A stretch of DNA of 64,000 nucleotides, from assembly GCA_011033025.1 (NCBI GenBank), contig WFMF01000252.1, positions 186,001 to 250,000 on the forward strand, in the 5' to 3' direction. A program made the translations under genes and the position numbers. Below are positions 1 through 64,000 of this stretch, one piece after another; the stretch's first letter is position 1, and each line of letters begins with the position of its first letter. The notes beneath the pieces are model-generated. The model ran no database searches and was not told the origin of the DNA. It saw nothing but the letters and a program-made list of their open reading frames with translations. This DNA is from Beroe forskalii. Taxonomy: Eukaryota > Ctenophora > Nuda > Beroida > Beroidae.

Positions 1-216
1 GAGCTGTTTGAAGAGGTTGGGAGAGGACTTGAAAGTACCATCCATCACCCAGTCGTTGCAGTCCACCATGGCAGAGGCATTGGTGGCAGTTCCCCAAAGG
101 AAGGATCTTCTGGTCTGTTCTGAGTAGCCGGAGTCCCAGAGCATGAGGCACTCCTTGTTGTGGGAGAGGATGTCTGGGGGAGCAGGGATGCTTGTCAGCT
201 GCCTCGTTAAGATGTT
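1..216 (-). mobile_element. MULE-like transposase fragment, cut by the window edge
   Basis: The minus strand is open across this stretch and reads as the start of a Mutator-like (MULE) transposase domain. The key block is VMDGTFKSSPNLFKQL, preceded by RRSFLWGT. Transposases of this group typically show an R-[ILF]-L-[IF]-x-T stretch followed by W-x-x-DGTFK-x-x-P-x-F-x-QL, whose Asp is the first catalytic acid. The frame closes on its 5' side at a stop near 217-219 and runs off the window on its 3' side, so length and intactness cannot be judged. GC is higher than in the flanks. A related but decayed fragment lies at 61655-61830. Confidence 0.7.
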
Positions 217-463
217 TTAGTGGTGTCATGGCCCTGCATGGCGTAGCATACGACATCGTCTCGCATCATGAGAACATCCCATCTCGTCCAATCTCGTCAG
301 TATCGGGCCCCATCACCCTATCAGTGATGTGCTGATGTTAAACCTAGGACTTGGGTCAAATCACATGATTTTGTACCTACATCAATCGGGGAACCTTGCC
401 GTATAATCATCAAATGTAAACACAGTAGTTCCCCTTTACTTTGGAATAAAATTGTGTCTGACT

Positions 464-565
464 TTCGGACAAATGTCCGAATTCGGACAGTTGTCCGACA
501 CGGATATTTGTCCGAATAGCTAATTTCAGGTGTCGGACAAATGTCCGTGTCGGACAAATGTCCTA
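464..565. repeat. Array of short palindromes around GGACAAATGTCC
   Basis: Four or five copies of a 16-18 bp near-palindrome occur in 100 bp: TTCGGACAAATGTCCGAA at 464-481, a GTT-centre variant at 483-499, a degenerate copy at 500-517, and two copies in tandem at about 530-565. They lie about 250 bp beyond the 5' edge of the MULE-like frame. They may therefore be terminal or subterminal transposase-binding repeats of that element; this is inferred from position only. Confidence 0.7.
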
Positions 566-716
566 GAATCTTCCGCCTTGTCCCCCTCTTCTTCTTCACT
601 GGCCAACTTTACTTGGCTCTCCTTCACTCGCCATTTCTTCCGACAACACACTATTGTTCATCTGCTTCTCCCTGATTTATACGACGTAGCAACCATACGC
701 AAACAATATACGCTCA

Positions 717-760
717 CTGATGACGTCATTATCATGACTTTAAATGGTGCGCAGTTCATA
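717..760 (-). mobile_element. CRE-MITE copy, decayed
   Basis: The core TGACGTCATTATCATG is intact at 721, followed by the usual TTTAAATGGTG spacer. The second arm and outer ends are hardly recognisable. Confidence 0.6.
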
Positions 761-927
761 CCGAATCAAGTACAATAATATCCAGTGATACTTATAATTT
801 ACCATCGCATTCTTTTCCTGCCACGCTGTACCACTTATTGTCCTGTTAAAGTGCAGGTGTCCTATTATTTATATATATATATTTATATCGATACTTTAGT
901 ATTGATAACGAGTGAAATATTCCGTCT

Positions 928-1015
928 CACGTGACTTATCATTCAGCCAATCGTAGGTCGGAGATTTCGCTGATTAACCCAATCAGACTGCAAGAATTTC
1001 GCCGATTTAGCCAAT
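928..1015. promoter_or_regulatory. CACGTG plus three CCAAT boxes at exact 32-bp spacing
   Basis: CACGTG lies at 928-933 and CCAAT starts at 947, 979 and 1011, so both intervals are exactly 32 bp. The two 32-bp units also share a TTTCGC-GATT segment, so this is a diverged tandem repeat as well as a phased NF-Y-type site cluster. No gene is recognised nearby. Confidence 0.5.
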
Positions 1016-1127
1016 GGGGGACGTGTTATCGATTATCAGATAGTTTGGAAATGCTTACTCTTGTAAGAACAATATAATAGGATGAGTCCATATATCCTCG
1101 GTTGGTATATACAGCACCTGGAACAGC

Positions 1128-1190
1128 CTGGTTTTAATGACGTCATTATCACATATTAACATGGGGCGTTACTGACGCATAACCCCCGTG
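1128..1190 (-). mobile_element. CRE-MITE copy
   Basis: TGACGTCATTATCA starts at 1138. The second arm survives as ACTGACG near 1171, followed by a C-rich end instead of the usual CCGCC. Confidence 0.65.
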
Positions 1191-3490
1191 TCCCCTGCTC
1201 AGAGCTCAGTCTGTGAAATACAACAAGAAAAGCTGGCACCCACCTGTCAGGCTGTTAATTGCTACAATTAACCACCCTCACGTGATGTGGTGATTTATAG
1301 TTAGTGGGGGCAATATAGATGATATGGATATTATTCAAAATAGTAAATACTGAGGATAATTTGATATTAAATATATATCAGTAAGTACTCTGAGGCAGAT
1401 GGTTTTTGAAGGGTGTCATGAGAAAGTGCGAATGGTTCCGGGATTCGTTATATATCTACCCATCATGTGGGCTATGAGAGGTCATCGGGCTGAGAACTGA
1501 GATGATGTGGGCTTGTGAACCAATATCGGGTGAAGTAGATTATTTATCCCGGTGGAGAAATTCCAAGATGTAACTTCCAGGTCTCTTTCTGGTTCCTCCA
1601 TAATTCACACATTTGAATTGTGCCGATTTTTGCGTCACATAATTATCATATGCAAGAGCGTCACTCCATACTCTTACATTCCCGAACAGAAAAAGTGAGA
1701 CTCAGGTTTTATTGCCACTGTCGCACAGGTTTTATTCCGAAGTTTTCCCAAACAAATTTATTTTGTAAAGTCATAGATTATTCCCAACGTCAGTTACAAA
1801 TCAATCTCAACCTCATTCATCGTAACCAAGTCAAGTCATTCATGGTAATTGGGAATAGATTAACTTTTAATTGAAAACTGGCCAATCATTAACCCAATTT
1901 GAATTGACGACTTTCCTTCTTCATATTTAATTAGTTTTATTTAATAGTTCCCAATAAATCGTTGTGTTTGGAAACCCATAAAATATCAATTTTAATTGTT
2001 AAAAGGATAAACACCTCTCGCAAAACTTAAATTACATTGCAATAGCAAACTAATTATTGATTAACCATCAATTTAATTCGATTAAGTTCCATCCAAATTG
2101 AGTTAGGATTAGAGTCAGTCCCTTCTCAATTATCCTTTTGATGAAACACCTTGGTTCAAGGAAATAGCAGAAAATGAAGCACGCTGTCTACAGAAATGTT
2201 TAATTTGGTGAAACAAAAAAGACAATTTAGCGTAAAATTAAGCACTGGTAGGGCGATGAATAATGCTTCATTTGGTATTGCGCTTTCTAAATTTTCGTAC
2301 TTCACGATATTTCTTTGATAAGATACAGAAACTTCAAATTTCACCTTTGAGCTTTGTAAAGCTTCATTCCACTAGTTGAAGTAAGTCAAATAATTCGAAA
2401 TATTTGATATCAAATTTCTCTATTAAAATCACCTAGCATCCACCCTCTATTCTTGTTTCTTTGTATGGACTAGCCCCTGCTTGATCATTGAACCTACGTT
2501 TAAATTTTGAAACTAATTCGATCTGAATCATGCGTGGAGCGTGGGTTGTTAAAATCAGAATCGAGACATTTATTGTACTGGATTCGGTCCAAAATTCTAA
2601 AAATTTTTAACTTTCTGTTCAGAAGTCGCGCGCAACAATTTTAATTTTTGGCAGTATTTGAACTTGCTTCGTTATAAATCAATGAATGAAAGTCTGGCAT
2701 GTTACACAAAATTTTTCGACAAGAAATATCAAATTATCATGCACTTCTTGGGAAAGGGAATTTTAATTTACAAAATTCATCGACAGCTTTCATAGTCCAT
2801 TTCCTGTGATCAACCAATCCCAATCGCATCTCACCATTAAACGCTCCTTCTGATTGGTCCTTCTTTAGACCACTCAGCTGGCTCCATTTCGCAAGACCAG
2901 ATTTCTATTGGCTATCACACTTCATCTGACGTCATGAAAAGAGATCTGTATGCTTTATTATGGGGCAATAAATCGGTTTTATACCAAACAATGGAGATTT
3001 ACTAAAATCTCGACCTGTATAATAATACGAAGTTCAGTGACCATCACAAAACAGGCTCGACCCTCCATGGCACATGTCGAACTACTTTGCAATAGGTAAT
3101 GTAGTCGTAACACAAGAATAGTTTTTGTATAATATATAAACTTCTTGCTTGCGTTGACATTGAGATCTAATGCAATTCAATATAGATTTATATATGCTGT
3201 GAAGGGACAATACCCGCTTGGGAGTGAGGTCAGGGCTATGGTTTAAGCATGTCAACCAGTAGTGTCAAACCTTTTAATATTTTAACATATAAACCACTAT
3301 CATATATATGATAATGCAGGGCACCGAAGCTATCACTAAAACACGCTCTATTGACATCAACACAATACAAATCGGGGGAGAAGTTTTGTATTGTTACTAT
3401 CGCACAAGTTTTAAATTAAATATATATATACGTCCCTTTTAGTAGCGTACATAACTCGTGTCACAGTGAATTGTGAGCACCCTTTTGTTG
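1191..3490. other. AT-rich intergenic stretch, no gene seen
   Basis: No recognisable coding sequence; the longest open frames (62-84 codons) have no domain or compositional signal. A loose group of CCAAT/ATTGG motifs (2814, 2820, 2853, 2907) lies just before a lone TGACGTCA at about 2930. That site lacks MITE arms. Confidence 0.5.
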
Positions 3491-3494
3491 AGTT

Positions 3495-3582
3495 GCGTGA
3501 GAAGAGTTAGCGTAGAAGAGTGACGTCATTATCAGGGTTTAGAATGGGAGTTGATGACGTCACATCGCCTGCTATTCGCACC
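3495..3582 (-). mobile_element. CRE-MITE copy with both arms
   Basis: TGACGTCATTATCAGGGTTT at 3521 and GTTGATGACGTCA at 3550 form the two inner arms. Outer remnants GCGTGAGAAG (3495) and ATCGCCTGCTATTCGC (3564-3579) match the family ends loosely. This is one of two copies in which both arms carry a full TGACGTCA. Confidence 0.75.
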
Positions 3583-3943
3583 CTTCATACGGCACAGATC
3601 TAACTTCATCCATTAAATTAAACAGGTTGAGCGATGCACTATAGCATGTTTGACATGTGCTTTGTTTATTGTTCAGGCTATATTGAACATTGTCCCTCCA
3701 TCGGACATGTATTTAGTAAATATATTTGATGACATTTATTTATTGATAGTGTAATGGTGTCTTCTGTAGACGTCATGAAAATATGGTTTTAGTAAGAAAG
3801 TTTTAAGTGGTTGATTTGTCAGGAAATATGGAACAGTTGGTTGGAAGCTGATATTTCTCTTACTAAATCTTGGAATTTCCGTGATGAGAAGCAGTGTCAA
3901 GATAGCATATTCCTCCAAGTTCTTTTCAATGAAATAGCATCGA

Positions 3944-4016
3944 GAAGTTTCGATTCAGAAGTTTCGATTTTCAGAAGTTTCGATTCGGAAGTTTCGACTC
4001 AGAAGTTTCTGATTAA
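3944..4016. repeat. Short tandem repeat of CAGAAGTTTCGATT
   Basis: About five units of AGAAGTTTCGATT-C follow one another with small variations (TTTT insertion, CGG, GACT). Unit length is about 15 bp. It yields an unremarkable Ser/Phe-rich open frame that is not taken as a gene. Confidence 0.7.
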
Positions 4017-4314
4017 GATTTAAGAAGTTGGTATTTCCTCGTGACTTTAGCCATATCCGTGTCAGACCATGCTATTTATTACCATCAGTCCGTTAGAACA
4101 TAGATCAACTTCAAATAATAACTAATCAATCTTCTAACTGTTAAACTCTTCTCCATGATGCAAACCAATCTGATGAAACATATTAATAATATAATCAGCT
4201 TTTTTAATTAACAATATATGTAATTCAAATTTAAACAATAATCTTCCAATACATCCGCTAGATACATATACGTAACCAAAACTTTGACCAGCCCGCATCT
4301 ATATCATCTGAGCG

Positions 4315-4360
4315 ATTGATATTAGCGTCATTATCATAGCTGAAAACAGGAAATTAGCAA
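4315..4360 (-). mobile_element. CRE-MITE remnant
   Basis: GCGTCATTATCATAGC at 4325 is the core with TGA changed to AGC; the other arm is lost. Confidence 0.45.
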
Positions 4361-4940
4361 TGAAATTGGGCCGCTGTCCTGCACCCTACACTATATTTTA
4401 CAATGTTTGTTACAACCCCAAATATCTCATTATAGGTTGGCACCCTGCAGTTGAGATCTATATAACGCCGTTAAACTATTGGAAGAATATATATGAATTC
4501 AATTCCAACTCAATTATATGTGGTTTAAACTTACCGTTTAACCGTAAATTAAGCCTGGCGACTTCACTCTTCCTTGCCGGTGAAAGGGGACCAGAGCGGA
4601 TTTCCATTAGATAATCATGTTTATATATATATATATACGCGAATTAAAGGGCTCTCTTTGCAGCTATAATATTTTTGCAAGTTGCAAGTTTAAACGTGGA
4701 TTATCACCCCATTATAATTTGTAAAGTAAGCCCACAGGGTTGCAGGACTGTATGAATTTATATATGAACCATTCAGTTCACCCCTAAAAATATATAGATT
4801 TTAATGTATTATATATATGTAGCTTGTCTTTGATCTTTATGATTTGAAAGATCTTTGCTTAAAATGTTGTAAAACGCGGGGTGAAACATTTAAATCGCAT
4901 AGACTAAAAGGGGCATTACTATTTGTCACCCCCGGATTGG

Positions 4941-5002
4941 AGGCGGTTTAGCGTCATCAGCTCACCATGTTAAACCATGATAATGACGTCACTCCAACGC
5001 TC
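4941..5002 (+). mobile_element. CRE-MITE copy
   Basis: Starts with AGGCGGTTTAGCGTCATCA, then the CTCACCATGTTAAACC spacer and ATGATAATGACGTCACT. The right outer arm ends at CCAACGC. A good representative of the inner half of the family. Confidence 0.8.
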
Positions 5003-5167
5003 ATATCTCTTAAACGTGACCTGTGGGTGACTCAAAACGTGCCAGGGAAACCCATGATATTTCTCAACGATTTGTCAGGAGACACACATATTTTGGGAGA
5101 AGAGACAGCGGAAATATATTTTAAATGAGTAGTGGCAAATTGTGTGACAACAGTGGTTTGGTAATTT

Positions 5168-5402
5168 ACAACAAGTCTTTTTAGTCGCCAGGGCAAGATG
5201 CTTTGACCTTCCTTCAGCTGGTCCTTATAACTGAAAAAGTCTTATAATTTCAACTGATTTCAACTAAGTTGTTCATATCCACCGAACCATAAACACTTGC
5301 AACAAGTCTTTTGAGTCGTCAGGGCAAAGATCCTCTGACTGGTCTTGATAACTGAAAAAGTCCTATTATTTCAACTGATTTCAACTAAGTTCATATCCAT
5401 CG
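5168..5402 (+). repeat. Direct tandem duplication, about 120 bp, two copies
   Basis: ACAAGTCTTTTTAGTCGCC (5169) and ACAAGTCTTTTGAGTCGTC (about 5300) open two similar blocks. Both pass through AACTGAAAAAGTC and AACTGATTTCAACTAAGTT and end near CATATCCA. Small indels separate the copies. Confidence 0.75.
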
Positions 5403-5950
5403 TCCGGCAAGTCAGAGCACTTGAAGTTTGAATGAAATATCTGGTCACACGTTATTTTGATTGAACTGCCAAATAAACTGCTTACCAGGAGTCAATCTTC
5501 AGGGTTTAATTTACCCCAGGATCTATTTAACAGGAAGTCACCTAATACATGAATTAGTTTGACAGGTGACTTCGAAAATTAAAAGTTGGTGAGAACGATT
5601 AACGTCAGACCGCCAGCTCTCCCCCCAGTTGGGGTTAACAAAATGCATCCTCTATCAAAATATCTGATTGGGAATTTTTAGATGAATTAAAACCTCATAT
5701 GTTTGTCTAATGCATATGGTTGTGCCTGACTATAATAAGCAAAAATGGCTGTTTTTAATTTGAAGTTTCAAGAAAGTCAAATTATATTATGCTGTTCATA
5801 TTATATGATTATGAACTCAAATATAATTTCTAATTAAAACGGACTTGGTTTGGTTAGAGGGCTGCAGCAGCGTTTAGACTTATTATAGTACGTTTATCAA
5901 GCAGTCCACCTAAATACGTTTAATCTAGCTGGATTTTATTATCTGATAGT

Positions 5951-6036
5951 TGTATTTTAAACCGAGGTTTCTTGAAATTTTGATTGACACTTTTGCGACA
6001 AGATCAAAATTTCAAGAAACCTCGGTTTAAAATACA
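5951..6036. repeat. Perfect 34-bp inverted repeat (hairpin, 18-nt loop)
   Basis: Arms at 5951-5984 and 6003-6036 are exact reverse complements over 34 bp and contain ACCGAGGTTTCTTG. The loop is 5985-6002. The hairpin sits between two copies of ATCTGATAGTT (about 5941 and 6082). It could be a small foldback element or the template of a long hairpin RNA. No coding role is likely, although an 80-codon frame crosses it. Confidence 0.85.
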
Positions 6037-6270
6037 TTTATCATGCGACTTATATCAAACATCCCAATCCGCAAACTACATATCTGATAGTTCCCGGAAA
6101 ATTTCAACATTAAATAATGTTATAGTTTCCACATCTGTTTACTTTTTGAGAATTGGTGTTCTTCCAGTATGCCCAAATTTCTCCGCTCCATTAGCTCAAT
6201 TTATCGGGAATAATCCGGAACAATAACAAGATAAAACCTTTTCACTTTGAGAGCCGTGCAAATAGCCTCC

Positions 6271-6712
6271 CTCAGCTCGGCAGTTTTCTACACGTTATCA
6301 GTATTAAACCAACCAGTAAATTTTAGCTTTATTAATCGCACTACTGATGTAGTGTCGTTCAAAGTTTGCGTATAAACAAATTTGAGCGAAACGCCACACA
6401 ATTTATAGAAATCCCGTCTTCTTTTGTTACCACGTTTTGAGTCTGGGTTTGTGTTGAGAAACACAATTTGTTTTCATATGACCTCGCTCAGCTCGGCAGT
6501 TTTCTACACGTTATCAGTCTTAAACCAACAAGTAACTGTAAAAATAGCTTTATTAATCAGTGACCAGCTCATCGCTCTATACTGATATAATAGCCCGTTC
6601 AAAGTTTGCGTATAAACAAATTTGAACGAAACGCCTCACAATAAAGGAACCCGTTATTAATTTGTCACCACTTCATGATTCTGGGTTTGCGTTGAGAAAC
6701 ACAATTTGTTTA
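6271..6712 (+). repeat. Direct tandem duplication, about 216-238 bp, two copies
   Basis: CTCAGCTCGGCAGTTTTCTA occurs at 6271 and 6487. Further shared blocks are CAAAGTTTGCGTATAAACAA and GTTGAGAAACACAATTTGTT (6453 and 6691). Indels make the second copy about 20 bp longer. No coding potential seen. Confidence 0.8.
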
Positions 6713-6719
6713 AGTCAAC

Positions 6720-8220
6720 ATTTGGCACAACAGTTCGGAAGTAATTCTAGCCCGGTATAAAATTCATACTCCACCCTGGCAACTGAACAAGGTTCAGAAA
6801 CCATTAAAACGCGTTTAGAACAATTTCCAGGAACTGTTCAAAGCTATTTAGAACAAAATACCACATAACTCTTTATAAAACCAACTTCATTAACTTTGCA
6901 ATCCCTTCGAAATCTAATTCTAAACTTCCTCGGCCGACTGCTTAACCTCCCTTAAGACTATGTGTTCTGGAACTGAATTACATAATAATCATTTCACAAT
7001 AATGAGAAATTGAGAAGTTCGAAAATCTCATAACCTCGGTTCTCAGAAATCAGCAAGGAATTGTTGAGCCAGTTTTCCCACCATTCAGGAATTATAGAAA
7101 TGTAGAGCAAGTTTTCGAATTTCGGAAACCTCGTCTCAAACCCGACTGTAGAAACAACACCGTTCGGAACTCTTTCTCATGTACCCGAAAATTCAAATTT
7201 TCTTTCATATGATTCTTAGGTTACTTTCTGAAATTCCACAGCGTCGGGTTCTAAAAACCCGCCAAAAATTGATGAGCCAATTCTCCAGAACTTCGTTTCA
7301 CAATCATAAACCTAGGAAATCTTTAGCCGTTCTGTTCATTTTAGACCTCCAGAAATTGTAGATATGCTAAACCAGAAACCTCACAACTCTTGATTTGATA
7401 GCTCGCAAAGATTGCATAACCCCTTTCAGAACTCCGGAAGTCTTCCGAAGAAGCGTAAACCCACGGCGATGCCCCATTAACAGCCCTTCAGAATATAGTG
7501 TGCCCTCCAAGCGTGCCCCGGGTGACCATTTAATTTTCAATTATCGTCTCAAAGTGTTAGCAAGCATCCAGCTATATTTCTTTGGTTAAATCAAAATGGG
7601 GTGGAAAACGTATTTAGTATATTATTTAAATGTCAATTTTATATATATATCCATTTTCTCTGGGACGGATTTTGTGTCTTGGCTACATCAAAGAAACGTC
7701 AAATAATTCCACTTTTAATCATTGATATTTGACAAGTCAATCCACCACCGCTGGGGTGTCAGGCAGTTCTCTGAAGATTCTACGTATAATAGAGGATATT
7801 CTATATAAATACTTTAAAGAATCTCACATATTTTCAATCCTTCGAATAATAACCCTCGTAGATTTTAAATAAAAGGTACCTATATTTTGAAAGGTCCAAC
7901 ATGGTTTGACGTTGACTAGCTCGCTAGGCAATCTAACTGAATCTTATCAAATTCAAGCTAATATGGTATAGATTTGTTTAAAAGACTTGAAATATAAAGT
8001 TTAATTAAAACATAATCCCCTGCTCTCAGTTGGCGCTTCAGGCTAATTATACACGCAATTATTGGAGCTCCTCGATTTCTATGGGAAACCTTTCACTGGA
8101 CCTTATAGAGCATATTTGACAGTTAATTTCAAATGTCAAACGAAAATATGCGAGGTTTGTTAAAGGGGTGTGCAAAGGTAGCTTGAGATCGGGGAACTGT
8201 TAAATTCCCAGATCGTGGAA
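6720..8220. other. Intergenic, no gene seen
   Basis: Loose, diverged repetition of CAGAAAT and AACCTCG motifs between about 6950 and 7400, then plain AT-rich sequence. Two frames of 60-64 codons have no recognisable features. Confidence 0.45.
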
Positions 8221-8226
8221 TCAGAA

Positions 8227-8407
8227 GTTCGGATGCTCCATTGTCAGACTTTATACTCCGCGCACGAGAAATAGGCGGATCAACGTCATCAACTCACTAC
8301 ATAATCATATGATAATGACGTCATCCTACCCGCCTATTTCCCGCGCGTGGCGTATAATAGAACTTGAGTTCGGATGCTCCCTTGTCAGACTTTATAATAG
8401 AACTTGA
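8227..8407 (+). repeat. 40-bp tandem duplication: one copy carries a CRE-MITE, the other looks empty
   Basis: GTTCGGATGCTCC starts at 8227 and 8368. Both copies continue through TTGTCAGACTTTATA to ATAGAACTTGAG. In the first, the sequence is interrupted after TTTATA by the MITE at 8256-8352. In the second it is continuous at 8391-8399. Confidence 0.85.
8256..8352 (+). mobile_element. CRE-MITE, near full length, with flanking TATA
   Basis: Outer arms CGAGAAATAGGCGG (left) and CCGCCTATTTCCCGCG (right) are strong inverted repeats, with CTCC/GGCG at the tips. Inner parts are CAACGTCATCAACTCAC and ATGATAATGACGTCATC. TATA stands on both sides (8252-8255, 8353-8356). The neighbouring duplicate has a single TATA, so the target duplication is TATA, or TA if the tips are longer. 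Confidence 0.9.
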
Positions 8408-8533
8408 GATCTGAGATCTCGCTGTTCGCTGTAAGGTCTGGAAGACACATAATTATAGGAGTGCAGATTCTTTGTCAAGCTGTGAACTTGAGATGTCTCT
8501 GTTCTTTGAGGCCTGCTAGATAAATTATTGGAG

Positions 8534-8940
8534 TATGGATACTTCTTAGGAAGTTGTCTTACTGTGGACCCACGCCAAAGTACGGATACTTCTTAGGAAG
8601 TTGTCTTACTGTGGACCCACGCCAACGTATTTTACTTCTTAGGAAGCCCAATTCCTAGGAAGTGGACCCACGCCAAAGTACGGATACTTCTTAGGAAGTT
8701 GTCTTACTGTGGACCCACGCCAAAGTACGGATACTTCTTAGGAAGTTGTCTTACTGTGGACCCACGCCAAAGTACGGATACTTCTTAGGAAGTTGTCTTA
8801 CTGTCCCATTCAACGTACTTGGGATACTTTTGGGGAAGTTGTCTTACTGTGGACCCATAATACGGATACTTCTTAGGAAGTTGTCATGGACCCCGCCAAA
8901 CCTCGTATTTTGAGATATGGACAGTGGACCCACGCCCTCA
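8534..8940 (+). repeat. 47-bp minisatellite, about nine units
   Basis: Units start at 8534, 8581, 8628, 8679, 8726, 8773, 8816 and 8861, plus a decayed last one. The full unit is 47 bp, with ACTTCTTAGGAAGT (a small hairpin) in its first half and GTGGACCCACGCCAAAG at its end. Units 1, 2, 4 and 5 are nearly identical; the flanking ones carry deletions. Confidence 0.9.
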
Positions 8941-9208
8941 GCATCTGTTCTTCAGTTAAAACTATATGTGACGGACCCAACCAAAAGATTCTTTGAAAGC
9001 TCACGAGCTCACGTATTTCTGCTGAAATAATGAGCTAATCTCCAATGTTGCAAGCCCTGATAAGCATGCTTCCCCGCCTGCACTGGATCCTGTCATTTTC
9101 AGTTAACCCATCACCTCCTTTCCCTTCACTGGGATTTGACAGTCGTATCAAAGTCACATCGCTAATTCCAACATTTAGGAAAAAAACCTCAGTCGTATTG
9201 ATCTCTTA

Positions 9209-9227
9209 GGCCGTCTTCAAGACGGCC
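9209..9227. repeat. 19-bp palindrome
   Basis: GGCCGTCTTCAAGACGGCC is a perfect inverted repeat with 9-bp arms and a single central base. It starts a stretch that has lost its reading frame (9240-9840) and that I could not identify. Confidence 0.6.
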
Positions 9228-10650
9228 CCTGAATATCAACGAGATATGTTTCTCAAACTACCTTCATCCCTGATGTTGAGCACAGGAGATATGAAGGGAC
9301 AAGTTCAGCCCTCATCGTACCATGGTTGAGGTATCGTGCTATGACGTCCTTCTTCTCAACCTTATGGATTTAAAAATGATCAAGCTCTGCTAAATCGTTT
9401 GTATAAGGATCCATTGACAATGACACATAGAAATGCTTCTCAAATCACCTTATGCCCTGTCAAGCTGGCACTCACTGCATTTGGATGTTTATAAGTGGAT
9501 GACTAAGGATTCTCATATTCAGGTTTTACATATTGAGCTATCTATAGACCCTGGTTTTGGATGAGGATCGTGCCTCGTTGCTAAATTATAGGGGCAAGAT
9601 TGATCTTGGCATGTTGATTGTTTTTAGCATTCTCAAAAATAAAATTAATCCTTCTCGATTTTTGTGAAGATAGCACTCGAGATTGGGTCCTGTCATACTA
9701 AGTACCCAAATGGGCTTTAGAACCTTTTAGCTTGAAGTTTCATGACATGTTCCGTGCTAAAGTGAGGCATCCTGAGAATTTGGCATGTTGGGATTTTAAT
9801 CCTTGTCAATTAACGTGTAGAGTGGTATTCAGGGGCTCTTTATAACCCCTTGTAAAGTTTCAAACCCTCGGCGCATGGACAAAAAAGGGGGCTACAAAGG
9901 TTGACAATGAAGGGTTGTCTTGCACTGAAAAAACCCTGAAGCGCGTGTGAGGCGGCCCTGTTTCGGCATGTCAATTTGTTCAAATGTTAACTAAAGAAAA
10001 ATTCTGAATGGAGTTGAAAATTAAAAGCTATGTAAGAAATCATAATTCTACAGACTTTGGGTGCATGATAACATGCTGGCCACCGATCTTAGCATAGCTA
10101 TCGTTCTGTTGTACCATTGAACTATTGAACCATTAGTGGTTTTCTGAGTTTGGATCCAACAATACCTCGCTATCAGCTTATTTACTTAGGTTAAACAAAG
10201 ATGGATTGGGAACAGACTCGATTTAAGGCAATTTAGCCCTCGGACCGCATTCTAAATTTCTCTGATGTCTCCTTGAACTGCTCAACTTAATTGAACTTGA
10301 AGAATCTTTGAAAGCCCAGGGATTTTGGTTATTAAAGTTGAGTTTACGTCCAATAATCAGCACCGCGAATAGATGCTTATATTTGGTGTTGTGTGATCAC
10401 TCAGTGGAATTAAAATCAAGTAAATTAGTCTGACGCAAAAGCACCCTCAAAATAAATGCCCTGTTGTGTGTGTCAAACATGTATGAGGTTTGCGATGATT
10501 AAATGGCGAATCAGGTTGGATTGACCAAACTGCACCAACATTGAAATATGCTCCCCTAACAGTGTCAGGAAGTGTTTTCAGGGTGCTCGAACCCAGTCAA
10601 TCCATTAATGCTCGCTGATTATTGACGGTTGATTGCCAACTGAAATGCTT
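9228..10650. other. Intergenic; possible decayed coding relic at 9240-9840
   Basis: From about 9240 to 9840 the base composition is less AT-rich than the surroundings and short open pieces follow one another in several frames. This is what a long-dead coding insertion would look like. No domain could be named. From 9850 to 10650 nothing is seen. Confidence 0.3.
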
Positions 10651-10656
10651 CTAAGT

Positions 10657-10838
10657 TAATGGCGTCATTATTATCGTTTCAAGAAGTTTTGAAATCACCA
10701 ATAGATGATATCAAACAGCATACGAGACTTTTAAATGCCTTTCGAGACGTTTTTGTGAGTGACAGTTCTGCGGATGAAAATTTTGGAGATTTTCAAAAAT
10801 TACCAATGTTAACGTATCGTATGATGATGACGTCATAT
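10657..10838. mobile_element. Possible interrupted CRE-MITE pair
   Basis: GGCGTCATTATTATCGTTT (about 10660) and GTATGATGATGACGTCAT (about 10819) look like two family arms in inverted order. They are separated by about 130 bp of unrelated sequence instead of the usual 20-30 bp. This is either an insertion inside a copy or two truncated copies. A 60-codon frame happens to span both. Confidence 0.35.
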
Positions 10839-11814
10839 TGAAATTTTATGGAGTGAGAAATTTATATGGGATTTTTTTCCCAAATTGATTTCAACATAGA
10901 TATTTTGGATATTTCTGAGTGGGTATAATATTTGTAGAACAGTGTCAATCTTCTTATCATACCATGTGCTTTTCTGTCTCGCTGAATATTAACTTTTATT
11001 CTTAGAAGTGGAGCACCGTGACCAAGATAAGACCCTTTTTGTATTCTCTGATTTTCTGACGTTTTGCGTTTTTCGACGTTTCAACGACTGTCACGAGATC
11101 ACCCACGTAGAGAAAGTTGTTTTAATTGTCTAGACATTTTAATAAATTTGATTGATTTCATACTCGATCATCAAACGCTTTATGTTATTTTCTGTGTGAT
11201 AAGTTGAATGACAGATGCAACTGCTACCGAAATTCAAGATGTCCGATTCAATGGCTTTCAAAATAAAGATAAGTTTCTTAGAATTCGCCTCTTAAAATAA
11301 TACGATCCATGATAATATGATCACTTGTTATGAGACTATAAATGGTTAAATGTTCCCGTCTGTTATATTTATAACCCATGATATTCAGGGCAATATTGTT
11401 GATTGGTCTGAAAAGCCAAATCCAAGAAACCGAGGTCCATTAGAACTCCGTATAATTATTTGAGTATATATATACTAGCATTGCTCTTAGTCCTGGAACA
11501 ATATATATAAATGGCGCTGGAGAAAAGGTTTTTGAGGAGGAATATTCCCCAACCTCCGCACTCGACAGGGTTACATTTCCAAATGTCCTCGGTCCTGCAC
11601 GAACCGTATAGGCGAACCAAACTCCCATCATTTTCACAGCTCAAAACAGTGCCTTGATGAGATTTCTCGCTGCCAACTCCTCCCTCTATAACCCTCGTAA
11701 GCACAACACATTTTCTGTTTCTAAGTAAACCGGCCGGGCAATGTCACGTCTTCATTGTCCCCTGCTCCCCTCTCTGTTTTCAGCCAGACGGCGTTTTGTA
11801 GGTAAATGAATCAC

Positions 11815-11920
11815 TAAACCCCGCGTAAGAGAAATAGGCGGTTCAACGTCATCAACTCATTACTTTGGGCTATGATAATGACGTCATCGTACCCGGCTAT
11901 TTCTCGCGCGTGGGGTTTAA
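11815..11920 (+). mobile_element. CRE-MITE, best full-length copy (family reference)
   Basis: About 105 bp. Left tip TAAACCCCGCGTAAGAGAAA continues to TAGGCGG; right tip is TTTCTCGCGCGTGGGGTTTA. The tips are inverted repeats of about 26 bp, and TA flanks both sides. Inside, CAACGTCATCAACTCA and ATGATAATGACGTCATCG form a second, less exact inverted pair, so the whole copy is an imperfect palindrome. It has no coding capacity. Size, inverted ends and TA flanks fit a non-autonomous element moved by a Tc1/mariner-type transposase; no source element is in the window. Confidence 0.9.
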
Positions 11921-12035
11921 ATGGGATCACACATGCAGGCGTTATTTGAGTGCGCGGAACTTTTACCGACACAAACACTGTTAATCCCGGGTAAACCTCG
12001 GATATATTTCCGGGGCTGCTATAACTCGGGCGCTG

Positions 12036-12072
12036 ATTGGACGATGCTGATTAAACCTCGCGATCTGATTGG
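12036..12072. promoter_or_regulatory. Two inverted CCAAT boxes 32 bp apart
   Basis: ATTGG at 12036 and 12068, each within CTGATTGG. The sequences between them are not copies of one another. The IRF2BP start codon is about 1.1 kb downstream. Confidence 0.45.
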
Positions 12073-12099
12073 TTAACGCTTTCAGAGCCCCGTCTATTT

Positions 12100-13000
12100 T
12101 AACAACTCAATTGTTTCGGAACTAAAACCACTCGCTTTGTTCACCCCTACTCATGCATGAGATCGAAATCAAATACCCATTTCACTCCTAAATATATATT
12201 AGCCATAAACGCGCGAATTTGAAACAAATATATCTCTAACTGCTCATTTTAATAATATACGATGATATGTTTTGAAGGTTATCTAAATGGTTTTTACGGA
12301 CAAAAACAACGAATTTATACGTGGTATTTATGTGTTCTCAGAGCGCTGCCACTGTATATATAATATATATTTTGACTCCAATCCCCCATATGAATCATTG
12401 GCTCCACAAATCTCCTCCTCCTCTCTCCTCTCCTGTCCTACAAATGATATATTCCTAATTCCAAGCAAGCCGGGTGATCATGCAATTGTTGTTCGTTGAT
12501 TTCTCAGCAAAACAATAGTATCTTGATAATCATAAGGTGCCCAAAACTGCCGTGGAATCAGCAGGAGCAGGAGGAGTATAAATTCCTGTGAGTGAGCACG
12601 CCGCCCACCCTGAAAACAATCCATTGATTCGCTCATTACGAGGAATTAGAGCCCCAGCATATAACATATGTTTTCCCGTAATATAATGGCGTATTGTATG
12701 ATACTGTGGAGCCGGGCCACACAATGCAATTTGAAATGGTACTTGAAATTAAAACTATACTACTCTCCTGGCGGGGCTGCTTAATTAGCGCATTCATGTC
12801 ACCATGATTCTCTTATCTCGAGTACTTATCGTTGTCAAAACCATGTGATTACCCGACGAACATATTGATCGTCATTTAAAAACGAAATTGATCATCAATT
12901 TCTCATCTGGATTTTAATTTAACAACAGTATATTAATAAGTTGGTATAGCATGAAGGTCATTAATAGGTAAGCCTAGCATTGTAAAGTCAGTGTGCGTTG
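12100..13000. other. AT-rich region upstream of the IRF2BP gene, no gene seen
   Basis: No conserved coding sequence; frames of 64-70 codons look random. GC rises sharply only from about 13000. Confidence 0.5.
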
Positions 13001-13020
13001 AGCGAGAGAGCTGATGCCGT

Positions 13021-13215
13021 GATCACGTGACTCACGCGCGCGCTCCCATTGCTAGGTTACCGTCACGTGGGCGCGTGGGGGTGTCACGTGATCTCTAACG
13101 TGAGTAGGAGAAGGGAGTAACGCGTTGCCCTCTCTCTCTCCAGCTCCCTCTCTTCAAAACACGGTGGTAGAGAGCGCCTGCATTTTCAATCGTTAACCAG
13201 TCTTATTTGTTTACT
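13021..13215 (+). promoter_or_regulatory. Proximal promoter and 5' leader of the IRF2BP gene
   Basis: CACGTG palindromes stand at 13024, 13064 and 13085 in a CpG-rich stretch (ACTCACGCGCGCGCTC, GGGCGCGTGGGG). Such boxes bind bHLH-ZIP factors of the USF/MITF/MYC type. No TATA box is seen. The tract CCCTCTCTCTCTCCAG at about 13127-13142 could be a TCT-type initiator region or the 3' splice site of a 5'-UTR intron. The start codon at 13216 has A at -3 and G at +4. Confidence 0.6.
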
Positions 13216-15273
13216 ATGGCTGCTGTTGCTTCGACTAGTATGTCTGTGTCCCGAAACTCAAGGATACAATGCTACCTCTGTGACTTCACTCATTCCCCCT
13301 GGGCCATGCTCCAAGACTTCTCCGAGCCCATTTGCCGGGGTTGCTGCAACTACGAAGGAGTGGATCGGATCGAGGAAGCGATCCAGAGAGCCCGAGGACT
13401 GAGGACGTTGTACCCTGCTGCTGCTAACGGAAAGTCCCGAGGATCACCGCCGATGAGGAACAACTGCAGTGCCACGATCCCGAGTGTGGAACCGAGGAAG
13501 GTTGAGCCGAACAGTGCTTTCCTGCCGAGTTCTCTGACCCTGATGAACCACCCCCTGTTCCGGCATAACATCCATCCTTCCGGCTAAATCAGTGGATTCA
13601 AAGTCTCCTTCAACCTCGCCCACTTCAGTGAAACCCCCTTCAGAACAGCTTCCCTCTGTCAAAATATCACCCAAAGAATCATCTCCCACTCGACGATCTC
13701 CTGTGATATCATCTGACTCAGCCCCGCTGCCCGTACTACGCCCACATCAGAAATATCAGTGGTTCTCCGACCGGACTCCACAGTCAGTCCCACAGCAGTG
13801 TCAGCTGCTACTTCATCTGCCAGCCAGGCAGTTTCCTCTCAGAGCAGTTCTCCAAACAACTTCCTCGTCACATCGACTAGTACTATCCAGTCCTCCACTG
13901 CCACTAGTCTCACTTCTTCAACCAGTGAAACGCTGAAAACCATGGCTAAGCTCCAGAGTGAGAGGATGGGTCTGCCGGTCAGCTTCGGAAACTCCTTCAA
14001 CCTCAACAGATCCTCGGAACAGCAGAACCAGTTCAGTTCCATGTTTCCTGTGATCGTACCTCCTCTAGCTCCCCGGTACGACCCTGGCAGAGCTCTTCAG
14101 ATGATCAAAGAAAAGGCCCTCCATGACCAGTTCCCGCCAGTTATCGTCAGAGACATCCTGGCTGTTCTCAACTCCTGTGTGCCCTTCATTGTCAGATTCA
14201 ACAAAGACCACAGCCTGAAAGGACGCGTGTTCAGCTTCGAAGCGATCCGGAAAACCACGGACTACGAGCTACGGATCTACACCGAGTACCCCATCGGCTC
14301 TAACAGTGTGTACCAATCCGCCAGCGGAGCCTCCCGCCAAATGTACGGGGAGTACCGGGAACGGATGAACATCGGACGCGGCAGAATCGGGGCTTCCAGC
14401 AACGGATTCCGGGATTTGGAGTACGAGCGGATCCCTAACAGCGGACAATGGCTGCTCCTGGGGGAGCTGTTGCCGGATTTAGTGAGGTACCTGAAAGCCA
14501 TGCCAGATCCCCGGTACCTGCCCCAAGCAGTGAACTTCCCCAACATGCCACCTCCCCCTCTGCCACGCTGCAACACCTCCAAGTACACCCGGATGAAGAG
14601 GGTCAAGGTGGAGGACGAGCAGAAGCAGCCGGAAGCTAAGAAGATCTGTCTGGAGAAGGACAGGCTGAGTTGGGGTGGCAACGAGCTGTGGATGCAGCAA
14701 CCTATCTTCGGAAACCGGCTGCCTCTCCACGCTGACGCCCTGTCAGTGTACTCCCAGCTGAACCTCTCCAACCTGAAGACGGATTCCGCCTTCTCGCCCA
14801 CCGCCACTGCCACCACCCTCAGCTCGATGCAGACCCCCGCCCTCTCCACCACCTCCACCCTCTCCCCTTCCGCAGACACCCTCACTCGCACCCTCGCCGC
14901 CGCAGCTGCCGCCGCCGCCGTGGCGCCTGATATCCTGAAAACGGAGCCCAGCACGCCCACAGAGCCGCCCACTACCACCCTCGCCTCCGCCTCGCCGCCC
15001 TCCTCCACCACCTCCTCCACAGTTCCAGTGACCACCATCCACGAGGACATCAACTGCATGAACTGCGAGGGACTCCTGGAGGGGTCCGATTTCGTGCAGT
15101 GCCCCAGCGTCAACAGTCACAAGTTCTGCTTCACCTGCACGAGAAAGGCGATTAACGAGATGTTACCGGGGGATGTCTGCTGCCCGAGTGGGAAGAAGTG
15201 CCCGCTGAAGGGCACGAGTTCGCCTTGGACTTTTATGAGCGAGGAAATTAAGACAATATTAGACAATGAATGA
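13216..15273 (+). CDS. IRF2BPL: Interferon regulatory factor 2 binding protein homologue (IRF2BP/IRF2BPL, Drosophila Pits)
   Basis: Nuclear transcriptional co-regulator family, also proposed as RING E3 ligases. The N-terminal Cys4 finger has C19-x2-C22 and C40-x2-C43 (CYLCDF...[16 protein letters not shown]), followed by the family's NYEGVDRIE helix. The central domain (14068-14520) contains [32 protein letters not shown] and [13 protein letters not shown], as in invertebrate members; vertebrate paralogues have largely lost it. A basic stretch with KRVKVEDE (a SUMO-type VKVE) follows, then Ser/Thr/Pro-rich sequence, a run of about nine alanines (14895-14925) and LKTE. The C-terminal C3HC4 RING runs from CMNC (15055) through [16 protein letters not shown] to [11 protein letters not shown] and the SPWTFM tail. 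Odd point: frame 1 is open at 13216-13587 and 13717-15273, while the piece between reads best in frame 2 (open 13547-13936, SPST/KSP-rich). Two compensating single-base shifts would give 685 residues. A short intron is possible, but no good donor is visible. Confidence 0.93.
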
Positions 15274-16190
15274 GATATGAACTCTGATATATGATATAGA
15301 TTTGAATATATATAAATATAATTATTTATGTTATTATTATTGTTATTCTATATATATGATATGTATTATTTGATGACATCTGATTGTAAATATACTATAC
15401 TACTCTTACTGTGATTTGATAACCATAATATTTTCTGTTGTTGTTTTTTGACCATGTAGTTTTGGAAGAATATAATATATGCCGAATGAATATGCCGAGG
15501 GATTTTTAAACCCTCGGCATCAATAGATTATGGTTCAGACTTTGGCGGTTACATACAATTCTTCTTGCCATGATGATTTGATATATATTTCACTTCGCAG
15601 TAGATTGACTTTTGACTTAGTGTGAAGTGTATTGATGAATACTTTAAAATATCGCACAGATTTCGTTAGATTCCCATGAATTTTGACGAAAATCAGACAT
15701 TTGACGAATTTTGATTTCATTTTTTCTTGTAATTTTGAGACTTGTCATGACCGATATAATATTTTGGAGCGATATTTTATTGTATTATTTATTTTAATTG
15801 TGTTATATTACATGAGATAATTATTGGCTTTTATCATTTCTATAACTGAAACCTGTCTACTCTTCCCTGTGTTCCAAATTAACTCAAATCAATTAATTTT
15901 AATGCACTGAAACTCAATTAGATTTGCTGATTAATCAAATATGAAACCAAATCAAAGATATGAGGAAATTCAATTATATAAACTGAATGAATCTCAATTT
16001 ATCGATATTATTTTGAACCAATTAGCTAAAATATTCAATTAAATAATTCTCTGTTTTATCTATAGGATGTCACGCGGATACCTAGCATGAAGTGTAAATC
16101 AAGATAAGGGAATGAAAGCTATCTATTATCTATAGAACTCTCAAGTACGTGGAATTCATTTACTTTAACAATTACAAATAATAAACAATT
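15274..16190 (+). other. Probable 3' UTR of the IRF2BP gene
   Basis: AU-rich, with ATTTA and TTATTTAT motifs. A Pumilio-type TGTAAATA is at 15385-15392. Possible poly(A) signals are ATTAAA at about 16038 and AATAAA at about 16178; none lies closer. The true end is not determinable. Confidence 0.4.
15492..15520 (+). ncRNA. Stable hairpin in the presumed 3' UTR
   Basis: ATGCCGAGGG (15492-15501) and CCCTCGGCAT (15511-15520) are perfect reverse complements around a 9-nt A/T loop, about 220 nt after the stop codon. The stem is GC-rich in an otherwise very AT-rich stretch. A cis-acting mRNA element is possible. It is too short for a typical miRNA precursor. Confidence 0.5.
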
Positions 16191-16329
16191 TAAATTTGAG
16201 GGTGATTCGATCAAATTTCTGTAAGTTCGTAAATTAAAAGTTTGGGGTGGGTTATTTGAACGGGAATCTTGAGATGAAGATCTTATTCTGGGCAAAATAA
16301 TTGGTTGAAATTATGGCAATTTTGATGGA

Positions 16330-16462
16330 TTGGACCCATGGATGGGGGTTGGGACGGTGTTTTAGGCACTGGTCCAATTGACAATGACAAATCAGCGTGT
16401 GCCTAAAATCGCGCGCTGATTGTTCAAAGTCATGATAATTCCAGTATCCTGCGGGTGATTAA
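16330..16462. mobile_element. Second MITE family, diverged copy
   Basis: ATCAGCG and CGCGCGCTGAT form the inner inverted pair (about 16391-16420). They are followed by TTCAAAGTCATGATAATTCC and GCGGGT, matching the order seen in the better copy at 49009-49124. The left end survives only as TTGGACCCATGG. Confidence 0.45.
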
Positions 16463-16639
16463 TTCGCCGCATGTCAGGGATTGAGAGTCAAAAGATCGAG
16501 TATTCGAATTGTTATCCCATTTTACAATCTAATAAATGATGAACAACCACTTAAAAATCTACACAACGTTATCTGGTCTAGTACTGCGAATGTAGCTACT
16601 TACACTCGCTCGCGCTAAAGAAGAAAACAAATTACATCA

Positions 16640-16750
16640 CACAGTTTTTAATTCTCATGGTAACAACTAATTATTAAGTAATAACTACTCAGAATACTAA
16701 GTAGTTGTCATGGTAACGCCCTAGCAGTTGCCACGGTTACGTTATGATTC
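16640..16750. promoter_or_regulatory. Cluster of RFX-like half sites
   Basis: CATGGTAACAAC (about 16657), GTTGTCATGGTAAC (about 16706) and GTTGCCACGGTTAC (about 16727) each differ by one or two bases from the X-box GTNRCC-N(0-3)-RGYAAC. They come in a tight group 1.4 kb after the IRF2BP stop codon. Confidence 0.3.
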
Positions 16751-17119
16751 TAATTGTCACGTTGACGTATAGTATCATACCACGTACCGCATCATGTAGT
16801 ACCACGTGAGTGCTATAATTGCTATGTCGAACCCCTATGAAGCAAATTTTCATGAGTTTCGCTGAAAAAGAGCTCAATTAAACATGATGCTTCAGATTGG
16901 TGATGATGCAATATTATTTTGCAAAGACAACAATCTGATGAATAAAGAATCGTCGTTAGTTCGCCTAAGTTTTGTGAACATATAATTCGATTACATGACC
17001 GGCTAAATTCTGACAAATCCTCAAATCCCGTAAAAACCATGACATAATTAGTGGATTACAAGTTACAACACTTTTCACTAGACGCCCTTCCCTCGCACGA
17101 TATCGCACATAGAATGAGT

Positions 17120-17170
17120 GGTTCATAAAGTGCTGTTTTAAGTTATGGTAATGACGTCATCTGGGAGTCA
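17120..17170 (+). mobile_element. CRE-MITE remnant
   Basis: TTAAGTTATGGTAATGACGTCATC (core at 17152) is kept. The left arm is only TCATAAAGTGCTG. Confidence 0.5.
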
Positions 17171-17965
17171 AGTGAAAATGTGTTTTTTCTACCCCCTCCT
17201 TCGGTTATAGATCCCTGTCGCCTGTCAATATATTTGAACTAGGATTTCTGACTTCTTGACGGGAAAGAAGCGCAGCCCTGCACTTGTCAAGTTGGGCCAC
17301 ACATGCGAATTTTTATAGACCTGAAATTCGGAAAGGAAACTTCAGAAGTACCTTTATTTTCGATAGATAGTCGATAAGTCCACATTTTGGCAGTCAAGTA
17401 TTTTTACTTTTCAATAAATTCAGAAATAACTCAATCTCTCCTATTTTCACTTATTTCCTGAAATTCTGAACTAAACTGAAGGTGATGTGAAATGAATTGA
17501 ACGAAACGTTTTTAAATTCCTTGGTCGTTATTTAATCAGCCAAGCCGTTGATTCTGAAACTGTTATGAACTGCTCTCCTACTTACTTCTTAATTGCCAAA
17601 ATTTAAGGTCATAATCTTGACCTTTGTTTGGAGCGAGCTACAGACTTACAAAGCATTGCGTCAACAACAGTAAAAACCTGCGAGTTTATGAGTCGTGTTG
17701 AGGCAGTTCACTGTGTAGGTTGATTCTAAACTGTAAATTGCTTCACCAAGACATTGTTTCCTGATGGAGTGCGTCCAACAAAAAATTCTGTTGCTTCAGT
17801 GGGTACAAACGCAAAATATTATCAAGTATTCGGAGTGATTGGGCGGAAAAAGTTTTTTGAACATCCCTAGTGTAGGAACACACGTTCCTAGAAACCTTGA
17901 GATATGTGGTACTTTAGTTGCTATGTGAATTTCACGCCAAATATAGTGAGGGTTACCACGTACAA

Positions 17966-18001
17966 GTTGCCTAGCAACGCGGATATGAGTTGCCTAGCAA
18001 C
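17966..18001. promoter_or_regulatory. Two perfect RFX X-box palindromes
   Basis: GTTGCCTAGCAAC occurs at 17966-17978 and again at 17989-18001, each followed by GCG. Both match GTNRCC-N-RGYAAC exactly. Metazoan RFX factors bind such sites in promoters of ciliary genes. The pair is a 23-bp tandem repeat, so it may have arisen by duplication. No coding exon was recognised within 1 kb. Confidence 0.45.
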
Positions 18002-18009
18002 GCGAATAA

Positions 18010-18062
18010 GAGGCGGTAGATGTGACGTCATTATCATGGTTTATAGTTATAAATTGAGCTAG
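18010..18062 (-). mobile_element. CRE-MITE copy, directly after the X-box pair
   Basis: AGGCGGTAGATGTGACGTCA then TTATCATGGTTTATAG. The GAGCTAG end is all that remains of the far arm. Confidence 0.7.
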
Positions 18063-18064
18063 AA

Positions 18065-19090
18065 TTTGTAAATGGAAAGTTTCAAATGTTGACGCGGCCC
18101 TGACTTTCAAACTTACGATTTTTCATCCTGGAAGGAATTTATTCCCGAATATTACCGCAAAAAATATTGTTGCCCTGAATGCAACTGAAATTAATTACTG
18201 CAGAGTGGTTTTTCAAGTTTTGCAACTTTATGCGTGGTGGACCAGCAAAATTGCACGTGATTTTCCTAAAATCACTTGAAACTCCTTACTTTTTGAGAAT
18301 AAAATCAAATTATGTTTGATTTTTCGGTATAATGAAGTAATGAACTCTTGCCAATATTTTCTGTTTTAATCTTTATTTTGATACTTCTGAACAAATGAAA
18401 ATGTTCCTAGTAGTGTTGCAGGGCGCAGGCACAGCAAACCATTATCTTACGTAAATTTCAACATATTTTTATCTTCCGGAAGGGAAAGAAAATTAAGAAT
18501 TAAAGAATTAACGCTTCGAGGCTAAGTTTTTAGAGTATAATATGTTTTCCTCTATAATATGTTGGCAAAACCATTATCTAATTAGGTTTTATCAAAAAGC
18601 TGTTTTGGAATAAAAATATGTGGGGGCCTGCCTGACACAAAATTTAATAAAATTAGGGTCCCAATGTATTTTAGAAAATTTACTAAGAAAATATGGTCAC
18701 TGTTGAGCATTAATAATTTGGGGACTTCAATATATATAATTTTTGAAAATCCCCTGATTTTTCCATCGCTAGTGTAACAGTTCGCCAGTGAATGCTCTGT
18801 AAAATTATTATCTGGAAACTTTCGATTTAAATATTATAATTCGGGAAATTCATCACGAGATTTTAGGAAATTGTGGGAGGACCTGGAATTTATTTTATAC
18901 TGAACGAGCACTGCGAATCTTAATTTATCTGGTCTTATTTAGTGCATGGGTCTTCTCCGTTCCCTTCCCGATTTAAAATCGGCGTGAATTGTCAAAAAAT
19001 GGAAAAAGGTGATTTCTTCGAAAAAGCACTTTCAAACACTACAGCATAATCTCGATTCATCGCGGCCAATGATTTCTTCCTCATTGCAAA
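18065..19090. other. AT-rich intergenic stretch, nothing recognised
   Basis: No open frame of note, no repeat family members, no RNA gene motifs. Confidence 0.5.
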
Positions 19091-19099
19091 CAAAGAAGT

Positions 19100-19520
19100 A
19101 GATTCTCAAACATTCCTCCGAATCCCTCTCTGGTCTCTTCTCTTCTCATCCAATATCCATTCTTCTTGAATCCTTCCCATATCTCTTTTCTTTTCTCGCA
19201 TGCCTCTTGAATCCAGGGGCGTAGCCAGGGGAAGGCCAAACCGGCGGCTGCCTACCCCTTTTTGTACAGAAAACGTGAAAATTTTGATTAGTGAGAGCTT
19301 TGAGTCAATCAAAATTAAAAATTAAAAAATTTTAATGTAACTCGCCACCCCTTTTCAAAAATCTGGCTACGCTCCTGCTTGAATCCCTTTCAAATATCTT
19401 GTCTTCTCATACATTCTTCTTGAATCGCTGTCATACCTCTTTTCTTCTCTCGCATGCCTTTTGAATCCCTCTCATATCTCTCTTGTCTTGTCTTCAAAAG
19501 AAACATTCCCCTGCATCTCT
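19100..19520 (+). repeat. Degenerate pyrimidine-rich minisatellite
   Basis: Irregular repeats of TTCTTGAATCCCTCTCATAT, TCTTTTCTTCTCTCGCATGC and related pieces. The array is split by the hAT-type element at 19214-19377. Confidence 0.65.
19214..19377. mobile_element. hAT-type non-autonomous element with 8-bp target duplication
   Basis: 164 bp. Ends are CAGGGGCGTAGCCAG and CTGGCTACGCTCCTG (14 of 15 paired). CTTGAATC stands immediately on both sides (19206-19213, 19378-19385). An 8-bp duplication with CAGGG-type ends is the hAT signature, and GGGGCGTAGCCA ends are common in animal hAT MITEs. The interior is AT-rich and has no transposase. CTTGAATC is also a word of the surrounding minisatellite, which slightly weakens the duplication argument. 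Confidence 0.85.
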
Positions 19521-19867
19521 CGAATCGCTCTTTTTTCTTTTCTTACTCTGACAAGAAACGTCAACACATATTATCTTTATGTTCGGTGCAGGGGAGAATG
19601 TCTTTGTTTCAATGTAACATTTGACTCTTCTTTTTGCCCTGATTCCATATATATCTATATATAATAAGTTTACTCTTTTTGTAAAATTCTCGGAAGAAGC
19701 TTGGATATAAATGAGTTGCAATACTGTCACTTTTTCCTCCTTCTTCGTCTCCCCTGTGCTTCCTACTAAAACCTACAGGTAGTTGTTGTGGCATCTTATA
19801 TTATTAACTGAGGAGGTGTATTCATATGGGATAAAATTTCGGTGTTTACAAATTTGGTAGGATTTAA

Positions 19868-19930
19868 TTTGGGGATCTTTCTCAATCATTACTCTAGTTA
19901 ACATATGATAATGACGTCATTTTGAACTGT
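19868..19930 (+). mobile_element. CRE-MITE copy
   Basis: CTCAATCATTACTCTAGTTA replaces the usual left arm; ACATATGATAATGACGTCAT (core at 19912) is intact. Confidence 0.6.
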
Positions 19931-19948
19931 CATGGTGGGTGAAAAAAT

Positions 19949-19971
19949 GGGGATTTTTCTGAAAAATCCCC
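19949..19971. repeat. 10-bp-arm hairpin
   Basis: GGGGATTTTT and AAAAATCCCC are perfect arms around CTG. It lies 30 bp after the CRE-MITE copy. Confidence 0.5.
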
Positions 19972-20535
19972 GAATTACAACCTTTATAAATAAACCTCCT
20001 AAGGTATGTTATTTACTGAGAAGTATGCTCGGCAGGAACACTTCTTTTTCTCAGCCGGAGAAGGAGCACCCATTGTTGTAAATGGAAGCTGTAGAGCCGG
20101 TAAAATGATGGGATGCGGTGTGCTTGGAAACAGTATGTGTCATATTATTGTCGGAAGTATATGAATCCTAAAATATTTATATATATTAAACCAAATGAAA
20201 CTCCAGCATGTGGCGGGACAAATAAAATATTTCCTTGTGTTTGAACTAAGTAATATTTCCGGATAAGTCCCTTGTTTTTTCTCGGTGGTTTACAGCAGAT
20301 TCCGTTGTACGTGTGTTTTTGTAGAGTTTACAGAGACATTATATTAAAGCGCCAGGCAGCCTTGTTGTTTCCCAGCTCAGCAATCAGACAAGAAAAGAGC
20401 AGCTGTTCCGTTATTCGAATTACTGTAGCATGTCAAAATGTTTCGAAAGGCAATGACTTCCCTTCGAACTTTTCTGGGTTCTTACCCTCATGCTGAGAGC
20501 TTCTGTTAATCGTTGCCTGCGCATTTAATGCAGCT

Positions 20536-20592
20536 ATGTGTGACGTCATTATCATAGATTAAAGTGCTCCATTGCTGACGTTTTAGCGCTTT
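20536..20592 (-). mobile_element. CRE-MITE copy
   Basis: TGTGACGTCATTATCATAG (core at 20541), then ATTAAAGTGCTCC and TTGCTGACGTTTTAGCGC as second arm. Confidence 0.7.
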
Positions 20593-20599
20593 TCTCCTC

Positions 20600-22380
20600 T
20601 GGGAAGCCTCTAGTTATGAAGAGAGATCTGTAACAATTTTGTCCGGTCTGAATGGAACAAAAATGTGACAAGTTTTAAAGTCGCAAAAATTAAACATGTT
20701 ATAAAAGTTTTATATATATTTTTATATGACTGTAACTCAAGTCGTAGCGTAAAAGATATATAGATGTTTCTTTTTTCTAGTAGTAGTACTAGAGAGAAGA
20801 GAAAGAAGAGGAAAGAAAAGTCGCTTTTATATTCTCTCATCGAAAACAGTAACTTTTTCTCCCCTGATTCCTTCAACAGAGTTGTAGTATAAATCTGAAT
20901 ATATATGTACTCTTTTATCCCCCTGCACAAATCTGCGACATATAGTTTAACCCCTTCTCCTGACCCCCTATAACTACCCAGTCAAGTGCCGTTCTTTCTT
21001 TAATTGGAAATTCTGAGAAATAAGCTGCATGAATATGGAATCAGAAGCATTGTGTTAAAATTCCTAGATATCAAATGTGTAAAAATTAGGAGATCAAGCC
21101 TGAATTTATAGATTTCGAAAAATAACAATTTTAATAACCATTTGACTTACAGATCTAAGACGACAAGTTGTTAAAAGCACTGCTAAAAACTAAGTCACTA
21201 AATTAATCAAAAACTTGCTCAAGAGCTGTTTAAAATCCATATATTTCAAGTCTGAATTCAAGAAACTTTTCTGCTAATCATGTTGGGCGTTGGCAACCAC
21301 TTCAGCTTTGGTTTCCATCACATAAAATCTTACCGAAAAACTAACGTGATCTCATGCATATGTTGAATTATAGAAATTAAATGAATCTGCCTGGCCTTTT
21401 TGAACAGTTATATAACAGTTCTTGGTATCAGCTAAATATCGCTATTCGTTTCTGAGTATTTTTCGAAACACAAGATCGTATATGAACGCTGACAGTTCAT
21501 TTAATAAACGATTCATTGGGGGAGCAGCATCATGAAATCCCCAGCTTCTCTGATGCCTGACGTTACACATATTAACATGTTTTCGAGACATCCTCGAACG
21601 CAATAACTGCTGTCCGACAGTTATTAAACGATAATTGACATTTTTCAGATTGTCACCCTCTATAAATACAAGATAGAATTTTGTTAATCAAATTGATGCA
21701 ATGTCGCGAATGAAATAATAATGATCGCAGTTTCCCGGTTGATTTTGAGAGAGTTTGCCTAGCAAATATACAGATCAAAGGAAATTGCGTATAGAAATTG
21801 ATTTAAATCAGCGATATGAGATAATTTCAAAAAACAAAAAATCTATACTAGTGGCGGCCATCAAAAATTTCTTCATAAATTCTTAAAATTCCACCATGTT
21901 TCTCCCATTGCCCAACACCATAATTTGACACACAATTTAGATCAAATTTTACCATTTTTTATTGTTTATGAACTACACTTATAACAAATGTTGTATAATG
22001 TTTTCACAACGCTTGCTGACCTGGTCATTGTTCATTGCTTTTCACAATATCAGCCGGGGACCCTATAGCCCGGCCGAATGAACTGCGGAAAATTGTCAAA
22101 ATTTATATTATATATTTAACATATAATGGGATGTTTTTGATTTATATATTGATAAATAAATATATAAATGTTCCATCGGAGACAAATATTGTTGACTATA
22201 TAAGTTGAGTATATAAGTGTTTAACGAGCAAGAGAGGGAGAGTGCTTGTGAAAGGAAATAGTTGAGATATAATAGATTTAACAATGAAACTCGGCCCATG
22301 AAAAACTTAGAAATATCATATTTTTGACTCCCTTTTCCCGACATTAGCCCTGGAAGTTAGCTCGTTGTGGGCGGGGAATA
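20600..22380. other. AT-rich intergenic stretch, no gene seen
   Basis: A 106-codon frame on the minus strand (20610-20930) is made of low-complexity A/T and purine-rich sequence with a TAGTAGTAGT run. Nothing indicates translation. No family repeats. Confidence 0.45.
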
Positions 22381-22391
22381 TTGTGCGATAG

Positions 22392-22437
22392 CCAATGATA
22401 GGCCGAGAATTCGTCACGTGGAAGGATGGTAGCCAAT
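22392..22437. promoter_or_regulatory. Two CCAAT boxes 41 bp apart around CACGTG
   Basis: CCAAT at 22392 and 22433 with GTCACGTGG (22413-22421) between them. The same layout, also with 41-bp spacing, recurs at 62614-62659. Confidence 0.45.
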
Positions 22438-22924
22438 CAAATTCTTCGAATTTATCCGTCACATGGGAAAAGATTGTTTGAAATATTTTGTGAAACGTGT
22501 CATCAGTGCAGAAAACAGATAGAGCGCTAAATTATGTAACACATAAATGCTTCATAATTGGATAATATTTATCAGGGCTCACTTATTTTGTGTTTTGTAT
22601 TGAGGGCAAGAAACTGTAAACTTGTTGACTCACACTGATTAACCATTGGACTGTTCTATTTACAACACCAAGCTTTAAACAATAAAATTTGAAGCTGTTT
22701 CAAAGAGTCGCATTGGTCAGAATAAATTTTGCTATTCCTCAGAGTTGCGAACTCAGTTGTGAACTCAGAACTGAAGATGATATTGATCATTGAAAAAAAT
22801 TTTGAAAGAAAATTTTAGTTTCATTAAACGATTAACAAAATTTATTCAAACCAAGCAAATTTAGAAATTTGGATGAAAATTATAAAATGAAGGACCCAGA
22901 ACTGAAGATGATATCGATCATTTA

Positions 22925-23310
22925 GAAGTTATGATTTAGAAGTATTTATTTAGAAGTATTTGTCTAAAAGTATTTAGAAGTATTTATTTAGAAGTATTAA
23001 CCCATATCAAATTTATGTAAAAGTTTTTATACTATTCTCAAAGGCTCTTTCATCTTCAGAACTCCTCTCAAAATTTCTGTGTAAATATAGATCGTCTCTT
23101 TGAGACGCTTCTAATTGAGTCTACTCAGAAAGAACTAATGATTCAGAAGTTTCATTTAGAAGTAAGGATTTAGAAGTATTTGTCTAAAAGTATTTAGAAG
23201 TATTTATTTAGAAGTATTATTACCTCATATCATCTATTTCATTTAAACTTTTCTTATACTATTCTCAAAGGCTCTTTCATCTTCTTCAGAACTCCTCTCA
23301 AAATTCCTGT
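22925..23310 (+). repeat. Tandem duplication with TTTAGAAGTA microrepeats
   Basis: Two blocks (about 22928-23085 and 23155-23312) share runs of TTTAGAAGTATT, then TATACTATTCTCAAAGGCTC and CAGAACTCCTCTCAAAAT. Copy number of the short repeat differs between blocks. Confidence 0.75.
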
Positions 23311-23707
23311 GTTTCTCACTCACACTCCACTTTCTTGGAAAACCTTTGGTCACTCCTAAGCCATTTGAACAGCTACACTATGTTTTCCTACGATTCTAAA
23401 CGATCAGTTAGGTGTTTACATTTCTCTTTAAAAAAAACAGTTAACGCTTTGCTAAACGCAACTCCTCAATCTTCCATTTCTCTCAAACACATATAAAACC
23501 TTACCCTCATTACATCTAAGTGCGTTTGTGTCACCCTTCCAAACTGGATTTTTATCACCAATATATATTCCTTCGAACCTTTTACAGCTACAAAGCATAG
23601 TTCATACGGTTGAAAAAGTGGAAGAAACGTCTTCAAGTTGGGACGCAGCCTTTTCACAAAAGGATTGACCTCATTATCTTCATATTACAAGCAGGGATGG
23701 AGGAGGG

Positions 23708-23780
23708 GTAGGCGTGAACTCGTCACTAACGCCCCACCTTGAGATGTGATAGTGACGTCACCTCAATCAAGTGGCGTGCA
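23708..23780 (+). mobile_element. CRE-MITE copy
   Basis: GTAGGCGTGAACTCGTCACT is the left arm, GATAGTGACGTCACC (core at 23753) the right, closing with GTGGCGTGC. Confidence 0.65.
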
Positions 23781-23932
23781 TGTCACACAAAAAGGGGTGC
23801 AGAAAATGAGGGAAACGGTTAAATATAACCTGTTCTTTTCTGCCGGTAAACGGTCGATAATATAAATGGTTTACGAGGTGTAAAGGAATTGCTATATATA
23901 TATATTATCACTGCTCGTGCTTGATAAGCGTT

Positions 23933-23985
23933 TCCGAGTGACGTCATCATCAGAGATTAACACGTTGCCTTGGTGACGTGCCAGG
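23933..23985 (-). mobile_element. CRE-MITE copy
   Basis: GAGTGACGTCATCATCAGAG (core at 23939), spacer ATTAACACGTTGCC, second arm TTGGTGACGTGCC. Confidence 0.7.
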
Positions 23986-24194
23986 AGTGGTTGGGTGCAC
24001 GTGCGCCTGCCACATGCCAAAGAAGGGCTGCTTTTGCCGGGGCATGCCTCCAACCTAAAACAATGGATCTGCTACAGACCTGGAAATACATAACGTATCA
24101 GCTTTTTGTTGGGCGCGTTTGTCACGGAGGAATAGTATTATGAAAAATATATATAGGAAAAAGGGAGAGAGAAACGAAAGGAGTGATTTTTGTG

Positions 24195-24275
24195 CACGTG
24201 CGTGAGCACGCGCGCAGCACGTGCTGAAATCACGTGACGAAACTGTAACGTCACGTGCTTTTCAATCAGTATATA
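24195..24275 (+). promoter_or_regulatory. Cluster of four CACGTG boxes followed by a TATA-like stretch
   Basis: CACGTG at 24195, 24218, 24231 and 24252, with a fifth 200 bp upstream at 23998, in a GC- and CpG-rich island. CAGTATATATTACC follows at about 24268. This is the densest E-box group in the window. It lies about 220 bp before the ATG of the ORF at 24495. Confidence 0.5.
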
Positions 24276-24494
24276 TTACCCTGTAACTCTGTGGGACCAC
24301 TTATCGCAAACATATACCCCCAGATGGTTTGAGACTAAAGATACATAGTTGGAAGCTTTTAAACATATAGTTTAAAATCGTATTATCACTCGTTCACAAC
24401 TATTTTACACGTATTTTACAAGATGTCATAATTGACTTCTAATAATGCTATGGGACCAACGTATATATTAGATGGGGAATAGCTGCGTGCATTC

Positions 24495-24788
24495 ATGGGG
24501 GTGTTTTCGAATTATCGCCCCAATTTTCAAATTGGTGAAAGAGATCCGACATACCTTCGGATGGTCAATTTTGTCACGTCCTCTAATTATTTAAGTGGTG
24601 ATATATCACACGATTCTATTGGATTTATTATTCCTTTATCTGTCAAACCAACAACTGATCAAGCTTCTGGACTGGAAAATAACGTGATCATTTCCTGCAA
24701 ACTTCTGGGGAATATAAACTCTTTCGTCCTTCCATCTTGGTCACAAACTAACCATATAGAAATAATAGAGCTGGACTCAGTGTTTTAA
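24495..24788 (+). CDS. Hypothetical small protein, 97 residues
   Basis: I do not recognise this protein. It is an ATG-started frame without low-complexity sequence. It is mixed in composition (begins MGVFSNYRPNF; ends IEIIELDSVF), with no signal peptide or membrane segment. Its case rests on context: E-box cluster and TATA-like stretch upstream, AATAAA at 24924-24929 downstream. It could equally be a chance frame or an exon of a longer gene. The first base after ATG is G, but the -3 position is T, a weak start context. Confidence 0.2.
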   Translation: MGVFSNYRPNFQIGERDPTYLRMVNFVTSSNYLSGDISHDSIGFIIPLSVKPTTDQASGLENNVIISCKLLGNINSFVLPSWSQTNHIEIIELDSVF

Positions 24789-24817
24789 TACTGTAATACT
24801 TTTCACAACCTTCATAA

Positions 24818-24842
24818 CCCTAACTCCTACCCTAACCCTAAA
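24818..24842. repeat. Short interstitial telomere-type CCCTAA tract
   Basis: CCCTAACTCCTACCCTAACC followed by CTAAA: three CCCTAA units, one imperfect. It matches the TTAGGG telomere repeat of most animals. Too short to mark a chromosome end. Confidence 0.5.
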
Positions 24843-25136
24843 CTCGATCGTATCCTTAGACCTGACTTGTTCTTTTATTTTCGCCCTTCCCTGTACACGG
24901 AAATCTGAACAATTCTGTACATGAATAAATGTAGAAATATATCCTAAATCCTTGTCTCTTCTTCACGTAGCATTTCAATGTGGCAGCAGCATCTATAGTT
25001 TGTGTTTTTATCTTTCCTGGAAACAGACTCTATCATCAGACAGACTTTGTTTATTACATATTTAGCAATTATAGTATTAGCAACACTCATGTCACGAAAT
25101 ATAATATAGATGACAACGATCATTAGATATATTTTA

Positions 25137-25206
25137 GGCGTTTAACGTCATGAATTCGCCATTATAAATCATCATAATGACGTCACTCTAATCTGTCAGT
25201 TGGCGT
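25137..25206 (+). mobile_element. CRE-MITE copy
   Basis: GGCGTTTAACGTCATGAATT, spacer CGCCATTATAAATC, then ATCATAATGACGTCACTC. Ends with GTTGGCG. Confidence 0.75.
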
Positions 25207-25518
25207 ATATATAAAATTGGCAGTAGGAAAATTATATAAACAGTTATAAAAGATGATCAAGTTCCACTTGAAAATTATCAATATATTTATTTCTTTTATT
25301 AGCTTTCTCGCGTTGACTAGGTCTCTGGCTGAAGCTTTTTAATTAAGGTCTAAATATACTTGCTTCAATTTGTACAGCGTTCCATGTGTGTTAACATATT
25401 GGGAGTAATTTTTATTAAAACTTTTCGTGTTTTTATATAAATATTAAATAGGTAACTTTAGATAATGTAACATAGATCATCTGGCCATCTGGAATTCCGC
25501 ATAGAAAATGGACTTGTC

Positions 25519-25570
25519 GATGTCACCAATTATTCATCTACAACTATGATAACGATGTCATTTTATCTGT
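25519..25570 (+). mobile_element. CRE-MITE remnant
   Basis: GATGTCACCAATTATTCATC and ATGATAACGATGTCAT preserve layout but the core palindrome is mutated (GATGTCA). Confidence 0.5.
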
Positions 25571-26089
25571 CAATTCCTCGTGTAATTTCCTTCAATGTTT
25601 AAATCTTATAAACTGTGTAAGAGTGAGGTGGTCATTTAATTTGAAAATGTGTGAGGGCTAAAATTATGGTTTTTCTCAGTAAATAAAATAATGAATTTTG
25701 GGAAAAATAATTTTAAAATGAATGAAGAGAATCATGGTTTCCATTTTGAGATCTTGTACCTAAAAATTGTTCTAATCTTCCTTAATAAAAGTTGGAAAAT
25801 TTTGGAGTTTGTGAACCTCAATAAATAGCCTTTTACCTGTTATAACCTACTCGGCTACTCTTCCATTCACCTTCTAGACAGGGCACTTTCCCTGCCATGA
25901 GACACCCTCTTTCAAACAGCTTAGCCCATCACAGTCTCCAGAATATTATCTTTCAAACAGCAGGCACATTTTCTCAGACACTTAGACACGCTCTGACTCA
26001 ACTCCCTGCCTTAGATTATAAAATGGTCGTGGGAAAACTATTATCCAGTGTGCTCGAACTTATTTTCAACCCTTTTTCGCTGATCTACC

Positions 26090-26222
26090 TTTTCCCATCA
26101 AATGCAAATCATATATTAAACGTTTTTGATTGTTTTCTTCAACATGAATTAGGTTGTTTTCCCATCAAATGCAAATCATATATTAAACGTTTTTGATTGT
26201 TTTCTTCAACATGAATTAGGCT
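26090..26222 (+). repeat. 67-bp tandem duplication, nearly identical
   Basis: Copies start at 26090 and 26157 (TTTTCCCATCAAATGCAAAT) and differ at about one position in 67. Apparently recent. They contain ATGCAAAT, an octamer of the POU-factor type, once each. Confidence 0.85.
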
Positions 26223-26267
26223 GCTTCGCAAGCACGATGAGTGGCATATGCTGTGAGGTTTGATTTA

Positions 26268-26315
26268 TCAATGTCACCAATTCACCATTCTTAAACATGA
26301 AAATGACGTCATGGT
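26268..26315 (+). mobile_element. CRE-MITE copy
   Basis: AATGTCACCAATTCACCATT, then CTTAAACATGAAAATGACGT and CATGG. Outer arms absent. Confidence 0.65.
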
Positions 26316-26837
26316 CTTCATTATCGAACTATTTATTCATGGTATGCCAAGCACTGATTGAATACCTACTGAATCAGCCTGAGAAACATTAAGTCACATT
26401 AAATCAGTTTAATTGATTTTAGTAAAAGGTGGAATCGATTAATTGGCTTATTAGAATTTCAACCCTTTCTGGACGGTTGGTTACGCTATCAACCCTATGA
26501 AAATGGTAAATCCTGTCTAGAAGATATAGAAGAGTTGGATATATTGAAACCACTCCAGACAGATGTTTAAGGAGCTCTAACACAACTATAGAGCTCTGTC
26601 CTCGGAATTCCAATATGATATCATCGTGGAATACAGATCTTTGGGTGTCACCTGTTTGGCATGAATCTCTGTCTAATTCGATTGCAGCTTTAACAAAACG
26701 CTGCAGATGTAACCACGCTCCTACCCTCCATCGATCTCTCGACTCTCCTACGTTTTCTTAACGCAGAAAACTGTAGACCACATCTTTGGGCCAAGATGAC
26801 TGACTTAGCTCACGTATAGCTCTAACAGCCAATAACG

Positions 26838-26893
26838 TAACGTCACCAATTCACCATTTTACCCCCTGATAATTCCATCATCCCAACTGCCTA
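26838..26893 (+). mobile_element. CRE-MITE remnant
   Basis: AACGTCACCAATTCACCATT is well kept, but the right core is changed to CTGATAATTCCATCATC. Confidence 0.55.
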
Positions 26894-26912
26894 TATCATA
26901 CTAAGGCCAGCT

Positions 26913-27031
26913 CTTCCCTCCCCGGCCAGGCATCTATCAGGGTCTGTATTCCAACAGGGTCTCTACAGTCTGGATTTGTTCTTCCCTCCCCGGCCAGGCA
27001 TCTATCAGGGTCTATATTCCAACAGGGTCTG
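26913..27031 (+). repeat. 68-bp direct repeat, two copies
   Basis: CTTCCCTCCCCGGCCAGGCA starts at 26913 and 26981. Both continue through TCTATCAGGGTCT and ATTCCAACAGGGTCT; one base differs in the shared block. Confidence 0.85.
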
Positions 27032-27221
27032 GATATTTACGCTCCCAGAACTAAATGGGTAATTACCAATCTATATCTGTTATACCCCATTTCCCGAGTG
27101 GTTATTTAAATGCTCGAGTGGTTATCCAAACTTAGTGGACCGTATCAAGCGTAGTGGGGCCTGCTGTACGGCACTCCAGTCTGACTTTAGTGGAGACAAT
27201 GCCTGTTCTGCTCCTTAAAAT

Positions 27222-27285
27222 GAGGAATAGGCGGCGTGAAGTCATCAACTCACCATGTTTACTCCTGATAATGACGTAACTATCG
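27222..27285 (+). mobile_element. CRE-MITE copy with left outer arm
   Basis: GAGGAATAGGCGGCGTGAAG and TCATCAACTCACCATGTTTA are close to consensus; the right core is TGATAATGACGTAA. Confidence 0.75.
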
Positions 27286-27575
27286 ATTATCTACTCCTTA
27301 CAACCACTGCAGATACAATTATATAGATATGTATATTTACGTATATATTGCCAATCCTGGGGATTAAACTTACAGATTCATCGTCCGGCGCTGAGGAGCG
27401 CTTAGTCCTACGGTTTGGACAAGATTCTGGGCTAAATTCTTTGAGGAATGGCCTGCAGCGACTCCGCAGTGACATTACATGTTACGCTGCTCGAACCTCA
27501 TGCTCTGATGGCAATGGTAAATTTATATTCGTAATAGAGGCACGAGGACGAAACCAATGCGTTTGTGCAGCTGAA

Positions 27576-27622
27576 AATGGCGTCACTATTACAGTCTATA
27601 ATGTTGAGTTGATGACGTAGAA
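27576..27622 (-). mobile_element. CRE-MITE copy
   Basis: ATGGCGTCACTATTACAGTC and GTTGAGTTGATGACGTAG form the two arms. It supplies the last 14 codons of an open frame at 27348-27620, which argues against that frame being a gene. Confidence 0.6.
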
Positions 27623-27791
27623 TAGTATGGTATATTATCAGAGCGCTTGATAAGTTCATCTATATCCATACCCTGATCTATCCCTGATGGTCCTGTCTCC
27701 TTAGGGTTTAGTGGTTGAATTGGGTTGTAACACAGGAAATTATATGAATTACCGGGCAATCTGATCTATAGTTTCAGTTTATAAAGCTCAC

Positions 27792-27845
27792 AAGATGACG
27801 TCATCATCAGAGCACAAAGTGGTGTGTTGATGCCGTGAAGCTGCC
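27792..27845 (-). mobile_element. CRE-MITE copy
   Basis: AGATGACGTCATCATCAGAG (core at 27795), spacer CACAAAGTGGTG, second arm TGTTGATGCCGTG. Confidence 0.7.
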
Positions 27846-27975
27846 TTGTTTTAGGGTTGACGGAATGCCGAATTCGGCACGCTGTTCGGCGTACCAACTC
27901 GTGTCAGTTACGGAAATATAAATACACTTCGTATGAATTATAATCCTGATTGTCACGGTATAACTCGGTGTTTAG

Positions 27976-28035
27976 TTAGAATGACGTCATTATCAGGGTT
28001 CAAAAATAGTGAACTGAACATGCTCACTCGCCCAT
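27976..28035 (-). mobile_element. CRE-MITE copy
   Basis: GAATGACGTCATTATCAGGG (core at 27982); the second arm is degraded but CTCGCCCATTTCT at about 28026 recalls the outer end. Confidence 0.65.
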
Positions 28036-28746
28036 TTCTGGCGTATTGCTTAAATTTCACTGAATAAATTCTGCTTGATGGTCACATGACAGAAATGCTC
28101 TTGTGGCGCCATCAAAAATACAGACAGCATTTGCTTCCGATAGAGGGAACATAATTAAAGTTTCTGATAAGTTCAGTGAAGAACCAGATAGTAATTCGGT
28201 AAGAAGTTACATTTAACGACGCTACAAGATATTATGTAACCAGGATTTGGACTAAGTTTTGGCGAGAGTCGGAGACAAGTATTTGGGCCCTGTTTCGCGA
28301 ATCATAACATTTACCACGCAGCGTAGCGTACCATGAATCCGACAGGAATGTAATTTAGACCTCTGCTCTGCTCGGTTTAGTCGGAGTCCGGAGGCCTGGA
28401 TGAAATGTTGTATCAGGGATGGCCAATGGTTTCAAATCTCTGAGTCTCCTCTCCTCTCAGAAATGTTGGGAATGTTAGCATCCCAAGCCCCCAGGGTAGA
28501 CTAGTGAAGGAACGAGATTGGGGAGGATGTTCCTCATTTCACTCTAATTCTGTGGAGGGAAGAGTTTATTTTGCTTTCAGTGTCTGGGGGCTACTTCCTG
28601 GTCACGTGACTAATCCCTGATCTCGTGATTAATCACAGAATGTTGCTTGGTGGATTACAGGCCCCAACCCACAGTTCCCTGGAGCTCGCTCTAAAGTCTG
28701 AATGCTCCTGGAGCTGGCTCTAACTCCCCAACCCGAGCACCAACTA

Positions 28747-28812
28747 CGCGGAGTAGCGTCATAGAAACACTATTCTAACCCCTGATAATGACGTCATCCT
28801 GTCCGCCTATAG
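28747..28812 (+). mobile_element. CRE-MITE copy
   Basis: GCGGAGTAGCGTCATAGAAA on the left, CCCCTGATAATGACGTCATC and CTGTCCGCCTAT on the right. Confidence 0.75.
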
Positions 28813-28819
28813 AGAAGCT

Positions 28820-30840
28820 CCCCTTTTTCTTGGCAGACTTGTCCGCTGTAAACGTGGTCTAATAGCGGAGTAGTCTTTTTGTTGTCGCCAAATAAGTGGA
28901 AACCGGAGGTAAATCATGTGAAAATACGGGTTTTAGTCACGCTCCACCGTGGCTCTAAACCCTTTATATGATATGTGGGCTCTTCCTCGGGGTTCTTTCT
29001 ATGTTCCTTGAGGGGTACATATATATTGAATATCTCTAACTGGTTTCTGGGTAATGGCCGCAGTAGGACTTGGTCCCTGATATATGTAGTCTGTTGAGCA
29101 AGTCAGTAAAATAGAAGCTCTGCATGCTTTCAGACAGTCTCCACAAGGTTATATATTGAAACGTGTTTGGTCAGGCAAAAAATTCAGTACGGTCATGTGG
29201 TTTTTGCGATGCTTTTACGTTTCAGGATTCATTAATATATGGACCTAAAGATATAGTCTGCCTTTAAATGGGGAGAGCTGCATCATTTAAGATTGTTCCT
29301 TCATTTAATGTCGCCAATTCGATAGAAACAGGAAAAATTATGTGGCCTTATGGTTTTTAGCCTTGCATTTATATACGTTCATTATTCTCAAAAACAGGGG
29401 TAAAGTCTATGAACGTCAATGAATTTAAATGAATAAGGTCTGTTAATGAATAAAAACGGCATGATAGAGACTGTTCTATGACGCCGTATCATTGGAAACA
29501 ACTTGTAAATCAGTTATAAACGATAAAATAGTAACGTTATAATCCTGAGGTAAGATAGGTTTTTGTGGGCAAACAGAATATTTAAATGAAAGTATATTGA
29601 TTACAATATATCGATCTATAGATCAAGATATGATTGCTTGCTTCAGTTTAAATGACAAAATAAACGCTCCCAATATTTCCGTCGGGCCTAGCTATTTGTT
29701 GATAGCTTGATCTTTATGGTTTATTGGATAGCAAAGTACGTAGTTCTTACGGAACTTATAAAAGACCAATGTTTCTATTAATCGCCTTAAAGGCCGTGGA
29801 GACTAAAAAGTCAAATTGGATATCCTTCGTATTTTTAAACAGAAAGGTTAAACAAGTTCAAGACCGTTTTTTTATCATTTTCTGAATGAAATTGGCTACT
29901 GGTTTAAACTTTTGTTCGTTTGGTTTGGAGTAAACTTCAATTCAAAACTCATTTGTGTCGGCTTGTGTATTATTTAGAATGAATTTTCTGTAAAGGAGGT
30001 AGTTTACTACTAAAGAGTATAATTTTCTTGCTTTTGAAATTTATTCCATGCAAATCAATTAAACAGTTCAATTCATCGAGCAAATTCCTTCCAAATGTTT
30101 AAGAAAGAAATACGTTAAAAGCTTACGACATATTAACCGATTGCACTTAATTCAGCTCCCGGATAAATGTTTATTAAACACAATGAAAATACTCTCAGAT
30201 TTCCTGCCATCTGAGAATCCATTCCGTGCTCAAATAATATGGGTCGAAGGTGACTGCATTATCAAGATTGGTATCGGCCAGTTGATGGCTTGCAACCGGG
30301 TATTTTTTGAGCGGAACGCACTGAAAGCTTTTTAGAAATATTTTGCTCCTTTGTATCGGTATAAAATGCCACGGTGCTATCGAAATTCCGCTCCGATTGA
30401 TGTCTACAAACAAATCCGAGTCTGTACAATGCTCGTCTAGATCATTTTCAAGTTTTCCTTGGCTTTCAATAAGACTATGTAAGGAGATTTTCGGCGGACG
30501 CAATTGCGAATTTTTATAGTAACACAATGTTTTCCTCCCTTTCTACAAATATTCCCAATACATGTTTTAACCTCTATTTTATCATCTAAAGATACATTAG
30601 ATTAGATCTCATTAAATGATTTTAGAATCACATCAGTCTGATTAAAACCATTTCCTGCCTTCTCCTCTTAAACCCTATTTCCTCCCCCAGTCTTCCCCCT
30701 CTCCGTCCCAATTCTTCCCCTGAAGGAGACTGTCGTTTAAAAACCACAATCATTCATACGAACTGTCTACTGATCATAAACCCATTAACACCTTTTAGAA
30801 AACAGGAGCCCAACAGTCACGGCAATCAATCACTCATATC
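28820..30840. other. Intergenic stretch, no gene seen
   Basis: Two opposing frames of 64 and 110 codons overlap at 30141-30527 but neither shows a domain or codon bias. A pyrimidine-rich stretch lies at 30655-30725. No repeats of the two MITE families. Confidence 0.45.
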
Positions 30841-30856
30841 TTACCCCCCTCTCTCT

Positions 30857-30931
30857 CTGAAATCAGGCGGTGTGACGTCATTAACGCTCCATCTTAAACC
30901 ATGATAATGACGTCACTATCTCTCGAGTGCG
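30857..30931 (+). mobile_element. CRE-MITE copy with TGACGTCA in both arms
   Basis: CTGAAATCAGGCGGTGTGAC and GTCATTAACGCTCCATCTTA, then ACCATGATAATGACGTCACT. Both halves carry the full 8-bp palindrome; the right end is CTCTCGAGTGCG. Confidence 0.8.
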
Positions 30932-31125
30932 TGATCCTCAACAGGTACTTATGTTAGTAATAAGGGGATGTGAAACTGCTGCAAATTAAAGGTCGCTGTC
31001 AGGTATAAACATTAAAACCAAAGGCTTCTTTCCCAAGGATCAAATTAGGTGTAAAGCCCCGTCCTGTGATTGAAGTGTGATTGGAAATCTTTCTAACAAG
31101 ACCTTGCAATATTGTCGTGGCGAGT

Positions 31126-31188
31126 CACGTGATATAGGCGTCCTGCGTTTTCATTGGCTTGTGACGATGATGGGAGTGATCTGATTGG
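31126..31188. promoter_or_regulatory. CACGTG and two inverted CCAAT boxes 31 bp apart
   Basis: CACGTG at 31126; ATTGG at 31153 and 31184 (TCATTGGCT, TGATTGGCT). The sequence between is not duplicated. Confidence 0.45.
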
Positions 31189-31438
31189 CTGTCAACTCTG
31201 GGTCACTCTCAATGTGAAATAAACCCGTTAAAGTGCATGTTTGTGTTATTAAACTCTGTTTTGAACCCCTAGAATCACCTCAAAAGTGCACTTAAATCTC
31301 ATTTATTGATTGGACGCAATACGTATAGCTCTGTAGATTTAAATTAAATCACACCATGGGTCGTGATCAGTTGATGGTCTTATAATGATCATGTTTTCAC
31401 TTCACATTCATGATTGTGCTAATGTGGACCCACGAAAA

Positions 31439-31500
31439 ACGGCGGTTTAGATGACGTCATTATTAAAGCAAAGAGTGGTAAGTTGTTGGCGCCGGCGGTG
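31439..31500 (-). mobile_element. CRE-MITE copy
   Basis: ACGGCGGTTTAGATGACGTC then ATTATTAAAGC; the other arm GTAAGTTGTTGGCGCCGGCG is rich in CpG. Confidence 0.7.
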
Positions 31501-31673
31501 AATCGTCTTGATTGGATTTTGATAGCGCCACTAGTATACGCAATGTTTTAGGAAATTATGGAGATTTTATTGAAGTGATTGAGAAATTGGGTTTTATGGT
31601 CATAGTCCCTCGTACGGCCGGGAATACCAGGATAGTCCGACCACTTAAAAGCTTTAAATACGGGCATATTTTA

Positions 31674-31737
31674 TTTGATCTGAATCATGTTTGATCTGAA
31701 TCATGTTTGATCTGAAACATGTTTGATCTGAAACATG
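31674..31737 (+). repeat. 16-bp tandem repeat, four units
   Basis: TTTGATCTGAATCATG at 31674 and 31690, then TTTGATCTGAAACATG at 31706 and 31722. Confidence 0.9.
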
Positions 31738-32557
31738 TAGTGAAGCAATGTATAAGCTTCATTTTCTATAACGAATTCATAACCAATCATATTTTTCCTA
31801 AGAATAGCTTTAAGCAATGCGTTTAAGAACCTTTTAAATAACAGTTATCTAAATGAGTTTTTCAATCTATGAATCGTTGCGTCAATCATAACTCCACTTA
31901 ATTGATGCTTCTAGAGTTGGTTCCTATTTTTAAAGAATTTCAAGGATTATCATTAAGTATGGTGATAAATACTTGCCCAAAAATCCAATGATCGTCATGA
32001 AATATATCATGATAAAAGTTTAATATCATGTACTTTCAATGTTATTAATAATTAACATACCATTTCCTCAAACTATGAATTCGAAGTTTACTTATATCGG
32101 TAACCACTAAATTTATCGAAATGATTGGTTTCTCTCGCTTTCGGGGCCTTTACTTATCGGAATGGTTATAAAGTTGCTTAGAATTTTGAAAGTAATGGGA
32201 ATCAGTTATCCATTTTGGCATGGTTAGAAATTCTCAAAATCACTAAATGGTTTCAAGTTTATGTTTATTTGTTGCTTATAAAACTGGTTAACTGCCTGAG
32301 TTTTATTTTCACTGACCAAAAATTCCACTAAGTTTCAAGGGGCTTGGAAAACAAAATTTCACGGCATTTTAATGTAATGCGTTTATTCCAGATGACATAA
32401 TGTTTTATTTGTCGTATCGGAGAATAATTTTAATCACAAATTTTAATCACAAATAAATATAATATTCCATGCCATTCTGTTATGTGGTTCAAACTTTCAA
32501 CTGATATGAAATTAAAACTACCTTGAGTGCTTCAAGAGTTTTCTTGAAATTAAATCA

Positions 32558-32622
32558 TAATAATAATAATAATTATTATTATTATTATTATTATTATTAT
32601 CATTATTATAATAATTTAATAT
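32558..32622. repeat. Palindromic AAT/ATT microsatellite
   Basis: A run of AAT units turns into a run of ATT units, so the tract is largely self-complementary. A single TCATT interruption is present. Confidence 0.9.
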
Positions 32623-32834
32623 TCCTATAATTTCTATTTCCTCAAGAGACTTTAAAATGCTGAAATCAATCTGAACTCTGAACGAAATGCTGAAAATTCC
32701 CTTGTAATATTTCGAGGGCCACGGCCGAAATCCAATGGATTCTTATATTACTCTGAAATTCTCATATTATTCACTGAATTGGCCCTGAAACGGCTTTATT
32801 TTTAACCAATATCTCTAATCCTCTTTCACGTTAG

Positions 32835-32908
32835 CTAGAAGTCGGGTTCGAACTACCGACCTCTCGATTGATTGTCCTGCACATTAGCCAACCGCGCCAC
32901 CTCACCAT
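32835..32908 (-). mobile_element. tRNA-derived SINE head or tRNA pseudogene
   Basis: Read on the minus strand, GGTGGCGCGGTTGGCTAATG carries an A-box-like TGGCGCGGTTGG (32888-32899) and GTAGTTCGAACCCGAC carries a B box (32844-32853), 35-40 bp apart as in tRNA genes. The T arm has one base too many and the anticodon stem does not pair well. It is therefore a decayed tRNA or, given the typical GGTGGCGC start, the head of a SINE. The 3' body could not be delimited. Confidence 0.55.
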
Positions 32909-33185
32909 GGCCTGCTTCATAGAGAACTATGATGCGGACATTACTATTTCCCTTCGAAACTCTCATACAAATATCTCTAACTAAATCTCTTAGATTTGTA
33001 CTCAGATCTATATATTTATATTAAGCATACATAAAATAAGTATAAAATAAAATAAATATCGTAGGTAAATATATATTACCAATTATGCATGGTTGCCCGT
33101 CTTCGCTACTAACTTTACTAATCAGTCAGACTAAAACGTCTAATGAGACACGGAGTATATTGTTACGAGTCGAGCTCGGGATACC

Positions 33186-33245
33186 AGCGTCGTGACGCCA
33201 TCAACGCCCCACGTTAACATATGACAATGACGTCATCGTGAAGCG
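33186..33245 (+). mobile_element. CRE-MITE copy
   Basis: CGTCGTGACGCCATCAACGC, spacer CCCACGTTAAC, then ATATGACAATGACGTCATCG. Confidence 0.7.
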
Positions 33246-33616
33246 TGAGTGGGTTGTGGGTGTGGATCCCGAGCATGACAAGACACGATGAGTAGGAAAG
33301 GATGGAGAAGAGAGGAAGAGAATGGAGGGAGGAGGGGAGGTCGGCAATCTTGTTTGTTTGAAATACACAGAGTTTTCTTTCTTTCCCCCAACTTCCGATG
33401 ACTTATTGTCGTTTGAGAAAAGGTCATCCTTAGGCCGACAAACGACATTCTGTCGTGTATTTATGTCCATATTTGGTGACTTAGTCCCGCTGCCGAATTC
33501 ATTAAAACGGGGTCAGCTTCGTTTGAAGCATGGAAAGATTGGAACGCAAACTTTACTCTCCTCAACCATCCTTGAACTCTCCAAGTCTTTGAACCCCGTG
33601 TTTCTACCTGGGTCTA

Positions 33617-33695
33617 CCAATCGGCAGCCGCTACGTCACGATCACGTGACCAATAGCCAGCCAATCAGAGACGATCTGAGGAAGATTCCACCAAT
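33617..33695. promoter_or_regulatory. Four CCAAT boxes at 33, 11 and 30 bp, with CACGTG
   Basis: CCAAT at 33617, 33650, 33661 and 33691, with GATCACGTGACC (33641-33652) overlapping the second box. All intervals are close to one or three turns of the double helix. A 160-codon frame (33322-33804) crosses this cluster but shows no domain, so I do not call it a gene. Confidence 0.5.
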
Positions 33696-34030
33696 AAGAG
33701 CCGTGCATGTTGCAGACACTATCGGTAGAGTTATAGTGGGGATCAAAGCTACTAATAATTTACAACGCTTAGAAAAGTGTCTGAAGGGTTGCATAGAGGG
33801 TTAAATTGACATTTAATTGGTTAAATTGGCATTTAATTGGCCTAAAACACTGTGTCAAAATTTGGTGGAACAAAGGTTATATATTAGTAGATAATTGGGT
33901 GTACGAAGGCAGGCATGGGTTAAAGATTATGTTTATAGTTAGGCTATATATATATATATTGACAATTAGTGGTTATAATTTTAATACATGCCAGAAAATG
34001 GACATCATTAAAAAGTAATGAGTTTTAAAT

Positions 34031-34301
34031 GGACGTTCCTTAGTTTAAATTGAGCAATAGTTTCCAATACCCGATATTGAGACCTATGGTTTAATTCTAG
34101 ATCATTTGATAAACAAAAGTTTCTGCTTTAATCAGATGGATTTTGATTGAAAGTTCATGAAAACAACGGACGTTCCTTGGTTTAAATTGAGCAATAGTAT
34201 CCGATATTGACAGACCTATGGTTTAATTTTGAATCATTTTATAAACAAAAGTTTCTGCTTTACTCAGATGGATTCTGATTGAAAATTCATGAATACAACG
34301 A
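34031..34301 (+). repeat. Tandem duplication, about 135 bp, two copies
   Basis: GGACGTTCCTTAGTTTAAAT (34032) recurs as GGACGTTCCTTGGTTTAAAT (about 34169). Shared downstream blocks are AGACCTATGGTTTAATT and AAACAAAAGTTTCTGCTTTA. Confidence 0.85.
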
Positions 34302-34544
34302 TAACTATCAATCAAAATGTTTTATTTCGCTAGATGTTTCTTTTTGGAAAATTCTAATTCCCTGAAAATTACACAAACTAAATTCGCTAAAAATTCTATT
34401 CTGTAGCCCCTATGCTGGCTGGATTTGATGGAATAATTGGCTAAATATGCCAGAGAGAATCGATCCGCAATGGTTTATGATTTATCGGTTTAATCTATTC
34501 AACTGTAACTGTGATTTATTTTCACAGAATTACAAATACGTTTC

Positions 34545-34609
34545 CCAATCGCGTGAAAGCTTGAACCACATTAACCAATCGCGTAAAAGCTACAACCACA
34601 TTGACCAAT
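34545..34609 (+). promoter_or_regulatory. Three CCAAT boxes at 30-bp spacing in a tandem repeat
   Basis: CCAATCGCGT starts at 34545 and 34575, CCAATCGTGT at 34605. The 30-bp unit also repeats AACCACATT before each box. Here the phasing clearly comes from tandem duplication. Confidence 0.6.
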
Positions 34610-36240
34610 CGTGTGCTGTGAATTGCACTAATTCTCCGTCCAACGTTATTTGTCCATTGTAATGTCTGTTGGGGAAAACGGTAAATTTTTCTTCATTGTT
34701 ATTTTGAAATTTATTGCTTTGAGCTTAATGCTAGATCATATATTATTTGAATTCAAAACGCTCAAACTACAAAATAATATAGTATGACTATATATTTTGT
34801 ATGTTATATGATTTATCCCAATCCAGTCTGAGATTATGGGTGCCTTTTGTGATGGAACAAAAACACATATATTGAATTTTCAATCAACAGTTGTCAACGA
34901 TGTAAGTCCCATCTAAGCTCTCTTTAAATGTCTTAGGTTAGAGCTCTCAAATTCAAGCTTTTTGTTTTAATTTACATCTTTGCGACCCGAATAGAACTAG
35001 AAAGACAAGATAGATCTATTGTCAACTTTTCAGTGAATTACAGACATTGTCTCCCTTTCTTTCGAATTCACACACACATGAAATATGACAATAACGCCAC
35101 ATAAATTACATTGTGCTCTAATTACCCTGGACCTAGCCCATTCTCTCTAACTTTTTACACACACCCCTACATATTAGAGGTTCTAAAAGGGAAGTTTATG
35201 TTTTAAACTTTACAACACTTCTTTATGATATACAATCAGATTTGAGATTATGTGTGATATTAAAACATAATTGAAAGTGCTGATGGTTATAGAAATCAAT
35301 TCACTACTGTACCTTGATCAAAAACTCATTGCCCATGAGCTGCTTAAAACCTGTCAATTTGATAGGTTCAGATTTCCACAATCAAAACGCACATAAAGAT
35401 TATTTGAAAGTTCCTGTGTTCAAAAACTTGAAGCTCAACAGAAAATCGGCTCAATAGTTGAAAAAGGTACCAAACACGCTACTTGGACATTCTTGAAGCA
35501 TGGTTGGTACATTTTTGGGCATAACTTAAGGAGTGATTTTGGCAATGGCCAGAATTAGAACAAAGTATGCCCCTGGATATGATCAGTGATTACTTTATTG
35601 GCATAATCATCGCGGACTTTATATAACTATTCACGCTTGATTCTGCCACTTCAAATTTTTTAACAAAAATTCGAAATTTTCGGCTCCATTTTTCCCATTT
35701 TCTTACGAATAGATGAAGTGAAGACTTTGCAATATTTTTCGTTAATCAATGATAAACTTCTATATTGTAACTGCCAATAATAATGGAAAAGAAGTATAAT
35801 TTCATGGAAAATTCTATTATTAGCGCGTTTAAAGCGATAAAGTCAGTTCCTGCGTTCTTGCCATTCATTCTGCAGCTAGAAAATTCATTTCTATATTTAA
35901 AGGTTTAAAACTCGCTTCAATTTAATATGTGCATTTGAGCTTACATATATTTTTATGTTTTTTCTTCATATAAAAAACTTTTCATCAAAACATATTCTCA
36001 AAAATCACCAAAGCTTTACATTTTGCTACGTTCAACTCGAACCTACCATTGTCTTGAATGCTCTGCAACTAATAAAAGCTCAAAGGAGCTCATAAATGTA
36101 CCTCAAAAAGAAATAATAATAAAAAACGAAGCTGTAAAATTTATTGAACCCTTTTGACACAGTGAACCTGTCAAATTACAAATGATATAAGTATTTTTTC
36201 ATTTTTCTCTCACTCCACTGGTCGCGCACCGATCTATAAT
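34610..36240. other. AT-rich intergenic stretch, nothing recognised
   Basis: No frame above background, no repeat family members. Several A/T-only stretches. Confidence 0.45.
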
Positions 36241-36247
36241 AGACCTT

Positions 36248-36295
36248 CAAGCATGACGTCATTATCACGCCTCAACACAGTATGTTTTGACTTAA
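36248..36295 (-). mobile_element. CRE-MITE remnant
   Basis: GCATGACGTCATTATCACGC (core at 36254); TATGTTTTGACTTAA is all that is left of the far arm. Confidence 0.55.
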
Positions 36296-36299
36296 CTCC

Positions 36300-38030
36300 C
36301 TGAAACTTACCCCCTTCCGTACTTTCATTCTCTGTGTTTTAACCCATTTTTACGTGTCTCGTACACCTGTCCCATATTCCTGTCAGGGCATATTACAATT
36401 TCACTGCAATTTGTCTGAGGGGGATCATTTGATTAACGCGCCATCAGAACGTGGGGCACGGTGACTTTTTTCATTTCACCTGACTGCTTCATGAATATAT
36501 ATTTAAATATATATCATATAAATACCTTTCTTTTATATTTCATACGTCAGATTTTGTGTATATATTTTTTGCATTTTATAAGAATTTTCAAGGTTGACAT
36601 TTCTGACGTTTTTACTGAAGGTAGGTTCAATATTTTAAATGTTCGATTTAAATATAGTTTCTATTTAAATTGCACTCTCTCCCATACCACGTTCAAAACT
36701 GAAATATATATGGATGCGTTTCCAATACCCATTTCATTTGGACGTTTCTAGGTAATGTCACAAGTGACGGCAATCGCTTTTCAGAAATGCTAGACGACGT
36801 AGAATATTAAATTTAGGGTTCAATCGTTGGAGTTTCTGAGGCATAGAATTTATAATTCAAAGATGTACTCAGAACTTTAGAGATCTTTATTTCATTTTTG
36901 GACATGGTAAATACAATGAAGTCATAAATATGGTGATTTCATTGGTCACAGAAAATTTAATGAAAGGATGATATGGCAGTTGTTACTTTTTTGGTGATTG
37001 CATGAAATTTTCGGCATCTGAAGTTCTACTTTATATGTCCTGATATTCTGTTCTTTTTACCCTCTGCCAGAATTCTTTGATTTTGAAGCGCAAAAATCAC
37101 CAGATACTGAAAGAGTTCTTACGAAATGGTAATTTGAGTCTTGTTTTTTTGTTATATCATCCATCAGGCAACATTAAAATCTTCAGCAATTTAATTAAAT
37201 GTTTACATGGAAGTTCAAGTTTCCACAGACCATTATTTAGTAGAGCTTCTTGCCCTTCAGAAATTTTAATGAACCCTTCAAAGGTGCAATTTCATCTTTC
37301 CATGGGCAAACTATTTTCCTAAATTGAAAAGAATAAGTTTTTCAAGACACTCATTTCAAGACAACTCTGTCTTTAAACTCCCCGACTTGGCTCCTTAAGG
37401 TTGCAACATGTATAAAATGCTTAGACAAGTGCCTTTTGAGTCTTTTGTAGGATACTTCCCGAGGGCGCAGCCCGACCGATGTACCCGGTTTGACCCATTG
37501 CCAGAAGGGCGAGGATCTAAACCATTATTGACCAGATATGGCAAGATATTCTAGCGGTCTGATGTTCATAAGTCGCATTGTTTAACTGATGAATGAAGTA
37601 AATTCTAACATCGAATTTTAATTGAAGACCATTAACCTTTCGTTTCCCTTGTACGTCGCAATAAGAGGAAAATTAGAATTTACTTCATTCATCAGATTTG
37701 GCAAGGTTCTATAAATTATCGACACCGATAAAAATTGCAGAACTAGATGACAGTGAGTCAGTGAGATCCATGTGCGCTTTTTCCAGTCGTTATTTCTACC
37801 CATTCACAAACAAACTCCTACACTTTATATTTTTGTTATCACTTTGACGTTTACAAGCAGTCCCCATACAGTTCATTCGTGCTTCTTTGTCATTTTCAAA
37901 CTCTTATAAACACCTTTTTCTGTAAGGACCTGCCAGATACTTATACTCACTAATGAAATATATTTTTTGTCGAAATAAAAACACTGATGTTTACATATAA
38001 GACAGTTTACAAAAACCACTGTAACCACAA
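36300..38030. other. AT-rich intergenic stretch with one inverted repeat
   Basis: Apart from the hairpin at 37586-37695, nothing is recognised. Frames of 61-96 codons are A/T-driven. Confidence 0.45.
37586..37695. repeat. Perfect 22-bp inverted repeat around a 66-bp spacer
   Basis: Arms at 37586-37607 and 37674-37695 are exact reverse complements and contain TGAATGAAGTAAATTC. A small foldback element or hairpin RNA source is possible; there is no MITE family match. Confidence 0.8.
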
Positions 38031-38040
38031 AGAAGCCTTC

Positions 38041-38095
38041 CTGCGTCATCATTTTCCTACATTAAACCATGACAATGACGTCACCTTTACACACT
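38041..38095 (+). mobile_element. CRE-MITE copy
   Basis: TGCGTCATCATTTTCCTACA, then TTAAACCATGACAATGACGT and CACC. A 61-codon frame passes through it by chance. Confidence 0.65.
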
Positions 38096-39682
38096 ATTGG
38101 TCGGAGCGTGATATCCTACTTGAAATAACCTTTGTTTTGGGAGGCTTTGTTTCAGTGCTTAGCAGGGGCTAATATCTAACTGTTTACTTTCCAAGTCATA
38201 TTTCTATGTTTATTTATATAGACAGTTGGTAAGTTGAAGCAAGCAGTATGATCAAGCCAGGTCTATTGACTCATAGGGACTAGAGAGTGATGTCAATATT
38301 ATAGTTTAAAGTGACCAAATAATGGCGCTAAATCTCCAATATACCCATCGCGTGCCGCCATCTTGTTTACACCATCTGAAGTTTTATATGTTTTAGAGTT
38401 TTTAAAAGGGGTTCGCTATAATATGTGTATCGTAAGCTGCTATTAAGCTAGCGTGACCACTGATCACAGGTTGTTATGGTGGTAGAATGATTAATGACGT
38501 AATTAGTCATTATCGTTTATTGCATGGCCCACGGCATTATGTTCATCGAAATTATTAGTAAATACTGCTCTAATGAACCGCTGAATGATTCAATTATATT
38601 TGGGATGGAACCTTTGGAGATTAAGGTCGACAGAAATTTGGGAGAGGGTGATGTAATGGAAAAATTCATTTCATAAGAAAGAAATTTCCTCTCCAAATTG
38701 CCACGTTGTTATTTTCAACGTTGGTAGAACACTTTGGCTAGAACTTCGACTTAGTTCCTAACTATATGACGAATTTCAGGGTTGAAACTTCTAGGTACTT
38801 CTGGATTACTAATCCATATTTGTATGTGGTTCTGAAGAGGGAGTAGCGAGAGAATACTGTTCCACTTCATTGGGGGGAAATCGCTAAATTGGAATTTCTT
38901 AAATCATTTCCTGAATACTAAATTCTCGAAGATTAAAGGCCAAACTATCTGACAAAATTTATGTATTTATGTTTCGCCATGATTAATACGAATTATACAG
39001 TAATCAATTTTCAGGTTCTCGAATATGAAATTTTGGCTGCCTGTAAATAATAGGCGACTTAAATAAGCGTTTGTTGCAGCTGAGGATAGTAAAATCGATG
39101 GATAAAAGCGCCTATTTTTCTTCAGGGACTTTTTTATTCGGATGATAACTCATTTACCCCCAGAGGGTAGTAGTTTTGTACTAAACGACTTAAACACTTC
39201 AGTTTATGATGATTTTAGAATCCATTCCCGAAGCAATACTACAACACGAATATTTCTGTTGATTTAAGAAATTTCAACATCAAAATATGATACGATGATA
39301 GTAAAATCGATTTATTTCTTAATGAAACACACTTTTTACATTTTCATTCGGAATTCTCCTATCAACTGCTACTAGGAAATAATCACTCAGTGATTAAGTG
39401 CAAATCCTGACAGCATAATCGCTCCGTTATTCATGACATAACCGTTTCCATGATTAAATGGCCCGTCTGATGTCTAAAGCAGCACTTTAGCTCTTGAAAT
39501 TCACATCGAAAATTCAAATTGCATCAATCTTTTTTCTGATTGATTAATAATGTCTGGCGAAAGTATCATTAATATTTGGTGATGTTCCACAGAATGAAAT
39601 GGGTGAGAGGTTCAAACTTCAAATATTCAAAAGATGCATTGATTTCAAATTTTGGCATGAATTATATTTGATTGGTCCATTT

Positions 39683-39715
39683 GATTGGTCAGTGTCAAAT
39701 GGACCTGTGGGTAAG
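39683..39715 (-). mobile_element. Second MITE family, one end only
   Basis: ATGGACCTGTGGGTAAGC is the reverse complement of the left end at 49009-49040, and the match extends inward through TGTCAA and GATTGGTC. The rest of the copy is not recognisable. Confidence 0.65.
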
Positions 39716-39896
39716 CTACTGTACGCTTCCGATCATAGTATACTATTTGCATCTTGACGACTGTCTGCCAGATGTCTGCTTCTCTAATTCCTTCATCCTA
39801 TGACCCTCCTCCTCCTTTTTCCACACCAGCCAATGAATGCGTGCAATGTTCCTTAAAAACACGCTTTATCGCTCCCAACCGTGTAAGCATGTACGA

Positions 39897-39955
39897 AGGC
39901 GGTTAACATGACGCCATCATCATGAGTTAACATGTGTTGTTGATGACGATACACC
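39897..39955 (-). mobile_element. CRE-MITE copy
   Basis: AGGCGGTTAACATGACGCCA then TCATCATGAGTTAACATGTG; second arm TTGTTGATGACGATAC. Confidence 0.7.
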
Positions 39956-40389
39956 GAATATCATATAGTTTGTGCGCGAAACCAGTACGTATCATGACTC
40001 GATGGTTTGAGGACTAAAATCGGCTATGTTTCGTGCGTGCTGCTCTTCTTTACTCAGACACATCTGAATATCATATGAAGCTGCTTGAACTGTCTCTGTC
40101 CTGTCTAACTTAAATCTGTGGTTTAATTTGGAAAATATTTCACCATGCATACCTAAAAATTCAACTGCAATTAAATTTTAATCAGAGATTTAAATGCATT
40201 ATATTATATGCGACGATTATCGAAATTTGTTCCAAAGTATTCTCAAAAACTATTTGCATTCTAAAATCGTTTCGATGAATTGTCTCAAATTTGTGTTTAA
40301 TGACCTTCAAACGGCTGTTCAAATAGTCGTAGCTTCCCGGTTGAGTCAAAAGCACATTTGCTAAACACATTTGCTGAAAAAGGCGTTTT

Positions 40390-40440
40390 GCCGGCCTCAA
40401 TTCACCATCCTAAACCATAATCAATGACGTCATCCTTCAC
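40390..40440 (+). mobile_element. CRE-MITE copy
   Basis: GGCCTCAATTCACCATCCTA, AACCATAATCAATGACGTCA and TCC. The core has a 2-base expansion (ATAATCAATGACG). Confidence 0.65.
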
Positions 40441-40989
40441 AACTTTTCCACGTTTTAGACCAATCATAATGTGATGTCAATCCTCGATATTATATAGACA
40501 TAGGTTAATTTCATGATGTGTTGGTTTTTGAAGTCTGCCCTTTTCTGACATGCAGATTGCCACCATTTTAATAATCCCTGTAATCACACCGTGAATTTGT
40601 CATTCTAGAGTATCGTGAAATACACACGAATTCAAGCTATGGAATGAGTTTATGGCTTGCAGACGAAAGATTTTTGGTCAATAATCCTGTTCTTCACCAA
40701 ATATTAGACAAAATTTTGAATGACCGTTTTGCACTTTTGTGTCTCATAAACAGACGAAAGACGTTTTGTCAATTATCATCCTTTATAATTTCACCACATT
40801 CGGTCTAAGTTTTTGATAAACATTTTTGCCCTAATAAAAAGTAAAAAGTGCATTGTAAGAAGAGATAAAAGGGGTCCGGTTCACCGTTGCAACGTTTGAG
40901 AGGGGTCGGCATATACCACTGTGTAAAGAATAATAATAAGACTTGAATCAAACACACCCTCAAGTCTTACAACCCCCACCCGCCAGCAG

Positions 40990-41042
40990 CTCTGATGACG
41001 TCATCAGTTTCCCGCTGTAATCCCTTATTCTGACGCCACTTT
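40990..41042 (-). mobile_element. CRE-MITE copy, short
   Basis: CTGATGACGTCATCAG (40992-41007) is a perfect 16-bp palindrome. TTCTGACGCCACTTTC at 41028 would be the second arm. Confidence 0.5.
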
Positions 41043-41817
41043 CAGACGTCTTATAATCGCAATGAGAAGGGGGATTTAGCGAGCCGACAAGTCGTTCGCT
41101 GATCTGAATCTCGTGTAAATATTTTACTAAATCGCGCGGTTTTCATCGTCGCAAAGAAGATCTTTATCAGATAGAGGAAGAAGAGTAATTTCAGTTTCAA
41201 GGATCGAGTCAATTTATGCGAAAGCTCGGCTAAGTATGGCTAAGTTTTGGAGGATTCAGGATTAACCAAATTGCTGAGTGGATAAGAACATGCCTTGATG
41301 AGGCCTGTAAGGAATGCATTTTATTTCCCATTCTTTTGACTACTTTTTTGGCATGGAACCAGTTTTGATGGTCATTTTTGCTAATTTACTGGTTTGGAAG
41401 GTTTTTTTGAGATGTTAATCACCAAATTGGTTTCATTTAATGAGGTGAATATTTGGAACCCACGTTGTTTCCTGTTAAAAATCCACCCTAAAAACATACT
41501 CAACGCATTTTGTTTATATTTTGAAACCTCATCAAATATATTCACAACCGCTTGTTATACATCACTTGTTACATTTTATTAAACTTTGTTTTTCTTCAAA
41601 CAAAATATTTTACCTTATATGTTTGCATGATTTTAAATGTAAATATACGCAGAATTTCCCCTGTATTATATTCAAAATAGGTTTATTTAAACACATGAAA
41701 TCGCATGAAGATTTTAGATTTGATGAAACAATGTGTTACATATAGGGTTTATGAATTGCCATTATGTGAAACTGAGTTATCAGTAAAAATGATAGCAGAA
41801 ATTCAATCTAATCTGTG

Positions 41818-41913
41818 AACGAGGTAAATAGGCGGTTAAAATGACGTCATTATCACAGCAGAAAATGGTAAGTTAACGATGTTAAACCGTCCCCTTCTCA
41901 CACGCGGCGTTTA
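41818..41913 (-). mobile_element. CRE-MITE, near full length
   Basis: AGGTAAATAGGCGGTTAAAA and TGACGTCATTATCACAGCAG on one side; AAGTTAACGATGTTAAACCG and CTTCTCACACGCGGCGTTTA on the other. The right tip matches the TAAAC-GCCGCG ends of the reference copy. Confidence 0.85.
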
Positions 41914-42007
41914 ATTTATGATTACGACCGATATCAATAGCAAATTGTAAAGAATGTTGGGATAAATTTAGAGGTGAACAAACTCAGTCATATGGTGGGT
42001 GAAATTG

Positions 42008-42062
42008 GAGGGGTGACATCACAACGACTCCTTTTAACCATGATAATGACGTCATTCTCAGG
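42008..42062 (+). mobile_element. CRE-MITE copy
   Basis: GGTGACATCACAACGACTCC, then TTTTAACCATGATAATGACG and TCATTC. It is only about 95 bp after the previous copy, in opposite orientation. Confidence 0.7.
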
Positions 42063-42506
42063 AATCATATGTTGGATGAATGGTGTTTGACGGGCTGATG
42101 TGGGAATATTCTGTGGTGGTACGGGGTAGAATGGAGATATCACGTTTTGTATAGGAGTATAGGAATGGGCCAGCTAAAGTCACGTATTTCGATATGATTA
42201 TCAGGGAAAAGGAAACATTTAATTTTTTGAAATTTGGGTGAAAATGAACACAATTTCATGGCAGATGCGATATTACCGGTAATGAACCCGTTCTTTCAAA
42301 AAAAAAGGTCCTCTGCCGATAATGTACTCACAAAAAATTTATTCAATCGAACCTGTCAATTCAGACTGTTTTCTGTCTTCAATTCTTCAGATTCAATTCT
42401 TCAGCTATGCTTCTCCTTCCATCATAGAACACTTAAACAGCCAACTTTTCAGTCCCCTTCTCTCTCCCCCTTGCTCTCTTTCTTCTCCCTTTCTCTATGT
42501 CCCCCC

Positions 42507-42520
42507 CCCCCTTTCTCCTC
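42507..42520. repeat. Poly-C run within a CT-rich tract
   Basis: At least 12 consecutive C in a pyrimidine-rich stretch (about 42450-42525). Confidence 0.8.
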
Positions 42521-43111
42521 TGTTGATAGTGTTTAAACCACTCAATTAATCTCAATCCAATCCACCAAATCCATTTCATTTTCTCACACTTTTATTCATC
42601 ATCATTAATAGGATGTGAAGTGATTTCTTAAATTATCATTAGTGATTATTATATCGTAATTATTATAAGTGATTAAGACAATATATAATTTCAAAGGCTT
42701 CATCCACATATTAGAGGCAAAACTGTTTCCTTACACCTAAAAATTACATGATTAGCAATCCATTTCACTCCTTGACATCGTGAGAAGAAGATCTGCAAGA
42801 GCTCATTTTCACCATTCTTTGTCAAACCGTGATACATATATAATTACCTATCCATAATTGAAAAGTGATTGGGAGAAGATAAAGTAGCAGGGGAGTCTCG
42901 ACCTTTCGTCGTTTTTGTAAAATGAGTGGACACATCTTCGCAATTTTTATGTTGAGAGTTCGTGGGAAAATCCTATCATATGTTAAACACACAAAACATC
43001 ACTTAGATCTCATTGAACCTTTGGATAAAATCATCCATTTTGTGTTTCCCATGTGTCCCTAATTGAACCAGGAGTTTAAAGCTGATTGGCCACGAACGAC
43101 TGGAAGATTGC

Positions 43112-43168
43112 CTCATGTGACGTCATTATCAAGCTTGGAAGTAGTCTGTTGATCACGTAGCTGGGCTG
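43112..43168 (-). mobile_element. CRE-MITE copy
   Basis: TCATGTGACGTCATTATCAA (core at 43118); second arm GTCTGTTGATCACGTAGCTG. Confidence 0.7.
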
Positions 43169-43390
43169 AAAATTTGACATCTGGTGCCAGCATAGATGAA
43201 TCAATAGTTTGCAAATGTGTCCTCAAAATTTGGAATACACACGTAGGTGGAATCGTAATATGTTTCATCATTAGGAAAAGAAATCAAGTGTTATATGGGA
43301 AATCAGGCCATAGTTATGAAGTGAAGAAACAGTTATGGTTTATTTTCATGGTACGATTTGGCTTACAAGATCATCAGCTGAGGGACAATT

Positions 43391-43452
43391 CGGTTTGACA
43401 TCATCAATTCTCCATTCTACATCATGATATTATAATGACGTCACTCGCAACC
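43391..43452 (+). mobile_element. CRE-MITE copy
   Basis: CGGTTTGACATCATCAATTC and TCCATTCTACATCATGATAT then TATAATGACGTCACTCGC, with a 4-base duplication before the core. Confidence 0.7.
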
Positions 43453-43775
43453 ATCTTATTCGATCCATAGATTATCTTCACGAGTTCCAATGTCATAATT
43501 ATACAGGGCTGTCAGGGAAGTTAATCAAATAATCAGGCTTTGTATGTATTTGATGAAGTTTTCTTTAACCGATGGTTTGGCAGGATCATTCCCGATATTT
43601 ATAATTTGACTCAGCAGGTCCCTTAATTTACATCTCAAAGAAAGCATCCTACAAATTTTGATCCATTTGTGACGAATTCATTTCGTTTGAACAACATCTA
43701 CCCGGGTACATATTTCACATCTGCCCGGTCAGATCACCCTGTCCCTGAAACTGCCTGGAACTGAAATATCTGATT

Positions 43776-43828
43776 GAGAATGACGTCATTATCATGATTT
43801 AAAGTGATATTTTATCGACGCATCAGAT
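43776..43828 (-). mobile_element. CRE-MITE copy
   Basis: GAATGACGTCATTATCATGA (core at 43780); second arm TTTATCGACGCATC. Confidence 0.65.
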
Positions 43829-44887
43829 TATTTAAATCGGCTGATTCCCTTGAACCCGTGTCCTCAGTTCATTCCACCACGTCCTGTAGCAGGGATATAC
43901 TGGATCATAGAAACACTGGATCATAGAAACACTTCCTTTGTCAAAGTGTCAACAGATACTTCATAATCAGGTTTACTGGGTCATGACCAGGGTTTTATTG
44001 GACCGATGGTATATTTATTGAGGGTATATGTTTTGGAATTTGGTCATTTTGGAATTTATAATTGTCACGCGCCGCGGTGTTTCAAAAAGTCTGATGATCA
44101 TCGGTTTGATCAGATCATGTGGTATATTCTACCATGAGTCATGGTGTGGGTTGTAGGATGACTGGTAGTTTCTGGGTATGTAGGAGTTGTTTTATTGATG
44201 AGTTCATGAACCATGGTTGGTATTTGTCAGAAAATAGCTTCATTGGAAGATGATCTTACATAGATCACTGTCAAGAGTTTAGCGAAAATTAATAGTTGGA
44301 TGCCACGAGTTTGATTCGCCACGAATTACGAAATACCGCATTTCATCAGATAAATTTTCCATGTGACCATGTTTCCTGAAATTCTGGAAGAATAAATAAA
44401 TTGTATTTTAATTACTGTCTCATTACGATAATGAACATCTAAAATGCCCGGCCTCTTTCTACATTCTACAACCACACCAAATTTTGACCTACCAATAAAA
44501 GTTGTCTTGCCACATTGAACTACGACTTTTAAAAACCATTCTTGCTGATTATTTTGGAGTTACACTTTCGACTTTTTGGTTTCTTCTTTCCATGTAATGG
44601 AAATAAGAGCCACTCAAACTCACAATCATAGATATATGATTGCGAACGTAAGAATTTAGCTTACTTTTATTATAGAGCATTTACCACGAGCCTTAGAATG
44701 ATGAAATTATTAAATTTACATTCACGAACTAAATCTTTTGTCTCATCGAGATCTTTACCCTCATAATAAGTCCAGCATCTTTTCTCCACCCTTTTCCACT
44801 CCTTATGCGTTCCAGCCGTATGTACATCAGTCTGATTACATAGCACATCGTTCATACAACCATCAAAATTTATGTCCTCCAAAAATA

Positions 44888-44950
44888 ACATAGACGGCAT
44901 CAATTCACCATTCTAAACCATGATAATGACGTCACTCTAACCCGCCTAAA
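44888..44950 (+). mobile_element. CRE-MITE copy, close to consensus inside
   Basis: AGACGGCATCAATTCACCAT, TCTAAACCATGATAATGACG and TCACTCTAACCCGCCTA. Confidence 0.8.
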
Positions 44951-45154
44951 AGTCTGAACTTTGTGTTCAGCGAAACAAGCATAGAGATCATCCGAGGGGA
45001 GCTATCTCTCATGAGTCATGGGGTTTCATAATTTTGTAATCCGCTGTCTAAACCTGGAGAAACAATGACAAAGATATATATTTAGAAGATTAAACGCTCC
45101 TCCTCCCCGCTCTTCTCTTCTCCTCCTCTCGGTGGCATCCTTTCAGGTTTACTT

Positions 45155-45260
45155 TAACGACGCATTAGAGAAATAGGCGGTACAACGTCATCAACTCACT
45201 ACATTGAGCTATGATAATGACGTCATCCTACCCGCCTATTTCTCGTGCGCGGCATGTTTA
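45155..45260 (+). mobile_element. CRE-MITE, full length with TA flanks
   Basis: TAACGACGCATTAGAGAAAT and AGGCGGTACAACGTCATCAA on the left; TGATAATGACGTCATCC, CCGCCTATTTCTCGTGCGCG and GCATGTTTA on the right. About 105 bp, the same length as the copy at 11815-11920. Confidence 0.9.
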
Positions 45261-45490
45261 GTGCCGGTAATTTCCAATTGTTTTCACTAAAGAAACTGAC
45301 ATTGAAAGAATCTGCCGCGGTGAGGTCGCGCTGCTGTGCAAGAGATCGTGGCTTGTAAGGGCCTCTAAAACAATGTACACGTCTCCTGCACTTTCATTGG
45401 TCGCCAATCTTCTCTCTCATCTCCCTCCCCATGCTTGCATTTCAGCTTGTGAATTCCGCTCTGTGACTAGCTTAAACTGAGCACCCGACC

Positions 45491-45522
45491 AATGGGGATC
45501 CAAGGAAGCGGGTCACGTGATC
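45491..45522. promoter_or_regulatory. CCAAT box and CACGTG
   Basis: GACCAATGGGG at 45489 and GTCACGTGATC at 45515; a further pair of CACGTG boxes lies at about 45731 and 45754. A GC-richer stretch between two CRE-MITE copies; no gene identified. Confidence 0.35.
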
Positions 45523-45852
45523 GTAATTAGCCACTCAGAGCTGTCTTTCTCGTAATTTCTAATCAAGGACAGTAATGTTTTCGATCAGTATGGATCAAAG
45601 TAACCGTAACGCAGTTTAAAAAACAATTTGCCTCAGTTAATGTCCGCTTAGGAGGAGTCAAGATTTTCTTTCGAAACGTCACGCTTCAATTTCTCCCTCA
45701 TTAACTTTGCTAATCGGCGGATTAATAAATCACGTGACCGCAGTTAAACCGTCACGTGGGCCGGCTAGATCTGCCTCGTTATATATTAGAAGAGGTTTAG
45801 AACACCGTGCAACTATACGAAGATACACCTCTTCGAGAATATAGACAGTGTG

Positions 45853-45917
45853 TCGTGCACAACGCTCCATGTTAACCCCTGATAATGACGTCACTGCCAT
45901 GCCGCCTATTTCTCAGG
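45853..45917 (+). mobile_element. CRE-MITE copy with right outer arm
   Basis: GTGCACAACGCTCCATGTTA, ACCCCTGATAATGACGTCAC and CATGCCGCCTATTTCTCAGG. Confidence 0.8.
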
Positions 45918-46388
45918 CTGCCAGCAGGAGATTTGGCCGGAAGGATGAAGGCCGGTGGTAGTTGTTTGAGACCATGTTGCTCTACCGGAACGGAAAGAAA
46001 CTTCGTTTCAAACATCTAATCGTGGAGCCTTGTGTCTCTTGCGCGCGGTAAGGCGTGCGTGAGAAATAGGCGGTTTTGAGTGACAGTTTCACGTGGTTTA
46101 GAGCAGCGAACTGCTGACATTTCGGAGTCTATTCTTTGCTCCGACATGCGGAAGTGGTCGCATTACAAATGCAACTATTCAGCTCTGTGAAGGAAGCGGA
46201 AAATAAGCACTCAAGTTGAACATCTCCACAATTTTACGTCTGCCATATATAACATATACAAATAAATATACAAATTTAACTGTCCTCCCCAAACATAACT
46301 CACAGTTGAATGTTACGCAACAACCATGACTCAAACTTACAACCTGATGTCGAGGAAGAGTTCTCTATATCCAGCGACATATATGTCC

Positions 46389-46482
46389 TAAACCCTGCGC
46401 GCGAGAAATGTGCGGGTATAGGATGACGTCATTATCATAGCTCGATGTAGTGAGTTGATGACATTAAACCGCCTATTTCCTA
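46389..46482 (-). mobile_element. CRE-MITE, full length with TA flanks
   Basis: TAAACCCTGCGCGCGAGAAA then TGTGCGGG and GGATGACGTCATTATCATAG; TGAGTTGATGACATTAAACC and GCCTATTTCCTA close it. Confidence 0.9.
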
Positions 46483-46596
46483 ATATGTCAGATGGGGTGG
46501 TTTAGCGGGTGGTTTGATCAAGCATGTCCGAGGAGTAGATCATTTACAGGATAATCTAAGCCATTGTTTACAGAACTAAATGTCAGTGGACCTAAT

Positions 46597-46890
46597 ACCA
46601 CGAGATCATGCTCGTATGTTTCTTATATTCGGGGTTTATTATTGAGCATTGTTCTATGGATGGGTGGGCCTCAACTTTGAAAAAAGGGGGTTTATCGAGC
46701 ATTTTTCTCTGTAAGGGTGTGTTCAACTTTGAAAAAAGGGCAAATATACTTTGATATAAAATAGAGATGCTACCACGAGATGCTCGTATGTTTCTTATAA
46801 GCTTATATTCGGGGTTTATATTAAGCACTGTTCTCTGGATGGGTCGGCTTCAACTCTGAAAAAAGGGCAAATATTGCAATATAAAGTGGA
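46597..46890 (+). repeat. Imperfect tandem duplication
   Basis: CTCGTATGTTTCTTAT occurs at about 46612 and 46783. Shared blocks are ATTCGGGGTTTAT, GGATGGGT and AACTTTGAAAAAAGGG (three times). Units are about 170 bp with an internal partial copy. Confidence 0.75.
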
Positions 46891-47754
46891 GGGTTGTATC
46901 AGTTGAGAATTTCTGATAGATTCAAAGCCCCAGGACATTGCTTTCTCTTATGATGGGGTCACATTTGATTGCCGTTCAGATATAATTTTGCCCCAAATAA
47001 TCACCCAAACTATATCACTTACACTTCTCCCCTGACATATTGCATTCCCATTTGTAAGTGTTGGGTCGTTGGGAGGTTGAATTTATAATACTTCATTAAA
47101 CCCACTGTAAGTGTTAGGATGGCACTGCGATAATAATAATAATAAGTCAGCACGTCTTACAGCAGCAGTTCAAGATGGTGATAATTGCTTTAAAATTAAA
47201 TAATTAAAACTTTCCAGGCAATCTGTGACTGTGATATTACACAAAAAGATTTCCCTGGTCACATTTAATAGAGATTGAGCTTAATATAATATAAATTTCC
47301 TTAATTTCACCGAGCACTCTCGCTTTTGTCATGTAAAAACCCTCCCTCGAACCTTCCTTTGTAATGACCAAAATTTTCATTAAACCAATTATCAAATCTG
47401 AATAACCATTACGACCTTCAACGCCTTCGGAAAACCCCCCTTTAATTGCATTAATATACGACTCTTTGATGAAGAGTAGGCTATTAAACTGACAGTATTG
47501 TCAGTGGATGAATATTCAACCAGTGACCCTAATTCGCCCGTTGTTTGGTTGCAACCCCCTCTTTATACCAAAGGCTCCTCTTCCAGGCTTGCTAACAATG
47601 GCACCCTTCAATTTGTGTGACCCTTTAATCATACTTATCCTGGTAATTTCAATAAGGATTATCTTTGTTCGCAGCACCATTATTTCTGGACAATCAACCT
47701 GATTATATTATACGAACTATAACTGTGTAATGCCGCGCGCACCTGATTAACCTT

Positions 47755-47840
47755 CGCGCGCGCGTGGTGATTCCACGATCTCGTCAGCACTTTGTCACTT
47801 TGAGCCATGATGGTGACATCATCAGGACCGCCTATTGCAT
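47755..47840 (+). mobile_element. CRE-MITE remnant beside a CG-rich alternating tract
   Basis: GCCATGATGGTGACATCATC and AGGACCGCCTATTGC keep the right half. The left end is CGCGCGCGCGTGGTG, an alternating purine-pyrimidine tract that resembles the CpG-rich family tip. Confidence 0.5.
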
Positions 47841-47999
47841 CCTGCATGCGGGTTAATTCTCTCTCCTGTCTAACAATTGAATTTCTGTAAATGAGGAGAA
47901 ATGCCATTTCAGTGACTTATATAATCAAGTGAATATTTAGCTCGATTGGAAGACCCCAAACCACAGGCTCCTGAAATTTCCGTCATTACCAGGACTTAA

Positions 48000-49005
48000 A
48001 CCGTCCCATTGACAACAGCAAAACGTCCAAACCCCTGCTCCATCTCGAGATTAAATGCTGGCGTTCTCTCCCCTCTGGCGGGGTACCTTAGGGTGATTAA
48101 ACATTCATGACCCTTCTTTTGAATGGGATTAATAAAACGCAGCGTGTGGTGAAGCTGAGTTGGTTCATTGTGAGAGCCAGATTATACAATTAGAAATGCA
48201 AATCAGAACAGATTCCCCTGCAATATCTGCTCTTTTAATGTATTGAAAGGGGAGCTCTTTTACTATATAATCAAGCTCTTTTACTATATATAATCAAGGC
48301 GTGCTCTTTGTCTTCTATGTAATTAATTTGTGACACAGCAATTGTGCAGGGGGTGGAGTGTTGGGCTATTGGGGGGCCTTCAAAAGTCCAGATCATAGAC
48401 CTTTTGTGTGGAATTCACCCAAAGTCAAAACCTAAACATACTTCGCAGTCCTTTTCTATATCTTCTGGATATAGTATTCCCTGAAGAATAGATCCCTTTT
48501 CTCATTCTAGTGCCTCCTTTTGTGAGGGGAAAGTGCTAAATGGTTAAGTGTTCATCACACTGTAGATGCAGGGTCCCATGCACCTTCATCTCGGGGTAAT
48601 GTCCCCAGAAGTTGCATTCCAGCGGTGAACTAAACACAATGTAGCATTGTCTCTTGCGGCGGAAGTTGGGAGATAATTGTTGGTAAATCTTTGGTTTTAA
48701 TCCTCAGTAGGACCTAAATAACTTGGCTTTGTATTAGAACTAGCATTATGGAGGAGAACCAAGCATTTTGTGAATTGGATATAAAACTTCACTGTGTGGA
48801 GGAATGGAGGATATAATGGCTCGACAATGACAATCTCAATCTTGGTGTAATCAGAAAAATTGACTCAACCTGTTTCTCCTATCACAACAAATAACCACAA
48901 ATAACCAAAAATAACCAATAAACCCAGTTATTTCCTCAACATATCCTTGCACTGACCCAGCATGTGCCCATATTGATGGAGCTTACTATCATTATCGGTG
49001 GAGTA
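48000..49005. other. Intergenic stretch with minor repeats
   Basis: A 22-bp repeat (GCTCTTTTACTATATAATCA, about 48250-48297) and AAATAACCA units (about 48887-48918). No gene seen. Confidence 0.45.
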
Positions 49006-49008
49006 TTT

Positions 49009-49124
49009 GCTTACCCACAGGTCCATTTGATATAGACCAATCAGCGCGCAAGTTCAACATAAACTCGCGCGCTGATTGGCCATTTGGCCAATGTCATAAT
49101 GATTGTTGGTCCCCATGGGTAAAC
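49009..49124 (+). mobile_element. Second MITE family, best copy
   Basis: About 116 bp. Ends GCTTACCCACAGGTCC and GGTCCCCATGGGTAAAC are inverted. Inside, ACCAATCAGCGCGC and GCGCGCTGATTGGCC form a strong inner hairpin of about 13 bp around an AT-rich loop. No coding capacity. Related pieces lie at 16330-16462, 39683-39715 and, for one end, at 59613-59632. Confidence 0.8.
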
Positions 49125-49423
49125 CAATACATTGCCGATGTCAATGTCACCAACTTGCGGCACCTCTGCCCACGCACTATTTGGAGCCCCTTTAGGGACA
49201 CGCCCATGCTCACCCATGTCATCACCCGGTCTAACAAACCCCCGTCAATATATCACTGACAATAGATTATAAATTCTATAAATACAATCTCCCCTCCGAT
49301 TATTACAAGGAATCCATAGTCGCCTCCCTTTATATGATGCTGATAAACTGATCTCGTGTAGACCTTCACAGCTTCAGAACAGGGCTGCTACACGGTTCTT
49401 GTGTGAACAGTAGTCAGTCTAAA

Positions 49424-49484
49424 GTGATGTCATTATCAGGGGTTATAGTGGTATGTTGTGGGTGTTAGGAAGCGCCTATTTACT
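49424..49484 (-). mobile_element. CRE-MITE copy
   Basis: AAGTGATGTCATTATCAGGG on one side, GTGGGTGTTAGGAAGCGCCT and ATTTACTCC on the other; the core has GATGTCA. Confidence 0.65.
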
Positions 49485-49578
49485 CCAGAGCACAACACTC
49501 GCCCTCTCGTTTGAGCATGTCAGATATATTGACATTGTCTTATCGTGTGTTAAAGTTTTACCCAGGGTTTCACATGTC

Positions 49579-49656
49579 ATGTGACCAGTCCGGGGTGAAA
49601 TAGTTATTTCCGTGTTTTTATTGGCTGATAACGATTAGATCCGACGCTCTGATTGG
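49579..49656. promoter_or_regulatory. CATGTGACC and two inverted CCAAT boxes 32 bp apart
   Basis: ATTGG at 49620 and 49652, non-duplicated sequence between. GATCACGTGACC (about 49968) and GTCACGTGTGTC (about 50000) follow downstream. A short ATG frame in a good context (GCACCATGG at about 50235) lies beyond, but it closes after 19 codons and no splice donor was seen. Confidence 0.4.
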
Positions 49657-51164
49657 ATAACGGTTGGTTTGATATATCGGGAATGCTCAATGCTCGTTGT
49701 GTGTGGGCGTGCGTTGACACAAGTCAGATAAAACCCACCAACAAACACATACACAATACAGTTGTGTGATCCTTATCAGCGTTGTAATTATTTGTATCAG
49801 TTCACCCAATCCGATATACTCCAGGATTACATACAACTTCCTACTGAGAGTGTGAATTCGGGAGCAATAATATGATGATTGGTAGAGAAAACCTCTACTG
49901 ACTCTCTTTGTTGATAACATGGAATGTCCGATGATCGATTGGACAAAACAGGTACTATCAGCGTTGATCACGTGACCTATCCCCCGTTTGTTTACACTGG
50001 TCACGTGTGTCAGCTGTCACAATTCGCTACTTTGTTGCAGTGAGGAGGTGCAACACGAACCCACGAGTTGTTGATTGATTGTACAATCTATTGGGGGATT
50101 GTACCCAATCTATCGGCCAAAACCAATCATCGGCAAATCACTTCTGGGTGAGAAGTGCGGCACCCAGTGTTTTTGTTGCAGATAAGCCAATGGCGGATAT
50201 GAATGGAATCCTACCTTACCAATCTTTGAGGCACCATGGAAATTATCGATGGTTCGAGTCTCGAGAACTTTTTAGAGCCATTTGATGGAAGTTGACTTGT
50301 TAAAAAATCACCAATGTCACTCAAAACAACCCAAATATGATATGAATTTGAAATTTCGGGAGTTGAAACTGTTTAACTTGCATTATATTACGCAACTTCT
50401 TAAGAAGAAGTAAAGTGGTTTAGGATCGTATTTAAAACACAAAACAGGTCACTTCCTACCTTAACTTCCGATTATTAAAAGAACTAGCTAACTGTTTAGT
50501 TGTCGGTAGTTATTGAGAACATTAATTTTCCAATATATGCTAATTAATTAAACTTGGAGTTTTTAATTAATGTCTATTCTGAAGGACTACTGAGTGAAAT
50601 AACCGGGAAATGGATATTGTTACCGCCCCGCAGGCGAGAATTCGATTTGGCGACGTCTGGGAAAGTGGCTCTATTTTCGTCAAATGTTTTACTGAAATTC
50701 GCATTTAGTCGGCAACGGTTTATGGCAGAGTTAGAGATTTGAGGATGGAAACTCTGTCTTAGATTTCGGTTCAGTTGATCATTGTCAAGACTGATTTGAG
50801 GGCAAAAAAATCTCGCAGCAAACCCTCAAAGGAGACATACCAGTAACTGCACTGCCTTATAAGTTCTTTTCAAGTTCATCCACGTCTGTCCATTCCGGTC
50901 CAATAAGAAATTCCATGACTGTCTAAATTGGCTCCTGTAGATAGCACAATAAACCCCCTGCAATTCACATGTATGAACCATGACAGAGGTTTTACCCCCA
51001 CTATCTCTGACAGTCAATGAACACCGCCTGATTTCACGCTATTGTGTTATTATTGACACTGTTTGATATTGACACTCTGATATTGACACTGATAACGGCT
51101 ATCATAGCCACATACAGGGTGTGGGCTGCGTGGTGCGCACGAACACTACCCGTCAGCTGAATAG

Positions 51165-51222
51165 TAGACGCGTCGCTAACACACCACTACGAGGTAAGAT
51201 AATGACGTCATCTTATTACCAT
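51165..51222 (+). mobile_element. CRE-MITE copy
   Basis: GACGCGTCGCTAACACACCA and GTAAGATAATGACGTCATCT (core at 51202). Confidence 0.65.
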
Positions 51223-51479
51223 CAATATGTGTTGCTATCGAGAGTATGGCATTTTCACAAACATAGAACACACGCGTTGTATCAACATGGTTTCCATGGA
51301 GACACGCCATCTGGGCAGCTGCTTTTATTTTGTCGTGAAACCATAGCAACCGTAAACATGAAAGATGGCCCATAATATATGATTTCCCGAGTTATGACTG
51401 ATAGTGTAAATCATTGCACACCAACTTCTTTACACTGGAACGTTTTAAACTAATCATTCCCCTGAAACCAGTGGATAAT

Positions 51480-52640
51480 AAGAATTCAGTTATTAGAAAC
51501 GTATAACACACCATCACTCATAGATGAAACACAAAATATTAAGCTGTCCCAGCATTTAAGTCAATCAAAAAACCATTCTTATAGATACATAAGAATAGTA
51601 TGTAGTAGACATAAATATTGCGATGAAACCTACTTGAGAGTTCATCAATAAAACACAAAAAGCTTGCCATACACACCAAAAAAAGATATGAAAAAGGACT
51701 TTGATAGTGGATACCTCATCACATGCAGTAATAACAACATGGATAACTATCTTGAAGATTTCATAATTAAACATCAAATGCTTTACCGTCAATGTAATCG
51801 GCAAACTGCACAAATCATAAATTAACTGAGAAAAAAAGCAAGGTTACTCATAATTATGAGTTACAGTATACATCAGCTTAAAAACATCAGCTTAAAAATA
51901 TGGGAGTACTTATCATGGAAAATCCCTCCTTCATTAGGTAAACAATGGATCATCGAAAATGAAACAAGAAAGAACTAAATTATATAACCATCAAAATTAT
52001 GTGGAAAGTAAGCAAAAAATCCAAGTATGTTGATGCCAATGATAGTCGACCAGAGAACACTGCTCAGAGACGCTTTAGTAAGAACATAGTAAACTGCCTC
52101 ATTCTTGAGCCTGAACAAAACACACTTTTTCGATTTCAAAAAGACCCTCAAGGACAGGAGCTTCACTTGCAGGAATACACAAAAACAACAAACCAAGAAA
52201 TATAAACAAACCAAAAATGGGGGGATTCACTCTGTTTGCCCAATAATGAGAAACATGACTCAGGACATTCTTTCCCATTACTTGTCCAAGAAATAAAGAA
52301 GAATGGGAGGAGAAGATTTGGTTGCTTCATCGCCTCAAAAAGAAGCAAACCGTATGTTTTCGGCTCAAGTTGAACAGACAGATAACTGCTTGAGTTGGGG
52401 CCATTGGGGTCTATTACCCAATTGGAGAATATAGTTAAGCGAACAATTTTCTGTATAGATATCTGTCCTCTACTATATAGACTATTAGTTATGCCAACAT
52501 ATCAGCCAAACCGCGACCGTTGCCTCTCAGACTATGAGGGGCCATGTCGTATGGCACAGCGCCTCCGCGGAAGCGCATTTTACCTACCTACCTGACTGAT
52601 AGTGTGGCATGCGTATCGGGGACAGATTAACTGATAATTA
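51480..52640. other. A-rich stretch with overlapping weak frames, nothing recognised
   Basis: The plus strand is purine/A-rich. Frames of 61-82 codons occur on both strands; the minus-strand ones are merely hydrophobic because of T-richness. No family repeats. It differs in texture from its flanks and could be an old insertion. Confidence 0.3.
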
Positions 52641-53065
52641 ATGGGTGGGGTGGGAATGTGGGCCAACATAATATGAGAGGACAAAAACTGTTCGAACATC
52701 CTTGGACATTCTCTATTCCACACGAATCTTCAGTTTTATGTTGAAATCCATTAGAATTTAACTGCGAACTTCATCAAAGTATTTAGCACTTTTTGGATTC
52801 AATTCCTAGGAATTCAACTTATAATTCTGTTTAAGAATTGAATATAGTTGAACCAACCCCTTTGAAGTATTTGAAAATAATGCCCCTTAAACTTATACCG
52901 CTTAAACTGAGAAACTCAATGTCTCACTGTCTCGGTTTTATATCTCAATTTATAACCGGGTAGGTATATATAAATTTAAAACGCCATTATCTCGGAAAAG
53001 CGTTTAATATAAAACGAAAAACACCCCATTAAATCACTCTGAACCGGACATCCCCTCAGCACTTC

Positions 53066-53110
53066 TCCATTTCCTACCCTGATAATCCTGTCACTTCAAC
53101 CGGCCGTTAA
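53066..53110 (+). mobile_element. CRE-MITE remnant
   Basis: CTCCATTTCCTACCCTGATA, ATCCTGTCACTTC and CGGCCG keep the layout; the core palindrome is lost. Confidence 0.35.
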
Positions 53111-53507
53111 TTCGCGATATATTGCTCAAAAGATATTATATCTTAATTGATTTGTCGCGTTGAATGAAATACGTCTGAAACGGATTGGTTTTGAGAAATT
53201 GCCGCCTTGAGTTTTATATAGTTTACAGTAGTTTATACGGTATGAGATGGTTTATGTCTGGTGGAGTTGAGATATTTATATTATTGCCATTTTATTTCTG
53301 AAATTATTGATTTTGTATTTAAGCCATTATCTCATATAAAAGCTATGAGCTCCAAGTGATTGAGAACTTCTTGAAACACGGCTTAAATACTTCTGTTAAT
53401 AATCGGAAGGAAAGGTTTATATCAAGGAAGTCCCCCGACTAATGGTGGGGAAGTTGTGGTAAATGGTTTTTATCACATCAAAACCAGACGGAAAAGTTGT
53501 TAATATA

Positions 53508-53612
53508 TTGTAATGTTAATACCGAAAGATTACCGAATCTTATTGTAATGTTAATACCGTTATGTTAAATGTTAATACCGTAATGTTAATGTTGTAATGT
53601 TAATGTTGCAAT
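53508..53612 (+). repeat. Short irregular repeats of TAATGTTAATACCG
   Basis: About seven pieces of TGTAATGTTAATACCG or TGTAATGTTAATGTTG in a row. Confidence 0.75.
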
Positions 53613-54420
53613 ATTTTCTGTCTGGGTTATATCATGTCGGTCGGGTGTTAATCAGTGACTCAGCCGCCCTTAAGCTGCAAAAACATAATCTTGCAAGGCT
53701 TAGAGAGATGTCGCAAGGTCTGAGAAAGCCTCCTGAAATCTCCACATGACAGTGTACCTTATTGGCCTTTATTGAGGCGGCCATTTTTAGCGGTCCTTCG
53801 GACAAAAATCTTCAGGCCGGTTAGATAAGGGTTGCCACTTACGTGTATGGCGCTGCGCGATCGTAAATTTCAGAATGATTCTCATTTCTTGAACTCGGTA
53901 CAACTGTTTATGTTTAAGAGACCATGGAAACTGGAATCTTAGTAGGTATATAGGTACCAGCGGTATGATATTTTGTACCTACTGTCTTCGTACATAACTG
54001 ACATGAGTTGCGCGGACTGCATCAAAACAGCACTTCTGTACTGTGGTTTGTAGTTAAAAATAACATCCGAGGACCGGGGATGAATGATCGGAAACGCAGT
54101 GGAGTACTTTTAACTTATTAAAACCAGTCAGGAAACAATGATTGATGCAAAAAATCTAAAATCAGAAGCTTTTGAATATAATATATCTCTCATGATGATG
54201 GTCGTCAGAACTTCAGAAAGTCAATTTTTATGATCTTTTGTGAGTTCATCAACTCCATCAATTTCCTGAGAGATTGTCGCACTTAACATGTAACTTATTT
54301 CATGAAATTCTACAAAAGATGCCTCACAAATCTTCTACTCCTTAGGGTCTATTTCGCAAAATTCGCATCACTCGGTTCAATGGTTCAAAATAATCCCCAT
54401 CGCGTAAAGTGTACGGTTCT

Positions 54421-54468
54421 ATGGCATCAATTCGCAATTCTGAGCAGTAATAACGACGTAATTTCAAG
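54421..54468 (+). mobile_element. CRE-MITE remnant
   Basis: ATGGCATCAATTCGCAATTC and AGTAATAACGACGTAATTTC follow the family layout with a mutated core. Confidence 0.4.
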
Positions 54469-54679
54469 AGTACGACACAAAGTTGCATGCTTCGTTTATC
54501 TCTAATTCTCCTGGTAGACAGGACGTTGTCACATTTTCAAGGTTTTCTTGACAGGGACAGAGACATCGTATGTTTGTATGTTTTTATTCTATTCTTTATC
54601 GCCATATATTATCTATTTTATCGTTGGGTTTTTGTCCACTATGAAGGGCACTGTGTGTCGCTCACAATTCACTGGTGGT

Positions 54680-54736
54680 TGAAAGATGACGTCATTATCA
54701 TGTAGTAAAATGACAAATCGATGACGTGTAAATATT
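54680..54736 (-). mobile_element. CRE-MITE copy
   Basis: AAAGATGACGTCATTATCAT (core at 54686), spacer GTAGTAAAATGAC, second arm AAATCGATGACGTGTAAA. Confidence 0.7.
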
Positions 54737-54739
54737 TTT

Positions 54740-56730
54740 TTCCGTGTGGGGTTTAAGAAGAGATTCCCACTATACTCGATCCCTTTATACGGCATCTGCA
54801 CCCCTCAGAGATGTTTTAGTCTGCTTAGATTATTTGATTTAGGGGTGCCATTATATAGCACAAATCTCTCAAGTACACACATCATCACGTTTTTATCACC
54901 AACTTTTTATCATCAACTTTTTGAGTATGTCTGACATATTTTTGTGTTGATTTTTGGAGTATATATCTATATAGAGTAAATTTCGACTGAGCAATGTCTC
55001 TTTTTTGGCAGATTGTATGAAAGTTCTTGAGTTTCAGATACCGAGTCGGCTGTCAAGATTAGGGTGATGGAAATCATCAGTATATTTACGGAAAGTATTA
55101 TATTGTCGCTCAAAAATAGTAGGCACTACAGAATTACTTCATTTTCATGCTTTGAAAAAGCGAATTGATGACATGGATAAGAAATGGTTATTTTCTGGTA
55201 GTGAGATTTCTTTTCTCAGGCTAGTTTTCATCAATTCCAAGTATGCCAACCATCCACTATGGCGGTTTACAATTCAGCGTGAAATGAGCTCAGGACTTCA
55301 TCTACTGAAGGATTTTTCTCAGAATTTCTAAGGGAGGGTATAATGCAAGCGGATGAATGTTGGCGGGGGCCTAGTTGTTTACCCACTCCGGATTTCTAAG
55401 GGACCGGAGAGTATATAATGTTGGACTTATTGCGGGTACTAGGCGGGGAAAATAAATATAATTTCCTTTCAGATTTTATCATTTCTGCTGAAGGGGGATG
55501 TTAGCGAGGCCTATAACATAACCCACTTCATGCTCGACCAATCTGTGCGTAGCTTCATACAAACCCTGCGTTATCATTGGTCGAACCTCAAGCCACCATA
55601 CTTCCGTTTTTTCGCTCATATATTCATGGGTTATTCTATTTAATGTCTGAAGATTAAATTATTCTAGGAAATTGATGTTAAATGGGATCGTCAAAACGTT
55701 TAATAAATGCTGCTGCTGATATTCTGCAAACAAAACGCGGTTTCGCCTCACAAAATCGTCTTGGCTCTTAGTTAACCGTACCGGTGACGGAAGTTGCAGA
55801 AGTCTGTTCATTTCATTCTGATGTGTGGAATGCTTCCTCCAACGATGTCAAAAGTGCTCCTTATAAGAGTTAGGAAATTGGCAACCATAAGTTCAGCGAA
55901 GACTTATAATGAAACGCTTTTCTATGACAAAACATTTTACGACATGGTCGTAGTGTTCAGACATTTCTGGAGAACTGATCTGATATCATTGAATTATTTG
56001 TAGAATTATTCCTTTCTACCCCCTCAATACCAGATTCTCCTAAAGGACTATGTTCATTTTTGCAATTTGCATCATGTCCAACGCCCTTAGCTCACCTTCA
56101 CTCTTCAGACCTTATCTCATGTCCCATGCCCTAAGCTCACCTTCAGACCTTTCCTCAGCTTCCATAAGCAAGGTCTGGTCTAAATAAAAGCGAATAGTTC
56201 TGCAACCCTAAAACAAATTCCTTTTTGAATTTTTATTCTCTTTGACTAACCACAGTTCTATACCTGACGTAATGTTCCCACCAAAATAAACCATATCTTG
56301 ACGCTACAGCTATCTATATTACCTAACCGAATCACTACTACAACAACTATCTATTTCGTGATAATTCCAACCCCAAAATATAACACATCAGTTATTCTCG
56401 GTGCGTTCATCTTCAAAAGGGATGAATTCAGAAATATTTTTGACGGTTATCTCTCACGTTTAATATTATTATTATTATATGTTTTCAAACACTTTTACTT
56501 CAGTGCTGTCAGCACATGTTCATGTGGCATTATATTATCATTAATATTATGAAAAGAGAACCCATCATCTTCTTCTTCTTTGCGAGATAATAAAAGTGTG
56601 AAAACTTATTCACGATAAAAATGGGGCTTGGTAAATATATTATATTTTTCTCTCTTCCATGTGATTCTTATTAAAAGATAAGGCTGTCAAGGGTCATCTT
56701 TTCTCCACATAAGCCATACACGAACGACAG
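54740..56730. other. Intergenic stretch, no gene seen
   Basis: Contains a CCAAT/ATTGG inverted pair (TCGACCAAT at 55537, ATTGGTCGA at about 55581) that may be a remnant of the second MITE family, and a partial repeat of TTAGCTCACCTTCA (about 56088 and 56135). Confidence 0.4.
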
Positions 56731-56734
56731 ACAA

Positions 56735-56805
56735 TTCGGTATGATGTCATAATGACGATTTAAAATGATTCATATTGCGACGTTTAACCGCCTATTTTTT
56801 ACGAA
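56735..56805 (-). mobile_element. CRE-MITE copy
   Basis: GGTATGATGTCATAATGACG on one side; TTGCGACGTTTAACCGCCTA then TTTTTTACG on the other. Confidence 0.65.
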
Positions 56806-56999
56806 CCGTGTATATTTTTCAGCTAGACGCCACCGTCTTCCCTCTTAAACTCATGTTTTTATCAGTTGGTTTTTATCACAACTCCAGGATTGTCATCACA
56901 TCTTGATATAAAACAGATGTCACGTGACCTGTTTACGTTCGTGGGGATTTTTGGAGCAGCACCAGCCCACCATTATTCAATCATAGGTCCAGTTAATGG

Positions 57000-57070
57000 T
57001 GGTTGGTGATGACGTCATTATCATGGTTCAGAATGGGTAGTTGGTGATGCTAAACTGTCTGTTTTTGCGT
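57000..57070 (-). mobile_element. CRE-MITE copy
   Basis: GGTGATGACGTCATTATCAT (core at 57009), GGTTCAGAATGGGTAGTTGG and TGATGCTAAACTGTCTG. Confidence 0.75.
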
Positions 57071-57870
57071 GGTTGCCATGTAAACGGAGGGTGATGTTGG
57101 TGCTGAAAGGTTTTTGGCGCCGTTGAGTTTTGCCATGATGTCATTCGAATGAAGATTTTTATCTGGCCCTTGCAGAAATTTGGAACAATTGATTATCATC
57201 ATGAGGTCATTCACTCTTAGAACAACAGAGAATTTGGCAGCACCCAGAACTAAATGACCCATGGATATACACCGATTTCAAAAAGTATTCTTAGCTTTTC
57301 TTATTGCTAACCAGTCTTAGCTAGTCTTATGTTAGTTATTACACCCGTGATACGTTAAGGAATTAAAAAATAATGAATTTTTTAAACGTTAATTATTTTT
57401 AATCCATTTATAAGTATTCCTCAGACAAAAATACATTATATTTGAAAAAAATAGGCACATGATCGGCCTTTAGAAAACCTACAAATATACGTAAAATGTT
57501 CCCTTCCAAAGAAATTTCATGTTTCCAACGAAAAGTAATTATAATATCTCTTTGTAAATGCCCAGTATTTACGAATCGGTGTTGATGGAAACATCAAAAT
57601 AAAATGTAAAATCTTGACCTAAGGTAGGTTTCGTTTTGACATTTGTGATTCCGAAACTGGGCAGTCAAAAGGATTTCTACTGTACAAAATCAGTATTCTG
57701 AAACAATGACAGGATTAACTCAAGCGTTAGAACAAATAGATTTGCCGGTGTCGTACGTGCCAGTGTCAAGGAATCTGATTCTAGTTGAGAGTTGAAACTG
57801 GTGTCAACTATCAAGCCTACTGAAAGCTTGTGTTACTTTTGATTCTAGAAGTAAAGTCAGTTTAATTTGA

Positions 57871-57918
57871 TACTGATTTCAAGCCAACCTTACACTGATT
57901 TCAAGCCAACCTTGCAGT
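57871..57918 (+). repeat. Short direct repeat
   Basis: CTGATTTCAAGCCAACCTT occurs twice (about 57873 and 57894). Confidence 0.8.
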
Positions 57919-58398
57919 GCTGTCAGGGCTACCTTACAAAGAAACCCCAGTCATATTGGTGTCAAGCCCCTTTTGACAATTTTATGCACAGGAAAAAATC
58001 ATCCAACCAAAATCCAAATTTGTATCTTCATTGGAAACAAATCCTATTTTTTGTACACCATAGTAGTCTTATTTTAGCTCACAAAAATGACTCAGATAAT
58101 GTAAGTTGCCGGATTCGGCACTGTAACTACGGGTATTAAATACCGTAACTTACAAATGGCAAAAATACCTTACCACGTGTCGGGTTTTCATCTGATTTAA
58201 GAGCTTTGTGTCCTTTCAAAAATATCGAATCTGCCTAATTGAATCGCAAAAACTTTTCTTTTTAGCATGCATTAATAAATTTGTCGCCGCGCAGTAACGC
58301 CGGAGACTTCTAAAATTACTATGAATTTTTGAATATTTTAAATGAATTTCTTATTTTTCGATGGAAGAATCTTTAAGTATCTTTATTTAAAAGCATTC

Positions 58399-58399
<1 letters not shown>

Positions 58400-58434
<35 letters not shown>
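58400..58434. repeat. AT dinucleotide microsatellite
   Basis: About 17 TA units without interruption. Smaller TA runs occur at 3420, 4625, 23893 and 33944. Confidence 0.95.
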
Positions 58435-58435
<1 letters not shown>

Positions 58436-59152
58436 CATTCCCCCGGAATAGCCCCTGTAATATGTTCTTACGAAAAAATATGAGATACTTCCCTACCTAT
58501 AACCCCGTAAAATTTCTGTTCAATAAATTGTTGATGTAAGCTCATTCTTCTCTTCTAATAAATACGTGTTTGTTTGGACAACTAAATCGTTTTTTCAAGC
58601 AATGCTCTCTCAGCGAAAACCTCTATCAATAAATAAATATATATATGTATTGATTGAATTCGGTGAAGTAATTTACAACTTGTGGATTCATATATTTTGC
58701 GAAGATACTTAACCATTTCTAAATACCTACATAGTAAGAAATCGTCATTTATTTCAATCCAAATCGTTTATTAACAAGGAAAGTGAATCGTAATAAGGAA
58801 AGGGAACTGGTTAGAATTAAACTGTAGTTTATCGAGCATATTCCCATCGTAAAAGTATTTGCCATTTGGGAATGTGAGATAAAAACCAAAGCAAAATACT
58901 TAAGTGTTTTTCTCAGCTTCGAGATATGGGAGAAATAAACATTTTAATCTTAGATGCTTCAGTTTATACCTCGTAGTTCAGTGAATTTACCGCAGAATTT
59001 CAAAAAAAATGACAACCACTTAAGCATAAGTTGATTCAAATTTCAAGGTTTCTTCTTGTTTTTCATTGAGCATCACGGATACCTTCAAATTCAGAAAATC
59101 TTTGCTGATGCAGGGCAATCAGTTCTTGAATGCTGATGGGTCTACAAAATTT

Positions 59153-59212
59153 AGTAAATTGAGTCCAGTACTGGTTTAACCTGGTAAATTGAGTCCAGCG
59201 CTGGTTTAACCT
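59153..59212 (+). repeat. 31-bp tandem duplication
   Basis: GTAAATTGAGTCCAGTACTG and GTAAATTGAGTCCAGCGCTG, each followed by GTTTAACCT. Confidence 0.85.
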
Positions 59213-59291
59213 GAATAAACTACTCAAACAATGAATTTCTATTCGTAATACCTGAATATATACTGTTTTATAAATCCTGAATTAAGAATTA

Positions 59292-59490
59292 AACTACCGA
59301 GATGTTTATTTTCGGCCCTTGTATGGGAATACCAAATCTGATTCCGCTGGGGCTTGACCTCCTAATTCTTGAATATAGGCAGTGTCGAAGTGATCTCGCA
59401 GGAAACCGAAATACTCGTTTCATCAACAGATTAGCGTAGGCGTTTTCGTTCAACCTGCGTACTTCTTGGCCAAATGAACCTGGTGGTAAC
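59292..59490 (-). other. Coding-like stretch, disrupted, unidentified
   Basis: The minus strand shows two adjacent open pieces in different frames and a GC content above the flanks. It ends where the repeated block at 59495 begins. No family could be named; it may be a remnant of a mobile element. Confidence 0.25.
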
Positions 59491-59494
59491 ACGC

Positions 59495-59617
59495 CGTCGA
59501 TACACAATTCCTCCAGCCTCTATGCTCGAGGTGTGAGTGTTTTTAGCACGACCCCACAGTGTACCCCTTTTTTCAGATATTTTATCCATTGTGTGTAGCT
59601 ATATTTGTATTGTCAAA
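59495..59617 (+). repeat. Left copy of a direct repeat flanking the 2.73-kb element
   Basis: Contains CGTCGATACACAATTCC, TATGCTCGAGGTGTGAGTG and CACGACCCCACAGTGTACCC. The matching copy is 62386-62519. The left copy is followed by TCAAATGAACCTGTGGGTCG, which resembles an end of the second MITE family. Confidence 0.9.
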
Positions 59618-60008
59618 TGAACCTGTGGGTCGTCGATTGCCGCACTATATAGTGACACCGCACTATATAGTGACAAGCTTTTTAGTGCCAAAATACCCCA
59701 GTCACTATATAGTGCGTAAAAACACTTTATAGTGTCAGCGCACTATATAGTGACATGTTCTTCCCAATAATAGCCTACGCCGGTGTATCACATTGCATAC
59801 CCTTTACTGGCCTACTAATTAAAGGGAACGACCCCATTAGATCTTAAGTCTACCGTGAGCTGTAAGCATGGTATCGTGAGTTATCAAGTCGATTGAAGAG
59901 AAGAGCCCGGGCAGAAGTCCACAACCAGGTGAATGCAACCAGGTCAGCGCACTATGCCCAACACTCAGTAGTACGTTATAAAATGCGAGTAGTAACACGG
60001 CGCTATTC

Positions 60009-60026
60009 CCGCCCTGGCCAGGGCGG
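60009..60026. repeat. Perfect 18-bp GC palindrome
   Basis: CCGCCCTGGCCAGGGCGG, followed by TAACCCCCCCGCGG, which resembles a piece of the foldback hairpin at 61493. Confidence 0.8.
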
Positions 60027-60131
60027 TAACCCCCCCGCGGTAATAAAAAAGACTGGCCAGGGTATATATTAGAGGAACGAGTGTCACAGGGTGATATAAT
60101 AAGATATATCATATCATGATAATTGGGACCC

Positions 60132-60860
60132 AATTTAAAACGATGAGATCTCAAGAACGGGAAATGGTAGAGCCATGATCGAGGTCACGTTTTGTTCATC
60201 TAAGATAAGAGTCTGGCTTAGGCTATGTGAGAAGGTTCAGTGACGTCATTATGACGCTATTATGACGTCATCAACTTAGCCAAATTTTATTGCTTTTTTA
60301 GCGAAAATAGGCCATTTTCGAGCGCATTTTTCACCAAGAAGGAAAAGAGAGAGCTCTCTGATTTTTTAGAATGATTTTTAGCAAATTTAAAGAGCTTTCA
60401 GAAAATCATATGGATTATTGGGCTATCTCGATTTTTCATCGAGATATACGCAATTTTCTAAGGTACGGTAAAAAATCGATTTCCAAATTATTGGACAAAA
60501 CTTAAACGAGTGAGATGTCAAGAACTACGACTTATCTCGAGATGAGACCGGCCAAAGTGTGTTGTGCTAAGGCGGAATTGTGGCTTAGGCTATATGGGAA
60601 GTTGGTTTGAGCCTATTTTGATGCTTTAATGACGTCATCAAAATCGCATAAAACCACTAAAATAGCGTATTTTGCGATAGAACGCTATTTTGCGCTACTT
60701 TGAACGTCTTCAACTCAAAGAGTTTTCATCTCATAATGTTTTACATCGATATGCTGCTTTTAGACCTTGAGATTTAGCTGTAAAACGAGTTTCAGGGCGA
60801 TTGGTCGAAGATTGTTGTCGTGGGAAGCTTCTAAAAATTGAACTGCAAATTGATTGAAAT
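60132..60860 (+). repeat. Diverged tandem duplication, unit about 367 bp
   Basis: Parallel landmarks: GATGAGATCTCAAGAAC at about 60143 and GTGAGATGTCAAGAAC at about 60510; TGGCTTAGGCTATGTG and TGGCTTAGGCTATATG; TGACGTCATCAA at about 60262 and 60629. The first unit has two TGACGTCA sites around ATTATGACGCTATTA. Strong divergence elsewhere. Confidence 0.65.
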
Positions 60861-60982
60861 AATGTTTATGACTGTAGTCCTATTTTACTGTAGTCCTATT
60901 CTGTGATACGATGGTGAACTGATAATGGTTGCTCCATGTCTCACCGTGAATAGGGATGGGAAATATACGATGGACTAGTGAA

Positions 60983-61305
60983 GCACGTGAGTTCACGTGG
61001 ACGTTTTGTAGAAATTAGGGGACTTGAAGAAATTGATTTTTACACGGGATTTTCGACATGATCACGTTGTAATGAGTTTAAATACGACTAATGCACGTGA
61101 AATTAGATCTGGTTGCTATATTTCAGCACGTGAGTACACACGGACGTTTTGTAGAAATTAGGGGATTTGAAGAAATTGATATTTACACGGGATTTTCGAC
61201 TTGGTTAGGTTGAAGTGAGTTCAAATACGAATAATGCACGTGAAATTAGATCTGGTTGCCTTATTTCAGCACGTGAGTTCACGTGGACGATTTGTAGAAA
61301 TTAAG
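60983..61305 (+). repeat. 143-bp tandem repeat, 2.3 units, each with CACGTG boxes
   Basis: GCACGTGAGT starts at 60983, 61126 and 61269, so the period is exactly 143 bp. Each full unit carries GACGTTTTGTAGAAATTAGG, TTTACACGGGATTTTCGAC and a second box in ATGCACGTGAAATTAG. Confidence 0.9.
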
Positions 61306-61361
61306 AAATATATCAATTCTAGTAATTCCAAGTTAGAATAATGTAGTTTTGGGTTTCGTAA

Positions 61362-61481
61362 GGGTGAGTTACGTGGGTTAGACTTGCGTGTGGGCAAGTA
61401 ACGTTGGTTTGGACTAAGTGAGGGCAAGTTAGGTGGGCTCAAACTGCGTTTGGGCAAGTTACATGGGTCCAAACATAAATC
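61362..61481. repeat. 30-bp tandem repeat, four units
   Basis: GGG-C/T-AAGTTACGTGGGT units start at 61362, 61392, 61422 and 61452, exactly 30 bp apart. Because 30 is a multiple of three, a minus-strand frame (61266-61730) shows a 10-residue periodicity. I regard that as a by-product. Confidence 0.85.
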
Positions 61482-61492
61482 TGTCAAGATAT

Positions 61493-61637
61493 CACCACCA
61501 AAACCGTTGGACGGTTGGTCTAGTAACCCCCCGCGGGTTTGGATGTGACAACGGAACCTGAAAATGTCCAAAATGGACGGACCACATCCAAACCAGCGGG
61601 GGGTTACTAGACCAACCGTCCAACGGTTTTGGTGGTG
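61493..61637. mobile_element. Foldback MITE with 55-bp arms
   Basis: Arms 61493-61547 and 61583-61637 are reverse complements with one mismatch in 55. They contain ACCGTTGGACGGTTGGTC and AACCCCCCGCGGG. The loop is 35 bp and holds a small GTCC-GGAC hairpin. TA or a similar dinucleotide flanks both sides. GC-rich compared with its host. The near-identity of the arms suggests recent origin or maintenance. Confidence 0.85.
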
Positions 61638-61654
61638 TACAAATAGTACTACAG

Positions 61655-61830
61655 GAAGGGCGATCTTGAAGGTTCTGTCAATCACAAGGTGATGAGCTTC
61701 AGGAAGGGCAGAGGTTGTCCTGGGTGCCAAAAAGGAAGGATCTACGGTCTCCGGAGGTGTGGGGTGTACTCAGATTCCCAGAGGATCAGTGGTGTACTCA
61801 AGGGGAGGGAGGCAGGAGGAGGAAAAAGTG
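61655..61830 (-). pseudogene. Decayed MULE-like transposase fragment
   Basis: On the minus strand, RSFLFGTQDNL and, in another frame, HHLVIDRTFKIAL correspond to the RSFLWGT and WVMDGTFK blocks of the fragment at 1-216. DGTFK has become DRTFK. At least one frameshift and several stops separate the blocks, so the copy is dead. Confidence 0.65.
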
Positions 61831-62385
61831 GAGAAGGAGTGTCAGGTGTCCCTAGTCATCAGTGCTGACGATGCTCTGAAGGTGCTGAGAGGTTGTCCGT
61901 AGAGTAGGAATGTTGAGAATGCAATACTTTGCCTGGGGGATGCACCCCCGTGTATACTAGCCGTAACAAGATACTTAATTAATAACACGATGTGGACTGA
62001 TCAAGTGCGGTAATGCAGTTATGGCAGAACCTTAATTGCATGTTGTTTGGGACCAGTGTGATAGCAGGAGATCTACCACAGTACGATGAGACACCATTAT
62101 CACTCTCCGAATTTAATGTAATTGCAATGTGAATAGGGGACAACGTGTACCCCATCACTTGCATGGGATGCAATGAGATCCACCGAGATGCAGTGCCGTT
62201 AATGAGGCCATGTCACTATATAGTGCGCTTTTCTTTCAAGGTGATTCGGGACACTCAAAAACATATTATAGTCTACTTCTTGTCACTAAATAGTGCGTTA
62301 AAACACTTTATAGTGTCAGCGCACTATACAGTGACATGGTGTCACTATATAGTGCGGTGTCACTATATAGTGCGATTACCTGGGT

Positions 62386-62519
62386 CGTCGATACATAATT
62401 CCAATATCCAGCCTCTCTATGCTCGAGGTGTGAGTGTTTTTAGCACGACCCCACAGTGTACCCCTTTTTTCAGATATTTTCTCCCCTCCATTGTGTGTAG
62501 CTATATTTGTATTGTCAAA
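62386..62519 (+). repeat. Right copy of the direct repeat flanking the 2.73-kb element
   Basis: Same order as at 59495-59617 with a few small insertions (AATAT, CT, CTCCCC). Starts 11 bp after the terminal inverted repeat. Confidence 0.9.
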
Positions 62520-62613
62520 AGTACCACTGCAAGAGTCAGAACGATTAGTCAGAAAAAGGCGAGCGACGATTAAATGGAATTTTCTCAAGTGAATAAAAAC
62601 CCGACAATCATCA

Positions 62614-62659
62614 GCCAATGGGAACGAGGCTTAGAGATCACGTGCGCCACATTGACCAA
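62614..62659. promoter_or_regulatory. Two CCAAT boxes 41 bp apart around CACGTG
   Basis: CCAAT at 62614 and 62655, with ATCACGTGCG (62637-62646) between. Same order and spacing as 22392-22437, in otherwise unrelated sequence. Confidence 0.45.
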
Positions 62660-62699
62660 TCGCGTTGATCTGATTGTTTTCTACTTCTCAAATTGAAGT

Positions 62700-63540
62700 C
62701 TCTATTTTTTGGAGCTTTATTTACTAAATTGAATAGTCATTCAACACAAAAGCAGCGCTAAATGAGATGCACCTCGCTGGTTTTAAAATTTAAAATGACA
62801 ATTTTATATTTAAATTGACTTTTTGGGTATAACACACATATTTTAATTTTCATAAAATGCATTTTACTTATCATTATTATATGGTCAATTAGTTGCGTCA
62901 GAGTGAAATTTATTAAAATTCTAGTGCGTACACTTTTTTGAAATTAGAAATAACAGAGATCTGCGTCATATTAGACTCCCCTAAAATTTTATTCAGGGCC
63001 CTGAATAAATTCTCTCTGTGAGCCGGCGTTTTCTGAAAGCAACATCTTTCTGAGAATTAAGCAAAAACTTTAAAAATCGAAACTGTGCCATACAGAATGA
63101 TGTGCCATTCCTGTCTTTGAATTGGAAACATAGAGACCTTTAGGGCAGTTTGGAGATTGTCTAGCAGTAGCTACTCCAAGTACCACAAGCAGCGAGGTAA
63201 TTCACGTAGTTAACTAAGTGTCCACAGCTCTCACAGTTAGCTGGCATTCAGGCTTATAGCAAGGGGGAGGCCGTGGGGGCTGCGGGCCCCCTTAGAAAAA
63301 TGGGAACCTACCAAAATTTTACTCTGATTTTATTAAAGAACTAGCAGGCCTGTTGGATCTCCTAATACACAGCTCATTTGGCGGCGCTATACGCCGCCTC
63401 TTTCGCAAATTTCATTCATTGCTATTCAAATTAATGAAAATCTTTTTATCACATCGAAAAATTCGAATCAGAACTAAAGTTATGCGCTCCAAGGGAGTAG
63501 CATAACAAAACCAACAAAGCAAGAAATGAAATTCACACAT
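62700..63540. other. Intergenic stretch, no gene seen
   Basis: AT-rich first half. A GC-rich hairpin GGCGGCG-CTATA-CGCCGCC lies at about 63379-63397. Nothing else recognised. Confidence 0.4.
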
Positions 63541-63547
63541 TATACAT

Positions 63548-63561
63548 GTTACCATAGCAAC
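63548..63561. promoter_or_regulatory. RFX X-box motif
   Basis: GTTACCATAGCAAC matches GTNRCC-NN-RGYAAC exactly. Single site. Confidence 0.3.
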
Positions 63562-63593
63562 GCAAGCACATTCCCCACTATCTGCACGTGCAT

Positions 63594-63811
63594 GCCGACA
63601 CAAACCCATACACACATCGACACAGTGCCCATACACACGGTTTTCCCATTCTAATCTATGATGCCGACACAATGGTCCATACACACGCCGACACAAAATC
63701 CACACACACGCCGACACAGTGTCCATACACACGGTTTTCCCATTCTAATCTATGATGCCGACACAATAATCCACACACACGCCGACACAAAATCCATACA
63801 CACTTACCAAA
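63594..63811. repeat. Higher-order tandem repeat of GCCGACACA units
   Basis: Monomers of 22-24 bp (GCCGACACA then three variable bases, then TCCATACACAC) are interrupted by GGTTTTCCCATTCTAATCTA at 63639 and again at 63733. This gives a 94-bp higher-order period. Two higher-order units are present. Confidence 0.9.
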
Positions 63812-64000
63812 TTATAATTAAAGATATCGTTATGACGTAATATCCGTGTTATGATGATATTATTGTGTGAATGCTACACTCGATATATCTAATTCTCAAA
63901 AAAGTCTGGAACACCCAATTTTTTCCAAAATTTTCCGAGGGCTAAGACCAAACCCTGCCGTACCTTGCTCACTGTGGAGGGCCTTACCCTGAGAAATCTT

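Follow-up and report, generated by a model that had tools for sequence, protein, structure and literature searches.

MITEs are non-autonomous cut-and-paste elements, for example of the Tc1/mariner, PIF/Harbinger or piggyBac/Kolobok type. In the Brassicaceae one plant MITE family carries and has amplified a transcription-factor site, that of E2F, and elements of the CORE-SINE type have a conserved central domain with diverging ends. In Drosophila miranda the ISX/ISXR elements are helitron-derived MSL recognition sites on the neo-X, with 77 sites and binding shown, as described in excerpts of PMC4384637. The repeats in the 64-kb stretch of DNA analysed here (the window) fit an old, very dense family of MITEs of ~106 bp, with insertion seen at one site. 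Most copies are decayed and non-palindromic while their core is undecayed, which is the unexpected feature of this family. The reading we prefer, and to which we give an even chance, is that an internal GATA/CRE-like site was constrained after insertion, probably as a putative bZIP-type protein-binding site.

The 8-mer TGACGTCA occurs 43 times in the window against 0.67 expected, a count reached by 0 of 100 shuffles, so the excess claimed in an earlier note on this DNA is upheld; it is also the most over-represented of the 8-mers present in at least ten 1-kb bins. Allowing up to 2 mismatches, the 14-mer TGATAATGACGTCA, hereafter the core, gave 54 matches where 0.75 were expected. An iterated profile search returned 58 non-overlapping loci (E up to 0.5), of which 52 had E<1e-3 and 47 had E<1e-5. 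This raises the earlier estimate of ~45 copies to about 52-58 and confirms that they lie in either orientation (28 + and 30 -). The 52 loci, listed with the related features in the table, contain 38 of the 43 TGACGTCA and all 23 exact 14-mers; another repeat accounts for the three at 60.2 and 60.6 kb. On the reversed window and 20 dinucleotide shuffles the profile gave 0 matches at E up to 0.01. Loci occur at ~1 per 1.1 kb from 0.7 to 57.1 kb on both strands, with random-like spacing (gap CV 0.94; largest gap P=0.47) except in the last 7 kb, where no profile locus was found past 57.1 kb (P=0.002 if placement were uniform, for a limit picked post hoc from the data).

Coordinates in the window of the element copies and associated features.
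Feature	Position	Strand	Basis
best full-length copy, 106 bp, TSD TATA/TATA, hairpin	8252..8357	+	
flanking unit, left part, interrupted by element	8228..8255	+	
second flanking unit, element-free (empty site, one TATA)	8369..8408	+	
full-length copy, TAAACCCC tips both ends, hairpin	11815..11920	+	
full-length copy, TTTA/TTTA flanks, hairpin	45154..45260	+	
almost full-length copy; one tip clean, without stable hairpin	46388..46505	-	
intermediate copy; one tip clean, without stable hairpin	41809..41914	-	
old copy	698..751	-	profile match
old copy	1122..1188	-	profile match
old copy	3501..3574	-	profile match
old copy, weak	4323..4355	-	profile match
old copy	4941..5009	+	profile match
old copy, weak	11628..11663	-	profile match
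old copy, weak	17127..17162	+	profile match
old copy	18001..18057	-	profile match
exact core in second repeat family; flanks match 10797-10894	19897..19931	+	profile match
old copy	20528..20595	-	profile match
old copy	23708..23766	+	profile match
old copy	23923..23979	-	profile match
old copy	25136..25201	+	profile match
old copy	25505..25582	+	profile match
old copy	26269..26312	+	profile match
old copy	26837..26895	+	profile match
old copy	27222..27298	+	profile match
old copy	27567..27622	-	profile match
old copy	27792..27850	-	profile match
old copy	27976..28039	-	profile match
old copy	28743..28810	+	profile match
old copy	30229..30306	-	profile match
old copy, ACGT arms intact	30861..30919	+	profile match
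old copy	31433..31508	-	profile match
old copy	33178..33245	+	profile match
old copy	36238..36293	-	profile match
old copy	38043..38103	+	profile match
old copy	38268..38343	-	profile match
old copy	39897..39960	-	profile match
old copy	40376..40439	+	profile match
old copy	40996..41060	+	profile match
old copy	42000..42060	+	profile match
old copy	43115..43158	-	profile match
old copy	43388..43456	+	profile match
old copy	43765..43849	-	profile match
old copy	44892..44949	+	profile match
old copy, one clean GAGAAATAGGCGG block	45838..45917	+	profile match
old copy, one clean GAGAAATAGGCGG block, decayed core	46058..46133	-	profile match
old copy	47781..47836	+	profile match
old copy	49404..49482	-	profile match
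old copy	51170..51215	+	profile match
old copy, weak	53056..53111	+	profile match
old copy	54406..54465	+	profile match
old copy; TAAACCCC tip at 54743-54755	54664..54729	-	profile match
old copy	55115..55175	-	profile match
old copy	56719..56798	-	profile match
old copy	56998..57064	-	profile match

Readable ends were found in five copies only (8252, 11815, 45154, 46388 and 41809), and the element is an inverted-repeat unit of ~106 bp with tips near TAAACCCCGCGCGCGAGAAATAGGCGG. The best copies had been described as 95-105 bp long with TAAAC tips. Clean TAAAC on both sides is seen at 11815 only; 8252 has TATAC, 45154 has TTAAC on one side, and the 46388 copy measures ~116-118 bp when its far tip is placed at 46505. 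Three of the five (8252, 11815 and 45154) fold end to end as long hairpins (z -5.7 to -6.1). No stable hairpin was obtained for 46388-46505 (z 0.42, and z 0.05 with its far tip excluded) or for 41808-41915 (z 0.5). Beside the 8252 copy the flanking unit is repeated with the element absent and a single TATA. When the 8252 flanks are joined and one TATA is removed, the product differs from this empty unit at 3 of 44 bases, two of which lie beyond the end of the repeated unit. The empty unit together with the duplicated TATA (or TA) fits the MITE reading. Besides 8369, no other flank match was taken as an empty site. Of the TA-target MITE proposed earlier, the inserting inverted-repeat unit is supported. 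We read TA at both ends of all five readable copies, but the 4-bp duplications TATA/TATA (8252) and TTTA/TTTA (45154) fit these two copies better. The target duplication is T/A-rich, of 2 or 4 bp, and may be 4 bp instead of TA. A TTAA target of the piggyBac/Kolobok type does not agree with the same two duplications.

Searching 16 of the 37 window ORFs of at least 90 aa against Pfam revealed no transposase; the IRF-2BP gene alone was above the cut-off, and two sub-threshold matches fell in one ORF. Within this scope the window showed no autonomous relative with the same tips. Unpaired tip-like matches also occur in the window. Exact core patterns gave 0 matches in viral-contig and genome-contig collections, and a single copy (45150-45265) had no blastn match among phages. 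A literature search with the 14-mer and arms as strings, or with MITE and TGACGTCA, returned no relevant paper, Dfam and Repbase being outside its scope.

The other 47 of the 52 loci are badly decayed, with tips barely over background. In 43 of these the tip score nonetheless exceeds the control median (p=4e-15 with the top third trimmed), which argues that the old copies derive from the full element. The palindrome described in the earlier note, present in the three hairpin copies, does not extend to them: arm complementarity in the 47 was 6.11 within copies and 6.14 between copies (p=0.57). Over all 52 copies it was slightly above shuffles (p=0.034), which we ascribe to the well-preserved copies. 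One old copy, 30861..30919, retains both ACGT arms (z -3.9). RNAalifold, run on 36 of the 52 copies, predicted 0 pairs, and a conserved RNA or hairpin in the decayed copies was rejected on these two results. A structured RNA gene family was also rejected, with 0 Rfam matches at the gathering threshold and the same 0 pairs. In the non-core columns of the old copies mutual information showed no excess (68.0 vs 67.8 ± 1.2), so that the changes look private to each copy. Some subfamily structure exists among the copies; all 52 together gave a small excess (62.1 vs 59.7 ± 0.9), and the nearest-neighbour identity of the old copies lies just over shuffles, 3 of 60 of which reach that value.

Against this decay the core has an identity of 0.92, compared with 0.69 in the 28 adjoining columns, and fails to exceed its neighbour in only two of the 52 copies (Wilcoxon p=2.6e-10). 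How far the tips have decayed makes no difference to the number of core mismatches (1.33 vs 1.35; rho -0.15, p=0.32). The contrast between core and tips lies within each copy, so that every conserved core has an internal control in its own decayed tips. Had the core decayed neutrally as fast as its neighbour, ~799 copies (85 kb) would have been needed for 32 old ones to remain with no more than one core mismatch. The core is not intact everywhere: 15 of the 52 copies have at least 2 mismatches when gaps are ignored, and among the 47 old ones the number is also 15 when gaps are included. Using columns 1-45 alone, in a left-half model trained on copies detected with the core, we recovered 27 old copies with 0 false matches in controls. 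Their core mismatches were 0 in 11 copies, 1 in seven, 2 in two, 3 in five, 4 in one and 7 in one; 25 had at least 11 of 14 core matches, 22 of these at the same offset. A left model built from the four best copies only gave 8 additional matches (E<0.05), with core scores of 14, 14, 14, 13, 13, 11, 11 and 9 out of 14.

Conservation is not confined to the core. The left-interior columns are unequally conserved (chi2 120.5, df 27) and in this resemble a binding motif, and in the old copies the ratio of substitutions to indels is 59 for the left interior, 18 for the core and 12 to its right. An inverted half-site, ACGTCAtCAA, lies ~35 bp from TGATAATGACGTCA at a fixed spacing and is retained less strictly; the HMM search penalises indels and so favours rigid spacing. 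Over 220 bases around the core the informative columns end at -45 and +25, bar one marginal column at +91. A motif-dependent small-RNA promoter was rejected, as these 220 bases hold no more conserved positions except +91. A SINE was rejected on the same column limits and on the lack of a tRNA in the window (ARAGORN, by which decayed ones would be missed).

We take TGATAATGACGTCA to be a GATA-type TGATAA fused with a cAMP-response-element-type TGACGTCA. The CREB/ATF (bZIP) consensus is RTGACGTCAY. The base before TGACGTCA is A/G in 44 of 46 old copies; the base after it, where a pyrimidine would suit a bZIP flank, depends on the alignment, being C/T in 45 of 45 old copies with hmmalign and 44 of 47 with ungapped anchoring. 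In the reading we prefer, an old ~106-bp MITE family would have spread densely over the region, the genome being probably that of an animal, and its copies would have retained a role once inserted. Each would form a putative composite site to which a DNA-binding protein of the host attaches; the likeliest candidate is a bZIP (CREB/ATF-like) dimer partnered by a GATA-like or zinc-finger protein. Purifying selection would purge changes in the core and leave the tips free to decay. It counts against this reading that some 50 sites under constraint within 57 kb would be a heavy burden, except in a special region or with a large effective population.

More tentatively, and in our view rather doubtfully, the copies may form a MITE-seeded array of putative ~45-bp protein-binding sites, ~1 per 1.1 kb, selected while the remainder decayed and having a regional or chromosome-scale role. 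Each composite would then combine the inverted bZIP half-site, the fixed ~35-bp spacing and the GATA+CRE core, and the array would point to a role in a chromatin domain, replication, pairing or dosage, not in single-gene regulation.

It is possible, if on the unlikely side, that these are ordinary MITEs whose constraint acted on the sources only. The core would be needed for mobilisation, for instance as an internal transposase or helper site, with no host function; there would have been many diverged sources, and every copy would be younger than it looks. In favour, the unit does insert and its best copies have inverted repeats. The core occupies the inner end of the ~45-bp inverted repeat, and the four best copies have variants in common, beside the small subfamily signals. 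However, transposases require element ends, and it is there that conservation is lowest in this family. Moreover, the missing mutual-information excess in the old non-core columns means that nearly each copy would require its own source lineage.

We think it improbable that a host motif, with for example an architectural, replication or pairing function, was dispersed first and later captured by one element, most loci being motif instances. Its columns would be independent and unequally conserved, as in a position-weight matrix, and such columns are observed. A second repeat family (10797-10894 and 19884-19979) also carries the same core between different flanks; the two members align with an unmasked score of 80 against a shuffled maximum of 45, or with 54 against 37 when the core is masked and the 30 points from N-N matches are subtracted. 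We counted this identical core in favour of the constraint reading as well. Against a motif-first origin, the tip similarity of the 43 old loci falls at the expected places. Homogenisation of the core by non-allelic gene conversion, with or without selection, has a precedent in ISX of D. miranda (in the excerpts of PMC4384637), but 14-bp tracts with private bases 2-20 bp off are hard to picture and shared states outside the core show no excess, making this a slim prospect. That intact-core copies alone were detected is very improbable: the initial scans used the core, as did the training of the left-half model, but left-half detection agrees, even when the model is built on the four best copies, and the window is too short to hold all the copies that would have been missed.

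Should the pattern be borne out in the whole genome and in other species, it would offer a clean test of the idea that transposons built a large protein-binding network. If it fails, it would show how far constraint on source copies mimics selection after insertion. Like MITEs, the present family is short, has no ORF, bears terminal inverted repeats, makes a short T/A-rich target duplication and is present in many copies, and its three best copies show the MITE-like hairpin. Unlike in MITEs, its conserved part is internal rather than terminal, and a TA or TATA target leaves the superfamily unassignable. As in CORE-SINE elements a short central block is kept while the ends diverge, although with its inverted repeats and its empty site the family agrees with a DNA element and not with a retroposon. 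With the E2F-site elements it shares being a MITE with an amplified, here putative, factor site; the factor differs, and that host is a plant. It differs from the helitron ISX in being a MITE, with ~50 putative binding sites in 57 kb, and resembles ISX/ISXR, as far as the excerpts of PMC4384637 describe them, in that a mobile element would have spread one protein-binding motif that was later refined or kept.

A notable feature of the window is a 14-bp core that persists, together with a spaced half-site, in the copies of a short inverted-repeat (MITE) family while the remainder of each copy decays. The 64-kb window contains 43 occurrences of the motif TGACGTCA against 0.67 expected, and 54 of TGATAATGACGTCA against 0.75 when up to two mismatches are allowed. 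Using five rounds of nhmmer, seeded with the four best copies and accepting E values up to 0.5, we obtained 95 raw matches. These represent 58 loci, of which 52 pass E<1e-3; one of the 52 (19897) belongs to a second repeat. No profile match was observed at E up to 0.01 in the reversed window or in 20 dinucleotide shuffles. With 15-bp margins the matches cover 7.7% of the window, and the family reaches a density of about one per 1.1 kb. Exact core patterns gave no match in viral and prokaryote sequence collections, nor did blastn of one copy against phages. The gene for Interferon regulatory factor 2-binding protein (IRF-2BP), a member of an animal-specific family that makes an animal source probable for the window, contains none of the 52 loci; one ORF holds its N-terminal zinc finger and another holds both the middle domain and the C3HC4 finger, with perhaps an intron or a frame change between the two ORFs. 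Once the 52 loci are masked, the most over-represented dispersed 8-mer is CACGTGAC (~7-fold, in ten 1-kb bins; for example at 928, 13024-13085, 24195-24252, 33643, 45731-45753 and 49969-50002), with CCAAT/CCAATCAG motifs close by in several places. The last 7 kb (57100-64000) contains no family member (P=0.002, for a boundary picked after the data were seen). This region has its own repeats, an inverted and a direct one, and the two direct copies may bound a younger insertion of ~3 kb.

The profile consensus is CGAGAAATAGGCGGTTTGACGTCATCAACTCACCATTTTAAACCATGATAATGACGTCATTCTTAACCGCCTATTTCTCGCGC. Five loci with readable ends (8252, 11815, 45154, 46388 and 41809), the good copies, also carry outer tips resembling TAAACCCCGCGC, giving a length of ~106 bp. 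Two inverted arms of ~45 bp flank a short spacer, and the motif ACGT forms the inner end of both arms. End-to-end folding was observed for 8252 (z -5.7), 11815 (z -6.1) and 45154 (z -5.9), and none for 46388-46505 (z 0.4) or 41808-41915 (z 0.5). The copy at 8252 is adjoined by an element-free repeat of its flanking unit, TTCGGATGCTCC.TTGTCAGACTTTATAATAGAACTTGAG; minus one TATA, its flank join differs from this unit at 3 of 44 bases, two of them beyond the unit end. This demonstrates insertion of the unit with duplication of TATA, or of TA alone should the element begin with TA. The copy at 45154 is flanked by TTTA on both sides, and all five good copies have TA at each end, as read from the copy-end sequences. 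The best full-length copy has a 47-bp tandem array ~180 bp away. The MITE described in the earlier note is correct for the unit, but most of the copies it listed are worn.

The tips have decayed in 47 of the 52 loci, here termed old copies. Their anchored tip score is 25.7 of 54; controls score 20.7 and the good copies 37-49. As 43 of the 47 score above the control median, and the difference from controls persists after the top third of both sets is trimmed (p=4e-15), almost every locus appears to derive from one full element. The palindrome itself is lost in the old copies, where arm complementarity is no higher within a copy than between copies.

Identity to consensus in the 52-copy alignment is 92% for the core, 69% for the preceding 28 columns and 63% for the right side; in the old copies the core remains at 92%, against at most 73% for any 14-column stretch lying wholly outside it. 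Because the core carries most weight in the search, we ran cross-detection tests. Columns 1-45 of the profile, its left half, detected 32 matches on their own, including the five good copies. Among the 27 old copies found in this way, core mismatches numbered zero in 11, one in seven, two in two, three in five, four in one and seven in one, where most random places give 6-9; the core had at least 11 matches in 25 of the 27, at the same offset in 22 of these 25. Columns 46-83 detected 45 copies with a left interior identity of 0.67 versus 0.51 at random, the core value of 0.93 in these copies not being independent since the detecting columns contain the core. A left model built from the four best copies only gave 8 further matches at E<0.05, with 14, 14, 14, 13, 13, 11, 11 and 9 core matches of 14; among its weaker matches, as far as E=1, genuine copies stand alongside matches due to chance or to the opposite strand. 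Decay of the core at its neighbour's rate would require ~799 copies (85 kb) to account for the 32 old copies whose core has no more than one mismatch. Tip decay does not predict core mismatches (1.33 vs 1.35). The core is not immune, with at least two changes (gaps included) in 15 of the 47 old copies. All these rates compare one part of a copy with another rather than with dated events, and come from one window.

The main rival explanation is that constraint acted on source copies only. Many source lineages arranged as a deep star would leave a pattern like that of maintenance after insertion. In the 47 old copies the non-core mutual information was 68.04, versus 67.83 +- 1.21 when shuffled, a value attained in 29 of 60 shuffles. 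Nearest-neighbour identity was only slightly raised, at 0.645 versus 0.634 (attained in 3 of 60). Adding the five good copies gave a small mutual-information excess (62.1 vs 59.7 +- 0.9). With no excess among the old copies and neighbour identity close to that of the shuffles, the non-core differences are mostly private to each copy, resembling independent decay, which favours a core that would have been maintained after insertion over constraint on source copies only.

The core sequence is also carried by another repeat. In this second repeat, known from two copies, the TGATRATGACGTCAT core is identical to that of the MITE and the flanks are unlike it (unmasked alignment score 80, shuffled maximum 45). 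A third repeat pair has ATGACGTCATCAA in common with it (score 73 vs 31). Outside the 52 loci TGACGTCA occurs five times, three of them within this third pair.

Positions of repeats and the annotated gene within the window
Feature	Position	Description
Second repeat	10797-10894 and 19884-19979	AT-rich; two copies alike over ~130 bp
Third repeat pair (GGCTTAGGCTAT...)	60214-60340 and 60580-60700	Two copies only
IRF-2BP gene	13171-15273	
Tandem array	8532-8885	47-bp unit, 7.6 copies
Inverted repeat	61493-61637	55 bp, 98% complementary
Direct repeat	59518 and 62415	70 bp, 99% alike

Conservation within the left interior is markedly unequal between columns (chi2 120.5, df 27, p=9e-14), with GTCA, CAA and CCA forming the better-conserved blocks and other columns being variable. 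Indels against substitutions number 6/354 in the left interior, 3/54 in the core and 17/198 to the right of the core, a rarity to be read with caution as profile searches disfavour indels. The core joins TGATAA, which we take to be a GATA-type site, to TGACGTCA, presumably a cAMP-response element, with a purine before and a pyrimidine after in most copies; we do not rely on the pyrimidine, present in 45/45 copies in one alignment and 44/47 in another. We predict that the core is most likely a composite site, derived from a transposable element and putatively bound by a host bZIP-type protein plus a partner. The density of the family is what selection on single sites has most trouble explaining, and also what would make such selection interesting. 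The closest analogue we found to such an element-derived protein-binding site is ISX of Drosophila miranda (PMC4384637).
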